DNA of 64,000 nt from Asparagopsis taxiformis. Its lineage: Eukaryota; Rhodophyta; Florideophyceae; Bonnemaisoniales; Bonnemaisoniaceae. This document shows positions 1 through 64,000 of this stretch, piece after piece. Where the stretch lies: positions 124,001 through 188,000 of the forward strand of contig JALQPE010001878.1 in the NCBI GenBank assembly GCA_030407315.1, in the 5' to 3' direction. The notes under the pieces were generated by a model, which worked only from the letters and a program-made list of their open reading frames with translations, did no database searches and had not been told where the DNA came from. The stretch's first letter is position 1, and each line of letters begins with the position of its first letter. The position numbers and the translations under genes are program-made.

Positions 1-1730
1 TCTGTACTTCCCTTCACAATGTCGGGTACAACTCTCTCAATTACAACATTTGTTGAAACTCCCGGGGGAACGAATCCAAGAACGCGGACTGCGTGGAAGC
101 TTTCTCTCTTGCTTGGCTGTATGCCTAATGGAAGCATATAGCAGCCACCAAAACTTCCTTTCCGGCTTGTGAACGGCTGGAAGTCATCAGCATATAGCAG
201 AAATCGGTATACGATATATTTCCTGCCATCTGAAAGATTCCCCTCACTGCAGGCATCCATACGTTTAGAGCCGGGGTGCCATCTAGACCTCTTGTCTGGA
301 GCTCCTATGAGCTGGACGTCTTTCACCCGAATTTGTTCGCGATGTAGCTGCCCAGTTGCTCCCCTTGTGGAGCAAATGAGAAAAGTCGCATGTTCAGAGC
401 GTCCCTTTTTCAGATGTCTGTTCACGAGTAGTAACTCTTCAAATGTGCTCCCATCAGACTTACTTTTTGGCCGAAACAGAGTGATAGCGTCACCTGCCCG
501 AATATCATTGTTGCAATGTTCTCCGTCGAGCGTTGTGGTGGAGACGACACGCCTCGCATTTCTTTTCTCAGTTTCTTCCATTGCATCGATTTGCGGGTCT
601 ATCACATCTTCCATATTTGATTCTTGTTGTTCTTCTCCGGTTGCAAGATAACTTGCAATGATGATAGCTTCAATTCTCCAGTCACTCCTTGCTGTAAAAC
701 TTCTTCTGCTCCTAGAATTCTTTCCAGTTTCGATGTTCTTTCCCTGTTTCGTTCTGGCTCCTCCCAGCTTAGCCACCAGGGCCTCTTGATTTGTCGTCGG
801 CATACATATGATCCTCAACTCGTCTCCATGTCGGGCGTATACCTTTCTGTGCATCTTGTGACCGTCATGATCTGATGCACTTACCGAAATGCGATGGAAT
901 GGGTCATTCAGAACAGCTGAACGGCATTTGACAATGAAAGAGTTTTCAATACTTTCTGAAGCAATTTGATATGCTTCATCTTCTCTTTCATCACTACTAT
1001 CCCTTTTACTAGACTTTATGCAGTCCAGAATGGGTCCGGTCTGTATATCCCTTTCCGCCCATGTGCTCGGTAGCACGACTCGTACCGATGTAGTACAATG
1101 AGCTCTACGGCTACTAGACAGTCCTGGAGACATCTTTCCAAGCCTAGAGCCGCTTTTTGTTACATCTATTTCACACGTTGTATCCATGCTTTGTGGGAAA
1201 CATGTTTTCAGAATGAACGGTAAAATGACTTTCCTCATGTACGAGTCGCTAGGTGCTTGATCCGAAATGTCCCGCTTGAAATTAGACATCTCACGCATAC
1301 CTTCATAGTCCTTGCGTTTCATCCGTAGCGTTCCACTAAGCAATATTATTGCAGAGAATACTGGCCAGGTCAGCAGTTTATCCACAAGTCTGCGGTCATC
1401 TTCCGCTGCCTCTTCTCCGTCGTGGTCATCACAGCTCTCGGCCGAGCTTTCCTCAGAGCCTATAGTTTCTTCTTCTCTCGTAACTTTTCCAGCCTCAAAA
1501 AATGCAATGTGCTCTTCTCCATTGCCACTAGAAATATTCTCGTCTTCAGCAGATGCTTTTCCGACGTTTTCGTCCGGTATATCGGCGTGAACCTCGAATG
1601 TTTCGTTCGAAACTAGCGGGGTTTCCCCATTTTCGTGCCTTGTCCCACTTTCGTATGGGATTGGCAATGATTCAAACCTTCTCCGGGTTCTTCGAGGTGT
1701 ACCTTTCTTCCGAACAGCTGTTCGTTTCAT
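1..1730 (-). CDS. DDE transposase, CACTA/Plavaka/KDZ-like, N-terminal 576 residues (partial)
   Basis: An uninterrupted minus-strand frame opens with ATG at 1730-1728 and stays open to base 1, giving at least 576 residues with no stop. I checked it codon by codon. The start is basic (MKRTAVRKKGTPRRTRRR), followed by a long acidic low-complexity stretch. Near the window edge, at about residues 500-575, it carries YRFLLYADDF, KGSFGGCYMLPLGI and PPGVSTN. These align with YPFLLYCDDF, KGSAGGCYMLPMGL and GPGVSTN of the intact protein at 40933-44973, so the two are paralogues. In Plavaka/KDZ-type transposases this block (P-x-LLY-x-D ... RR ... G) holds the first catalytic aspartate. That family placement is inference from motif spacing. 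The rest of the catalytic core lies left of the window. Confidence 0.7.
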   Translation of the reverse strand, partial: MKRTAVRKKGTPRRTRRRFESLPIPYESGTRHENGETPLVSNETFEVHADIPDENVGKASAEDENISSGNGEEHIAFFEAGKVTREEETIGSEESSAESCDDHDGEEAAEDDRRLVDKLLTWPVFSAIILLSGTLRMKRKDYEGMREMSNFKRDISDQAPSDSYMRKVILPFILKTCFPQSMDTTCEIDVTKSGSRLGKMSPGLSSSRRAHCTTSVRVVLPSTWAERDIQTGPILDCIKSSKRDSSDEREDEAYQIASESIENSFIVKCRSAVLNDPFHRISVSASDHDGHKMHRKVYARHGDELRIICMPTTNQEALVAKLGGARTKQGKNIETGKNSRSRRSFTARSDWRIEAIIIASYLATGEEQQESNMEDVIDPQIDAMEETEKRNARRVVSTTTLDGEHCNNDIRAGDAITLFRPKSKSDGSTFEELLLVNRHLKKGRSEHATFLICSTRGATGQLHREQIRVKDVQLIGAPDKRSRWHPGSKRMDACSEGNLSDGRKYIVYRFLLYADDFQPFTSRKGSFGGCYMLPLGIQPSKRESFHAVRVLGFVPPGVSTNVVIERVVPDIVKGST

Positions 1731-2567
1731 CTCTTCTCTTTGGATTCGAGAGAACTTTGCACAAATTGTAGATTAATGTCAACTAGTAGGCAACTAATGA
1801 GATGGTATCCGTCTCTTTTTAACCAGGCCACTGTAATAGTTTATAGTACCTATATTTTCTTACCGTTACATCTTATCGAAAACTTCACACTGAATAGTGT
1901 CCTACCTAACTCAAGGAACAGGTGACTTGATTTCCCATGTTGGGTTCTTCAGCGATCTTTAATGCCTCCAACGATTCCTGCTTCCTTTTCTGAATGAAAT
2001 ACACGAATCATTTACAATTTAGCTTCAGTACATGGTATAATAGGCCTCAATAGTAATCTTGTTATGGTAATAAACTATATATAGATGAGAACACGGTTGC
2101 AATTCTCTTTCGGATTGTCTACTACTCTAATTTACAGCATTTATTCGATGTTTCTCCTTCAGTATGCAGCTAAACATCAATACCAAGACTTTTAGGTTGG
2201 TTTGACATTGCGTAGGGGCATGATTTCTATTTCTGCTAATTTATCACGTCCAGAAAATTTGACAGATCATCCGCTGCCAAATCATCTGCCACATCATCGT
2301 CTGCCAAATCATCTGCCTTCCAGTTACGACGAGGTCATTATGAGTGGATGAGCTGTCTATTTAAGGCTGTTGATGCGCGACGTATAGGACCATTTCATCA
2401 TCCGGTTATCATGAAGATGACAGGTAAGGCTGGTACGTTGTCGAGTAGGTATCTTTCCCCTCTCTCATTTCTTTCCACATGCTTTCCATGAAAGATAGTG
2501 CACTAACCATAAATATCGTTCTTCGCTGATCCTATTCTAGTCTATTGATTGCAAATGATTCTGGCAT
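1731..2567. other. Upstream region of the element I transposase, no gene seen
   Basis: This AT-rich stretch contains no convincing coding frame. It should hold the promoter and 5' leader of the minus-strand transposase. A short imperfect repeat of CATCTGCCAAAT-like units occurs at about 2270-2325. Nothing else is recognised. Confidence 0.4.
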
Positions 2568-2637
2568 AGGTATTGGTTATAGGTTGGAATGACGAAAGCT
2601 TGCAAGCTTTCGTCATTCCAACCTACAACCAATACCT
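2568..2637. repeat. 70-bp near-perfect palindrome
   Basis: The 35-base left arm (AGGTATTGGTTATAGG...CTTG) is followed directly by its reverse complement, centred at 2602/2603, with one mismatch and no loop. It would extrude as a hairpin. It could be a miniature foldback element or the scar of an inverted duplication. No coding potential. Confidence 0.85.
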
Positions 2638-3119
2638 TTGCACGCAAAAATAGTTCAATGATGGTAAGTTTGTTCATTCCATTCATACTCATGTTCTTCT
2701 CATCCTTTACAATACTTTTCTATATCCGATTGCTAACCTGTTGCAAATCATCTGTAATGGTGTTTATTTCCCTCCTGTCTGAACATCACATGTAGTTTTG
2801 AAACAGCGAGGAACTCGATTTGCTTGCACAATAGTCCTGGTTGTAGAGATAGTAAGATTTTAGATACGATAGTTCGATTTAATGAGTAGTCTAGTCTAAT
2901 GATAGAACTGAAACATTCCTTCAGGCATCGTTGTCCTTGCTACATAAAAATTCTGACATCCTTTTAGATCACACTTGGTTATCCCTACACACTTCTATGA
3001 AGACCACCGAGAGAGATACTCCATTCTGCCCGACATTTCGTAGCCAGATGCCTGAACATGCGGCTGGAATGGCATTTCCACCTCATTCTATCGTCCTGAA
3101 CATCAATTGTAGGCACTAG

Positions 3120-4325
3120 AAAGTATTACCCTAGGCATCATATTCTACTACTTTCCCGTTCTGTCCGAGTCAGTACCGCCAGGCACTACAATTTACTGGT
3201 TCAGTATAGACTTCCCGGCAGTAAATTGTACTGTCTCAAGCACTAGTTCCAGGTAGTGAAATGTACTGCCACAGGTAGCACTTCCAGGTAGTACACTGCA
3301 CTGCCACAGGCAGTAACTGGTACTGTCCTATGCCCCTGTCGAGTACAACACTATCAGACAGTACTTTACGCTGATCTGGACAGCTCTATAATACATCAAA
3401 ATCTACTACTTTTTGTAGTGCTGTGGGGCAGCAATTCACATATCCTGGAGCAGTACAGCGTGGCAGTGATTTACACATACGCAAGTAGTAGAGCACGGCA
3501 GCACTTTCCACCACGGCAAGTAGCACGGTACGGTAGCACTTTTCGTATCATAAAGCAGTACTATCAGGCAGCTTTTCCCAGAGACTATCAGCACCTCATT
3601 TCATTGCTTTCACACATTTCGTCAGACATCATAATTTACTGTCCCCACTCGCTTCCACAGGCAGTAGAATACACAGCCTCGAAGCATGTCTGCTGTCATC
3701 ATATTCCACTGCATTACTCTACTGCCAGAACATAGACTTGTCACTACCTGTAAGTACAAAAAAAAGCAGCACCACACAGCAGCAGAAATTACTGCTTTGT
3801 CCAATAATAGAATACAGTACATTTCTCTGCCTCTGCCATGACCTGCAGGCAGTATCATACAGTACATCGGGGCACTACCTAAATATAGCAAAATGTGCTG
3901 CCGTCATTCGGGCCCGCAGCCAGCACAGAACGCTGCCGGAAACACTAGCTTCTACTGCCACACGGTGCATCCCACGCCACCAAATAGTACTGCCGTGGGC
4001 CATATTCCTGGACAGCATATTTTACTCCCTCCCCGTGCTGCCCAAGTCAGCACAATATACTACTTTATTTTACAGGCCAATGTAGCACAAATCACTGCCA
4101 GAAAGACAATCTAAATCCAGCAACTATCACTGCCTCCCACCACTGCCTCACCTCATACATCCAGGCAGTACTTTCTACTGCCGTCGGCAGCACATGGCCA
4201 CTGCCTCCGGGCAGTGCACTGTACTGCCGGCAAGTAGGGCATTAATTTATATTTTTACAGTACTAAATTTTACTGCCTCAGGCAGTAAATTTTACTGCCG
4301 TACAGTACTGCCCCAGGCCCGATTT
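3120..4325. repeat. Degenerate array of GCAGTA...TACTGC dyads (subterminal repeats of element I)
   Basis: Dozens of short, often inverted GGCAGTA / TACTGCC motifs are spaced roughly 15-40 bases apart, usually flanking AT-rich cores such as AAATTGT or AAATTTT. The array fills the interval between the transposase 5' region and the CACTA end. Arrays of short subterminal repeats bound by the transposase are a known property of CACTA-type elements. Assigning that role here is inference. Short frames crossing the array (for example around 3418-4114) look like by-products of the repeat. Confidence 0.7.
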
Positions 4326-4339
4326 CAGACACAGTAGTG

Positions 4340-4973
4340 ACACGTACTGCGTCAAAGTCCGTGGTGTGATGTGTTTTCCGATGAGGAGCAGCGTGTGTGC
4401 TGTCAAGAGGCTGTGGCGGGGAGCAAGGAATTGAAAGTGAAGGTGACGCAGACACTGTCCGACGTGATGAGTGCACGGAAGCGTAATGCGAGGGACAGAT
4501 TGTTCGGTTCGCTGGGGTACACGAAATTAATGTCTAGATGCACGATGCTGACGACGCGAGCTGAGATGGACGAGCGAGAGGATCAAAAGCGCGAAGCGTC
4601 TGAGAAGCTTTTGAAACGGGAAAGCAACGGTGATTTGGATATGGGGAGGTGGCGAACGGCACCGTTCTCAGAGCTGCGATACAGCAAAGGCATGGTTCCT
4701 GACAGCTTCGAAATGGAAGTGAATGGTGATGCATGGTTTAACAACCGAGTAGCTGTGAATGTGCTGGACATCTTCAGGGGTTATTCGATACGACCAGAAC
4801 AAGTAATGGACATAGAGACGAGCATACTAACGCTGGCGCGCCTGGATGCTTGGCTAGTGACTACTGTGGAGTGTTTGGATGAACCGAAGGGGAAAGGAGG
4901 TGCACGGCAGAAGGAGTTTACAAGGCGGTACAGTCAATATGTGGGGGTAGCTTTTCAGCAATTAGTTGGTATG
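4340..4973 (+). pseudogene. Middle fragment of the element IV coiled-coil gene, broken by two insertions
   Basis: Read on the plus strand, this is nearly identical to the central part of the intact protein at 57414-59297, from the HVLRQSPWC stretch to the FQQLVGM stretch. The frame is open throughout but starts at the end of element I (4339) and is cut at 4973 by element II, whose terminal repeat adds an unrelated tail. Its continuation is at 16075-16514. Two independent transposons therefore landed in the same gene. No product is expected. Confidence 0.85.
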
Positions 4974-5007
4974 CGTCTGTGTTTTCGGAAGTGGACGCGG
5001 ACGTCCA
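4974..5007 (+). repeat. Left terminal inverted repeat of element II
   Basis: About 34 bases starting CGTCTGTGTTTTCGG and ending GGACGTCCA. The same sequence occurs at 51414-51447 (element III) and inverted at 22201-22234 (element IV) and 16041-16074. It abuts a flank identical to the coiled-coil gene. Confidence 0.9.
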
Positions 5008-5094
5008 GTCTCTCTAGTACGGGTCCTAGTCGGCCCCGAGATTTACTAGAACAAATGAACGTCCGCGTCCGAAAAAAAATTAAAATTTTTTGGA

Positions 5095-5280
5095 TGCGGA
5101 CGTCCACTTTCTCTAGTACGTTCGGCGGAATACTAGGACCCGACATCCACTTTCTCTAGTACGTTCGGCGGAATACTAGGACCCGACATCCAGTTTCTCT
5201 AGTACGTTCGGCGGAGTACTAGGACCCGACATCCAGTTTCTCTAGTACGTTTGGCGGGATCCTAGGACCCGACATTCAGT
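5095..5280. repeat. 43-bp subterminal tandem repeat, 4 units
   Basis: Units of about 43 bases contain CTCTAGTACGTTCGGCGGAA and CTAGGACCCGACATCCA. The same unit recurs about 11 times at 51540-52020 and about 4 times, inverted, at 21940-22110. Copy number thus varies between family members. Confidence 0.9.
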
Positions 5281-5399
5281 ATACAATATATCAGCAAAAA
5301 CCGGGAGGGAAGAAATTACAGCGGATGGTAAATTGAGGGCCCATATCGGACCGTATTTTATTCTCTCATTTACGAAACTGCTGGTATACAATAAGTCTC

Positions 5400-5490
5400 T
5401 CTAGAATAGGAAATACATATCTGATCAGAATAGGAAATAAATACCCGGTTAGAATAGGAAATACGTATCCAGCCAGAATACAAAATACCT
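5400..5490. repeat. Short tandem repeat of AGAATAGGAAATA units
   Basis: Three to four units of about 25 bases (AGAATAGGAAATAC plus a variable tail). They are also present at 52141-52250 and, inverted, at about 21680-21810. A second subterminal repeat class of this transposon family. Confidence 0.8.
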
Positions 5491-5979
5491 GTCAGCATAT
5501 CGTCGATCACCCATCTCCCTCACTATCGCGTTCTCCCTACCATCCGAACGCCATGCACCACCATCCGCACATACTTCAAGAACCCTCACGACCTAGATTA
5601 CAAAAAATCTGCTCCTTCCCAATTCCATCCCCGCTTTCCTCGACACCACCCCAGCCCATTAAATCATCAAGACATCAAACACGAACATGGTCAGCAAAAT
5701 CTTACACGACTTGAAACCCACTCTTACTTCTATCGTATGCCCGAAAATATACACATACCAGAAACACCTCACAGCTTCATTCCCCATCTTCCTAGATCCC
5801 TTCTTCACTCTCCCTGAGTCCTGCCGTTCCTGCTTCACCACTCCTGCATCACATACACAACATCAACCCCAACAGTCAGATTCAAAAGCAACGCTTACCA
5901 CGCCAGATATCTTAGAAAATCCCTTACTTACCTCTCATCCATCCTACACACAATACAAACCATGATGCAAAAACCTTGC

Positions 5980-7290
5980 AATGAATAATCAAAGTCAGCA
6001 GTCCATATCTTCGCAAAACAAGTCTTGGCGCTCAATGAAACTTACCTTCTGTCATCACCATTCCAGCATCACCTGCATAAAATCGAAATCAACAACAACA
6101 GTCGGACTCAAAACCCACATGTCCCTCTCAGCATACTCTCAAAACTTCCGCACTTTCCTTCGCTCGACACAATACGCACCATGACTGGATAAGCTTCCAA
6201 TGAATAAATATCGCATTAACTGCAATAGTCAGATTCGAAACAAACACTTCTCTCGATGCATACCCTCAGAACTCACTTACTCTCGTTTCATTCTACACAC
6301 AATACAGACCAAAAGTCGAAAATCTCACAACCAACAAATGAAGTCAACATTCCGCATCTTCGCACCACCGGACTGCACGCTAAATGCAACTTACCTTCCG
6401 TCATCACCATTCCTGCATCACCTACAAAAAATCGAAATCAACAACAACAGTCGGACTGAAAACCCATGCTTCCCTCGCTGCATACCCTCAGAACTTACTT
6501 ACCCTCGTTGTATCCTGCACACAATAGAAACCATAAGTCAAAAATTGTACAAAAAAATGTAGTCAGCATTCCATATCTTCGCGCAACTTAACTAGGCGCT
6601 CAATGTAACTTACCTTCCGTCATCACCATTCCAGAATCACCTACACAAAATCAACATCAACCACAGCAGTCAGACTCAAAACCCACATTCCACTCACTGC
6701 ACCCCTCAAATGCTCGCCTACCTCCCTTCCACCCTTCAGCAAATATGCACCATGACTCACTAAGCTCCCAATAAATAAATATTGCATAAAAGACGACAGT
6801 CAAATTTAAAACAAACACTTCCCTCGCTTCATACCCTCAGGACGCACTTAACCTCTTCATCTCGTTGCATCATACAAACAATACAACCAATAATTCACAA
6901 ATCGTGCAACGAAAAAATGTAGTCAGCATTCCATTTCATCGCGAAACCCGTCTTTCAGCTCAATGAAACTTACCTTACTTCATCACTATTCCTGCACCAC
7001 CTATACAACATCAAAATGAACCAGAACAGTCAGACTAAAAACCCATGCATCCCTTATTGCACACCCGCGAGACTAACTTACTTACCTGCCTCCCATGGTT
7101 CACAACATGCAAACCACGACTCACGAAGCGTCTAATGAATCAATATCGCATCAACGACAACAGTACGACTCAAAACACACGCTTCCCTCGCTGCATACTC
7201 TCCAAACTGGCATACTCACCGTCGTTCTATCCTCTACACCAAACAAAGGAAACACGACCAAAGAACCTCAGCCAGTGACGGCGGAGAAGT
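5980..7290 (-). repeat. Degenerate ~200-270-bp repeats with splice-site-like motifs on the minus strand
   Basis: Units share AACTTACCTTCYGTCATCA, AACAGTCRGACTCAAAACC and CCCTCGCTGCATACCCTCAG. Read on the minus strand, the first block is an AG-bounded ~18-base block followed by GTAAGTT, which resembles a microexon with a consensus donor. The same repeats occur in the same relative place in elements III (52440-53650) and IV (20300-21480). Whether they are spliced, or are only subterminal repeats, cannot be told from sequence. Short frames crossing them are not convincing genes. Confidence 0.65.
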
Positions 7291-7337
7291 GGAACTCCAC
7301 AGATTAACCTGCGGCGTCGACTGGACAGCTTTCAACG

Positions 7338-7406
7338 TCAGCTTAAGTCCTGCTGTGCATACTCCATATCATCGCCGGTATTGAGATTAATAATGGCCCA
7401 AGCCAT
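7338..7406 (-). CDS. Conserved mini-ORF (22 residues) divergent from the transposase position
   Basis: ATG at 7406 gives MAWAIINLNTGDDMEYAQQD plus LS and a TGA stop. The equivalents are 24 residues at 20085-20159 and 41 residues at 53724-53849. All begin MAWAI and share GDD-x-EYAQQDLS. Differences between copies are largely conservative, which suggests past coding constraint. It could be the first exon of a multi-exon gene reading into the splice-like repeats, or a short leader peptide. Function unknown. Confidence 0.45.
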   Translation of the reverse strand: MAWAIINLNTGDDMEYAQQDLS

Positions 7407-7784
7407 GGTCTCTGAACTCCCGAATGATGAGATCCGGATCGAGAACATCGGAATGGTATAATCATATATATCACAATCCATTTGCTTCCCTTAAATGATC
7501 CCTGTAATATCCACTGTAAAGCACAAACTTATTCCATGAAGTTCGCAGTTAATATAATTTTATTATTTCAAATGAATTAATTGAAAATCCATCTCCCACG
7601 GCGGTCATTCGTCCTTCCAAGCGCACGTTGCCAGCAAAATGTGTGACCTAGCGGTGATGATTGATCGCTCAGGCACATTCCACCATTGGGCTGCCAGAAG
7701 TGAGCACAAAACTGATACCCACAAAACCACGAGAACATTACAAACGAGGTCTCGAACGCACATTTGGAATACAATATAAATACT
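7407..7784. other. Element II segment matching the transposase upstream region of III and IV
   Basis: The sequence around 7560-7760 matches the stretch just upstream of the transposase start in element III (about 54010-54240) but diverges where the transposase would begin. In element II the transposase has been replaced by the palindrome arm. Confidence 0.6.
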
Positions 7785-9880
7785 ATACAACAAACTCTAC
7801 TCGCTATCTCAGACGACGCGGCTCACAAGTGGCGTAGTCCCAATTTTCCGTAACGCCTTTCCTGATGCTTAAAAGTAAAAAACCACGTCAAAACGTATAT
7901 CAGAAATGAGTGCGAGAGTTTTCTGCACAGGAGATGCTGAGCCACCAAATTGGTTTTGCGGAAATTTTAGAATTTCTGGGCTGGCCAGCAATGCAATCGA
8001 GCTGGACATCCACCGGACGTCCATTTCAGGTTGATCGTGAGAGAGTAGGGCGGGACCATGATGAAACAAGGACCAAGACATGTCCCTGACGTGTTGAGCC
8101 TGAAATCGACCCTTCGTAAGACGCGATTTTGGCTTACAGTTAGTGCTTACAGAAGCCAGTGATGACCCCGGTCGGGGCGGCAGCCGGTTCCTGGGGCCGT
8201 TGTGGCCAAATTAGACACCTTGATTTGAATTGAAATTTGGGCTATTCTCAAAAACATGCACATGTGAACATGTTTTTGAGATGGGGGTCTGCCGTACGGC
8301 ACAATCGACCCGCCCAAATCGATGATTTTTCACAATTTTTTTCTGCCCGAAATTTTAGAATTTCTGGGCTGGCCAGCAGTGCAATCAAGCTGGACATCCA
8401 CCGGACGTCCATTTCAGGTTGGTCGTGTGCTGCCCACATCCATGCATTGCAGCAACTAAGCAGGCGGGCTCACTACTCATACAAAGTGCACGTAGCATGG
8501 GCAGCATGATGGATGAGCAGTGTTTGTCGTGAGAAAGTGGGGTGGGAGCATGTCGAAACAAGGACCAAAACTTCGCCCTGGCGTATTGAGCCTGAGCCTG
8601 GAATCGATCCTTCGTGAGATGTGGCTTTGCTTACAGTTGGTGCTTACAGAAGCCAGCGATGGCCCCGCTCGGGGCGTCGGATGGCTTCTTCTGGGGCCGT
8701 TGTGGCCAGATTAGACACCTTGATTTGAATTGAAATTTGGGCTATTCTCAAAAACATGCACATGTGAACATGTTTTTGAGATGGGGGTGTGCCGTACGGC
8801 ACTTTCGACCTCCCAAATCGATATAATTTTGCAATTTTTTTTCTGACTGAAATTTTAGAATTTCTGGGCTCGCCAGCAATGCAATTGAGATGGACATTCA
8901 CCGGACGTCCATTTCAGGTTGGTCGAGTATTGCACATGGATACAGTTTTGCAGCTATTTCTCAGCCCAACATTTTAGAATTTCAGGGCTGACCAGCAATG
9001 TAACCGAGGCGGACTTCCACTGGACGTCCATTTCAAGTTAGGCTAGTGCTGCACATTTGCTCGCATCGCAGCAACTAAGCAAGTGTTGAGAGCACCGAGA
9101 TGCCATGCAGACAAGAGGGAATCGGCTGCAAACGGCTTCCCTGGTCGGCAGCTGGATGTCTGGATGTCAATGGCTGCAAGCATGGAAATCTTGCTACCGC
9201 ACGGCGCATACACACTGCAGCAGCACATCACTGACGCATGCGAAAGTTGGGTGCTGCAGTGCGTGGTTGTTTGTGTGTTTGTGTGTGCACGACGAACCTT
9301 GTGGTATCCCTAGGCGTGCACTGGTGCAAAACATTTGGACTGCCCCATCGGTCGTACTTTGACGCATTTACATGCATCGGAGAACGACCAAGGAGGTAGA
9401 GCAGCAATCGCTGTTGGCTGAGCGTCCAAATTGGAGGGCTTGGGACAATGGTTCTATAGCAGTCATTTATAGGACGCCCACCGTTGATGACTGAGATCCA
9501 CGGTGGGTTTAGTATTCATGGTGTTGTCCTGCATTGGCGGATGTCGAAGACGAGTACTTCCAGTGAGCGTCCAAGCTGAACAGCGTGAGTGGGTAAGTGA
9601 GCGGGGAGGGGCCGCTCGGGGCGCTTGGTAGCTTCTGGGGCCGTTGTGGCCAAATTAGAATCGATTCTTGATCAAGCCTATGTCCGGCGGACGTCCTGAA
9701 TTGCTTTATTTTTTGGGCTATTCTCAAAAACATGCACATGTGAACATGTTTTTGAGATGGGGGTGTGCCGTACGGCACTTTCGACCGCCCAAATCGATGT
9801 ATTTTTGCATTTTTTTTCTGACTGAAATTTTAGAATTTCTGGGCTCGCCAGCAATGCAATTGCGCTGGTCATTCACCGGA
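7785..9880 (+). repeat. Left arm of the giant inverted repeat in element II
   Basis: This 2.1-kb arm is the reverse complement of 12513-14608. Every matched pair of positions I compared between about 8081 and 9880 sums to 22393, so there is no net length change in the inner part. The outer 150-300 bases are diverged. The arm is built from repeated ~390-480-bp modules, each with the hairpin CTCAAAAACATG ... CATGTTTTTGAG (for example 8247-8280), the 14-base palindrome GTGCCGTACGGCAC and CCGGACGTCC. No convincing gene; frames around 8237-9362 are mirrored exactly in the other arm. Confidence 0.9.
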
Positions 9881-12512
9881 CGTCCATTTCCATTTCAGAT
9901 CTACTGGTTGCACTAGGCCTGAAAGTGTTTCTGGATAGGGCCGAATAACGACCTGGGCAGCACGCACTGCGTAAGATGATCTGTGTGATGCAGACTGCAA
10001 GGATTTCTATGGTGATTCTGGCTGGGGAATGTGGTAAGCTTGATTGTTGCGTGGCTTTGTATCTCCTTGCCTGCCATTTTGCTTGGATATTTACACGAGC
10101 GATCAAACCGAAGACGCCGACTCGGCACAACTACCAACTCTCCTAGCTTCGAGTCAGCGCCATCTAATTGCAACTTGTGACACTCAAGACGAATACGTTG
10201 TGCTGATCTCTGCAATGAAAATTGAGTTAGTGCTGCAGTTCTTTTGGGCGATGCCAATATGCAGGGATACTGTTTACACCTTTTGGGAGTCAAGAAGTTC
10301 TCGGATTGCAAATCAAATCAGATCATGGTAGAATATCTGACTTTTCTCTCTTCCCTTCACCACATCTGCATCCGGAGCTGAGCCAAGCTGAGCTGGAGGG
10401 AACCCGGCCGCTGACCCCTGTCATTCTCATAAACATCTTTAATGCAATACTATTCGTGTATGGTAATGTAAGTGCTAATGAAAATGTATACAAGTCTAGA
10501 ATAAACGTTGCAGTGGTTCTTTGTAGCTATCGATACTTGCTAAAAATCTGTAGCTTTTGCTTTTCGCATGGACGAGTTGCAGTCTTTGTGTTTGTTTCAT
10601 TTCTGCCACAAACGAGAGGCAATCAGGGTCTGTGTTCACATAGAGAATGATTTAATATATGCGCTCATTGCCGTCGTAGATACTTTTAACAATGGCCAGT
10701 ACGTTTCTCTCGGCCGCCGCCGGGTACGGTCGGACTGAAAGATCGGGGAGATGTGTGGAGAGTAGTGTTTCGATAGAGACGAACGTTGCGATGGATGGAA
10801 TGGTGATGATTTCATGCTGAAGCGATGGGAGATGGATGGATATGGTTGAATGAAATCTAGTATTCCGAAGGAGGCCTTTTCTCGAGGAAGAGGCATTATA
10901 TTCTCACAAAGCATGTAGATACTGGTTTCCAGTTTGGTATGCTATTGTAGCTCAATTCACATCATATCTACACGTACGTATGGAGAGAGATCCAAGTGTG
11001 CGTGGCACAGGTCCAACGGTGAAACAACGCAGTATGAAACTACCACAGATAAGGCGGCGTACAAAATCCTCGACTCAAGGCAGCTCTCAGGCTTTCGTGA
11101 GCACCGACTTCGTTCCACCAAGATGTTTCGGAAATATGTGCTGGTCTAACTTGATACGACCATAGGACAGTTTTGCTCCCTAAGCAATGAGCGAAAAATC
11201 AATGATTGCGCGTGTCGTCGGTACGGTCTTGTAATGTTGGCTCAACCAATAACATCTAACGTTGAGTTATCCACCCTCCGCCGTGTCGCGTCGTAAATTT
11301 GCACAGAAAATTTGTTTCAAATCTTTGCTCCAATTATCAGCTCAAATACGGCATTGATCTCCAGCTTCATCTGGACAGAAACACCGATCGCTCGATGTCT
11401 GTCTCAAATAAACCGCAGTCAAACGCCATGCGGAAAGTTTCATCGCTTCCCGTTGCGACTGAATCTGCAAACGCCACACAAAAATTTGCCCTTTCCGCGT
11501 CCGGAACGAACGCCGACTACATGTCGTCAGGTTCCTGATCGACTGGATCGATGGAGCTTGCTCTGCAGGAGAGCAGGACAGGCGGTTTGTTATGCCTGGA
11601 CAATTTCCATACCGATCTCCCTTCTTGAGTGCAAAATTACGAGTCTAGAAATTGACCTGCATCGGCTGCTGTATCACATCTGTGCTAAGGATTGATGATA
11701 CCCGTACCGCTGAGAAATTGCAGCTCTGGTAACGTGGGGATGATGTGCTGAACACGCAGAACGCTGATCCATAATGGGACTGCTTCATAGGCATAGTACG
11801 GAATGTATTGAGACAGCCCAAGCGAATTCAGGAGGGAGCACCAGGGCAGTGCGCGGTGACTCAGCAGATACCAGTGGTGAGTGGTCTAAATGGGGCTACA
11901 CACGAGTTTGTCAATGAACAGTCTAGTTTAGTTTGGAAATGTTTCGGATGGATGGTATGTTGTAAATGTCGACAGATTTGAGGAAGCGATAGAAGCAATC
12001 AGCACCGTGTAGTTGCATCAAGGCTTTAGTGGCCATTGTTAGAGAACTTTCTCCAATGCCCTTATTGCAGGATGGGCAGAAAACCCGGCCGGCTTCGAGA
12101 TTGAAGAATTCATTGCGCAGATTGAATGAATGCAATTGACGGAGAATGCAGAAGTATACAATGGTATCGTTTTGCAGGGTGACGTAGGGGAAACATGTTG
12201 GGCTTGTTGGAAATGCTGAGAGCGATGATGAGATCCAGTCGTTTCCGTCGTAGATGGCAGTGCTTGTTTTCTGCACGGCTAGCTTGTCTGCTGGGCGACT
12301 GGACGGTATTGGCGTACGATGAAGCGGGACTGGTGGTGTTTAAATGACATTTTTTGTTTGAAGATGGATGTATGTGTGCGACTAGAATGTAGTAAGAGCA
12401 TGAAAATGTTTATGTTTGATGGGCGTCGCATGTTGGGGGACTTTATGTCGTGTGGGGCAATAATGTCTCAGGTATTTGAAGCAGACAGCAATCGCTTGAG
12501 CGCATATAGACG
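9881..12512. other. 2.6-kb unique spacer between the palindrome arms
   Basis: Unrelated to the other copies of the family in this window, so probably captured sequence. The only frame with some protein character is on the minus strand at 11923-12276 (about 117 codons). It has a CPSC pair (FCPSCNKGI) and a mixed hydrophobic pattern but no recognisable family, and could be an exon fragment. Nothing else is supported. Confidence 0.4.
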
Positions 12513-14608
12513 TCCGGTGAATGACCAGCGCAATTGCATTGCTGGCGAGCCCAGAAATTCTAAAATTTCAGTCAGAAAAAAAATGCAAAAATACATCGAT
12601 TTGGGCGGTCGAAAGTGCCGTACGGCACACCCCCATCTCAAAAACATGTTCACATGTGCATGTTTTTGAGAATAGCCCAAAAAATAAAGCAATTCAGGAC
12701 GTCCGCCGGACATAGGCTTGATCAAGAATCGATTCTAATTTGGCCACAACGGCCCCAGAAGCTACCAAGCGCCCCGAGCGGCCCCTCCCCGCTCACTTAC
12801 CCACTCACGCTGTTCAGCTTGGACGCTCACTGGAAGTACTCGTCTTCGACATCCGCCAATGCAGGACAACACCATGAATACTAAACCCACCGTGGATCTC
12901 AGTCATCAACGGTGGGCGTCCTATAAATGACTGCTATAGAACCATTGTCCCAAGCCCTCCAATTTGGACGCTCAGCCAACAGCGATTGCTGCTCTACCTC
13001 CTTGGTCGTTCTCCGATGCATGTAAATGCGTCAAAGTACGACCGATGGGGCAGTCCAAATGTTTTGCACCAGTGCACGCCTAGGGATACCACAAGGTTCG
13101 TCGTGCACACACAAACACACAAACAACCACGCACTGCAGCACCCAACTTTCGCATGCGTCAGTGATGTGCTGCTGCAGTGTGTATGCGCCGTGCGGTAGC
13201 AAGATTTCCATGCTTGCAGCCATTGACATCCAGACATCCAGCTGCCGACCAGGGAAGCCGTTTGCAGCCGGTTCCCTCTTGTCTGCATGGCATCTCGGTG
13301 CTCTCAACACTTGCTTAGTTGCTGCGATGCGAGCAAATGTGCAGCACTAGCCTAACTTGAAATGGACGTCCAGTGGAAGTCCGCCTCGGTTACATTGCTG
13401 GTCAGCCCTGAAATTCTAAAATGTTGGGCTGAGAAATAGCTGCAAAACTGTATCCATGTGCAATACTCGACCAACCTGAAATGGACGTCCGGTGAATGTC
13501 CATCTCAATTGCATTGCTGGCGAGCCCAGAAATTCTAAAATTTCAGTCAGAAAAAAAATTGCAAAATTATATCGATTTGGGAGGTCGAAAGTGCCGTACG
13601 GCACACCCCCATCTCAAAAACATGTTCACATGTGCATGTTTTTGAGAATAGCCCAAATTTCAATTCAAATCAAGGTGTCTAATCTGGCCACAACGGCCCC
13701 AGAAGAAGCCATCCGACGCCCCGAGCGGGGCCATCGCTGGCTTCTGTAAGCACCAACTGTAAGCAAAGCCACATCTCACGAAGGATCGATTCCAGGCTCA
13801 GGCTCAATACGCCAGGGCGAAGTTTTGGTCCTTGTTTCGACATGCTCCCACCCCACTTTCTCACGACAAACACTGCTCATCCATCATGCTGCCCATGCTA
13901 CGTGCACTTTGTATGAGTAGTGAGCCCGCCTGCTTAGTTGCTGCAATGCATGGATGTGGGCAGCACACGACCAACCTGAAATGGACGTCCGGTGGATGTC
14001 CAGCTTGATTGCACTGCTGGCCAGCCCAGAAATTCTAAAATTTCGGGCAGAAAAAAATTGTGAAAAATCATCGATTTGGGCGGGTCGATTGTGCCGTACG
14101 GCAGACCCCCATCTCAAAAACATGTTCACATGTGCATGTTTTTGAGAATAGCCCAAATTTCAATTCAAATCAAGGTGTCTAATTTGGCCACAACGGCCCC
14201 AGGAACCGGCTGCCGCCCCGACCGGGGTCATCACTGGCTTCTGTAAGCACCAACTGTAAGCCAAAATCGCGTCTTACGAAGGGTCGATTTCAGGCTCAAC
14301 ACGTCAGGGACATGTCTTGGTCCTTGTTTCATCATGTTCCCGCCCCACTCTCTCACGACCAACCTGAAATGGACGTCCGGTGGATGTCCAGCTCGATTGC
14401 ATTGCTGGCCAGCCCAGAAATTCTAAAATTTCCGAAAAATCAATTTGGTGGCCCAGCATCTCCTGTGCCGAAAAATCCCGCGCTCACTTCTGATGTACGT
14501 CTAGACGTGTTTCGCACTTGTGCGCATCAGAGAAGGCCTCACGGAAGGTTGAGACTACGCTATTTGTGTACCGCGTCGTCTGAAATAGCGAGTAGTGTTT
14601 GTTGTATA
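12513..14608 (-). repeat. Right arm of the giant inverted repeat in element II
   Basis: Reverse complement of 7785-9880 with only rare substitutions in the inner part. One example is near 13270, where the mirrored frame reads REPAANG instead of RESAANG. The outer edge shares CCGCGTCGTCTGAAATAGCGA with about 7800-7825 of the left arm but is otherwise diverged. Confidence 0.9.
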
Positions 14609-16040
14609 GTTCTGGAGTATGCGTCTAGTGGTTTGTAAAGCTTGCAGAACGGGATAGGGATGTGGGTGGCCCTATTTTATGAATACATGAGTACCAATAT
14701 TCAGGGTTGACAAAGCGGAAAGGCATACGTTCATACATGTTTGAGATTGCATAGTGGAGAAAATATTTACATCGAAATTTAGATGGAGCTGATGGAGGTT
14801 TTAAGGATGAGGTATGAGAGGAAGAAAATTCTTCTGTGGTATGAGGATGTGTTCTCTGGAGGGATGCAATCTTGGAATAGTACAGGGGGAGGTGGAAATG
14901 TACGGAGTGCGGGTTTAGATTGGATTGTGATTCGGAGAGGAGTGCCGACGAGCATATGATGGGGATTGGGGAGACACTGCGGGGTGTTGGGGTAGTGAGG
15001 GCGGAGGAGGTGTTTAGGTGGGACCGTAGGAGGGTGCGGTTGAAGGCGCCGAGAGGAGGGGTTTTTTAGGAAAGTGAGGAGAAAGAGGCGGGAAGGGGGT
15101 GGCGTCTGTTCTGGCTTTGGTGAGTGGGGATGTGATGGAGAAGAAGGGGGTTATTGTATTTGGGGAGGGACGAGAGTGGGAGGATGGGTGCGAAGTGGGG
15201 GGTTGATATGTGGTTCAGAGCGGGGAGGTTTCTGGGGAGACGGCGTCGGAGCGGGAGCGTGGGCCGGTGGTGGTGGTGGTGGTGTATACGGTATCGAAGA
15301 TGCGGATGGCGTGGGGGCATGTAGCAGGTGAGGGAGGGAGGAGTGGAGCAGGTCGGGTACGGGATGAGGAGTGAGAGGTTTTCGAAGAGTAAGCTACAGG
15401 GGAAGTTTGTGGAGAGGGCGAAGGAGAGGGGTTGAAGGAAGAGGAGAGAGGGTATTGAAGAACAATACGTTGCAAAGGTGATGGGGGAGAGCATGGTCGA
15501 GGGGATAGGGGATGTTTTCCCTATTCTGAGGTAGTATGAGGACTGGTTATAAGAAATCTGTACGGTAGAGCAGAAAAGTAGGTATGGAATGGAGGTGTGC
15601 ACCGTGGAAGCGGGGATAGGTAGCTGAAAATGCGTTCTAGAGTGGTATTGGGGGTGTTTGAGGTACAGTACGGGGGAGGTGAGCACCAAATGGAAGGGGG
15701 TGTGAGCGAGAGGATGAAAAAATTAAAGACGAAATTGGAGTCGACCGACAAGGAAAAATAGAGTGGTCGCCGTGATGGATGCGGACATCCATGTCGAGCA
15801 AGGCGGCAGAAATTTCCGGGGTCGAAATTTTTGAATTTCGGAACCGGCGCCCGTCCTAGGTTGACATAGACATGGCGGAAGTCCATCCCGAGGGGGACAT
15901 CCGTGGTACTAGAAACAATGAATGTCGTCCTAGTAATACTAGACGTACTAGACCGCATGGACGTCCGGTTCTAGGCGGACATCCAAAAATACTGGAGAAC
16001 ATGGACGTCCGCCTAGTAATACTAGGTGTACTAGAGGTTG
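14609..16040. other. Right subterminal region of element II, purine-rich then GGACGTCC-rich
   Basis: From about 14750 to 15720 the plus strand is strikingly G+A rich (runs such as GGAGGGAGGAGTGGAGCAGG). The last 300 bases hold several ACTAG and GGACGTCC/GGACATCC motifs in inverted pairs. A long minus-strand frame at 15066-15689 is a by-product of the strand bias (Pro/Ser/Leu/His-rich, no domain). No gene is called. Confidence 0.6.
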
Positions 16041-16074
16041 TGGACGTCCGCGTCCATTTCCGAGAACACAGACG
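16041..16074 (-). repeat. Right terminal inverted repeat of element II
   Basis: Read inward from 16074 it is CGTCTGTGTTCTCGGAAATG followed by GACGCGGACGTCCA, with two differences from the left end. It is followed by TGGTGGTG, the resumed coiled-coil gene. Confidence 0.9.
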
Positions 16075-16514
16075 TGGTGGTGTACTGCATGTCTTGTCTC
16101 CAAGGCTCGCAAGCGAGGGAAGAAACGGACGTTGTCGAGAGCGAACAGCGGACTAGTGCACAGTCACGGCATGTGTTTGCAAGCCGTACTGTGACGAGAG
16201 AGGCTGTTGAAGTGTGGCAAAGCGGAGAGGGGTCTGGAATTGTTCATGTCGTTGATGATGTAAACCGCTGCTCATCACTTGTTCTAGTGTCCGAGGATTG
16301 GATTCAATCGCATATTACGTCAAACCTCGGTGCTGTAATGGATTGTGTGATTGCGCAAGGACTAATTGGCGCAGAACTTTTCGTCGTTGACCCATATGCT
16401 GGACACCTGAGTGCAAACCTGAATGTAGAAATCAATGCCCCACAGTATGGGGGCATGGAGCGGCGCCATGCAGCAACTGCTGATAACAGTTTTGGCGTAA
16501 TGGAGGATGGTTGA
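16075..16514 (+). pseudogene. C-terminal fragment of the element IV coiled-coil gene
   Basis: Continues the gene fragment 4340-4973 after the element II insertion. It matches the end of the intact protein at 57414-59297, from the VYCMSCLQG stretch to the FGVMEDG end, with the same stop. The gene points toward the transposase pseudogene in a tail-to-tail arrangement, as in element III. Function unknown. Confidence 0.85.
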
Positions 16515-16591
16515 AATTAGTGCAGTAAATGTGACGTTGGCTAGAAGGCTTATCATGTAGTACATTATCAATAGAGTGCTGCGATTTAGAT

Positions 16592-19500
16592 TTATTCTTC
16601 TTCATTATCATCTGTGAACTGGTAATCAGTGTTGGTGTAGAAGCGGTTGAGATAGAAACGGTGGTCCGACCAGTGCATTTGTTTCGTAAATGGCTTGACT
16701 GGAAAGTTACTTCGTACGATGTGCACGGTGCCAGATATAGTAGATGCAGGAATGAGGTCAAACCAAGGACCACCTGCACTGTGGGATGCAGTGTCATTGC
16801 TGTCAACGGATCCGTTGTCCGGGTCCCATGTGGACCACTTTAAACAAATGCACCCAAGTGATTTTTCCACAGCGGTTTTTGGGGCAAAGCAGGTCATATA
16901 CTGAACGAAAGCGAGTTCTACAGGTTGAAACAGGTTTGGAGACTGCAGGCGTACCAGTGCCAGGACGCGCCCTACCCATATGGTTCTGTAGTCATCGGCA
17001 GTTCCGGAGATGACGACAAAGGAGTACTGCGATCTCTTTGCGGGGCCGAATGATGAAGTTGCAAAGACGCGCTGCTGCTTGTGCCTCGACACGTTTGTGG
17101 GGCGAAGCATGCCACTGTGCGGGTCAAAGTCGTCGGCATCTGGGACGTACCCTCCCATGACGTAGGCGGACTTTACCGCGGTGACGGAAATGTCCATGTC
17201 ATGTATTGGAGGGCCTTCTGCCGTGGCGCGCAGTCTAGCGAGGGTGAGGAACGCTTGTGCAGCTGTGTCACCGAGTTGCTGGAATAGCGTTATGGTGCCA
17301 GACGGGAACGAGGAGTTGTGCAGAGGCAAAAGAGTGGCAGGATCGGGCTGTCCGTCGATATCTGCAACGAGGAGGGTTGCATCGGGCAGCAGGGAGGCAA
17401 AGTCGTGCAGTGCAACGGTGAATCCGTCGCGAACGAGTACTGCACCGTCTGTGGGCGATATCATGCGTGCGTTTCCCAATGTGTTCAATGGGGTATGACC
17501 AGTTGAAGTGGCCAAGGAGAATTCCATGTGGCGAATAGTCTCTTCCATGGCTGTGGAGCGCCTTCGAGAGGTTTTCCTATAACTCTGTTTGAACAGAAGA
17601 TGGGAGTGTTCGTAGAGGCCTGCATCAATGTGTTCCAGGGCGCCATATCTCTGCAAGTCACCGGGAAGATGGTCTAGAAGATGGAACTTGAAAGTTTTGA
17701 GACCTGTGGTGTGGAATGGGCCGAGGGTGGAGAGCATTGATTGTTTGAAATAGGAAATGGAGTTTTGGAGGCTTTCTAGTTCGGCGGCAGTCCAGTGCTT
17801 GATGCGACCGCGTTTCATGACCCATGCGACGAGGTCAGAGTATTGCGTGCAGATGGAAGTGAGGGGGGCTGTATCTACTTCGTCACAGCATGTGTCAATG
17901 AATGCTGCGATGAAAGGGAACACCATGTCGACATGGTGATAGTCTTTGGCTGCGAGCATGCCGCGTATGCCGTCCTCCGTGAAGAGGCCGTTCAAATTGG
18001 TGCCCTTCTCACCCTTGGAGAAATCGACATGAAGACCGGTGATGTAGTAGTCGCGTTCGATAGCGGAAAGAATGCTGTTTGAGCCGGCGAGGATGGATTT
18101 TTTCACCTTCTTGAAGGTGCGAGGTGTCCCGGAATGGGAGGCAGTGGTGGTGGTGAGGTCTGGGGAGCTGAGGCGGTGGACAATGCACTGTTTGATGAGC
18201 TTTGAGATGCCGAGGTGGAGATTGTGCAGAGGCTCGAAGGAGAAAATGTTGTAGGGGTCTAGGGGACTGTTGGTGGGTAAAAGAGCGGTCGATTCGAGGA
18301 CAGAGTGTTGTTCGAGGAGGGAGAGAGCTTCGAGCGGAGCAGTTGTATGCTCCTGAGCGCTCTCTTGGCGTGCAGAGCGTGTATCATCGAGGGAGCGGGG
18401 CTGGTGTGGCGCGGTGGATTCAAGTTGAGTGGCGGGGATGTAGCAGCGGTGGCAGGGATGTGTGGTGGTAGTGCTGTTGCGAGTGCATGACAGCTCTTTG
18501 GCCTCTGGAAAGTCGCAGCAATAATTGGCTAGGATGGGAAAGCATTGGCGGGCAGTTGCAGTGGAGTCTGTGCAGGGGAACCCGGAAGAGAACGCGGTGG
18601 ATAGGGACGAAAACACTTTTTCGAGTGCTTTATGAAGAATATCAATTTTGCGAGCGCGACTAGCAGAACTAGAGGTTGTCGGCATTTCATCACCGAACAA
18701 GGCGTTGGACGAAGGGTTAACAATGTACGGAAGATACCCGACGATGGTGAGGCCGGTACGGATGCAGTGGCGACGGAGGGGGGCGGAGAAGTTGAGCAGT
18801 GTGACGTGTATGGGGTATGCGACGATTGCGGAGCTCTTGAGGCTTGTGCTGCTCTTGTCGGAGTACACTTGGAGGAGGCCGGCAAAGGAGGAAGCGGTGG
18901 GATCATTTTCCTCTGCCCATACGACCTGTGGATCTTCCGAGAGCTGCACGCGCTGTCTAGTAACCTGGTGCAGCGTTTTCGCGAATTCTGTGTGTAGGGG
19001 ATGAGAAAATATTGCGGTGCCGTCTGGGGCGGTCTGTGGGGAGGGGTGGAAGAGAGTATTTTGGTCGTTAGCCAGTGCTAACTGCCTGCGGAGCATGCAT
19101 GTTGACTGGGTCGCGGAGGTACAGCTGTGCCGAGTACTTACCAGTTTTGTCTGGAATGATGTGGCTCTTGTAACCTTCGGTGCGGAAATGTGTTTCGACC
19201 ATGGAAGCGGTAACGTGGCGACATTCTTCTACGGTGCGAACGGCGCTGTTGAACTTTTCTAGGGAGAATGCGGGGTCTTGTAGGATGGTGATGACTTCGC
19301 TCACGCGGCCAGCGCCGGCCTTGTACTCGAGGGTTGTGAGACTGGCGGCGAGGGATTGCACGAGGAGGTCTGCGCGGGAGGGGGTTGAGGTTGGTGGCAG
19401 TGGAGCGTCACAGGGTGAGTCGCTGGAGGAAGCACGACCAGATTCTGGGTCTGGGGAGCTGGGTTGCGGGGAATCATGGTCGCCGTTTCGAGCAGGCTCA

Positions 19501-19637
19501 TGGGTGACGGCAGGGACACGAGCGTTGTTGAAATGTTGGGGAGAGGGGTTGAAACGGTAGCGACACGTTCGCTCATGCAGCGCGAGCGCATAACCATCTA
19601 CGCAGTAGTAGAGGCACCCTTCATACTTGCATTCCAT
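16592..19637 (-). pseudogene. Transposase A of element IV, frameshifted by a 4-bp duplication
   Basis: This is an almost identical copy of the 1012-residue transposase at 54298-57336, on the opposite strand. The frame from 19637 runs about 175 codons (MECKYEGCLYYC start) and then leaves the true frame. At about 19090-19099 this copy reads CATGCATGCTCC where the intact copy reads CATGCTCC, an extra ATGC. The rest of the protein stays open in the shifted frame to the stop at 16592 and keeps all domains. The copy is therefore young but inactive unless rescued. The motifs are described under the intact copy. Confidence 0.9.
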
Positions 19638-20084
19638 GTCGAGTTTTGACGCAAAAGGGAGGATTGCGAGCTGAACAGGGGAGACTGTGCCGTCCAGATG
19701 CGACCAATTTTATTTTTGTGTTGCTTTCGAGACTTGGAATGTAACGTGTTCGTAGTTTTGTGGGTAGTAGTTTTGTGCTCACTCCAGCTGACATCCCAAC
19801 GGTGGAATTTAACCAAGAGTTCAATCATTTCCAACTGTTACATCACATTGCGTGCTGGCAACGTGTGCATGGAAGGACGAACGACTGCCTGGGACATGAA
19901 TTTTCAATTAATTCATTTGTAATAATAAACTTTTTTATTTCCGAACTTCGTGGAATCTGAATGTGCTTTACAGCGGATATGCCACGGATCATGTAAGGAA
20001 AGCAAATGGATTCTCATTTATATGATTATATGTTTATATTCGTTGTTCTCGATCCGGATCTCATTGTTCGGGGATTCAGAGACC

Positions 20085-20159
20085 ATGGCTTGGGCCATAC
20101 TCAATCTCACTGCCGGCGATGATTTCGAGTATGCACAGCAAGACTTAAGCGGACGCTGA
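20085..20159 (+). CDS. Conserved mini-ORF of element IV (24 residues)
   Basis: Equivalent of 7338-7406 and 53724-53849, divergent from the transposase. It starts MAWAILNLTAGDDFEYAQQD. A TGA at 20157 replaces the AGA codon that lets the element III copy continue to 41 residues. Function unknown. Confidence 0.4.
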   Translation: MAWAILNLTAGDDFEYAQQDLSGR

Positions 20160-20234
20160 AAGCTGTCCGGTCGATGCCGCAGGCTCCACTCCGCCCTCAT
20201 CACCGACTGAGATTCTTTGACCGCCTTTGCTTTG

Positions 20235-20272
20235 TACGTGTGCGAATCTTGATCAAGATTCGCGCACGTACC
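20235..20272. repeat. 38-bp hairpin near the mini-ORF
   Basis: GTACGTG-x-GCGAATCTTGATCAAGATTCGC-x-CACGTAC, nearly perfect, centred on TGATCA. The element III copy at 53663-53700 has a GC-matched version, so the hairpin is kept in both. Confidence 0.8.
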
Positions 20273-20299
20273 TTCGTTCCATCCTCTACCCTCGAGGGT

Positions 20300-21480
20300 A
20301 TGCATTGAGGTAAGCGTGGGGTTTGAGTTTGACTATTTCCGTTGATGCGATATTTTTCATGGGAAGCCTGTTGACTGATGGTGTGTATTGAGCGGAGGAT
20401 GGAAGAGAGGTACGTGAAGTTTTGAAAGTGTGCTGCGAGGGAAGGTTGGTTTTGAGTCTGACTGTTGTAGTTGATTCCGATGTTGTGTAGATGATGCAGG
20501 AATGTTGATGACGGAAGGTAAGTTTCATTGAGTGCCAAGATGTGCTTTGCGAAGATATGGACTGCTGACTATGATTATTATTCATTGCAAGGTTTTTGGA
20601 TCATGGTTTGTATTGTGTGTAGGATGGATGAGAGGTACATTTGCGAGTTCTCAGGGTATGTAGCGAGGGAAACGTTGGTTTTCAATCTGACTGTTGCGAT
20701 TGATTCCGATGTTGCGTAGGTGATGGAGGAATAGTGATGACGGAAGGTAAGTCACATTGGGCGCCCAGACCGGTTGTGCGAAGATGCGGAATGCTGACTA
20801 CTTTTCTTGGATACACGATTACGTGATTTATGGTTTTTATTGTGTGCAGGATGGAACAGGTAAGGTAAGTGTGCGAGTTTTGAAAGTAAGCAGCGAGGGA
20901 AGGTTGGTTTTGAGTCTGACTATTTCCGTTGATGCGATATTTTTCATTGGAAGCCTATTGAGTCATGGTGTGTATTGTGTGGAGCGAAGGTAAGTGTGCG
21001 AGTTTTGAAAGTAAGCAGCGAGGGAAGGTTGGTTTTGGGTCTGACTGTTGTGGTTGATTCCGATGTTGTGTAGATGGTGCAGGAATGTTGATGACAGAAG
21101 GTAAGTTTCACTGAGCACCAAGACTTGTTTTGCGAAGATATGGACTGCTGACTTTGATTATTCATTGCAAGGTTTTTGGATCATGGTTTGTATTTGTGTA
21201 GGATGGATGATTCACTCATCCTCTCGGAGAGGTAAGTAAGGGAGTTTCTAGGATATCTGTCGTGGTAAGCGTTGCTTTTGAATCTGACTGTTGGGGTTGA
21301 TGTTTTGTATGTGATGCAGGAGTGGTGAAGCAGGAACGGCAGGACTGAAGGAGAGTGAAGAAGGGATGTAGGAAGATGGGGAATGAAGCTGTGAGTTGTT
21401 TCTGGTATGTGTATATTTTCGGGCATACGATAGAAGTGAGAGTGGTTTCAAGTGGTGTAAGATTTTGCTGACCATGTTCG
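20300..21480 (+). repeat. Splice-like repeats of element IV
   Basis: Tandem degenerate units contain GATGCAG, a short block such as GAATGTTGATGACGGAAG, then GTAAGTTT (about 20498-20525, 20717-20752, 21079-21109). Other units read GTGTGTAG, GATGGATGAGAG, GTACAT. Read on the plus strand, away from the transposase, these look like microexons of 12-18 bases between acceptor and donor consensus sites. Homologous to 5980-7290 and 52440-53650 in inverted orientation. Confidence 0.6.
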
Positions 21481-21939
21481 TGTTTGATGTCTTGATGATT
21501 TAATGGGCTGGGGTGGTGTCGAGGAAAGCGGGGATGGAATTGGGAAGGAGCGGATTTTTGTAATCTAGGTCGTGAGGGTTCTTGAAGTATGTGCGGATGG
21601 TGGTGCATGGCGTTCGGATGGTAGGGAGAACGCGATATTGAGGGAGATGGGTGATCGACGATATGCTGACAGGTATTTTGTATTCTGGCTGGATACGTAT
21701 TTCGTATTCTGGCTGGATACATATTCCGTATTCTGGCTGGATACGTATTTCCTATTCTAACCGGGTATTTATTTCCGATTCTGACCAGATATGTATTCCC
21801 TATTCTAGAGAGACGTATTGTATACGAGCAGTTTCCTAAATGAGAGAATAAAATACGGTCCGATATGGGCCCTGAATTTACCATCCGCTGTAATTTCTTC
21901 CCTCCCGGTTTTCGCTGATATATTGTATACTGGATGTCG

Positions 21940-22110
21940 GGTCCTAGTATTCCGCCAAACGTACTAGAGAAAGTGGATGTCGGGTCCTAGTATTCCGCCA
22001 TATGTACTAGAGAAAGTGGATGTCGGGTCCTAGTATTCCGCCATATGTACTAGAGAAAGTGGATGTCGGGCCCTAGTATTCCGCCATATGTACTAGAGAA
22101 AGTGGACGTC
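21940..22110. repeat. 43-bp subterminal tandem repeat of element IV, about 4 units
   Basis: Inverted copies of the unit at 5095-5280 and 51540-52020 (GGATGTCGGGTCCTAGTATT, CCGCCATATGTACTAGAGAAAG). Confidence 0.9.
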
Positions 22111-22200
22111 CGCATCCAAAAATTTTTTATTTTTTTTGGACGCGGACGTTCATTTGTTCTAGTAAATCTCGGGGCCGACTAGGACCCGTACTAGAGAGAC

Positions 22201-22234
22201 TGGACGTCTGCGTCCACTTCCGAAAACACAGACG
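22201..22234 (-). repeat. Right terminal repeat of element IV
   Basis: Reads inward from 22234 as CGTCTGTGTTTTCGGAAGTG then GACGCAGACGTCCA. The flank beginning at 22235 is TACACTATTCC followed by a C run, the complement of a retrotransposon polypurine tract. Confidence 0.85.
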
Positions 22235-22279
22235 TACACTATTCCCCCCCTCACACAGTTGATGTCCTCATCAACTTAG

Positions 22280-23149
22280 TTATTCATCATGATATTCCGG
22301 TAGAATATTCTTCTTCCGGATGTATTCTAACCATATTCCAGTCTTCGTGCCATCTCTGTCTATGAAATCCCTCGTAGGTTGCCATGAAGCATCATGCGTA
22401 GGACTACCTTTCATCAAGGTTAGGAACTGATATCCTCGTCCTCTTTTTCTATGATTCAAGATCGCTTCAACCTCGATTTCATCACCTTCAATAGCAGGGA
22501 CAGGGGCCGGTACAGGAGGTATTGGAGCAGCAATATCACTCGGTTGTTCTATATGAGGAATTGTGTGACTGACATTAACAACAGGATGAATCTTGATATG
22601 ATCAGGAAGATCCAACCTAACTGCATTTTTGCCAATCAATTCCTTCACAACAAACGGTCCAAAACGTCTTGCTGTCAACTTCTCCTTTTCCTGAGACTGG
22701 GAGTATGCATCCCTGAACAAAGACCTGTTAATCCATAACTTGGATCCCACCCTATAGTCTGGATCCTCGAACTTTCTGGAGGCATACGCACTATGTGCTG
22801 CTTTCGCAATGTTGTAAGAGTACTTAGCATCTTCAAGAGAAGCTGTAAGCCGTTTCTTGAATTCCTCAACACTTTGCACAGGTATCTCATTTCCAGACAC
22901 AAAGTCCAAAGGAGACTTTGGAATCCATCCCAGGTCCAGCTCAAAAGGGGACATACCTAGATCTTCAGAAACAGCAGAATTGTAGGAAAACTCTGCAGAT
23001 GGTAGAAGTTCATCCAAATTGTCTTGGTTATAGGAACAATAGCACCGAAGATAGTTCTCAATCATCCGATTCATGATTTCGGACGTGCCATCCGTCTGTG
23101 GGTGCCTGCTCGTAGACATCTTGAGCTTAACGCCACATAGTTCCATCAA
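22280..23149 (-). pseudogene. Integrase C-terminal half with GPF module and chromodomain
   Basis: An open frame of about 289 codons. Near its start SRHPQTDGTSEIMNR holds the glutamate of the D,D-35-E integrase triad. The GPF-type module follows (RRFGPFVVKELIGKNAVRLD, about residues 158-180). Near the end VEAILNHRKRGRGYQFL and DASWQP form a typical chromodomain, which in chromoviruses guides integration to marked chromatin. The end of the frame appears natural. The N-terminal part of integrase is in another frame upstream, so the gene is broken. Confidence 0.9.
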
Positions 23150-23620
23150 ACAATCCCAAACTTGGATGTAAACTTTCTATCTCGATCCGATACCACATTG
23201 TCAGGAAGTCCATGAAGCTTGAATATGTTGGAGAAGAATGCATTCGCAACATCCTCAGCAGTGTCAGTACCTCTTGACTTGATAAAATGAACTCTTCTCG
23301 TCAACCGGTCTACCCAGGTAGTTATGGCATCATAACCGTCTTTTGTCTTGGGTAGACTTACGATAAAGTCGGTGCTAGAGATCCCCATCTTCTCTCAGGA
23401 ATCTCTAAGAAGTTGGATCAGTCAACTTCTTCTGATTAGAGTCTTTGTATTGCTGACACTTCATGCATCCCTCCACATACTTCCGGACATCTCGGGCTTT
23501 GTGTCTCCAATGGAATTTTTCAAGTCTTGCTAGCGTCCTTCAAGAACTTGAAATGACCGCTTATCCTAGAGTCATGTGCCATTTGCAAAATACTGGACAC
23601 AGACCTTCTCGGTACACACA
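23146..23620 (-). pseudogene. Integrase zinc-binding and catalytic core, frameshifted
   Basis: The frame at 23388-23146 contains GISSTDFIVSLPKTKDGYDA and VVSDRDRKF, the region of the first two integrase aspartates. The conventional WHxD start of the core is disturbed. Upstream, in other frames to about 23620, an HHCC-like zinc-binding segment can be read (SGHFK ... CMKCQQYK). At least one frame change separates these pieces. Confidence 0.8.
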
Positions 23621-23766
23621 ACTTTCCATTGTAAAATAGCCTCGCCCGTTCACGACAAAACAATGGTATGATCTTTTCCATTTCCGTTTCTGAATCTCAT
23701 CTTCAGGAAAATCTCCTTCCATGGCTCTTACCACTGGTCCGAAGAACTGGTCATCATCATATCGGG

Positions 23767-24416
23767 TTACAATGTCCTCAAAACTGATTTCAGGTACTTC
23801 AATATTTCTAATGAAGCATTTCGCCCAGTTATAACGTGAGGAGCCCTTGATAAAACATCACCCAATACATGAATCTTGCCAGGTTTGAGGGTTATCGGGA
23901 ATATACCAAAGTTACCTAGAGTTTCCAACCATCTCGCTTCTTTTCGACTCAACTTGGCTTCGAAAAGAAACTCTTTAGCACTTGGTTGTCTGTGAATATT
24001 TCAAATTCAACTCCTTCGAGGTAACATCGAAATCTTTCCAAGAAACAAATCAAAGCCTAAAGTTCTCGGTCATTCGCTGTATAATCTGCCTCAGTGGATG
24101 ATAACTTCTTTGAATAGAAGGCAATAACACGATCCTTCCCATTCTCGTCCAGCTGAGTTAGAGTACCACCAACAGCGAGCTGAGATGCATCAACATGACC
24201 TCGGAAGGCCTTACTCCAATCAGGTGCAACTAATATTGGAGCCTGAATCATTGCATCTTTCAACTTTTGGAAAGCTTCATCACAGATTTCATCCCATTGT
24301 CCAATACCCTTTTCTTTCTTCGTCAGATCCGTCAATGGAGCCGCAATCCCAGAGAATTTCGGAATGAACCTTCGGAAAAACTGTAAGAGACCAAGGAAAC
24401 TTCTCAACTCTGTCAA
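23767..24416 (-). pseudogene. RNase H region of the Ty3 polyprotein
   Basis: The frame from 24416 begins with the RT-RNase H connection (ELRSFLGLLQFFRRFIPKFS) and continues into RNase H with the catalytic aspartate in GHVDASQLAVGGTL and YSKKLSSTEADYT. The C-terminal part (HVLGDVLSRAP) is in a different frame at 23952-23767. Broken by at least one indel. Confidence 0.85.
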
Positions 24417-25045
24417 TGATTTGGTTTTGGCCAGGTTTTAAGGACGTAACCTTTTCTGGATTAACCCTGATGCCGTCTCTACCGACCAAAAATCCCAAGA
24501 AGTCGATCTCTGTTTGAAAGAATTCACATTTCTTTGGAGAAACGTACAATTCATTTCTTTTCAGACGTTCCAATACAGTTTCCAAATTCCGAAAATGTTC
24601 CTCTTCCGTCTTGCTGAATACTAGTAGATCATCCATGTAAACAACCAAGAAAACATCAATGCAATCATAGAAAATCTGGTTCATCAAGGTCTGAAACGTT
24701 TGCAGGAGCGTTACACAAACCCATAGGCATGACAAGATATTCGAACTGCCCATATTTTGTATTAAACGCTGTTTTCTCGATGTCTTCCGGCTTCACCCTG
24801 ATCTGATGGAACCCCGTCTTGAGGTCTAGTTTTGAAAAATATTTTGATCCCCCCAGGCGATAAACATTTCATCAGATCTCGGCAATGGAGCGTTGTTCCT
24901 CTTCGTGATTCGATTCAAAGCTCGATAATCGACTACTCCACGAAGCTGGTCTTTCTCTTTGACAAAGAACAGAGGAGCTCCATAAGGTGACTTACTTGAT
25001 TTATTTTTCCTTTCTTCAGCAGTTCCTCGACATATTCCTTAGCTG
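24289..25045 (-). pseudogene. Reverse transcriptase region of the Ty3 polyprotein, truncated
   Basis: The frame from 24753 carries the catalytic YMDD box (VVYMDDLLVFSKTEEEHF) and the following PKKCEFFQTEIDFLGF. Upstream, in shifted frames to about 25045, the fingers/palm start can be read (YVEELLKKGKI, SPYGAPLFFV, DYRALNRITKRN). The sequence ends there, where RT normally continues from protease. Multiple indels; not functional. Confidence 0.85.
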
Positions 25046-25052
25046 GTCACAG

Positions 25053-26036
25053 GATAAGCAATTTTTTGAAAAACCAGTAAATTTTATGGTCTGGACCATT
25101 AGAAATTAGTGGAATGACAAACCATCAAAAATCCCAGAAATTACCGGCGCCGTGCCATAGATAAGTAGTGGAAATACCGTAAAGAATATAGTGGAATGAA
25201 ACTGCGCCGTGGGAGTGGGTATAAGCAGCGTGACATGGTGGAATTTTCCACTACTGTACGGAAAAATAACAATGGAAAGGACAAAGACACGTCGCGTTGG
25301 TCATGACGGTGACCGGAGGTGGCATATTCCACGATTTTTATAATTTTCATGGCTGGAATGACGGAACGGGGGAGCCATATGTATGACAGTACCATGTTGG
25401 ACTCGAACCATGAACTTGGATGGTTATGCCGGTCTGTAGTACGGATGGCAATCGTAGCAGTGTAGTGAGGCTAGCGTGATGGACTGGTTCCAACGCGCCA
25501 TACCCTTCGATGGCGTCACGTTTTGGGCGTCCATGAGGAATATGATATCATATGGAAGAGGCGAAATGCAAAGTGTATGACGTTAACTAGCTAATCTCGA
25601 TATGGCCATTGTTGTACCATAGGTAGGGTATGGTGGAAAGAGTAGACAATTGTACTTGAGTTTAGTTTTTCTAGTATTACTTCGTACAGAATGGAACCAT
25701 CTATGTAGATTTTTAGCACAGATACTACGGCATAGTTATTATCGCGGTCGCTAAAATTTTTAATGAAGTCACTCCCCGCATGCACAGGATTGACCGGAAT
25801 AGTGAGTTTCGCCCTGGCTTTAAGCGTGACTAGTATCTTGAACGCAGTAGTAGTGTGTTTGACAACTTGTATGGCAGTAGGGAACATGGTAGTGATTTCG
25901 TATCATACTATAAAAATGAAAAAATTGGACGTTACAGACATGGGTGAAGTAGTATCTGGTGAAGAAGTTGACGAAGACTTGTCCTGAACAAAATTGCAGA
26001 TAGTGCGTTGTAGTATCTTTATTTCGTGGAGGAACT
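25053..26036. other. Repeat-rich stretch without a gene (possible subterminal region of VI)
   Basis: Motifs of the form (A/G)TGGAAT(G/T) recur at about 25110, 25169, 25189, 25239, 25363 and 25628, some as inverted pairs (GGTGGAATTTTCCAC at 25238). From about 25640 to 26036 nothing distinctive is seen; it is presumably the upstream region of the following gene. Confidence 0.4.
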
Positions 26037-26609
26037 ATGACTAGGCGTGAATCATTGCGAATTAGGCGACAGAGCGAAAAAGCGAAAGCTGGCCGTGAGC
26101 GTGAGCGAGCAGCGGCCGTAGATGCACTTCCCTGTGTCGGAACGCAAATAGACGTGTGGTTCCAAGTGGGTGATGACGCAATATGGTGGAAGGCTACTGT
26201 TGTGGAAATCAAACTTCCTGAGCAGTATCCTGTTTGCAGTGGTAAGCCGTCAGTGGGAGACCGCATCGATGTAGACAGAGGAGATGGCGTGTACACGCCT
26301 GGTGTGGTGGAGCACAATAGACAGGATGTGAGTGATGCAATTGTGAGGTTGACGACAGAGGAAAAGGATATTGCAGTGATGGAAGTATCGAAGTGGCGGT
26401 ACTCGGATGCTGTGAAGCCAAGGCACGATGAAATGGTGGTTGCGGAAGGCAGATTGTTATATGATGCTATCTCTGAAAGGAATTACCCTTGTGTTTCCTA
26501 CGAACATGTAAAATTTCTGATGGGAAGTAAGTTAATGTCCGGGGTCAGCCACCGACACAGTGGCGAAGGAGCAACAGAGAGGTTGTGGACTACGAAGCGG
26601 TGGGAGTAG
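26037..26609 (+). CDS. Tudor/agenet-like protein of cassette A, first part
   Basis: ATG at 26037 opens a frame of about 190 codons. The basic, Glu/Arg-rich start (residues 1-30) is followed by VWFQVGDDAIWWKATVVEI (about 38-58), a Tudor/agenet-type signature (charged entry, two aromatics, then A-x-V). A second similar strand pattern follows (GDRIDVDRGDGVYTPGVVEH). Such domains bind methylated lysine or arginine tails. The frame then loses protein character near a GTAAGT at about 26529, so the last residues are probably intronic or frameshifted and the protein may continue in the frame below. The Tudor call rests on motif shape only. Confidence 0.55.
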   Translation: MTRRESLRIRRQSEKAKAGRERERAAAVDALPCVGTQIDVWFQVGDDAIWWKATVVEIKLPEQYPVCSGKPSVGDRIDVDRGDGVYTPGVVEHNRQDVSDAIVRLTTEEKDIAVMEVSKWRYSDAVKPRHDEMVVAEGRLLYDAISERNYPCVSYEHVKFLMGSKLMSGVSHRHSGEGATERLWTTKRWE

Positions 26610-26640
26610 AATTTCATGAACAATCAGATGGAGAATCTGA

Positions 26641-27729
26641 AGGATATCACCGCAGAGGAAGAAGCAAAAAGTGGAATCAGCACTTGACGCCAACACATAC
26701 GGTGGTATGGAGACAAGGCTGAGAACACTAGAAAATATAATGCTTTCTGGAAATGGTAGCGAGTGTCGGCTTGGTTGGAACGGAATGGTTCGAAATTGTG
26801 GATCAACAGTATCAGCTGGTAAGTTTTTATTGATGCTCTTACAGCGTGCGGTAGAGAAAGTTGTGGAACAGGTTAATCGAAGCACTTTGTCAAACTCAGG
26901 TGGCGGCTACCCACATAGTGAGATTGACGGTGCCTGTACAAGTGGAACGGCTATTAGCGGACCGGTGCAGATTCCCATCTCATTGAGCACTGAGTTATTC
27001 CGGGAAATGCTAAAGGGAACAGCAGAAATCTATGGAGGGGGGTATTACAAAGTTTACCTAGGGCTTCACGCGGCAGTGGCTGGAACTGGTGGGGAAGCTT
27101 TGAACATTACGTGTTCCAGTTTTGCAACACTATCAGATCTGCTAGGATTGGGGCACCGATGGCGAACCGAGTGTCTGGTTCACAGGCGTAATATCAGCAA
27201 CTCGGAAGAGGAGGACAATGAAGAGTGTAGTTACATGAACGGTTCGGCGAGGTCATGTGGTTTGCGGTTGTTTGGTACGATATTGTGCTCGGGAATCATG
27301 GAAGCTCAGTCGACATCTGTTGCAATTGGCAGTAGCTCATTCTGCACTGTGGAAACAACATCAAACGTGTGGTGTCTAATTCGAAAAAGTAGTTCTGTGG
27401 TCCAAGGTGAATACGTGCACGGAATGGAGCTGCAGAAATGTCCTTTGACATGTGATTTGCACGGGAGGAGCGACGGTGAAGGGAGTCTGGAAGGGTGGAA
27501 AAGCGAAGGAAACAAATGTTTCCGTATAGAATGGGAGCCTGCGATGCAAAGAAAGAGAGGAAAGGCAGGGGATGTATTGTGGGGATCTCTGAGAGTGCAT
27601 ATGCCGTACGTCGTATTCCGTGGTGTGGAAGAACCTTGTCGTATAGACAAGTTGATAACAGAAGATGTAGTGAACGACGTAGTAGGGTATAGTGCGTCAG
27701 AGAAAAAGGCAGAGAAGTACATTAAATGA
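26641..27729 (+). CDS. Cassette A, second part of the Tudor-like gene or separate gene
   Basis: The open frame runs to a TGA at 27727 with no convincing ATG at its start (the first in-frame ATG is at about 26707), so it is more likely a downstream exon or a frameshifted continuation of 26037-26609 than an independent gene. It contains several aromatic, strand-like segments (GGGYYKVYLGLHAAVAG, IRKSSSVVQGEYVHGMEL, LWGSLRVHMPYVVFRG) and no family I recognise. GTAAGT donors at about 26529 and 26819 could mark introns. It ends 30 bases from the end of the convergent gene at 27759. Confidence 0.45.
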   Translation, partial: RISPQRKKQKVESALDANTYGGMETRLRTLENIMLSGNGSECRLGWNGMVRNCGSTVSAGKFLLMLLQRAVEKVVEQVNRSTLSNSGGGYPHSEIDGACTSGTAISGPVQIPISLSTELFREMLKGTAEIYGGGYYKVYLGLHAAVAGTGGEALNITCSSFATLSDLLGLGHRWRTECLVHRRNISNSEEEDNEECSYMNGSARSCGLRLFGTILCSGIMEAQSTSVAIGSSSFCTVETTSNVWCLIRKSSSVVQGEYVHGMELQKCPLTCDLHGRSDGEGSLEGWKSEGNKCFRIEWEPAMQRKRGKAGDVLWGSLRVHMPYVVFRGVEEPCRIDKLITEDVVNDVVGYSASEKKAEKYIK

Positions 27730-27758
27730 TGCCAGCAGTTGGATGAATGAGAAATACT

Positions 27759-29541
27759 TTAATACAGATGATGCATGCATTGCAAAGCATAACTAGTTGA
27801 GCGTTGGGAACTTTTCCTAGAACTACTAATGAACCATACCGATATAAAGTTTCTAATCAAACTACAATCAATTAGAGAAATACCAAGCTCGTCATCCTCC
27901 TGTAGAGGGACGCAATCAGGATTGGAAATGCGCCTGTCTGCCGAGTTTTCAAAGGAAGGTTCGGTTTGTACGATGCTTGAATCGAAACGTACAGACTCGT
28001 ATTCTTCAGCAGTGAGATTTCTCTTCTTTCGGATGATTCCGAACAGGCAATCACCTCCCATGAGGTAGTCCCGCAGCTCTAGATGTCCCCATGAAACTCG
28101 CAAAGGGAATCCATCTTTCCCGAACTGAGGTGTAGGTAACTTGCTGAGGGCCGCATTGAATAAACCTTGGAGACATATTGCTATCCGATAACAAGCTTGA
28201 ATGGCATGGGGCTCATGACAAAGCATCTCCAGTTGTGTGCATTGGCAGAAACTGCATAACAATATCATAGCTAAAGTAGAAAAGAGAATGAACATACAGC
28301 CAATTTCTCCACTGGATTCTGCGCAGTTGTAATGTTTCCATTAACGATACCGCCGCTTACCTGAACTTTGTAAGTAACCTGAACGTGAAGCTCGGGACGA
28401 CTGAGAATGAAATTTGAGAAGGTAGAATCATTTCTTGAATACACTTCTAGAGCGTCTTCTCCTGTTCCGTAAGCTTTCAACGTTGTCGGAATTGAGTCAA
28501 GTGGACACATGTCCGACGTGGACACATCAGAGTCAAGTGGAACAGCAATAGTTGCCTTCATATCTCGGTGGATGAGGAAGAATGCTTGCTTGACCAATTC
28601 CATTTTCATTTGCTTACGGGAACTGTTGAAGAACTGGGTGAGCTGCCGTAGAGCAGAGGTAATGATCGGAATGGACTGTATATCTGACGGTGACAGGTTG
28701 GGCATAGCGGAAGACGAAGAGGAGGACGTAGATGCACGGCGTGCTTCTCCTTTCGAACCAGACAGTCGCCGACGCTTTGAAGATCCAACCTGCAAACTCG
28801 TGGACTGTTCTATGTTGCGTTCCGCCTCCGTGGGCATCGAAATATCCATGGCATGGAAAAGAGCGCGCTGCGAAATGTGCAGCCAAGATGGTTTATCGAT
28901 GGGCACAATTGTTGCATTGCGTAGTGCATAATCTCTTGAGATAGTATTGCTGTTCAAGTCCTCTTCTTCGCCGGGGTCCAGGATGCCGGCATTCCTGGTG
29001 GCCGAGTCCTTCCATCGTACAATTCTGTCATTCGCCATCGAAATAAATGCTGTTCCGACAATAGAGCGTTTTAAGAATATATGCCGTTTCCCAACCGCCG
29101 TGCCAATTAGAGATTTCTTGGATTGTCTTACCTCTGCATTAGAACTGGAAGTCTGCGAAAACGACAATGCAGCAAGTAGCAATGTTGTGCAGGACTTCTC
29201 TTGCGGGGTTTTTCAGACCTTGCATTCAAGTTCCTGAGCAAACTTGGATCCACTGAAGTTTTGGTAAGCTCTGCAACGGTTCTGAAAGCGACGAATCTAG
29301 ATGTCACATGCCTATTGTTGAACAAAGAGGACACTAGAGTGGTAATTTGACCTGATTTTCTTGATCTCTCCTCGAGAACTACTGAAGGTACAGTGTTTGT
29401 CCCTGCAGCAGCCGAGGTCATGTACCGAATGCAAGCAAGCTCCATTTCAATGGACGAAAGGGAGTCGCGCATATACTGTTCGAGGGATGCAAACTGTTCC
29501 TCAAACTTTGCAAACCTTGACAATGATAATTCATCTCGCAT
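27759..29541 (-). CDS. Unknown protein of cassette A, minus strand, in three frames
   Basis: Protein-like sequence runs leftward from ATG at 29541 in three consecutive frames: 29541-29128, about 29182-28271 and about 28295-27759. The first part is rich in helix-forming residues (FAKFEEQFASLEQYMRDSLS). The second contains a Ser-rich low-complexity tract (STSSSSSS, about 28710-28690) and VVLEERSRKS-like basic stretches. The third has RVSWGHLELRDYLMGGDCLF. Frame changes coincide with donor-like sequences (GTAAGA near 29132, GTATGT near 28300), so introns are possible but I could not make a consistent splice. No known family is recognised. The 5' end is 226 bases from hairpin 1. Confidence 0.4.
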
Positions 29542-29766
29542 TTCAGCTCAAAATGATGGGATGTTCCACGTCCGGGAGAGGAGAATTGAGGTGCACGAGC
29601 AAATTGATTATCCAACGAGAAAGATAAATAGAAAGACTCGAGGGAAATGTCTGTCGTAAGCAGACCAATCATGTAACGGACAAGTGCAATGGTAGTGCCG
29701 TTACGAAATATGAGGGCTGTAACGGTCCTCGGCATACTGAGAAGCAGTGAAACCAGCAATGTAGGC

Positions 29767-29898
29767 TAGAGTTGAAATTTGGTAATTTTTATGGTCTGAA
29801 ATTGCTGCAGTAAAAAGCGATCTACCATTGTGCACTTTGCTAGATCGCTTTTTACTGCAGTAATTTCAGACCGTAAATATTACCAAATTTCAACTCTA
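29767..29898. repeat. Cassette hairpin 1
   Basis: A ~132-base inverted repeat (TAGAGTTGAAATTTGGTAAT ... ATTACCAAATTTCAACTCTA) with an inner core (CTGCAGTAAAAAGCGATCTA) and a short GTGCAC-containing loop. The locus-specific segment ATGGTCTG is matched in the opposite arm by CAGACCGT. Confidence 0.95.
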
Positions 29899-30438
29899 CA
29901 AACCATGACGGCCAACAATACATGATCTAGTATTTTACCACCGCTTATTCTGCTCAGGGACTGTGAAGGTGCGGCACTGGGAACCTCGGTGAGCTATTCG
30001 GCCGTATACTTTGGTAATACAAGACCGGGAATTTGTACGCAGCAGAGCACATCGGTGCCCCGCTATGTTAACGACAGCAAAGCTAACTTTTTTGCTCTGT
30101 GCATTCCAATATGCGCAGAGTGCAATAAGCAGAGCAAGTGAAACGCCTCCTTACTCTGCAGCACATATGTATAACATTGCGCAATTTTACACACTAGTGC
30201 ACTTGTCAGCATGCTGAACAGCAGTACGACGCCATCATCATGCGCTGGAATGTATCGTAGGACGTCCGCGAAGTTAGTTAAAAGTCTAGACTAGTTTAAC
30301 GATCGATATCCAAAACTAGGAATTCCCAGCAAGATTTATTCGCAAAAGAAGAATCTGATGATTATCGTTCCATAAACTAGTCAGACGTTTCAGTTGGTTA
30401 GTTCTGGAATAAAGCATGAACGATTAGAGCGGTGCTTT
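29899..30438. other. Spacer between hairpins 1 and 2
   Basis: 540 bases with no supported gene or repeat; a short frame at 30011-30217 has no protein character. Confidence 0.5.
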
Positions 30439-30554
30439 AAATTTGGAAATTTTTCATTCTGAAATTACTGCAGCAAAAAGTGATCTAGCCAAGTGCACTT
30501 TGCTAGATCACTTTTTACTGCAGTAATTTCAGAGCGAAAAAAATTACCAAATTT
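30439..30554. repeat. Cassette hairpin 2
   Basis: ~116-base inverted repeat with the core GAAATTACTGCAGCAAAAAG in the left arm and CTTTTTACTGCAGTAATTTC in the right, GTGCAC loop, and AAATTTGG / CCAAATTT outer ends. It opens cassette B about 360 bases before its first ATG. Confidence 0.95.
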
Positions 30555-30849
30555 CAATTGTGAATCGAGAACGAGTCTTGCTACTATTATTTCTCTACTA
30601 TCTCCTTGCCATTCGCGCTCGTTGAAGTTAGTTTACTGGCACAGAGTGCAAGCGACTTACGCACCCCTTCCAAACTAGTACAAACCCCTACTCTAATCCC
30701 TGCAATACAACTCTGGCTTCTGTCGCCATCCTCACGTCCCCTCGCGAGATATCGGCGGCGTGTCGGTTCCAGAATTTCCGATTTCGAATTTATTGGCGCC
30801 GCGTGGACTTTGGAGGGCGTGGACTTCCAGTCCGCCCTTTGATCGTCGA

Positions 30850-30914
30850 AAACTTTCCCCACTCATCTTTTTCCATTCTCCCTGCTCTCCCTTTTTCTCT
30901 TCACCTCACAAGTA
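30850..30914 (+). promoter_or_regulatory. Pyrimidine-rich leader before the MTase gene
   Basis: A C/T-rich tract (CTCCCTGCTCTCCCTTTTTC) ends 20 bases before ATG 30915. Similar leaders precede 36105 (CT repeats at about 35858-35885) and the 40.9-kb transposase. A shared core-promoter or 5' UTR style is inferred. Confidence 0.4.
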
Positions 30915-33650
30915 ATGGCGGAAGTACGACGGCGACATGGGCTCGTCGTAACACGCAGCGAAAATGGACCAACAGAACCGCATGATTTGTACGGAGACGG
31001 AACAATTCTCTGGGTGGATCCGGCGCGCGTTGTTTCAATTCCAGCGATTGAAGGGGCTGCCACTCCTGCCTCTGATATTCCCCGCGGAACGCACCTAAAC
31101 TTCGATGCTCTCTATCTGTACGGTACCATAGCGGAAAACGGGGACGTTACCCTGGTTGGAGGTATGGACGTGTGCGAAGAGGTATTGTCACGCCCCCGAA
31201 CCAAGACTTCAAGGTATTTACTCCGCATGTGCTATGAGTCTATTTCCACGAAACCGCATACGCTTGCCTTGATTCTGTATCACATTCTGGAGAGCGAAAG
31301 GACAATTCCGTTCTACGAAAGTGTGTCAATTGTAGCTTACATGCGGGACTGCTGGCATAATAGAGAGAAGGACGAAGATAACGTTCCACTCGAAGAACGT
31401 TCACTCTCAGCGTTCCGAAGGGCTGTGGGCAGTCTGTACAGATTCAATCTACCATCTCTAGAAGCCATCGTAATCGTTGACAGGTGGTTTTCATATGCGT
31501 ACCACCGCCACACGTTTAACATTGTGCAATCAGTGCGGAACTTCACGAGTACTGGTGATGATGGCAATACAGAGCTTGATACTAGAGTATGGGATCTGTT
31601 TCTTACCAGCTGTGGGATGCAGGATTTGTCGGTATCGTTCTTTATTCCGGTGTACATCAATGAGCGTGATGAACCAAGGGTGTAGAAATTTCAACCATAA
31701 CACACAGGAAAGGACAGCTATTGGACGAGATGCGTACTCCAGGCAAACTCTGGCTTGTCAATTCTTTGTTTCACACGTTCAGGAAAGGGCTACAGATCAT
31801 GGTAACTGGGCAACTCCAAGATATTCCCCGTCTTTCCGGAAAGTTGTATTTCTCATGGGATTGATTCAGATGGATCGAGACTGGAAGTTGCGAGTAGAAA
31901 CGCGCCCACGACAACGGACAAGAACCAGGTCTGCGGCTAGATTGACAGCGCTAATCAAAAGGACAGTCCTTTTACGGCACAGCGTCTGGGATATGGGGTT
32001 CATCAGGTTCTGGCAGCATGGGATGAGTTGGCAAAATCCTTGGGGTCAGGCGGTGCAGAAGAGCTCCTACAACCTTACCTTCTTTACGACCAGAGACTGT
32101 TTACGTACCACGTCCTGGACTCGGAAAATAGGGGCTTTTCACCGCTTCGAGAGCTGAAGACCTTGTTGCATGGCAGAGGAGCTGTTCGAAGAGTGCAACA
32201 CTCGGCAAGCATTTCAAGTGCTGCTGTCCATCGTACGCTGCTGCAAGACGCTCAGATGCGCCTCTGTGCAAAGTCATTCTGGGAACACTTAATGGCAATA
32301 TGTCGCAATGACAAATTGTTCGACCTATCTGTCTCGGCTCCGCAAGATATACCGTTCATACAGAGCTTCCAGCCGTCCCCCGGTTCCCCGGTTTCCGGGA
32401 GGTTCACGACTATTCCGGCACTGGCGATGGTGGAAAGGCAGCTCACAGCGTTCAGCCTCACAGAAGAGCCGCAATCAACGCCCGACCCAAATGAGGAGCT
32501 GTTCAGAGAAATGGAGACGACAGCTTCTCCAGTGCGGGAATCTTCGGTAACCCGACAGTGTCGGAAGCCGTGGCCGCGAACCCGACTAAGCGTAGGCGTC
32601 TAGAGGTCAGTACGATCGGTGCAGCAAGCTCAGGGGCTAACCCGGCTAGCAGCAGCACCGGTCCAAACGAAGCTGATGTGAACTCCATGCGGGTCGAAGA
32701 GGAAGTGTTAATTCCTGCGGAACTGGAGAACATGAAAGGATGTTTCCTACATACATTCAACTGTAGTTTCCGAGACCTTCTGAAAAACTACGACGCCGTT
32801 GACAATCCTGGTAAGCCGCAAATCCGGGAAGGTGCTCAGTTGGTCCTCACTGACCCGCCGTACAATACTAGGCGTATGTCCGGCAGAGGAAACTCTGGTT
32901 ACGATGTCCTCCGTCAGGAAGAAATCGAAGACACGGTAGCTGAAATTTCCAAGGTGACGCGCAAGGGTGGTCATGTTCTCATATTCACATCTGCTGCTCT
33001 GTTCTACAATTGGGTTTACGAGCTCCGCAAAGTGAAGTACTCTGCCGGCTATCCTATGTTTGCCGTTGATTCGCAGCCTATTGTGTGTACTCGGAGTCCG
33101 ACACATTTCACATCCCCCCGTATCGTATCACGACAAGTTTGTTGAATATGGTGAGTTGGTCGTACATGCCACCAAGCTCGGCAAGGGGAGAGAAGGCTGG
33201 GGGATGGTTAATTACCGAAATGCCGGATACATACCTTCTAGATTCAAGGCTTGGACAAATGTCATCGACAACATCCCGCGGATCACTGCGTCGGAGACGG
33301 TGAAATATATGGACAAGGACAAGAAGAAGGTTACGTTGCGCCCCGAGCAGAAGACCGTCGCTCTCATGCAAGAGCTCATTGGGCGTTTCTCAAACCAGGG
33401 CGACCTGGTTGTTGACATGTTTGCTGGAACTTTCTCCACTGCTGTTGCATGCCTGACAATGCACCATGGTCAGTACAGGAGGTTTGTCGGGTGTGAGAAG
33501 TTCAAGGATTGCTACGAACTGTCTCTTCCTAGAGTCAACGTCGCATTTCTCCACCAGGTCTCTATTGGAACTTTGCCCAGCAGTCCACGACTGCCCTACA
33601 GCAGCTGGCTTCTGCTCGTCTGGGAACTTCGGAAGAGAGTTCATCATTGA
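30915..33650 (+). pseudogene. Beta-class DNA amino-methyltransferase of cassette B, several frame changes
   Basis: Protein-like sequence runs through successive frames: 30915-31685, about 31676-31860, about 31950-32600, 32540-33120 and 33115-33650. The catalytic half has LVLTDPPYNTRRMSG (motif IV, DPPY, near 32860) followed downstream by LRPEQKTVALMQELI and GDLVVDMFAGTFSTAVA (motif I, near 33410). The order IV then I, with the (K)PE-x-L helix before motif I, is that of bacterial beta-class N6-adenine/N4-cytosine methyltransferases such as CcrM. The last frame change is at a run of six C (33115-33120). The N-terminal ~500 residues have no known domain; WVDPARVV ... DVTLVGG is faintly ParB-like. 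The copy at 61220-63495 aligns throughout, so this is a real family. As it stands the gene cannot be read without recoding, splicing or repair. Confidence 0.8.
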
Positions 33651-34339
33651 AGACAACCTCAAAAGTGCCCATTTCAACCAAACTTCCGCCCCACCTCATC
33701 AGCTTTCTTACTGGCATCTGGTGCATTCCGGACCAGCACAAGGAGTTGACAGACCAACCCATTGATAAGTGGCCACAATCGCTGCTGGGTTTGTTGTCTA
33801 CCGTGGATATTAAAACCCTGCTGTCAATAGACGCGATGGCACACAATGTATACGTCGCAGCGTCAACGATTCCTTCGGCTGGTGACGGTCTGTTTGCAAG
33901 AGTGGATATTGATCCTGGAGATATCGTAGGGTACTATTTCGGGTCTGTGGTTTACAAGGATTTGTACAAGGCGAAGTTGAAGACTTTCGGTACTGGACCT
34001 ACTTCCTTCTCGATTGAGCGTTTCCAGAAGTACGCTGTTCAAATTAAGGATGCAAATGTGAAATGTCTGATGCCATCCACGTCTGCAAGTCCAATCTTCA
34101 TTGTTCCATTCGAGTATTGTGCGGCATCGAAAATCAACGACCCAACGTTTGTGGACCCAGCGGAGGGAACTGAGCGTCCGTCGCGTTCTGCTAATGTTAG
34201 TTTCTCTTCCCCCATACAAGAAGTTCTTGATGAGACCTCTGTATCAACCTATCAAGTTGTATGCGTCACTGCCAATGTGCCCATTTCAGCTGGCTCAGAG
34301 TTATTCATCGAGTACGGACACGAATACTTTTCCGTATAA
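33647..34339 (+). CDS. SET-domain lysine methyltransferase, probably fused to or following the MTase
   Basis: Open frame with SAGDGLFARVDIDPGDIVGYYFG (SET N-terminal motif), KINDP ... SANVSF (the cofactor-binding N-x-x motif in the NDP variant seen in some SET proteins) and VPISAGSELFIEYGHEYF (the final GEELxxDYG-type motif). These are the three landmarks of a SET domain, so protein-lysine methylation, probably of histones, is the expected activity. The frame has no convincing ATG of its own before DAMAHNVYV (about 33835). It overlaps the end of the MTase reading, so the two were probably one MTase-SET polypeptide, now frameshifted. The same order is seen at the right edge of the window. It ends 145 bases before hairpin 3. 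Confidence 0.85.
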   Translation: MKTTSKVPISTKLPPHLISFLTGIWCIPDQHKELTDQPIDKWPQSLLGLLSTVDIKTLLSIDAMAHNVYVAASTIPSAGDGLFARVDIDPGDIVGYYFGSVVYKDLYKAKLKTFGTGPTSFSIERFQKYAVQIKDANVKCLMPSTSASPIFIVPFEYCAASKINDPTFVDPAEGTERPSRSANVSFSSPIQEVLDETSVSTYQVVCVTANVPISAGSELFIEYGHEYFSV

Positions 34340-34755
34340 CCAGTACCCTGTCTGGAGAAATGTTGAGAAGTAAATGTTTTCCCATCTTCCTTTAAACTCT
34401 GTTCATAGAATTGTAGTTCAAGTACGTGTATGTGAGCCAGGAGGGAAATCCTTGCACAGGTCCCCTAAACGACGTAAAAACGAGCGTAAAATTTGGTAAT
34501 TTTTTGGCTGTGAAATTACTGCAGTAAAAAGCGATCTAGCTTGTGCACTTAGGTAGATCGCTTTTTACTGCAGTAATTTCACAGCCAAAAAATTACCAAA
34601 TTTTACGCACTAGAGCTGACCTGTGGTGCCTTTTCGGCGACTGCTCTAGTCTGCTCTCTACACGAACACGTTGCTTCAATGATGTCATTAAGCAAAATGG
34701 TATGGCTTAGGTTTACTTTCTACAATAAACGGTCTTTGACGCAGCTCGACTGTGT
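34240..34755 (+). repeat. Left member of a rearranged inverted duplication around hairpin 3
   Basis: It comprises the SET 3' end and flank (34240-34483, block M), hairpin 3, and a 145-base block Q (34610-34755). Inverted copies of M and Q occur at about 35095-35330 and 35336-35470, but joined M-to-Q without the intervening hairpin. Confidence 0.8.
34484..34608. repeat. Cassette hairpin 3
   Basis: 125-base perfect or near-perfect inverted repeat (GCGTAAAATTTGGTAATTTT ... AAAATTACCAAATTTTACGC) with locus-specific GGCTGTG matched by CACAGCC, core CTGCAGTAAAAAGCGATCTA and loop TTGTGCACTTAGG. Confidence 0.95.
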
Positions 34756-35054
34756 ATGATGGCTGTACCACACCTTGTGGGTGTCACGATTGTTTGCTCG
34801 CAGGCGCAAGTAGCTCCACTATGGGACAGACCAGAACATGTATTCGTGGTCATGCTTCGTGCATTACCATACGGTGCATTTAGATTAGTTCATGTACATC
34901 CGGGTGAATATAGCGATGGAAAAGTAGAGGAACAACTACATTGCATTGCTCGCTGGCTTCCGTTCCGATGGTTAAGATGCTGAAACAGAGGGTATTGGTC
35001 CGCGGTATGAGGGGAGATGTGCAAGGCAAGTACCACAGCGCCACAAGCTAGACT
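34609..35054. other. Spacer after hairpin 3
   Basis: Block Q (34610-34755) followed by 300 bases with a 75-codon frame at 34756-34983 that matches no family. No gene is called. Confidence 0.4.
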
Positions 35055-35101
35055 GTAAAATTTGGTAATTTCACAGCCAAAAAAATTACCAAATTTTACG
35101 C
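35055..35101. repeat. Internally deleted copy of hairpin 3
   Basis: GTAAAATTTGGTAATT joins directly to TCACAGCCAAAAAAATTACC and AAATTTTAC: both outer stems of hairpin 3 without the CTGCAG core and loop. It looks like a deletion product of hairpin 3. Confidence 0.85.
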
Positions 35102-35482
35102 TCGGATTTTACGTCGTTTAGGAGACCTGTGCAAGGATTTACCTCCTGGCTCGCATACACTTACTTCACTGAATTCTATGAACAGGGTGTAAAGGAAGAT
35201 GGGAAAAATTTACTTCTCAACATTTCTCCTGACAGGGTGCTGGTTACACAGAAAAGTATTTCGTGTCCGTACTCGATGAATTACTCTGAGCCAGCTGAAA
35301 TGGGCACATTGGCAGTGACGCATACAACTTGATAGACACAGTCAAGCTGCGTCAAAGACCGTTTATTGTGTAAACGTAAGCCATTCTGTTTTGCTCAATA
35401 AAATCATCGAAGCAACGGTCGCGTTTAGTGCAGGCTAGAGCAGTCGCCGAAAAGGCGCCACGGGTCAGCTCAAGATGCGCTT
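35102..35482 (-). repeat. Right member of the inverted duplication, containing a decayed SET 3' end
   Basis: Reverse complement of blocks M and Q. The SET C-terminal codons (ISAGSE ... FIEYG) can be read on the minus strand but now contain a stop and indels. Pseudogene fragment only. Confidence 0.8.
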
Positions 35483-35601
35483 AAAATTTGGAATTTTTTT
35501 CGCTCTGAAATTACTGCAGTAAAAAGTGATCTACCTAAGTGCACAAAGCTAGATCACTTTTTACTGCAGTAATTTCAGAGCGAAAAAATTACCAAATTTA
35601 A
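35483..35601. repeat. Cassette hairpin 4
   Basis: ~119-base inverted repeat with locus-specific CGCTCTG / CAGAGCG, the shared core and loop CCTAAGTGCACAAAG. It opens cassette C. Confidence 0.95.
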
Positions 35602-35839
35602 TGCCCATCCTCCATTCTCTCCATGACCGTTCAATATGAGTTCTGATTGATTAGGACGCAACCGGCGGATATTATGCGCATTAGTTGTTATATTGCGCTG
35701 TCCCACGGTCCTGTTTGGACAACCTTCAAGTGCATACCTTACACGACCATCCACTTCTTCTTTCTCGGCTCCTACTCATCTGCTACTCTCTCTGCTTCTT
35801 CTGCACCTGAAAAGCAATCCCGATCGAGGACTTCCCCCT

Positions 35840-36104
35840 ACGAGACGCACTGTTCCGCTCTCTCTCTCTCTCTTTCTCTCTTTCACTCCCTACACCAATC
35901 TCTCCACCTCTACCTACCTCTCTCTGCCAACCTTTCAGGGATCCTCTCTACCACTTCATTGCCAATCTCTCTGGCACTATCCACCACACTCTCCCTCCCA
36001 CTGTCTCTCTAAAGCGACAGTCTTTCTCTCCTCAACCATCTCTATTCTCCTATCCCCCTCTCTTTCTCACTACACTTCCGCGCTACCCACTCGGCAAAAA
36101 CAAC
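35840..36104 (+). promoter_or_regulatory. CT-repeat leader upstream of the ParB-like gene
   Basis: A strongly pyrimidine-biased 250-base stretch with a CT dinucleotide run at about 35858-35885, ending at ATG 36105. Likely 5' UTR/core promoter; frames across it are low-complexity Ser/Leu and not genes. Confidence 0.45.
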
Positions 36105-37982
36105 ATGCCTCCGCGTACTATCCCTCTGTCGACCACCAGTGCAGCTCGAGAGCTCACCATCCCTGCCATGTCCCGCACTGGCACCTCGCTTTCGAACTAC
36201 CTGTTCAGGGAAACGAAACTTCCGATCGCTGACATTCATGTCACGGAAGAAACATCCCGCGAGGTTGATGTCTCTCATGTTGAAGTGCTGTTCCAGAAGA
36301 TGGTTCTCGAAGGCTTTCAGACCTCTTCTGTGGGCTCCATGACTGTGGTAAATCTACCATTTGGGCCCGATGGAACACGCTACTACATAGCGGACGGTCT
36401 TCATCGTCGTGGAGCTCTGGTGCGGGCGAAGGAGGAACAGGTTGAGCGTCTAGCTTCCGTTGTGGACAACGTTCCTGTCCAGGAAGCCTTGAGGCCGGAT
36501 GGTGCGCCAATGACTATGGAGGATGTCCTTTACCTCAGTCAGCGGTTGAATGAGCTTGTTCACACTGTTTTGCCAACCACCATCCGGGATCGTATACATG
36601 CTATCATTAGCATATACAATTGCAACCTCAAGTACGCTCAACCTGGGGATAGGAATCTGGCCAACATGACGGCTTCGCAGCTGTCTAATTGGTTCTTCCA
36701 ACGTCATGTTTCTGGCATCCTACGGAAGAGTACCGTGACGTCCATCGTCAATGTGGCTATGAATATGCGACGTTCGCCTCGCACGTACGCAGCCTACAAG
36801 ATGGCTTCCGGGAGGAAGGAGAACGAGGTCGGCATCAGCCTTCTGGTCCTAAAAGACACAGCATTCACGAAGGCTGAAGACCGTGCTAGTGAATTGATGG
36901 TCAAATGCCTTCACTACCGGTCTGTGCTGCTGATGCATTCGTTTGGACGTATCCCAGGTCTCCAGCTCCGTACATATCTCAATTACGTTAGAGATTTCTA
37001 CGAGGTCATCCGTGAACTAGCACCCATGGTTGACCTCAGTACGGAGCAATTGGCAGACCTGGAAGACCTTGAACCGGATGGAAAGGAAATGATCCCGACC
37101 TGGAAATCCGTGTTCAAGCGTATGGTTCAGTACGAGGAGGAGCCGGTGCCGAAGAGAACGGAGAACCAAGATCTTCGTATAGAAGATTTCCGTTCGGTCA
37201 TCCAGCATCGTTTCAATGTTGCACCGAAGCAACAGACTCCTCCTCGTACTGAGCCGTTGGACTCTGCTGCGAATACCACTCCCGCCAATGACGTGGTAAT
37301 GGAGGAGGGTGCGAGGGCTTCAACGAGTGCTCCTCCTGCACCTGTCCCTCCGCCAGGATCACCATCGCAAGTGCCTGGCAAGGATCGTTCTCCGACACAG
37401 TTCGGAGAAACTATCATCGAGCCTCTCCCTGTCCCCCTTCCCTCTGAGCCCCTCCCAGAGGATGAAACTGGTCCCTTGGACATTTCTGCTGCTGTTCCAC
37501 CTGAACAAACGCAGCAGAATGCTCCCGGGTCCTCAGGCAATCCCACCACCCCTCCTGCCAATCCCACCACCCCTCCTGCCAATCCTACCACCCCTTCTCC
37601 TCATCCCTCTCCTGCTCAGTCTCCCATGGCTGTCTCAACACCCTCCGCTGCCCGGGTTCCATCTTCTCCCCCCAAGTCTCCTATGGCTGTGTCACCACCC
37701 TCCCCTGCTCCAGTTCCCCCACTCCTATGGGGGAACAGCAGAACCCCGAAACTGCGGAAGTCTCTGAACCGCTGGGGGGTGGTGCGGAGTATCCCGTTTC
37801 GCGTGCCATTCGCATTCCGGCCGACGAAACTACTCCACGCCCCTTCCCTTGCTCTCTTGGACCGCACTGTCGCTTTCCCGGCTCTGCCGCTGTGCACAAA
37901 TGCACAGCGTGCAACTCTAAGCCAGTTCACAATCTGTGCGACTATCCCCGCGTCCACCATCTCATCCCCATCAAGTACCTGA
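36105..37982 (+). CDS. ParB-like domain protein of cassette C (N-terminal part of a broken multidomain gene)
   Basis: ATG at 36105. Residues about 40-125 have the ParB/Srx arrangement: ADIHVTEETSREVDVSHVEV, a middle strand with VGSMTVVNLPF, and the signature TRYYIADGLHRRGALVRAKE (compare ParB G-x-x-R and its following helix). ParB-like domains bind DNA or act as CTP/ATP-dependent enzymes; in mobile elements they often accompany DNA methyltransferases. Residues 130-350 are helical and unassigned. Residues 385-540 are a Pro/Ser/Thr linker with NPTTPPA repeats. The last ~85 codons (after about 37720, a run of five G) are probably out of frame, because a zinc finger is encoded in another frame there. 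The true C-terminus is therefore likely the continuation at 37727-39664. Confidence 0.65.
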   Translation: MPPRTIPLSTTSAARELTIPAMSRTGTSLSNYLFRETKLPIADIHVTEETSREVDVSHVEVLFQKMVLEGFQTSSVGSMTVVNLPFGPDGTRYYIADGLHRRGALVRAKEEQVERLASVVDNVPVQEALRPDGAPMTMEDVLYLSQRLNELVHTVLPTTIRDRIHAIISIYNCNLKYAQPGDRNLANMTASQLSNWFFQRHVSGILRKSTVTSIVNVAMNMRRSPRTYAAYKMASGRKENEVGISLLVLKDTAFTKAEDRASELMVKCLHYRSVLLMHSFGRIPGLQLRTYLNYVRDFYEVIRELAPMVDLSTEQLADLEDLEPDGKEMIPTWKSVFKRMVQYEEEPVPKRTENQDLRIEDFRSVIQHRFNVAPKQQTPPRTEPLDSAANTTPANDVVMEEGARASTSAPPAPVPPPGSPSQVPGKDRSPTQFGETIIEPLPVPLPSEPLPEDETGPLDISAAVPPEQTQQNAPGSSGNPTTPPANPTTPPANPTTPSPHPSPAQSPMAVSTPSAARVPSSPPKSPMAVSPPSPAPVPPLLWGNSRTPKLRKSLNRWGVVRSIPFRVPFAFRPTKLLHAPSLALLDRTVAFPALPLCTNAQRATLSQFTICATIPASTISSPSST

Positions 37983-38641
37983 ATCAAGGTGAGCGAGACA
38001 TGGTCTTCGTCTGCTCCCGTCGGTGCTATGATGGTCGTCAACCCAATGACGCCCCTTCTTGGACCCCTCCTGCAGGGGTCACGTTACAAGAAGCGTGGGA
38101 TGGTGATGAGTTCAATCCTTTTCGCAAAGGAGGCTCAACGACCGAGTCGGTGGAACAGGACAAGGGTGAAGCGGGTGTCAAGGACAAGAGGAGCACCGTA
38201 GGAGAGAAGACTCCCATATCTCTGGGCAAGGTCAAGAAGCCCTCCAAGAGTACCCGACGAGGGGAAAAGAGGAAAAGGGACGATACCTTTAGTCCGCTTC
38301 CGGCCCGTGTTACTCGGTCGAAGACCAGAAGTGCTGCCGTTGCAGAGCAGCTCATCGCTCTTGGCAGCACTTCTTCCCCTCCTTCCTCCCTTCCGCTTCC
38401 TGGTCAACCCCCGTCTTCGGGTGAGAAGGAGCGTGACAATGAAGGTGAGAGTGAGGAGGAGGAAGAAACTCCCACAAAATCGAAGGTGACTTCGAAGGGG
38501 TTTCTGGTCCACCGGTACGAGGACGAACAGCCGAGTCCACCTCCCCACCTCCTCGAGAATACTTCCGTGGCCGAAGCTGAATCGTTCGTCCGTTCAGTTC
38601 GAGCCTACTTCATCCCGAACACCGCTCTGGGTTCTACTTGA
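37727..38641 (+). CDS. Cys/His zinc finger and basic/acidic linker, continuation of cassette C protein
   Basis: This frame (ATG 37727, but more likely a continuation after a one-base frame change in TATGGGGGAAC) encodes a zinc-binding module within about residues 40-100. It reads PCSLGPHC, then HKCTACNSKPVHNLC, then FVCSRRCYDG, giving three Cys/His pairs in a PHD/RING-like spacing. A long charged linker follows with nuclear-localisation-like KR clusters (RRGEKRKRDD) and acidic tracts (EGESEEEEE). It ends with a TGA at 38639 while protein-like sequence continues in the next frame. Role inferred: protein or chromatin binding. Confidence 0.55.
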   Translation: MGEQQNPETAEVSEPLGGGAEYPVSRAIRIPADETTPRPFPCSLGPHCRFPGSAAVHKCTACNSKPVHNLCDYPRVHHLIPIKYLNQGERDMVFVCSRRCYDGRQPNDAPSWTPPAGVTLQEAWDGDEFNPFRKGGSTTESVEQDKGEAGVKDKRSTVGEKTPISLGKVKKPSKSTRRGEKRKRDDTFSPLPARVTRSKTRSAAVAEQLIALGSTSSPPSSLPLPGQPPSSGEKERDNEGESEEEEETPTKSKVTSKGFLVHRYEDEQPSPPPHLLENTSVAEAESFVRSVRAYFIPNTALGST

Positions 38642-39664
38642 CGGAAGGGGAGGTGGAGGAACTGAGGGAGGATATTGACTCCGCGGCTGGTTCTTCGTCC
38701 ATCGAGAGGGCTGTGTATTTCGAGCGGGCAAGGGCTAGTATTGATTCTGATGGATATGTTGTCCTGGAGAACATACTAGGAGCTAAGGAAGTGCGGTCTA
38801 GTATCCACGACCTTCTGGCAGCCTTTGCCAAGAAGTTCTCGGAAACGAGGAAGGTGCGTGGAACTCGATTCTCAATTCCGGTTCTACAGTAAGGATGCAG
38901 AAGGGGGGCCGTCTCGGCAGCGGTACATGACCCCCTGCAAGGCCGTTGTCGAAGACCTGGACACGCTTGCGTCTGGTCCAATAGCTCACGATAAGGTTTC
39001 TGTGGATGTTCTGCTCGCTATTATAGCAGAAAAGCTCCACTTAGAAGATTCCGTTTCGTCATTGAAGGGATTCAAGGAAGGCTCCAAGCTCAGGTTTGGC
39101 AGAACAGGTCTTCGGATGCTGCTCACAGGGTCGGGCTGTGATCGTCAGATACTTCATCTGGACTTCACATACCCCGGTCCACCGCCAGGGGAACCCAACC
39201 GATACTACGGTAAACCTGCACCAGATCCTGACTATGCATTCATTGCAACTGGTGCAGTGGGTTCCCCGATTCTAGTACGACCTCGCAGCCATACCTTCCT
39301 CAACTCCCCACGTAAGGCCTTCCTGGACGTCTGGCCCCACCTCGTTCCCAAGTTGGTCTGGATACCTCCGTTCTCTGTTTTTGTCTCTCGTGGAGACTTG
39401 GAACATGCAGGTCCAGGATGGCAGGACCACGATTTCGTGAAGACCAGGCTTTCCAACACTGGAATGCCGTATGGTCACCATATTCGACTCCACACAATGG
39501 CTGCGCGTGTCTCCTCTCAGCTCGTCAACGACCTAGTTTATGCGCCAGGGCTGGGTGACGACCCCAATGCTCTGCCGGAGCCCTACGATTTCGATCACGA
39601 CTACGTGTCGGATAGTGATAAGGAAGAGGAAAGTAGTAGCGAAGAGTATATTACAGTTGAATAG
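38638..39664 (+). CDS. HxD...H dioxygenase-like domain, end of cassette C protein
   Basis: Two frames (38638-38892, then about 38860-39664) carry one domain. It starts DSDGYVVLENILG, similar to the N-terminus of phytanoyl-CoA/2-oxoglutarate oxygenases. It contains RQILHLDFTYPGPPP with an H-x-D pair (39155-39163), a later GDLEHAGPG with a distal His (39404-39406) and a following basic stretch with Arg (HHIRLHTMA). HxD...H...R is the Fe(II)/2-oxoglutarate binding layout shared by TET/JBP, AlkB and PHYH-type enzymes. Substrate is unknown. In a DNA-methyltransferase-bearing element, oxidation or removal of methyl marks is an attractive inference. Acidic C-terminus (DSDKEEESSSEEY). Interrupted by a frame change near 38860. 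Confidence 0.6.
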
Positions 39665-39888
39665 ATAGCATATGAACTATAACTTGCTCTAAACTGATAT
39701 TTCTCTTGTTTCCATGTTCTCCCACATTCCTATAGTCTACTTGTAGTTTGTCAGAATCTCCTTCCGTTGATAGTCCTCTGCCCTCGCCCTTCTGGTGCAT
39801 GGCAAGGTAAAGAATGGTAGTATACTAGTTGCAACCAGTGTGCCTTCGCAAGTCGCGAAGGGCGCTGGACCCCTGGCGTTGAGGTCCT

Positions 39889-40008
39889 AAAATTTGGTAA
39901 TTTTTTTCGCTCCGAAATTACTGCAGTAAAAAGCGATCTAGCAAAGTGCACCAACCTAGATCACTTTTTACTGCAGTAATTTCGGAGCGAAAAAAATTAC
40001 CAAATTTT
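39889..40008. repeat. Cassette hairpin 5
   Basis: ~120-base inverted repeat with locus-specific CGCTCCG / CGGAGCG, the shared core and loop GCAAAGTGCACCAAC. It closes cassette C 225 bases after the stop. Confidence 0.95.
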
Positions 40009-40579
40009 TACATCTCCCGTTCCATGGATACCGCGTTTACAGAGGTGCTCAAACCAGGGAACCTGGCCACGTAAGCACGGTTGAGCTATCACTGTTTCAA
40101 CAAAGTTAGTCATGTTGCAACACTTCACAGAGCACAACATTATTTTGAAATCACTAGTTTGTACAACATTCCCATAGGTACACGACACATTCCGAATTCT
40201 GACTAGGCATAGCAGCCACTAAACATACGTGTAAGACTTTTGAATTCCTGCTGCGGCTGGAATGCAATATGCACTATCCAAGTCTTTCCAAATAGGGGCT
40301 ATCCCATACGTAGGGTACATGAAGTGAAGCTTTAAAGAAGTTTGGTCTATTTTACCTGGTAGTTTGTCTCGTCGACTTCACTTCCTAGATCATCTATATA
40401 TAGACATGTAGTATACCGCGGAATGGGTCCTATGACAATAATACTCTAATGACCTATTGCGATTACCCTGTACGTACCTTTCCCTCTCGATATAACACAT
40501 TAGAGTCGTAAGCGCCGCATATGGGGCTAATTCCGGTGCAGATCGTTGGAAAAGCCCAAGTTTGGCGCCCGGAAGCTCA
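40009..40579. other. Spacer between hairpins 5 and 6
   Basis: 570 bases with no supported gene. Its first bases (ACATCTCCCGTTCCATG) recur directly after hairpin 6, so the two hairpins share a flank. Confidence 0.5.
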
Positions 40580-40717
40580 GGGAGATGTTTAAATTTGTAA
40601 TTTTTTTCACTCCGAAATTACTGCAGTAAAAAGTGATCTAGCAAAGTGCACCAACCTAGATCACTTTTTACTGCAGTAATTTCGGAGCGAAAAAAATTAT
40701 CAAATTTCAACATCTCC
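40580..40717. repeat. Cassette hairpin 6
   Basis: ~138-base inverted repeat (GGGAGATGTT ... AACATCTCCC outer arms) with CACTCCG / CGGAGCG and the same loop as hairpin 5. It opens cassette D. Confidence 0.95.
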
Positions 40718-40932
40718 CGTTCCATGAATGATTGCTGTTTATGGGTAGTATAGTCGTATGTGCAACTGAGCAAGGTCATAGTTAAACTATTAGACTGTAA
40801 CGGTCGACTTATTCATGTTCTCCCTTTCTACAGCTTTACATCTTGTGTTTCGTTTCTATGCTCACTACAGCAAGGCCTACACGCGGTCCCTCACACAAAT
40901 ATCAGAGCCTGCAAATTGTCTGTCATCGAGAC

Positions 40933-43900
40933 ATGGCAAGACCGAGAAAGTCTAGGACTGGCCTACGACTACGATACAACAATGTATACCCTGGTCGTAA
41001 TCGGGCTCGGCGTTCGACTACCAGAACAGTTTCTGACCCTTTCTCCGTCCATCACATGGGCTGGAGACCAATGCAAAACCCTCTTCCTCCCCCACAAATA
41101 GACCATGACAGCACTTTGAACATTCCCCAGAATCCAAATGCTATCAACCACCGGCTCCCAGATGCAACACCCCCTTCCTCCCCTGTCCTGGATACGTCTA
41201 CAACTGGGAACAATAGCTTGCATGCTATTGCTCTGGTACCCATGGATACCACTGTCTCTCTGGAGTACGCCAAAAGCGAAGAGGGAAACACCCTGCCACT
41301 TCCAGCAGTTGAAAACCTATCCACCATTCCCGACGATTGTGATATGATACTTCCTTCTAGGACTGAACCTGCTTCTGCTGTTGCGACAGTTCCTACTGAA
41401 TTCCATCACGATAGTTCTGACGAACCCGATGATGTATTCTCAGAACATGATACCGTGTCGAATGATAAAGACCTGCTACTACAGGAGGAGATAGAGGCTA
41501 AACTTCTCATCTCTTCTCCTTTCATCTTCAATACGTCCAATCCAGACAAAGCTCGCAATTACATGACACAATGGACTACGCTGTATACTGTCGCAAAGCT
41601 GACAGGCTCCACCAAAAGTACTGCCGCTAGCTTGCAGGAAGATCGTGTTTTGTTCGATTTCGCGAGAAAAGGCTCAACGAATAAACATGTTCAGCAAGGT
41701 CTGCCTCATTATTCGACAATAGTGCGTAAGGTGAGACCGTGGCTATTCTACAATGCATGGTTGCGTTCAGAAACCGTTTATTTTCCTGTAAACGTAGAGC
41801 GCAGTGCAGCCCGTGTAGCTTCCTCCGCAATTCTACGAAGAAGCCGCGTCGAACGAGCAACAACAGGCCAATCAGCACCTGTACTTATCGTTCCACCAAG
41901 CGAATATGCACGAGCAGACATTACTACGCCACAAATATTCGACCTTGCGTGGCGTGATAACACACAATTGGATGCTTCCGACTCGGATGAGTTACTAAGT
42001 TTACATGGTAATGTGTGTACATCCAGGATAGGAAAATTCAGAGAGTACTCTCTGAAAGGACAAAACTATACTCTGAGGGCGGAGGATAAGGATGGCTCTC
42101 CGGTTCCTGCTTTCGGGGGTAGTATTGTGGAGCTTCGCGTGATATCAGGGCGGCACGCCTCTCCTCTAGATCCTACTCTCAGTTCCCTTTTCCAACAGGA
42201 ATCACTATCTTCCAGCCATGAGTCGTTCAAAGCTTTCACATCTTCTTCGTGGATTAACTCTGGTGCCGCATTTCATAGTAGGCTTTCGGTCTCCCCGCAT
42301 TCATATGGGTCCGCCTTCATCCTTCAGAAAGAGTCGTTCCGGGAATATGCTCGGCCGGGTGATCACCTGACAGTTTTATCACCCAGTCCTGAGTGCAACC
42401 CTACTCAAAATTGGGTACAGTTCTTCATTGGGCTTGTCGTCAGCTCTCCCGGACCGCCAGGCCCATCACAAAAACTGCTCTTTCTCGTCAACTCTGAAGG
42501 GCATTACAAAGTTGTCGGCGGAACTCGTGCAATCAACAATGTCAAGTTATTGAAACCAGGCACGAGCTCCAGCCCCTTTCATCCTACACATCTCCGTGGG
42601 GTTCTCAGCTGCGGTACCACATACTACGTCTATCCATTTCTTTTATACTGCGATGACTTCAATGAAGCCTCTGGTAAGAAAGGGAGTGCTGGAGGATGCT
42701 ATATGCTCCCAATGGGTCTTCCGCTGGACTGTCGCCGGAACAGTTCTGCTGTGCGCGTTATCGGTGTCACAGGTCCTGGTGTTAGTACAAACCATATCCT
42801 TCGACATATCTCTAGAGACATTATTCAAGGATGTACGTCGGGGTTTCGTGATGTCGATCCAGACGGCAATGAATGTCTAATTTTCCTGGACTTTATTGGT
42901 TTCGTATCGGATTATCCTGCCTGTTCTCATGTGCTGGATGTCATGGGGCACAACGCAGACTGCCCATGCCATTTGTGTTTCTTTGTAAGAGGGGGGAAAT
43001 ATGGGAAGAACTCGCAGTTTGGCTACGACACCCGTTTACATTCGAGCTCTGATACACACTTTCGCACATCCGAGCGAACAGCTGCTGTTCAGTCATCGGA
43101 AAGTTCTGCAAACATCTTGAAGTATCTGGGTTTGAGAACAGTGCAAAATATCACAGACACTCCATTGCATCTCATTGAAAGACTACTTCATGAAGCTAGG
43201 TCCAAAGGGCTGGTTCCAACCGGGACACCACTCGGAAACGATGGTCTACGAATCCCTGTCGTGCCTGCTATTCTGGACCCATACCGTTCGACGTTTGTTG
43301 GAATTGACCATCTCCTCCACGGACTGGCAAAGGATGCTCTGGACAATGCTTTTTCAAGCTTGCCTAATGATGGTGTGAGAAGGCTGGCCGACAGGTTCAT
43401 GGTGGATGCCCTCCGTGTATTGGGTCTCGCAAATCAGAACAAGATATATAACTTCAACGCAGGTGAAACTCATACAATGGGAATCTCAGACAGATTTGCA
43501 GTTCTCCTCGTCGCCGAACACTGCTTCAGGTCTTCTCTGAAATTCCAATCGCAGACTACAAGGTCATCCGAAGGTAGCGGTTCAAGGTCACTCCAGGCTT
43601 CTGAAGAGCAACGCCATCTGTCTCTCGAACTTGTTCGTCTCCTGTCCTCTATATCTGCAGCTACATACTTCCTACCACGAAAAAATATCGACGGTTCTGA
43701 GGCAGTACAGAGAGCTACAGAGAATTCTGCGCACAACAGTCTCCGTCGTCTGCAGCAGCTATCGAAAGAATATGCTACTCTAGTGGATGACCTGCTCAAG
43801 ACTGTTCCTACCAGACAGCGGAGCACAGCGGTCTCGAAGAAACGGAAGATGCAGACAGAAGGTATAGTAACGAATGATAATGACCACATTGAGATGGAAA

Positions 43901-44973
43901 ACAAGACTGCTGGATTCCGGGCAAGGAAGATTCTTGACAATAAGCCAAACTTGCACCGTCTCATTGAGGCATTTGAACACACTGTTCCTCTGCTCGGACA
44001 CGCTCGCCAGGTAGCTGAGCTATCATTCGAAGCAACACATCAACAAATGAAACGAGGTCTAGAGCATTCCGGAGGTGCTGACAGACAGTTGGATGCTATG
44101 TTAGCGGCACTCGGAAACTATTGGAAAGGAAGCCTCCATCTTGCTTTGAAAAGTTTCTCCAATTCTACTCCAGCATCTGTGGAGAGACAACGTTCTAAAC
44201 GGTTTCTCCTTCGTGTTCTATTCGGACGGGAGCACTGTAAATCAATGGAGAACCTCCCGGCTAGTACGCTGCATGACCTCTGTCAAGAACCCCTTCTCGA
44301 ACATTTCAATAGGTCTTCTTTACCATTCTTCTCTTCTCCATATTCATATTACTCGTGGACAGGAGTTCCCTCTTCATTACCACAGCAGGATTTTTCCTGT
44401 GGGCAGAATTCGGATGCAGTCATGCTTCGTGGAAAACCTTGCAAGGGAGCACGTCTCAGTTCTGCCCACCCTGCCTGTGCAGCTTCGCCCTCTGCTGCGT
44501 CTCGGGACTTTTCAAAGCCACAAGAAATAGCTTCTGGCTGTGTAGTACAAGCTTGCTACTCAGCTTCCCCGTCTTCTAGAATTCTACAGAAGACCTGTTC
44601 GCCTTCTTTTTGGGCTGTTACCACCGTGTTTGACCTGACTATTGATGGAAACATTGCTTCACCTGGAAACGTTTGCATAGACGAATCTCACCAGGAAAAC
44701 CTGTCTCCACCACACGCTATTGTTCTTCCAGTTATCAAGCAGAAGTCCTCCCCCACTACGTTTGCTCCGAACACCGATTCCGGCTCCTGGTTTCTCCCTC
44801 TCACTTCAGGGGTTCGTAAGGTTGGTCTCCTCCACAATTGTAGCCCTTCATTATGTTCTGTGGAGCAAGGCACTTCGAATGGAGGAATTACGCATGGAGT
44901 TCCTTCGTTTATGGATGGTGGTTCCTTCTCTATCTTTGCAAGAGAAGATGGATATCCGCCAAGGACTGCATGA
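40933..44973 (+). CDS. DDE transposase, CACTA/Plavaka/KDZ-like, intact
   Basis: A continuous frame of 1346 codons from ATG 40933. This start is preferred over 40858 because the next residues (MARPRKSRTGLRLRYNN) match the basic start of the element I paralogue. Landmarks: YPFLLYCDDF with candidate first catalytic Asp at 574/575; GGCYMLPMGL and GPGVSTN; CLIFLDFIGFVSDYP (Asp near 653/660) leading into a knuckle CPCHLC (677-682); a helical middle with STFVGIDHLLHGLAKDAL; and ELSFEATHQQMKRGLEH (Glu 1029/1033) as the likely catalytic Glu region. The order Y/D block, DYP plus Cys cluster, LH-x-L/G helix and E-x-x-H-x-x-x-K is that of Plavaka/KDZ-type transposases. Nuclear DNA-cutting activity is expected. 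It lies alone in cassette D between hairpins 6 and 7. Residues are inferred without a structural alignment. Confidence 0.65.
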   Translation: MARPRKSRTGLRLRYNNVYPGRNRARRSTTRTVSDPFSVHHMGWRPMQNPLPPPQIDHDSTLNIPQNPNAINHRLPDATPPSSPVLDTSTTGNNSLHAIALVPMDTTVSLEYAKSEEGNTLPLPAVENLSTIPDDCDMILPSRTEPASAVATVPTEFHHDSSDEPDDVFSEHDTVSNDKDLLLQEEIEAKLLISSPFIFNTSNPDKARNYMTQWTTLYTVAKLTGSTKSTAASLQEDRVLFDFARKGSTNKHVQQGLPHYSTIVRKVRPWLFYNAWLRSETVYFPVNVERSAARVASSAILRRSRVERATTGQSAPVLIVPPSEYARADITTPQIFDLAWRDNTQLDASDSDELLSLHGNVCTSRIGKFREYSLKGQNYTLRAEDKDGSPVPAFGGSIVELRVISGRHASPLDPTLSSLFQQESLSSSHESFKAFTSSSWINSGAAFHSRLSVSPHSYGSAFILQKESFREYARPGDHLTVLSPSPECNPTQNWVQFFIGLVVSSPGPPGPSQKLLFLVNSEGHYKVVGGTRAINNVKLLKPGTSSSPFHPTHLRGVLSCGTTYYVYPFLLYCDDFNEASGKKGSAGGCYMLPMGLPLDCRRNSSAVRVIGVTGPGVSTNHILRHISRDIIQGCTSGFRDVDPDGNECLIFLDFIGFVSDYPACSHVLDVMGHNADCPCHLCFFVRGGKYGKNSQFGYDTRLHSSSDTHFRTSERTAAVQSSESSANILKYLGLRTVQNITDTPLHLIERLLHEARSKGLVPTGTPLGNDGLRIPVVPAILDPYRSTFVGIDHLLHGLAKDALDNAFSSLPNDGVRRLADRFMVDALRVLGLANQNKIYNFNAGETHTMGISDRFAVLLVAEHCFRSSLKFQSQTTRSSEGSGSRSLQASEEQRHLSLELVRLLSSISAATYFLPRKNIDGSEAVQRATENSAHNSLRRLQQLSKEYATLVDDLLKTVPTRQRSTAVSKKRKMQTEGIVTNDNDHIEMENKTAGFRARKILDNKPNLHRLIEAFEHTVPLLGHARQVAELSFEATHQQMKRGLEHSGGADRQLDAMLAALGNYWKGSLHLALKSFSNSTPASVERQRSKRFLLRVLFGREHCKSMENLPASTLHDLCQEPLLEHFNRSSLPFFSSPYSYYSWTGVPSSLPQQDFSCGQNSDAVMLRGKPCKGARLSSAHPACAASPSAASRDFSKPQEIASGCVVQACYSASPSSRILQKTCSPSFWAVTTVFDLTIDGNIASPGNVCIDESHQENLSPPHAIVLPVIKQKSSPTTFAPNTDSGSWFLPLTSGVRKVGLLHNCSPSLCSVEQGTSNGGITHGVPSFMDGGSFSIFAREDGYPPRTA

Positions 44974-45251
44974 TACTCTAGGGTCTAGTACATAAGCTTC
45001 TCTACCATATTACTTCCCGTAAACAAACTTCCTCATATTGTAGTGTTTCCGTCACATACATCCACCTTGACATTGGCCATACTTAAGTCCCTTGTCCCAA
45101 AACCTGTGAGACACTATGTTCTATTCTATGTAACCATCTCTAATTCCTCGTCTATACCATTCATGCTTCTTCCAGAGCTTCTCCATTCCTTGAACTGCCT
45201 CAAGCCTGAACCAGCTTCCTCAGGGCGGAACGTACCACAATAAAATTAAAG

Positions 45252-45352
45252 TAAAATTAGGTTTCTTTTACTGCAGTAAAAACTGATCTACCAAATGCAT
45301 CTTCCTAGATCACTTTTTACTGCAGTAACTAGTCATTTTTTTTCTAATTTTT
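45252..45352. repeat. Cassette hairpin 7 (diverged)
   Basis: AAAATTAGGTTTCTTTTACT ... CTAATTTT outer arms with the core CTGCAGTAAAAACTGATCTA and loop CCAAATGCATCTTC. Shorter and less perfect than the other six. It closes cassette D 279 bases after the transposase stop. Confidence 0.85.
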
Positions 45353-45415
45353 CATCATTGGCTCCTCAGCCTGCAATACACGTTTCCGCTCACAAGCATG
45401 CTGCCCACGCCAGCT

Positions 45416-45456
45416 GTAATGAAATAGAACACTACCTAGTGTTCTATTTCATTACG
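45416..45456. repeat. 41-bp palindrome
   Basis: GTAATGAAATAGAACACTA, one unpaired base, then the reverse complement (TAGTGTTCTATTTCATTAC), essentially perfect. Possibly a foldback remnant. Confidence 0.85.
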
Positions 45457-46495
45457 TGTTCAGGACGAGTCCATCTCGAGTCCATGACGTGTCCATGACG
45501 TGTTTATGGATCATCGATGATTTGTTTCTGATTTGTCAGTTCGAAAAGCGCGCGCTTTCTCACTACGCAAGTGAAATACGCGACCTCTGGGCTCACTCTG
45601 CAGCATTATTTAAGCCTTGCGTCACGCCGGCAACATCGCCAGCACCTGTCGCTCGGAGCACACCACCTACACAGGATGGGGCGACGGAGTGCAACCACAT
45701 CCCTGCGGATGTGATTGTGCCCCGCCGCCTCCATCCTACGATAAGGTTTTCCAGCTCATTTAGCCTTTTAGCCATTCCTCCCATTGTCTTTTTCTGCGGT
45801 TCTTCGTTGTTCTGCTAACATACTTTTCTGCCTTTCCTACTTTCTGTTTCGTCTTTCTCCAGGGCTACTGCCATTACTACGTTTTCTCACTTCTAATCGA
45901 GCTTTTGGCATACCACTTTCTAGCACTAACCACTGTGTCATCCACTTCTTTCCATCTATGTGCCAGCAGAAGTTTCTGGGTTCTCTACAATCCGCTTACT
46001 CAAGCTCTGGCTCCACTATCAACGGTATGTTCTCTCGCTTCTAATCATGCTTCTAGCGTTGATGAAATTACATTCCTAGCACTAACCATTGATTCATCTA
46101 TTCTTTTCCTTCCAGGTGCCAACAGAAATTTCTGGCTTCCCCTCATCTCTCTTTTCATGCCTATATGTATTTGTAGTTACTTTATGTAGAGCTAGCGTTT
46201 TGCCGTTTAGTGTCTACCATGGTAGCGTAGTTCATAGTTCCTTAGTGCAGTGTACAGATGATCTTCATGTCGTTAAACTTTTGGCGTTAGCTGCCCATTT
46301 ACCTATTCCATATCCACTACACCATATCGTAAATCTTGCGTACCCGCTACTGGCTGCAACCTAGTCTAATTCATTGTCCCTATGCCGATTTCCATTCTAC
46401 CTAGATATCGTTTCAGTCAGACCTATCCGTCCTGCAGTTTCTCCGCAAAAGTGCGATGTGCTGCCCATTCTACCTTTCATTTCTACCCAGAGCGC
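45457..46495. other. Pyrimidine-rich stretch without recognised genes
   Basis: Many short frames but none with domains or codon character. A near-repeat (TCTAGCACTAACCA(C/T)TG... at about 45918 and 46076) suggests old duplications. Nothing further is supported. Confidence 0.4.
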
Positions 46496-46499
46496 CCAC

Positions 46500-46670
46500 C
46501 GGTGCAACCACTCTACCCAGTGGACATGGTCCACGCCCACTCGACGGTACAACCACTCTACCCAGTGGAAATGGACCACGCCCACCGACGGTACAACTAC
46601 TCTACCCAGTGAACATGGTCCACGCCAACCCGACGGTACAACCACTACATCCAGTGGAAGTGAACCGTAC
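46500..46670. repeat. Minisatellite of ~41-45-bp units, about four copies
   Basis: Units read GGTACAACCACTCTACCCAG then TGGAAATGG(T/A)CCACGCCCAC with small differences. Followed to about 47250 by scattered related dyads (CCACGGTGG, GTCACGGTG, CTGGAATTATTCC). Possible right subterminal repeats of candidate element VI. Confidence 0.7.
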
Positions 46671-47318
46671 CCATTACAGTGCTCCACGGTGGAATAATAC
46701 CAGTGTCACGAGCAGGTGTTATAATAGAATATATCCGGGCTTTACACATTACTGTAGTTTGGAAACTAACCGCGCTTTGCCTTGGGCCGTATATGCCCAG
46801 TCAATGGTCCCTTTCCATATTATCGTTTGGCCAGTTCCACAAGTCAGCTTGGTCACGTCCCATAAGCAAAAAGTCACCTACTCTGGAATTATTCCAATGA
46901 ATACAATAATCATACTTTGGTCACCGTCCATTCAGTGAGTGCTGCTTACGCCTGGTTTCAGACACCGGACCGTCACGGTGTGCCCATTATATTTTATAGT
47001 TTATTTCTACGAATCGCTCTGCACCTTCCACCACATATCGCAGTCACGGTGCACCCCATATCTAACTATTCCCATATACAGTACTGGTTCCATTCCAACA
47101 GTCCGTGTCTGCGTGACTTGGCCCGTTCTAGTCAACCTGCCGTCCTGCTCATATATGGACGTGGTTCATTTCCATCCCTACGTGTCCTTCCGTACATGGT
47201 TCAGCCATCACCTCACGGCCACACCATAGTTCTGCTTGGTTCCTGCCTACTGTAAAACAAAATCGCCGTGCTGGTCTCAGCCCATGATTTTTTACATTTT
47301 TTTCGATGGGCCTTATCC
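46671..47318. other. Degenerate dyad region up to the candidate right end of element VI
   Basis: No gene. Short inverted motifs around CACGGTG and TGGAAT recur. At 47312-47318 CTTATCC marks the candidate terminal repeat. Confidence 0.35.
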
Positions 47319-48173
47319 AAACGTTGGGGATGGGCGTTCCGCTAAAATATGGTGACTAGTTCTACTGTACGATACGGCATTTTCCATGGAATATTCTCTA
47401 TTTTTGCTTATCCTGTGTGCGCCACCGTTTGCCACGCAATCGCTCCCATCTTATGCCGCGCAACCGTTCAACGCAACGCGACCGCGCTTGACCGACGCCA
47501 CGCAATCGCGTTCATCTTTCCCCCCGCAATCGCCAAGCGTCACATCGCCGCGCTTCCACGCAATCGTTTTCGCCGCGCAACCGCGCCACCGCTTGTCGCG
47601 TAGCCGTTCTCACCGCGCAACCGTCGCATTCCACCGTCCGCCTTCCGCTCCCGCACGAACCCAAACGGCAATCGTATCCGGGGGGGGGGTCAGGTGCCTT
47701 TCGCCTCCCATCCACCATGCTGACAACGCCAGAATCCCCAGGAGTGGGCACGCCCGACAGCGCAATTACGCGCGAAAAAAGGGGAGCGCGCACACCGGAT
47801 TGGTCGTTGCGGAAGAGGGATTGGCCCATACAGCATGGCCATGTACTGTGCTGGAAGATTATAGGCCGAAAAACGAGCCGAGGCCGGGGCAGGCCAAAAA
47901 TGGACGGCGCCGATCTGCCCCGACGCCGTGGCGAGATGCTTCCTGATGGCACCCCCGGATTGGCTGTTCACATACGCGCGTACGCGACGAACCACACGGG
48001 TGGCTGGGAACGACGCAGAATACTAGCAAACGAAAACCTCCGCTGGAAAGGGGGATGCCATCCACACGCCCGTCCTCCTCGTCCTGGAAGGCCATGGCGA
48101 ACCCCAAACCCCCGGGGCCGGGACCCCATCTAGACGCTCGCTAAAAACCAGAGCATTAGAAACCCAGTCCCCA

Positions 48174-48245
48174 TACGCGACGGAACGCGACGGAACGCGA
48201 CGGAACGCGACGGAACGCGACGAAACGCGACGAACGCGACGACAA
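48174..48245. repeat. 10-bp tandem repeat (CGGAACGCGA)
   Basis: Four exact units followed by degenerate ones (CGAAACGCGA, CGAACGCGA). Confidence 0.95.
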
Positions 48246-48549
48246 GCGCGACGAGAACGCGCCCGTCCTGTATGCCTACCGGCCAACAGCTCTATCCCCC
48301 TCTCTCCCGCTTCGCTCCACGCGCCCCTAACCGCGTCGCTCGTGAATTCCGAGCGTCGACGCGGTCACTGGGCAATCACCGCTTCAAGCGGCGACTCGCG
48401 CGGCGAAATTCGCGTCGGACCGTAGCTAATAGCTCTCCGCCCGGACGTCCGCACGACACTCCGAGAAGCTGCTGGACGCCGCCGCAGTAGTGCGCGGCAT
48501 ACCGTCGAGCCTACGCATGCGCCGCAAACGCAACCCGCGCCGCGCGGAC

Positions 48550-48597
48550 GAAAGGAAGGATGGCCAAGGTGACGAAAGGAAGGATGGCCAAGGTGGA
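48550..48597. repeat. 24-bp direct repeat, two copies
   Basis: AAAGGAAGGATGGCCAAGGT followed by GACG or GGAG, twice in tandem just downstream of the coiled-coil gene's stop. Confidence 0.9.
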
Positions 48598-48672
48598 GTT
48601 AACAAAAACATAAGAGGTTTAATCAAGGGAGTAGAATGGAATACCGGCTAGCCCGGATGCGGACGAAGAAGC

Positions 48673-51413
48673 TCACTCACGTGCGTTATCCTCGCGGCGC
48701 GTGCGTCGGCTCGAAGAACTGCCCGTTGCGCCGCGCGCGCGAGCACGACTTGAAGCCGTGTCTGCTTGGTGATTGCGTCGTCGCTCGGAATTCAGCACGC
48801 GCACGACGCGCCCGTCTTGCACGCCGAGACGCAAAGGAGGAACGCCGGGACTTGCAGCCGCTGCGGCCGCCGCGCGAGTGCGAGTCGTGGGACGCGCGCC
48901 ACCGCGACCAGCCCCGTCGCTTCCCACCGCGACCGACGCATCACCTTCCCGTTCCGCTCCCTCGTTAAGACCGCTGACGGACTGCGTCTCGCTGTTAGAC
49001 ACCACCCCCGCCGCAGACGTTTCGGGCGACCGCTGCACTAAGCCAACGATATCATTCAGCGTCGTGCCGAGGCGATGTGTGCGTTCGATCGTATCCTGGA
49101 TCCTACGAACGGTCTCCCGTTCACGCGCAGTATACACCCGACGCACCGCAGCGACACGCTCCGCACCCCGTTGACGTTCGCCCGCGAGGTCCGCTTCGAC
49201 ATCGCTAAGCGCGCGTTCCGCCCGTTCCTGCGCCAAAGTAGCAGCCTCGCAACGTTCTTGGAGGGCCGTGATCATCGCACGATTGCCGCTGGCAGCTCGC
49301 TCGTAATTCGCCGCGCGTTCTTGCAAGTCGCCGATGTCCTTGTGCATCCGCTCAATCCGCGTCACATCCTCCCCGGCCTTGCGCTCTAACGTCGCCTCGC
49401 GTTCAGCCACGTCCTTAAGTGTCTTTTCAGCCTCGTGCACGAGACCCACCGCTTCGTCGCGCGTTGCGTTCGCTTTGCTAAGGCGCGCCGCAGCGTCGTC
49501 GCGCGCTTGCGCAACCGACGTCACCCGCGCCAGCGCTTCGTCACGGCTCTGCTCGACCGACGCCAGACGCGCCAGCGCCTCGCTGCGGCCCTCCACGGCG
49601 GAAGCCATTCGCGCCAAAGCGTCGTCGCGAGATCCTTCGAGCAACGACACGCGCGCCAACGCCTCTTCCCGCCCCTTTTCGGCGGCGGCAAGCTGGCCCC
49701 GCAACACGTTCGCGTCTGATTCGGCCAAAACAGCACCCGCCTCGTTGACAACGGTCGCCGCGTCACGTGCCGCCACGTTATCAGCCTCTGCAGCGCCTGT
49801 GCCCGTGCGGCTGCCCGCAGCAGCGCCGTCACTCGCGCCGCTCCTCGCCGCGCTGCTGACCGCCGCTCCGCCGTCGCCCGCACTGCTGGACGCCGCAGCC
49901 CCACCATGGCCAGAAGATGCCGCCTTCAAGGCCTGCAACTCGTTGTAAACTTTCACGTACTCCGCGCGCAGCGCCGCGTCGAGTCGTTCGACGTCAATAG
50001 GAGCGCGCGGCGGCTCGGAGAAAAGAGAATACCGACCGTCTCGGAAGCGCCTACGCTCGATCGCCAATAGCGCCGCCATGCCAAGATACTGCGCGTACTC
50101 GCGCGAATCGGTCGCGCGCATAACGTGCAGTTCGTTAGTTGATAGCGCGGATAACACTGCATCAACGGTAACGACATCGCGCGCTTCTAAATGCGCAAAC
50201 GCGTCGCGCGACGGATTGCGCGGCGACTTGAGAAGGAGATGTGGAATTTCAGTATGCCGGTGAACGCCAAGCGAACCATGCGCCCAGTCGACGACGCCAC
50301 GCTCCGCGCTCCAGGGCAACCATTGCCCACCCTCCTTGAAATCCATACCAGGCGCGAGATCGAAAACCGGAGTTTCGTCCCACGCGCACGCGCGATGTTC
50401 CGTCAGGAGACTTTCGAGATGCGCCGCCGTATACGTTCAACCCCGCACGATCGCCGAAACGCCGACGCGCTCGATTCCCGCGATCAGTTTTTCGCTTAAG
50501 CGCAAGAAGCGGCGCTCGACGTAAGCAACGTGAAGCCACGCGGCGGCAACCATCACCACCCACTCGCTTAGAGCGATAGCCCAAAAATACGAACGAGCCT
50601 CGACCGGGACGTCGCGCCCGAGCAGTACCGACGGCGCGTAATGGAACACGCAGGGAAGCGGCACCGACAACGAGTCGGGCGCTTCCGGCCAATCGCGCGC
50701 ATCGTAACGCGGGAAGAAAGCGGCGACGCGGTCATCAGGAAACTCGCGAAATTCGATATCGCGATACGTAACGAAGTAGCCCGACGTACGCCGCAAACGC
50801 AACTCGCGCCGCGCTTCCGGGCGCATATCCGCGTTCAGGAACCACGGCACGCTCGACTCCCCCTCGTGTTCGACGTCGTTCCACGGAACGCCGCCGTCAA
50901 GTACGAAGCCCGCATTGGGCGCCGCGGCCCAGGGGTCGACGCGCGCAAATTCGTCGCGACGCATCACGCGCAACCGGGCCAAGTGGCGTACGAGTCGTTC
51001 GTCGGCTTCGTCCTCGAGAAAGTACGCGTCGCACGGTAAGTTCGCGGGAACCGCCAAATCGCACAACGCCGATTCGCGCCGCGCGTCCCACACCGCTTGC
51101 GCATCCTTGTGGCGGGTAACACGGCATAGCGTGACACATCAGCGATGCGCGTCCACTGAAAGCGCTGCGGGTAGAAGTGGCGAAGGCCCAATTCCGCCCA
51201 CGTCGGCATTGGGCGTGGCATAAATCGGAACGCGATCGGGTCGTCGTAGCGCGCGCGCGGAATCGATTCGGGAGCATCTTGCGCGGCCGACGGAAGCGAG
51301 ACGGACGCTGGCGCAGGAAACCGAACGAAGTGGGTCGCCGCTCCCAGAGCGCGCAGCAGACGCAGAGGTTGGAGTCGCGGTCACATCTACGGTAGCGACA
51401 ACATCAGACGACG
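48673..51413 (-). pseudogene. GC-rich coiled-coil protein gene, broken, 5' end cut by element III
   Basis: Read leftward from 51413 the protein changes frame twice (about 51290-51330 and about 51104-51112), then runs from 51093 to an in-frame TGA at 50439-50437. It continues in the same frame from just after that stop to 48673. The 557-codon tail after the TGA has an acidic/charged N-part, an Ala/Ser/Gly-rich linker and a long coiled coil (about residues 205-410) with internal 17-residue repeats of the type EALARLASVEQSRD, ending in an Arg/Ser-rich tail. The upstream part is rich in W/F/Y (FALSEWVVMVAAAWLHVAYV-like). No family is recognised; a gag-like or structural protein is possible but unsupported. 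Codon third positions are much richer in GC than in neighbouring elements. Confidence 0.6.
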
Positions 51414-51447
51414 CGTCTGTGTTTTCGGAAGTGGACGCGGACGTCCA
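51414..51447 (+). repeat. Left terminal repeat of element III
   Basis: Same 34 bases as 4974-5007, differing at most slightly. It abuts ...CAGACGACG of the GC-rich gene. Confidence 0.9.
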
Positions 51448-51539
51448 GTCTCTCTAGTACGGGTCCTAGTCGGCCCCGAGATTTACTAGAACAAATGAAC
51501 GTCCGCGTCCAAAAAAAAATAAAAATTTTTTGGATGCGG

Positions 51540-52020
51540 ACGTCCACTTTCTCTAGTACATATGGCGGAATACTAGGGCCCGACATCCACTTTCTCTAGT
51601 ACATATGGCGGAATACTAGGACCCGACATCCACTTTCTCTAGTACGTTTGGCGGAATACTAGGACCCGACATCCACTTTCTCTAGTACGTTTGGCGGAAT
51701 ACTAGGACCCGACATCCACTTTCTCTAGTACATATGGCGGAATACTAGGACCCGACATCCACTTTCTCTAGTACATATGGCGGAATACTAGGACCCGACA
51801 TCCACTTTCTCTAGTACATTTGGCGGAATACTAGGACCCGACATCCACTTTCTCTAGTACATTGGCGGAATACTAGGACCCGACATCCACTTTCTCTAGT
51901 ACATATGGCGGAATACTAGGACCCGACATCCACTTTCTCTAGTACATATGGCGGAATACTAGGACCCGACATCCACTTTCTCTAGTACATATGGCGGAAT
52001 ACTAGGACCCGACATCCAGT
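51540..52020. repeat. 43-bp subterminal tandem repeat, about 11 units
   Basis: Unit: CATCCACTTTCTCTAGTACA then TATGGCGGAATACTAGGACC then CGA. Expanded relative to elements II and IV (about 4 units each). Confidence 0.95.
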
Positions 52021-52140
52021 ATACAATATATCAGCGAAAACCGGGAGGGAAGAAATTACAGCGGATGGTAAATTCAGGGCCCATATCGGACCGTATTTTA
52101 TTCTCTCATTTAGGAAACTGCTCGTATACAATACGTCTCT

Positions 52141-52250
52141 CTAGAATAGGGAATACATATCTGGTCAGAATAGGAAATAAATACCCGGTTAGAATAGGAA
52201 ATAAATACCCGGTTAGAATAGGAAATACGTATCCAGCCAGAATACAAAAT
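52141..52250. repeat. AGAATAGGAAATA short tandem repeat of element III
   Basis: Four to five units of about 22-25 bases, matching 5400-5490. Confidence 0.85.
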
Positions 52251-52439
52251 ACCTGTCAGCATATCGTCGATCACCCATCTCCCTCACTATCGCGTTCTCC
52301 CTACCATCCGAACGCCATGCACCACCATCCGCACATACTGCAAGAACCCTCACGACCTAGATTACAAAAAATACGCTCCTTCCCAATACCATCCCCGCTT
52401 TCCTCGACACCACCCCAGCCCATTAAATCATCAAGACAT

Positions 52440-53650
52440 CAAACACGAACATGGTCAGCAAAATCTTACACCACTTGAAACGCACTCTCACTTCTATCGT
52501 ATGCCCCAAAATATACACATACCAGAAACACCTCACAGCTTCATTCCCCATCTTCCTACATCCCTTCTTCACTCTCCTTCAGTCCTGCCGTTCCTGCTTC
52601 ACCACTCCTGCATCACATACACAACATCAGAATCAACCACAACAGTCAGACTCAAAAGCAACGCTTACCACGACAGATATCCTAGAAACTCCCTTACTTA
52701 CCTCTCCGAGAGGATGACTGAATCATCCATCCTACACAAAATACAAACCATGATCCAAAAACCTTGCAATGAATAATCAAAGTCAGCAGTCCATATCTTC
52801 GCAAAACAAGTCTTGGTGCTCAGTAAAACTTACCTTCTGTCATCAACATTCCTGCATCATCTACACAACATCGGAATCAACCACAACAGTCAGACTCAAA
52901 ACCAACCTTCCATCACAGCATACTTTCAAAACTCGCACACTTACCTTCGCTCCACACAATACACACCATGACTCAATAGGCTTCCAATGAAAAATATCGC
53001 ATCAACGGAAATAGTCAGACTCAAAACCAACCTTCCCTCGCTGCTTACTTTCAAAACTCGCACACTTACTTTACCTGTTCCATCCTGCACACAATAAAAA
53101 CCATAAATCACGTAATCGTGTAGCCAAGAAAAGTAGTCAGCATTCCGCATCTTCGCACAACCGGTCTGGGCGCCCAATGTGACTTACCTTCCGTCATCAC
53201 TATTCCTCCATCACCTACGCAACATCGGATTCAATCGCAACAGTCAGATTGAAAACCAACGTTTCCCTCGCTACATACCCTGAGAACTCGCAAATGTACC
53301 TCTCATCCATCCTACACACAATACAAACCATGATCCAAAAACCTTGCAATTAACAATAATCATAGTCAGCAGTCCATATCTTCGCAAAGCACATCTTGGC
53401 ACTCAATGAAACTTACCTTCCGTCATCAACATTCCTGCATCATCTACACAACATCGGAATCAACCACAACAGTCAGACTCAAAATCAACCTTCCCTCACA
53501 GCATACTTTCAAAACTTCACGTACCTCTCTTCCATCCTCCGCTCAATACACACCATCAGTCAACAGGCTTCCCATGAAAAATATCGCATCAACGGAAATA
53601 GTCAGACTCAAAACCCACGCTTCCCTCAACGCATACCCTCGAGGGTAGAG
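52440..53650 (-). repeat. Splice-like repeats of element III
   Basis: Inverted homologue of 20300-21480. The blocks ACTTACCTTCTGTCATCAAC and CTTACCTTCCGTCATCA (about 52829, 53186, 53411) are the reverse complements of short AG-bounded blocks followed by GTAAGT. They read away from the transposase. Confidence 0.6.
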
Positions 53651-53662
53651 GATGGAACGAAG

Positions 53663-53700
53663 GTACGTGCGCGAATCTTGATCAAGATTCGCGCACGTAC
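53663..53700. repeat. 38-bp hairpin near the mini-ORF
   Basis: GTACGTGCGCGAATCTTGATCAAGATTCGCGCACGTAC-type perfect hairpin, here with fully matched arms (the element IV copy has one unpaired position). Sequence is given by its halves, GTACGTGCGCGAATCTTGA and its complement. Confidence 0.9.
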
Positions 53701-53723
53701 AAAGCAAAGTCGGTCAAAGAAGA

Positions 53724-53849
53724 TCAGTCGGTGATGAGGGCGGAGTGGAGCCTGCGGCGTCGACCGGACAGCTTTCTGCGTCCGCTTAAGTCTTGCTGTG
53801 CATACTCGAAATCATCGCCGGCAGTGAGATTGAGTATGGCCCAAGCCAT
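53724..53849 (-). CDS. Conserved mini-ORF of element III (41 residues)
   Basis: ATG at 53849. It starts MAWAILNLTAGDDFEYAQQD and continues with a basic tail (GRRKLSGRRRRLHS) to a TGA at 53724. Divergent from the transposase gene, with which it would share a ~450-base promoter region. Shorter counterparts in elements II and IV keep the first 22 residues. Possibly a first exon or a regulatory peptide. Confidence 0.45.
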   Translation of the reverse strand: MAWAILNLTAGDDFEYAQQDLSGRRKLSGRRRRLHSALITD

Positions 53850-54297
53850 GGTCTCTGATTCCCCGAACAAAGAGATCCGGATCGAGAACAACGAATATAA
53901 ACATATAATCATATATATGAGAATCCATTTGCTTTCCTTACATGATCTGTGGCATATCCGCTGTAAAGCACATTCAGATTCCACGAAGTTTGGAAATAAA
54001 AAAGTTTATTATTACAAATGAATTAATTGAAAATTCATCTCCCAGGGCAGTCGTTCGTCCTTCCATGCACACGTTGCCAGCACGCAATGTGATGTAACAG
54101 TTGGAAATGATTGAACTCTCGGTTAAATTCCACCGTTGGGATGTCAGCTGGAGTGAGCACAAAACTACTACCCAAAAAACTACGAACACGTTACATTCCA
54201 AGTCTCGAAAGCACCACAAAAATAAAATTGGTCGCATCTGGACGGCACAGTCTCCCCTGTTCAGCTCGCAATCCTCCCTTTTGCGTCAAAACTCGAC

Positions 54298-57200
54298 ATG
54301 GAATGCAAGTATGAAGGGTGCTTCTACTACTGCGTAGATGCTTATGCGCTCGCGCTGCATGAGCGAACGTGTCGCTACCGTTTCAACCCCTCTCCCCAAC
54401 ATTTCAACAACGCTCGTGTCCCTGCCGTCACCCATGAGCCTGCTCGAAACGGCGACCATGATTCCCCGCAACCCAGCTCCCCAGACCCAGAATCTGGTCG
54501 TGCTTCCTCCAGCGACTCACCCTGTGACGCTTCACTGCCACCAACCTCAACCCCCTCCCGCGCAGACCTCCTCGTGCAATCCCTCGCCGCCAGTCTCACA
54601 ACCCTCGAGTACAAGGCCGGCGCTGGCCGCGTGAGCGAAGTCATCACCATCCTACAAGACCCCGCATTCTCCCTAGAAAAGTTCAACAGCGCCGTTCGCA
54701 CCGTAGAAGAATGTCGCCACGTTACCGCTTCCATGGTCGAAACACATTTCCGCACCGAAGGTTACAAGAGCCACATCATTCCAGACAAAACTGGTAAGTA
54801 CTCGGCACAGCTGTACCTCCGCGACCCAGTCGACATGCTCCGCAGGCAGTTAGCACTGGCTAACGACCAAAATACTCTCTTCCACCCCTCCCCACAGACC
54901 GCCCCAGACGGCACCGCAATATTTTCTCATCCCCTACACACAGAATTCGCGAAAACGCTGCACCAGGTTACTAGACAGCGCGTGCAGCTCTCGGAAGATC
55001 CACAGGTCGTATGGGCAGAGGAAAATGATCCCACCGCTTCCTCCTTTGCCGGCCTCCTCCAAGTGTACTCCGACAAGAGCAGCACAAGCCTCAAGAGCTC
55101 CGCAATCGTCGCATACCCCATACACGTCACACTGCTCAACTTCTCCGCCCCCCTCCGTCGCCACTGCATCCGTACCGGCCTCACCATCGTCGGGTATCTT
55201 CCGTACATTGTTAACCCTTCGTCCAACGCCTTGTTCGGTGATGAAATGCCGACAACCTCTAGTTCTGCTAGTCGCGCTCGCAAAATTGATATTCTTCATA
55301 AAGCACTCGAAAAAGTGTTTTCGTCCCTATCCACCGCGTTCTCTTCCGGGTTCCCCTGCACAGACTCCACTGCAACTGCCCGCCAATGCTTTCCCATCCT
55401 AGCCAATTATTGCTGCGACTTTCCAGAGGCCAAAGAGCTGTCATGCACTCGCAACAGCACTACCACCACACATCCCTGCCACCGCTGCTACATCCCCGCC
55501 ACTCAACTTGAATCCAGCGCGCCACACCAGCCCCGCTCCCTCGATGATACACGCTCTGCACGCCAAGAGAGCGCTCAGGAGCATACAACTGCTCCGCTCG
55601 AAGCTCTCTCCCTCCTCGAACAACACTCTGTCCTCGAATCGACCGCTCTTTTACCCACCAACAGTCCCCTAGACCCCTACAACATTTTCTCCTTCGAGCC
55701 TCTGCACAATCTCCACCTCGGCATCTCAAAGCTCATCAAACAGTGCATTGTCCACCGCCTCAGCTCCCCAGACCTCACCACCACTGCCTCCCATTCCGGG
55801 ACACCTCGCACCTTCAAGAAGGTGAAAAAATCCATCCTCGCCGGCTCAAACAGCATTCTGTCCGCTATCGAACGCGACTACTACATCACCGGTCTTCATG
55901 TCGACTTCTCCAAGGGTGAGAAGGGCACCAATTTGAACGGCCTCTTCACGGAGGACGGCATACGCGGCATGCTCGCAGCCAAAGACTATCACCATGTCGA
56001 CATGGTGTTCCCTTTCATCGCAGCATTCATTGACACATGCTGTGACGAAGTAGATACAGCCCCCCTCACTTCCATCTGCACGCAATACTCTGACCTCGTC
56101 GCATGGGTCATGAAACGCGGTCGCATCAAGCACTGGACTGCCGCCGAACTAGAAAGCCTCCAGAACTCCATTTCCTATTTCAAACAATCAATGCTCTCCA
56201 CCCTCGGCCCATTCCACACCACAGGTCTCAAAACTTTCAAGTTCCATCTTCTAGACCATCTTCCCGGTGACTTGCAGAGATATGGCGCCCTGGAACACAT
56301 TGATGCAGGCCCCTACGAACACTCGCATCTTCTGTTCAAACAGAGTTATAGGAAAACCTCTCGAAGGCGCTCCACAGCCATGGAAGAGACTATTCGCCAC
56401 ATGGAATTCTCCTTGGCCACTCCAACTGGTCATACCCCATCGAACACATTGGGAAACGCACGCATGATATCGCCCACAGACGGTGCAGTACTCGTTCGCG
56501 ACGGATTCACCGTTGCACTGCACGACTTTGCCTCCCTGCTGCCCGATGCAACCCTCCTCGTTGCAGATATCGACGGACAGCCCGATCCTGCCACTCTTTT
56601 GCCGCTGCACAACTCCTCGTTCCCGTCTGGCACCATAACGCTATTCCAGCAACTCGGTGACACAGCTGCACAAGCGTTCCTCACCCTCGCTAGACTGCGC
56701 GCCACGGCAGAAGGCCCTCCAATACATGACATGGACATTTCCGTCACCGTGGTAAAGTCCGCCTACGTCATGGGAGGGTACGTCCCAGATGCCGACGACT
56801 TTGACCCGCACAGTGGCATGCTTCGCCCCACAAACGTGTCGAGGCACAAGCAGCAGCGCGTCTTTGCAACTTCATCGTTCGGCCCCGCAAAGAGATCGCA
56901 GTACTCCTTTGTCGTCATCTCCGGAACTGCCGATGACTACAGAACCATATGGGTAGGGCGCGTCCTGGCACTGGTACGCCTGCAGTCTCCAAACCTGTTT
57001 CAACCTGTAGAACTCGCTTTCGTTCAGTATATGACCTGCTTTGCCCCAAAAACCGCTGTGGAAAAATCACTTGGGTGCATTTGTTTAAAGTGGTCCACAT
57101 GGGACCCGGACAACGGATCCGTTGACAGCAATGACACTGCATCCCACAGTGCAGGTGGTCCTTGGTTTGACCTCATTCCTGCATCTACTATATCTGGCAC

Positions 57201-57336
57201 CGTGCACATCGTACGAAGTAACTTTCCAGTCAAGCCATTTACGAAACAAATGCACTGGTCGGACCACCGTTTCTATCTCAACCGCTTCTACACCAACACT
57301 GATTACCAATTCACAGATGATAATGAAGAAGAATAA
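54298..57336 (+). CDS. Transposase A, CACTA/Plavaka/KDZ-like, intact, 1012 residues
   Basis: ATG at 54298, TAA at 57334. Residues 3-25 form a Cys/His finger (C-x4-C-x12-H-x3-C; MECKYEGCFYYC). Residues about 270-300 hold VAYPIHVTLLNF ... LRRHCIR ... IVGYLP, the strand block seen before the catalytic core in tnp2/Plavaka-type proteins. Residues about 370-396 have CCDFPEAKELSC and PCHRC, the D-x-PE plus Cys knuckle of that group. Residues about 464-480 have SFEPLHNLHLGISKLIK. Residues about 665-690 have HIDAGPYEHSHLLFKQSYRK, the usual E-x-x-H-x-x-x-K region with the likely catalytic Glu. It should bind element ends and cut DNA in the nucleus. The gene is tail to tail with 57414-59698. The near-identical copy at 16592-19637 has a 4-bp frameshift. 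Family placement is from motif order. Confidence 0.7.
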   Translation: MECKYEGCFYYCVDAYALALHERTCRYRFNPSPQHFNNARVPAVTHEPARNGDHDSPQPSSPDPESGRASSSDSPCDASLPPTSTPSRADLLVQSLAASLTTLEYKAGAGRVSEVITILQDPAFSLEKFNSAVRTVEECRHVTASMVETHFRTEGYKSHIIPDKTGKYSAQLYLRDPVDMLRRQLALANDQNTLFHPSPQTAPDGTAIFSHPLHTEFAKTLHQVTRQRVQLSEDPQVVWAEENDPTASSFAGLLQVYSDKSSTSLKSSAIVAYPIHVTLLNFSAPLRRHCIRTGLTIVGYLPYIVNPSSNALFGDEMPTTSSSASRARKIDILHKALEKVFSSLSTAFSSGFPCTDSTATARQCFPILANYCCDFPEAKELSCTRNSTTTTHPCHRCYIPATQLESSAPHQPRSLDDTRSARQESAQEHTTAPLEALSLLEQHSVLESTALLPTNSPLDPYNIFSFEPLHNLHLGISKLIKQCIVHRLSSPDLTTTASHSGTPRTFKKVKKSILAGSNSILSAIERDYYITGLHVDFSKGEKGTNLNGLFTEDGIRGMLAAKDYHHVDMVFPFIAAFIDTCCDEVDTAPLTSICTQYSDLVAWVMKRGRIKHWTAAELESLQNSISYFKQSMLSTLGPFHTTGLKTFKFHLLDHLPGDLQRYGALEHIDAGPYEHSHLLFKQSYRKTSRRRSTAMEETIRHMEFSLATPTGHTPSNTLGNARMISPTDGAVLVRDGFTVALHDFASLLPDATLLVADIDGQPDPATLLPLHNSSFPSGTITLFQQLGDTAAQAFLTLARLRATAEGPPIHDMDISVTVVKSAYVMGGYVPDADDFDPHSGMLRPTNVSRHKQQRVFATSSFGPAKRSQYSFVVISGTADDYRTIWVGRVLALVRLQSPNLFQPVELAFVQYMTCFAPKTAVEKSLGCICLKWSTWDPDNGSVDSNDTASHSAGGPWFDLIPASTISGTVHIVRSNFPVKPFTKQMHWSDHRFYLNRFYTNTDYQFTDDNEEE

Positions 57337-57413
57337 ATCTAAATCGCAGCACTCTATTGATAATGTACTACATGATAAACCTTCTAGTCAACGTCACATT
57401 TACTGCACTAATT

Positions 57414-59276
57414 TCAACCATCCTCCATTACGCCAAAACCGTTATCAGCAGTGGCTGCATGGCGCCGCTCCATGCCCCCATACTGTGGGGCATTGATTTC
57501 GACATTCAGGTTTGCAGTCAGGTGTCCAGCATATGGGTCAACGACGAAAAGTTCTGCGCCAATTAGTCCTTGCGCAATCACACAATCCATTACAGCACCG
57601 AGGTTTGACGTAATATGCGATTGAATCCAATCCTCGGACACTAGAACAAGTGATGAGCAGCGGTTTACATCATCAACGACATGAACAATTCCAGACCCCT
57701 CTCCGCTTTGCCACACTTCAACAGCCTCTCTCGTCACAGTACGGCTTGCAAACACATGCCGTGACTGTGCACTAGTCCGCTGTTCGCTCTCGACAACGTC
57801 CGTTTCTTCCCTTGCTTGCGAGCCTTGGAGACAAGACATGCAGTACACCACCATACCAACTAATTGCTGAAAAGCTACCCCCACATATTGACTGTACCGC
57901 CTTGTAAACTCCTTCTGCCGTGCACCTCCTTTCCCCTTCGGTTCATCCAAACACTCCACAGTAGTCACTAGCCAAGCATCCAGGCGCGCCAGCGTTAGTA
58001 TGCTCGTCTCTATGTCCATTACTTGTTCTGGTCGTATCGAATAACCCCTGAAGATGTCCAGCACATTCACAGCTACTCGGTTGTTAAACCATGCATCACC
58101 ATTCACTTCCATTTCGAAGCTGTCAGGAACCAAGCCTTTGCTGTATCGCAGCTCTGAGAACGGTGCCGTTCGCCACCTCCCCATATCCAAATCACCGTTA
58201 CTTTCCCGTTTCAAAAGCTTCTCAGACGCTTCGCGCTTTTGTTCCTCTCGCTCGTCCATCTCAGCTCGCGTCGTCAGCATCGTGCATCTAGACATTAATT
58301 TCGTGTACCCCAGCGAACCGAACAATCTGTCCCTCGCATTACGCTTCCGTGCACTCATCACGTCGGACAGTTTCTGCGTCACCTTCACTTTCAATTCCTT
58401 GCTCCCCGCCACAGCCTCTTGACAGCACACACGCTGCTCCTCATCGGAAAACACATCACACCACGGACTTTGACGCAGTACGTGTCGCACCAAGTCATTC
58501 AGCAGATCACTCTCGTCCCTGTACGAAGGTGTATACCACTGCAGATTCTTGATGATATAGCCCGGAGGGGTAGCAATATATCCTACACCGTTTTCGCTCC
58601 AAAGTGCCCCTTCTACCGGCTCTACCTCGATGGTACGTCCAGTCCAACGTCTCTGCGTTTGTTCCGCTATAGGGTCCAGCTCCATAGTCTCGTTCTTGCA
58701 CCACTTTGTCAGGTTTTCCTCAACCGCCCTAAGAACTCCAAGGTATTTCACAGGAATGGCTTTCTGTATTTTCGACTTACCGCCACCGTGATCACTGATT
58801 CTACCTGTTCTCGCAATTGCAGTAAGGCTGGCATTTTCCGCCTGCAGAGTCTTCACCTTAGCCTCCAACGCAACAATCTCCGTGGTGAGCGCCTTGTTTG
58901 CTATGTCCTGGCTAAACACTTTTTTTTCCAGCTCCGCGATCTTCTTCTTCTGCGCATTGATGCGACTCGCCATTAAATCGATGGATTCCGGCGGATGCAA
59001 CCTCTCTGCCCTCACCGTCCCCCCATCTCCCACGCTATCGGGAATATGATGTCCTCCATCGCCAATAGCCTGACGTCGCGGGGGCGTTACGCGCATATTT
59101 GGCACCAATGACACTCTGTTGTGACGAGGCCCGCACTCCGGCTGCTCTCTCCCCTCAGTACCACCTGACCGCCGATGATAGTTGGCATCCTGTGAACGTT
59201 GCTCAGAAACAACATCCCTTGCCGCTATCCTCGGGTCCCTGACTGCATTACCTGCTGGGGCTGATGTACTCGGCAT
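57414..59276 (-). CDS. Coiled-coil partner protein of transposase A, intact
   Basis: The frame is open from about 59410; the first in-frame ATG is at 59276 (MPSTSAPAGN), since the codon at 59297 is GTG. About 620 residues: a charged, Arg-rich start; a strong leucine-zipper-like coiled coil (ASRINAQKKKIAELEKKVFS to LQAENASL, about 50 residues); a central conserved domain (KAIPVKYLGVLRA ... WCDVFSDEEQRVCC ... FGSLGYTKLMSRC) and a C-terminal domain with VYCMSCLQG and FVVDPYAG. I do not recognise the family. The two-gene layout (transposase plus a second coiled-coil DNA-binding-like protein) parallels TnpA/TnpD pairs of CACTA elements, so a role in binding subterminal repeats is plausible inference. 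It ends 77 bases from the end of the transposase gene. Confidence 0.7.
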   Translation of the reverse strand: MPSTSAPAGNAVRDPRIAARDVVSEQRSQDANYHRRSGGTEGREQPECGPRHNRVSLVPNMRVTPPRRQAIGDGGHHIPDSVGDGGTVRAERLHPPESIDLMASRINAQKKKIAELEKKVFSQDIANKALTTEIVALEAKVKTLQAENASLTAIARTGRISDHGGGKSKIQKAIPVKYLGVLRAVEENLTKWCKNETMELDPIAEQTQRRWTGRTIEVEPVEGALWSENGVGYIATPPGYIIKNLQWYTPSYRDESDLLNDLVRHVLRQSPWCDVFSDEEQRVCCQEAVAGSKELKVKVTQKLSDVMSARKRNARDRLFGSLGYTKLMSRCTMLTTRAEMDEREEQKREASEKLLKRESNGDLDMGRWRTAPFSELRYSKGLVPDSFEMEVNGDAWFNNRVAVNVLDIFRGYSIRPEQVMDIETSILTLARLDAWLVTTVECLDEPKGKGGARQKEFTRRYSQYVGVAFQQLVGMVVYCMSCLQGSQAREETDVVESEQRTSAQSRHVFASRTVTREAVEVWQSGEGSGIVHVVDDVNRCSSLVLVSEDWIQSHITSNLGAVMDCVIAQGLIGAELFVVDPYAGHLTANLNVEINAPQYGGMERRHAATADNGFGVMEDG

Positions 59277-59293
59277 AGTTGGCGCAGTGGGGG

Positions 59294-59698
59294 TCACAGC
59301 CTCCAGTGTCTCGGAACCCCCGGCTGGGACTCCGTCTGCAGCACCTCCGCATCTGCCAACCCGGGAGGAACTACCTTTGCCATAGCACTCTGCCGCAATT
59401 CCAACATGTTTTGAGCCACTATCATGTCATCATCATGATGTTCACTGTCCCTGCGAGCACGCTTGCCTCGGTCAAGCCCCATCTCTCTCCGCGCCGTTCC
59501 TCCTTCCTCACTTTCTCGCTGCGGATCCCCAGTTCTGCGCCGGTCCGTCTTGCGACTACCGGACCGCGGTTCAATGCTGCCGGTAGGCCCAGACCGCTTC
59601 TTCGCACGGGATTGTCGGGCACTCGATACAGCAGCTGCTGACCGGGTTTTCTGGAGGCCCGGAGGCTTTGGAGCTTTCTTCGCAATACGCGGCGGCAT
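59294..59698 (-). CDS. N-terminal basic segment of the coiled-coil partner, separate frame
   Basis: ATG at 59698 gives 134 residues rich in Lys/Arg/Pro (MPPRIAKKAPKPPG start, KRARRDSEHHDDD), like a nuclear-targeting DNA-binding tail. Its TGA (59294-59296) overlaps the reading that continues as the 57414 protein. The two were probably joined by a one-base frame difference, an intron or recoding; alternatively the downstream gene starts on its own ATG. Upstream (59699-59930) is presumed promoter. Confidence 0.55.
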   Translation of the reverse strand: MPPRIAKKAPKPPGLQKTRSAAAVSSARQSRAKKRSGPTGSIEPRSGSRKTDRRRTGDPQRESEEGGTARREMGLDRGKRARRDSEHHDDDMIVAQNMLELRQSAMAKVVPPGLADAEVLQTESQPGVPRHWRL

Positions 59699-59934
59699 AA
59701 TGAAGCTTTCCCGGAAGCGATGGAACGATTGAGTTGCACGAGATACAAAAAAGATTGCTGTATAGTGTCGGTAACCACAACGGTCTGCGATGAACGTTCA
59801 GGTCAGGTCAAGTACCGGATAATACGCCAACAGCCCAGATTGTATACGGTAGGCAGTCATCAACAGTATTTAATGAGGTACAATTACAGCTGTCGAGCTA
59901 GGCCGCGAGCACCCCTATGTCCGGAAGACGTCCT

Positions 59935-60870
59935 GATTTGAATTAAAATTTGGGCTATTCTCAAAAACATGCACATGTGAACATGTTTTTGAGATGGGGG
60001 TGTGCCGTACGGCACAATCGACCGCCCAAATCGATGTTTTTTGCAATATTTTTTTGTGCCCGAAATTTTAGAATTTCTGGGCTGGCCAGCAATGCAATCG
60101 AGCTGGACATCCACCGGACGTCCATTTCAGGTTGGTCGTGAGAGAGCGGGGCGGGACCATGATGGAACAAGGACCAAGACCTGTCCCTGGCGTATTGAGC
60201 CTGAAATTGACCCTTCGTCAGACGCCATTTAGCCTTACAGTTGGTGCTTACAGAAGCCAGTGATGACCCCGCTCGGGGCGGCGGTCGGTTCCTGGGGCCG
60301 TTGTGGCCAAATTAGACACCCTGATTTGAATTAAAATTTGGGCTATTCTCAAAAACATGCACATGTGAACATGTTTTTGAATGGGGGTGTGCCGTACGGC
60401 ACAATCGACCGCCCAAATCGATGTTTTTTGCAATATTTTTTTGTGCCCGAAATTTTAGAATTTCTGGGCTGGCCAGCAATGCAATCGAGCTGGACATCCA
60501 CCGGACGTCCATTTCAGGTTGGTCGTGAGAGAGCGGGGCGGGACCATGATGGAACAAGGACCAAGACCTGTCCCTGACGTGTTGGAGCCTGAAATCGACC
60601 CTTCGCGAGGCGCGGATTTAGCCTTACAGTTAGTGCTTACAGAAGCCAGTGACGACCCCACTCGGGGCGGCGGCCGGTTCCTGGGGCCGTTGTGGCCAAA
60701 TAGAGACCTGATTTGAATTAAAATTTGGGCTATTCTCAAAAACATGCACATGTGAACATGTTTTTGAGATGGGGGTGTGCCGTACGGCACAATCGACCGC
60801 CGAAATCGATGTTTTTTGCAATATTTTTTCTGCCCGAAATTGTAGAATTTCTGGCTGGCCAGCAATGCAT
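59935..60870. repeat. ~390-bp hairpin-bearing repeat, about 2.5 tandem copies
   Basis: Each copy has GGGCTATTCTC, the hairpin CTCAAAAACATG ... CATGTTTTTGAG, the palindrome GTGCCGTACGGCAC, TTTTAGAATTTCTGG, GGACATCCACCGGACGTCC, GCGGGACCATGATGGAACAA and GGGGCCGTTGTGGCC. Units start at about 59945, 60335 and 60720. The same module builds the palindrome arms of element II. Frames across it repeat with the unit and are not genes. Confidence 0.95.
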
Positions 60871-61219
60871 CTGAGTCGGACATCCCCACGTCCAGTGGCC
60901 GTCCGGATGTCGCTCACCTGGTAAGCGTGAGGCACCTGTGTCAACCTATGTGACTGGCGGCCTTGCAGTACAACACTCAAAGGCAGGGAATCACAATCTT
61001 TTTAAATTTTTTCTCTACCACGTATCCGTCACAACTTATTACCTACACCGGTTACGGGTTTCAAGACCTTTCCAGTGCTGTGTACCCGTATACTCTGTTC
61101 CGTTCGATATCAACCAGTGTTCCTCACGAAAGAGTGCAAACGTCACGAGATACGTCGTCAAATTTGACTGTCTCGCCGAGCGGTCGCCATCCTGTACCGA
61201 ATTTTCCACTCATTCCATT
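60871..61219. other. Upstream region of the second MTase cassette
   Basis: No hairpin of the cassette type and no gene seen. It ends with a moderately pyrimidine-rich leader before ATG 61220. Confidence 0.4.
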
Positions 61220-63495
61220 ATGACGAATAAGCGCAGGCGCAACAGCAATCCGATCGTTGACGACGCAACCGTGCCAATTCTGCGCGAACCCGCTAGCCCT
61301 TGGGAGGATTCTAGTGACATGGGTACACGTCGAAACGTAGGTCGCGCCGCCCGCGAAACTACTCTCGCTGGCAAAGACTTCCTCCGCCTCTTGCTGGATT
61401 TATTCGCCCACTCAAGTTTCGCAGACTTGACGGACAAGCCGGGAGGTTTCACATACGCGGACCTTGGCGCTTGGGTTGCGCAGGGCACGGAAGAACAATT
61501 TGTGGCGCTGCAAGGTCGACTCAGCATGTCCTTCAGCGGTCGTTCGAAGAATGCTGGAGTCGAGGCGGATGTTGCCGAAATCGTCATGGCAGAGATGAAC
61601 GTTGAGCGAGCCAAGCAGATTGTTCGTCTGGCATTACCCATTGCCGAGTTTTCAAGACAGGATGAGCGTATCGGGCAATGGGTTGAGCACTGCATCCTTT
61701 CTGGGATCGTGCCGCAGACCTTCCTTATTGGATGTAACATGCTTCCTTCGCCACTACAGGCGCCGCAGCGCGGGAACCCAGCGCCTTCGTTCTTGCTCCA
61801 CCGGAAACGTTCGAGGTATTGATGTATTTCCAAGCGTTGTCTATCATCCGAAATCACAACAAGAACCTGCCGCGTCGCCGAATAGGAGATGCGGCCGAAG
61901 AGGGGAACGAAGCCGCACGCGTCCCAGCCCATCGGAAAAGCACTAATCGAGCTTGTTACGTGGTTCAAGTTTTATACCATGCTTGGACCGATGTGGCCTA
62001 CGCCGCAAAGTTTTCCAGCTTCGAAGAGTTGATGGCGCCGTACATCATTTTCGACAGCAGTGAGCATTGGTTTGACGTGCTCGATGAAGGTCTATTCGCA
62101 CCGATGGAGCAGAAGCTAGATCTCTACCACAACAAAGCTCCCCTATCTCATCCTGATGGATATGGTGGAAAAGTAGAGACAAGAACCAGTGCGCAGCACA
62201 GTGCATTTAGGGACCTTGTGAGGAAGTTCTTCGACCGGTTGCAGTTTCTTATCGTCAACCCGGACCTGTACACCTGGCCGGAGTCCGACCGCTGGGGGGC
62301 ACTGGAAATATACTTCTCAAGCGGAAATCCGGACAAGCTGCCAGCGTATTTTGACACCCTCGACGAAGACGTTATGGCTGTCCTCCGCCCGGCACCACAA
62401 GCCGCGGACGCAGAAAAGGTCCCCAAGCCGGTTGATGACACTCCCACTCGTCGCAACACAGGAGGGAGAGGTTTGGTTCCGTCGACAAGACACACAACCA
62501 GGCTTCAACTTGGACCTGGGAGGACCAGTCTTACTGCCCAAGGGCCGTCTCCCCCGTCACCGTCACCCCATGCGACAGAAGAGCAGGAAAGTGAAGGGCA
62601 GGCTCTCGCAAAGGACTTTCTTTCGAAAATGAGTCAGTATTGCCGGGTGTACGACGTCCCTTTCGAAGATTTGGTCAGTGCCGACGAGAGCCGAGAACAC
62701 GTGCCCATCACGGGCAACGTTCAGCTCATTCTGACTGATCCGCCCTACAATGTTCGTCGTAAGAGGAACGATTCCAACTCTTCGTACGACAGGCTAACTG
62801 CAGAAGATATGCAGGCTAGCATCGAAGTGTTTGACGAGCTGTTGCGCCCCGGTGGCCACGGCATCGTGTTCTGCTCGGTTTTGCAGTTCTACGAATGGTT
62901 CCATTACTTGGAAACGTACAAAGGACCGCAGTCAGAAGGCCCAACCGATACTGCTGCCAGTGATGACGGGTCGGATGAAGAAGAGGTTACGTCCATGAAT
63001 TCGGACTCCGAAGCATCGCAGCACAGTGGCGAAGAAAGTGCGGATGAGGAGGAGGACGAGGAGGAGGAGGACGTCGTTCGGATCAGTTTTCTTTTCTTCG
63101 TTGACGAGGTCACCTCTGTTGTTTGTCCGACTACCTGGGCACCTCTATCAATGCCGGGCGGAAGAGGTACCAACGCATGAACATGGCAAGGTCGCTCCCA
63201 CTTCTGGAAGCGAGGTGTTCCGTTCAAGACGGAAGCGAGATGGTGGCCTATAGGAACCACGGATACATGGACGGCACGTACCCGGCGTGGTGCAACGTCC
63301 ACCATCAATATGCCCGCCATCGATTCGAATGGAGATGGTGTGGCGAACAAGGAGCACACCGGTGCTACGGTCAGAGTTCGTGCAGAGCAGAAGAGCGTCG
63401 CTCTCATGATGGAGTTGATCAGCCAGCATTCACAGCCCGGTGATATTGTTGTCGATCCATTCTCTGGCACTTTCGCAACGGGAAAACAGCTATGA
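61220..63495 (+). pseudogene. Second beta-class DNA methyltransferase, divergent, frameshifted
   Basis: Frames 61220-61822, 61790-63180 and 63123-63495 together align with the cassette B gene. ATG 61220 (MTNKRRRNSN) starts an N-terminal helical region. After a frame change near 61780, YYVVQVLYHAWTDV and FEELMAPYIIFD match VHQVLAAWDEL and ELLQPYLLYD of cassette B. LILTDPPYNVRRKRN (near 62740) is catalytic motif IV. An acidic insert (DEEEDEEEED, near 63060) follows, then AYRNHGYMDGTYPAW. After another frame change near 63300, VRAEQKSVALMMELI and GDIVVDPFSGTFATG give motif I. The sequence is clearly homologous but strongly diverged from cassette B, so the family is old. Confidence 0.8.
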
Positions 63496-63900
63496 GCTTG
63501 CCTGAGCACCGTGTTTTCGTGTGCAGTGACATGGACAAATTGTGTGTGGTACGATCGCTTCCAAAGCTGTGTGCAGTCATGTCACGTGTAATTCTTTCAA
63601 AACACTGACATGAGGGTCACGACAGAAGCGAAACAGAGTGCTGAGAAGTTCTTGGCGTCCCCTCCTGTCACGATGCGTACGCAGAGGGACGCAGGATCAT
63701 CGAACCCCACCTGGCCTTCCCCTGTAACCAGAGGTTCCGAAATATATCGGCAGTACCTCTGGCAGCTGTGCCCAGAGTCGATTGCGTCGCGCGAGCACAT
63801 GGAGAAACCGGTACATATTGGCCACCTTCCCTGCGCCGCTGGTTGCAAACTGAAAACCCTCGCGTGATGCGGGCACACGATTGTGTTGCGAAAAAATTGA
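63496..63900 (+). other. Linker between the second MTase and SET, frame unclear
   Basis: A frame at 63610-63867 (PTWPSPVTRGSEIYRQYLWQ) faintly resembles the pre-SET linker of cassette B (LISFLTGIWCIPDQHKELTD). No confident call. Confidence 0.35.
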
Positions 63901-64000
63901 GCGTTCGCCATCGCTGATTAAGCATCCAAATGCAGGAAGAGGGCTCTTCGCTGAACAGACATTTAATGTTGGTGACGAAGTATGTGCATACTACGAACTG
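63901..64000 (+). CDS. Start of a second SET domain, cut by the window edge
   Basis: The frame read from 63923 gives HPNAGRGLFAEQTFNVGDEV then CAYYEL, matching SAGDGLFARVDIDPGDIVGYYFG of cassette B. It stays open to the end of the window. This confirms that MTase-then-SET is a conserved order in two divergent copies. Confidence 0.75.

Follow-up and report, generated by a model that had tools for sequence, protein, structure and literature searches.

Palindromic hairpins border the genes of a giant, probably CACTA-like transposon and lie at or near the places where its architecture changes

The window analyzed here, a 64,000-nt stretch of DNA from Asparagopsis taxiformis, contains a family of large hairpins interspersed with genes, and it raises the question of what these hairpins are and whether they and the genes belong to one mobile element. 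A sequence-only reading had described seven related inverted repeats; inverted-repeat detection, folding, and core matches all bear this out, with the sixth starting at 40586 rather than 40580. Folding z-scores were −14.3 to −21.4 for H1–H6 and −5.9 for H7, and the hairpin core, GAAATTACTGCAGTAAAAAG, is matched at 13 sites of the window when 3 mismatches are allowed, against an expectation of 0.00 from shuffles. The pairs, placed by that reading at 0.54–0.87 kb, are separated by measured gaps of 549, 870, and 584 nt. Hairpins and spacers, none of which has an assigned strand, are listed below; H1–H6 rest on inverted-repeat detection and folding, and H7 on core matches and folding.

29767..29898, hairpin H1, A/spacer border
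29899..30435, spacer AB, without an ORF of at least 150 aa
30436..30557, hairpin H2, spacer/B border
34484..34608, hairpin H3, B/spacer border
34609..35477, spacer BC, with an inverted B 3′ end (~35107–35335) and a centre-deleted hairpin (~35053–35102)
35478..35606, hairpin H4, spacer/C border
39889..40010, hairpin H5, C/spacer border
40011..40585, spacer CD, missing from the copies on C24, C75, and C86
40586..40712, hairpin H6, spacer/D border
~45245..45346, hairpin H7, D/tail border, degenerate

The middle hairpin of spacer BC, centre-deleted in the window, is complete in seven other copies.

The carrier of this hairpin family is a DNA transposon of 22,370 bp, whose limits, 25048 and 47417, are the start and stop points common to copies elsewhere in copy alignment; the extent first proposed, 26037–45352, was too short. 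Its termini read CACAGG..CCTGTG, short terminal inverted repeats (TIRs) that start with CAC and end with GTG, as in CACTA/EnSpm elements. Patterns for the left and right ends, at up to 2 mismatches, have 168 and 195 matches genome-wide, 100 of each being listed; our end tallies used 86 exact left ends and 100 right ends among the matches listed, and for the type X orientations those on the relevant contigs. Two-ended copies of all types number at least 17 and span 21.5–52.5 kb, the long ones containing inserts or being unresolved. An exact 2-bp target-site duplication (TSD), within the 2–3 bp typical of CACTA/EnSpm, flanks 7 of 12 two-ended copies (P = 2e-6, assuming a 1/16 chance match per copy) and is lacking at the window copy and at C1847, C2026, C384, and C98; the TIR match in the other 11 follows by construction, because they were found through the end patterns. 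The element, which we term type M, is organized as follows.

25048..47417, + strand, type M giant transposon, 22,370 bp, from copy ends and 14-bp TIRs
25048..25061, + strand, left TIR CACAGGATAAGCAA, 14 bp, from copy alignment
26037..27729, + strand, cassette A, gene A1, split over two frames in the window; a 564-aa ORF in copies C86 and C274
27759..29541, − strand, cassette A, gene A2, convergent with A1 and broken here; 556–560 aa in C86, C98, and C274; right limit approximate, set by analogy with C98
30915..34339, + strand, cassette B, DNA methylase (N6_N4_Mtase)–SET fusion, Pfam PF01555 and PF00856, frames broken here
36105..39664, + strand, cassette C gene, broken here; 1179–1187 aa in C2263 and C98
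40843..44973, + strand, cassette D, presumed transposase, single ORF of 1376 aa
45347..47403, no assigned strand, right tail, containing a nearly perfect 40-bp palindrome (45416–45455) and 45-bp tandem repeats (46500–46658)
47404..47417, − strand, right TIR, reverse complement TTGCTTATCCTGTG, from copy alignment

Pfam found both the methylase (MTase) and the SET domain that had been read in B, and both are also present in its 1157-aa homologue P0012. The labels "Tudor-like" for A and "ParB-zinc-oxygenase" for C drew no profile support; A1 matched no Pfam family above cut-off, and C has one homologue, P0011, at 55% identity. CACTA/EnSpm elements encode a DDE transposase of the Tnp2/Plavaka type. 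D has 10 homologues, and none of the 11 members of its alignment matched a transposase family, the Pfam Plavaka domain included; a PDB search gave no hit. An hhalign comparison of D with two Plavaka ORFs aligned DYPA/CxxC and DPY/H stretches weakly (probability 2.65, E 0.017). The Polinton/Maverick hallmarks (PolB, retroviral-type integrase, capsid) have no Pfam family in A1–D, and Pfam detected no recombinase family in any of the five proteins A1, A2, B, C, and D, nor did NCBIfam in A1, A2, C, D, or P0012, tyrosine recombinases of the integron IntI and Starship Captain kinds included. Viral contigs gave no match to D; separately, they hold 8 loci resembling MTase-SET, at 22–44% identity over parts of the methylase.

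That each gene unit lies between its own hairpins holds for B and C; A is bordered on the left by the transposon end at 25048, and the right hairpin of D is degenerate. We consider it probable that the locus is a giant CACTA-like transposon in which self-contained gene cassettes, each a gene that would carry its own 5′ and 3′ flanks, are joined by palindromic recombination hinges.

A hairpin family could also spread as a MITE or foldback element inserted repeatedly into a transposon, and the 120–130-bp terminal-inverted-repeat shape fits such an origin. The genome search for the core that the sequence-only reading had proposed found it 640 times without mismatch in the 141.5-Mb assembly, and the control 0 times. 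We inspected 20 loci, picked from clusters among 100 listed core matches, together with the window, and 60 of 60 full hairpins lay at gene/spacer borders; the 60 exclude hairpins in which an arm has more than 4 mismatches, which applies to stumps, to the H2 on C56, and to H7 both in the window and in most other copies. Among the 100 listed matches, 94 either belong to inspected loci or show the spacing of H1 and H2, and the other six, on C66, C94, and C207, lie outside the inspected loci and leave some room for a MITE. Across the genome H1 is matched 59 times when 3 mismatches are allowed, and by our estimate 59 H1, at a maximum of 12 exact arms for each copy, would roughly account for the 640. 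Scattered MITEs, which the earlier reading had set against its own proposal, were thus not seen at the 60 inspected hairpins, isolated matches being under-sampled with 100 of 640 listed, and we regard a MITE origin as highly improbable.

Type M copies are collinear, in the order A-B-C-D. On the same contig strand, 36 of the 59 H1 have an exact H4 match, at 5.46–5.90 kb in 34 cases and at 12.3 and 36 kb in two outliers; the remaining 23 lack H4 on the other strand of their contigs as well. Given this uniform spacing and strand, the two outliers aside, we reject cassette shuffling within type M. A sister type, X, differs. Each DNA search for B or C copies scored 40 of 241–299 candidates, from which we dropped those that could not be assigned (of 40 scored in each case, 6 for B in type M, 17 for B in type X, and 15 for C in type X) and three short extra pieces among 43 C matches. 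B lies on the element strand in all 34 assignable type M copies and is inverted in place in 23 of 23 in type X, where C is likewise inverted in place (25 of 25). C adjoins B in 26 of 26 type X pairs and follows it on the side away from A, so we reject a single inversion of a B-C block. One 142-bp alignment in one copy places type X D forward.

Three of the four breakpoint zones end 0.13–0.22 kb from hairpins or hairpin stumps. Several observations count against a hinge: in C388, 1.26 kb searched past the start of reversed B held no hairpin of this family; in C2263, both hairpins flanking reversed C are centre-deleted stumps, and a stump lies 0.84 kb from the reversed-B start border; the C56 copy has a missing or truncated H2; and H7 is degenerate. 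The expectation of loci with changed cassettes and breakpoints at hairpins was realized in part: B and C are inverted in type X, with breakpoint zones mostly near hairpins, and reordering was not seen.

The spacers change as well. Junctions with a single hairpin and no spacer occur between C and D in three copies and between B and C in one, and, read by eye, these hairpins combine left features of one neighbouring hairpin with right features of the next; by their sequence they look like chimeras of the two. They support, as behaviour, the proposal that the hairpins are recombination sites. Many copies have palindromes as borders at matching positions, the arms of these palindromes covary, and the architecture changes at or near them. 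Since genes are flipped and spacers lost at hairpins in related copies, the hairpins act as hinges would in a mobile element built of modules, as the earlier notion of a modular giant transposon, upheld also by the TIRs, the TSDs, and the many dispersed copies, had anticipated. Mechanistically, a direct-type exchange between neighbouring palindromes would remove the spacer and leave one chimeric palindrome, and an inverted-type exchange between palindromes flanking a gene would flip that gene in place. Flips may be tolerated because each cassette would have its own promoter side. Such exchange would not depend on an element-coded recombinase; the host would carry it out, by homologous recombination, or it would arise in fold-back repair.

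An element-coded or recruited enzyme could instead act on the palindromes, in the manner of an integron or an invertase switch. The gene-plus-hairpin layout and the in-place flips of type X would suit such a programmed system; the lack of a recombinase family in A1–D noted above speaks against it, as does the lack of orientation polymorphism inside either type. Orientation is uniform among the assignable copies of each type, so flips are rare and do not constitute a working switch, and we judge programmed exchange improbable.

Alternatively, template switching during repair may have made and may maintain near-perfect palindromes, with flips and spacer losses as accidents and no role for the hairpins. 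Inverted copies of adjacent sequence do run beyond the hairpins: the B 3′ end recurs in spacer BC, and the outer extensions, although different from one junction to another, agree between the two sides of the hairpin at H1 and H6. The arms covary at 11 of 52 pairs (score 0.116 vs 0.063 ± 0.007 in shuffles), in an alignment that excluded stumps and in which one row (Hm_C56) ends at the locus edge; because of the matching extensions, this covariation could reflect fold-back copying rather than selection. A C·A mismatch is kept in 7 of 7 H5 seen, so the arms are not always corrected. Long palindromes are expected to lose their centres, and centre deletions were indeed observed (the middle hairpin of the window; the C2263 stumps). 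Against a pure by-product, the blocks CTGCAG and GATCTA do not vary on either arm across 14 aligned hairpins, and border palindromes persist across types whose genes have diverged by 18–25% (B 82% and C 75% identical) and whose A-B spacers do not align (C388 against spacer AB of type M), one type X hairpin matching H3 at 87% over 131 bp. Arm-by-arm matching gave no clear correspondence between X and M hairpins, X arms mostly resembling X and M arms M. On balance, we think it rather unlikely that the palindromes are by-products only.

The palindromes might also be boundaries first, that is, putative bidirectional transcription-end or insulator elements at which recombination is incidental. In type M, B, C, and D each have a palindrome to the left and one to the right, ~0.13–0.5 kb from coding ends, with similar distances in type X beyond the 3′ end of B and to either side of C. 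The aligned hairpins contain palindromic blocks, TTACTGCAGTAA among them, that would suit a dimeric DNA-binding protein. Paired palindromes serving as boundaries would need no spacers between them, however, A has no left palindrome, and stumps replace full hairpins in places. A primary boundary role is accordingly a possibility that we take seriously and still hold doubtful. Within the hinge model, which we prefer, a selected boundary role between transcription units, in either orientation, is plausible.

A second element in the window carries palindromes unrelated to the H1–H7 family.

59926..60894, no assigned strand, palindrome family 2, three repeat units of a separate element, left of the second MTase cassette
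60938..64000, + strand, second MTase-type cassette, between palindrome-2 arrays, 34–42% aa identity to B over the MTase part

Two inverted palindrome-2 units lie right of this cassette, at ~64767 and ~65153 (locus L065), and a 96.1%-identical copy on C20 includes the SET part. Searches for this family scored 40 candidates each, of 1,243 and 1,155. In another copy the MTase-SET-type cassette is turned relative to one neighbour, a second case, with another palindrome set, of the kind that programmed exchange would produce. A broader idea, that at least two unrelated giant-transposon lineages in one genome independently bear palindrome sets on which an enzyme, either encoded by the element or recruited, acts to flip single genes and exchange them within and between elements, MTase-SET foremost, as a functional counterpart of integrons outside bacteria, strikes us as a long shot.

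The many natural copies act as replicates, in which gene orientation in a large eukaryotic DNA transposon changes gene by gene at dedicated-looking joints. They offer a concrete route by which parts of giant transposons become inverted or lost, and they make the idea of palindromes as boundaries between adjacent genes testable; the DNA methylase-SET cargo suggests transposons that manage their own chromatin.

Integrons are bacterial systems with a tyrosine integrase and one hairpin-forming attC site of ~60–140 bp per cassette. As in integrons, gene cassettes here adjoin hairpin-forming sites; unlike in integrons, the hairpins are mostly paired around spacers, and no integrase was found in A1–D. 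Galileo of Drosophila generates inversions through ectopic recombination (PMC2775673), likewise mediated by repeats; those inversions are chromosomal and arise between copies, whereas single genes flip inside one transposon here. The Plavaka giant repeats of Amoebidium reach 50 kb and hold intron-poor genes, many encoding tyrosine recombinases with matches in red algae or dinoflagellates (PMC11244446). Flanked by a Plavaka transposase, they resemble our element in being giant and multi-gene, and differ in their recombinases, of which none was found in A1–D; "hairpin" is absent from that text. Within the CMCT group, Plavaka and EnSpm elements with TET/JBP cargo have been described, and SET genes are mentioned in other transposons (Kojima 2025, PMC12730594). 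Shared with CMCT elements are CAC..GTG ends (EnSpm) or a 2–3-bp TSD (Plavaka) and cargo genes for epigenetic marks. Unlike the cargo elements of that paper, ours ends in CACAGG..CCTGTG rather than TGT..ACA or CATCA..TGATG, has a D protein without a Pfam Plavaka match, and includes MTase-SET in its cargo; the paper contains "palindrom" once and "hairpin" nowhere. Closest, when compared by published description, are En/Spm (CACTA) families known from the red alga Chondrus crispus, enlarged to 16–20 kb and with 4–5 ORFs (Kojima, Bao and Jurka 2013, cited in PMC6431247): they share the CACTA-type class, giant size, and about five ORFs, and internal hairpins and flipped cassettes go unmentioned in the available part of PMC6431247. 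Giant CACTA elements of red algae were thus already known, and what is new here is the hairpin layout.

Flank alignment delimits the giant transposon that holds gene cassettes A, B, C and D to 25048-47417, with 14-bp TIRs (CACAGGATAAGCAA), and its segments A, B, C and D recur at other loci, mostly at ~95-99.7% identity. Among 12 two-ended insertions of all types (the window plus 11 found via end patterns), an exact 2-bp target duplication was present in 7, a result with a chance probability of 2e-6 for at least seven at 1/16 each. It was absent from five: the window and the copies on contigs C1847, C2026, C384 and C98, the last two of which may be a single locus, as their flanks are shared. 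For window-like copies (type M), we used the H1 hairpin at the border of A and its spacer, which occurs 59 times genome-wide. For 37/59, one of the exact left ends listed lies upstream at a distance of 4,739-4,820 bp and in the same orientation. A same-strand exact H4, the hairpin between spacer and C, lies downstream of 36/59 (at a distance of 5,462-5,897 bp in 34 cases, and of 12.3 and 36 kb in the other two), and none of the other 23 has H4 on the opposite strand of its contig. Apart from these two outliers, spacing and strand are uniform, and type M is therefore collinear where visible; its B lies on the element strand in all 34 assignable cases of 40 scored matches.

Most other scored copies have ~45-60 bp more than the window and C2332 within B, near window about 31690 (query position 780), possibly an intron or small insertion. 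A third subfamily, with CACAGC ends and 79% identity in A, sits within cassette C of one type M copy (C77:14582, L027). Left of the transposon, window 22280-25047 is retrotransposon-like, with an SH3_Tf2-1/chromodomain ORF at 22280-23149.

All seven inverted repeats that the sequence-only reading had claimed are present in the window. Six form long near-perfect stems (folding z-scores -14.3 to -21.4), and the seventh, H7 between D and the tail, is degenerate (-5.9). The core common to the hairpin arms has 13 matches with ≤3 mismatches in the window, versus 0.00 expected, and exact matches across the 141.5-Mb assembly number 315 forward and 325 reverse, versus 0 for the control. Of the 100 genome-wide exact matches listed individually, 94 fall in inspected loci or at H1/H2 spacing, and the other six are on C66, C94 and C207. 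Across 20 fetched loci and the window, 60/60 hairpins with each arm ≤4 mismatches from the core lie at cassette or spacer borders (one assignable by its right flank alone), in a sample picked from clusters among the listed core matches in which solitary hairpins are under-sampled. The H7 region is tandemly duplicated in one copy (C75 right end, L016 about 9370-9480), and to the right of H7, at window 45416-45455, lies a near-perfect palindrome of 40 bp that is not related to this family.

In a sister type, type X, B and C are reversed in place. Over 1.5 kb, left ends on C134, C228 and C215 (two there) share 88.9-89.0% identity with the window; the copy on C134 and both of those on C215 were counted as type X from their B. 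The C388 copy runs through A, a hairpin where expected, a spacer that cannot be aligned to the type M A-B spacer, a second hairpin and a reversed B (81.9% identity over 2,547 bp, 75.7% over 765 bp). On C2263, a 22,061-bp copy with a 2-bp TSD, C is also reversed (74.9% over 3,619 bp) and is flanked on both sides by centre-deleted hairpins, beyond which lie one full hairpin and a further stump; D is forward, judged from one 142-bp alignment. Among 40 scored matches each, B is opposite to the element strand in 23/23 assignable cases and C in 25/25, and C adjoins B in 26/26 type X pairs. One inversion of a B-C block is excluded by the preserved A-B-C order, and two single-cassette flips are therefore needed. 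At three of four borders, alignable M/X sequence ends 132-178 bp short of M hairpins and 150-215 bp short of X hairpins or stumps, as read off alignment outputs. At the fourth, 5' of B, a stump lies 0.84 kb off on C2263, and no family hairpin was found within 1.26 kb of the reversed B on C388. Upstream of D, type X has a 64-bp near-perfect palindrome of other sequence (L068:5486-5549). The window's own contig, C1754, also carries a type X copy with B and C reversed; its left end, 28498, is 0.8 kb from another right end at 29304.

In an alignment of 14 M and X hairpins, 94.9% of cells are paired and 11/52 arm pairs have changes on both sides. The covariation score of 0.116 exceeds shuffles (0.063 +/- 0.007; 0/500 as high) and slid alignments (at most 0.034), with the caveat that kinship among sequences can beat such shuffles without structure; further pair types, 21, are not above shuffles (19.5 +/- 1.7; 146/500). 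An X hairpin matches H3, between B and spacer, at 87.0% over 131 bp, exceeding the coding cassettes, and the A-B spacers fail to align. Either selection, gene conversion or fold-back copying could lie behind this conservation. Outer extensions at H1 and H6 (spacer-D) vary between junctions yet match across their own hairpin, which speaks for a part played by copying.

Some borders have one hairpin and no spacer: 3/10 C-D borders (C24, C75, C86) and 1/11 B-C borders (C24). Read by eye, the single C-D hairpins join an H5-like left half to an H6-like right half, and the B-C hairpin an H3-like left to an H4-like right half. Exchange between direct copies would be expected to yield such chimeras without a spacer. 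Within the B-C spacer lies a second, inverted B 3' end; seven copies keep a full middle hairpin there, whose centre is lost in the window. That the hairpins are borders and places of rearrangement is well supported; for their primary role several readings are possible.

B matches Pfam PF01555 and PF00856 and has 30 homologues, with both domains precomputed in 7, including P0012. A1 and A2, the genes of A, have no Pfam match above cut-off. C has one homologue and matches no profile at cut-off; the motifs behind its proposed ParB-zinc-oxygenase identity, ParB-like and oxygenase-like, are seen by eye alone. A, B and C are split into several frames in the window, and other copies have longer ORFs. 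D (1376 aa, 10 homologues) matches no Pfam transposase family and aligns weakly, at plausible catalytic stretches, with Plavaka ORFs. The window has two Plavaka transposase ORFs, 99% identical where aligned:

16592-19096, minus strand: Plavaka transposase ORF in a large element with long repeat arrays
54298-57336, plus strand: Plavaka transposase ORF in a large element with long repeat arrays

At the window edge, a minus-strand fragment (3-500) that shares 35% identity with D across 174 aa belongs to another element of D's putative transposase family.

A second element, at 57-65 kb and on L065, has a methylase cassette with 34-42% aa identity to B; the copy of this cassette on C20, 96.1% identical to the one in the window, also has SET (30% identity). 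The cassette is flanked by arrays built from another palindrome (TCTCAAAAACATG..CATGTTTTTGAGA), three units before and two inverted after. On C20, the neighbouring gene start (window 59717-60140) is at the cassette's other end in the other orientation, with breakpoints within the palindrome arrays; array sequence makes up most of the far neighbour, and the change may therefore be either a flip or a re-assortment. This element family has >1,100 first-look candidates. The second palindrome family also occurs in 2-kb inverted repeats, 99% complementary, at window 7881-9887 and 12506-14512, and the 2.6 kb between them has no match to cassette proteins A-D.

In the literature searched, which covered neither most subscription papers nor the Repbase Reports, no title or abstract opening described eukaryotic transposons whose gene cassettes are bounded by hairpins. 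Published relatives are the giant CACTA families reported from a red alga, Chondrus crispus (16-20 kb, 4-5 ORFs; cited in PMC6431247), related fungal elements, whose types of ends and TSD are given by Kojima 2025 (PMC12730594), and Plavaka giant repeats in Amoebidium (PMC11244446). Giant transposons of this kind are known, and the window element is a variant not described in the literature searched.
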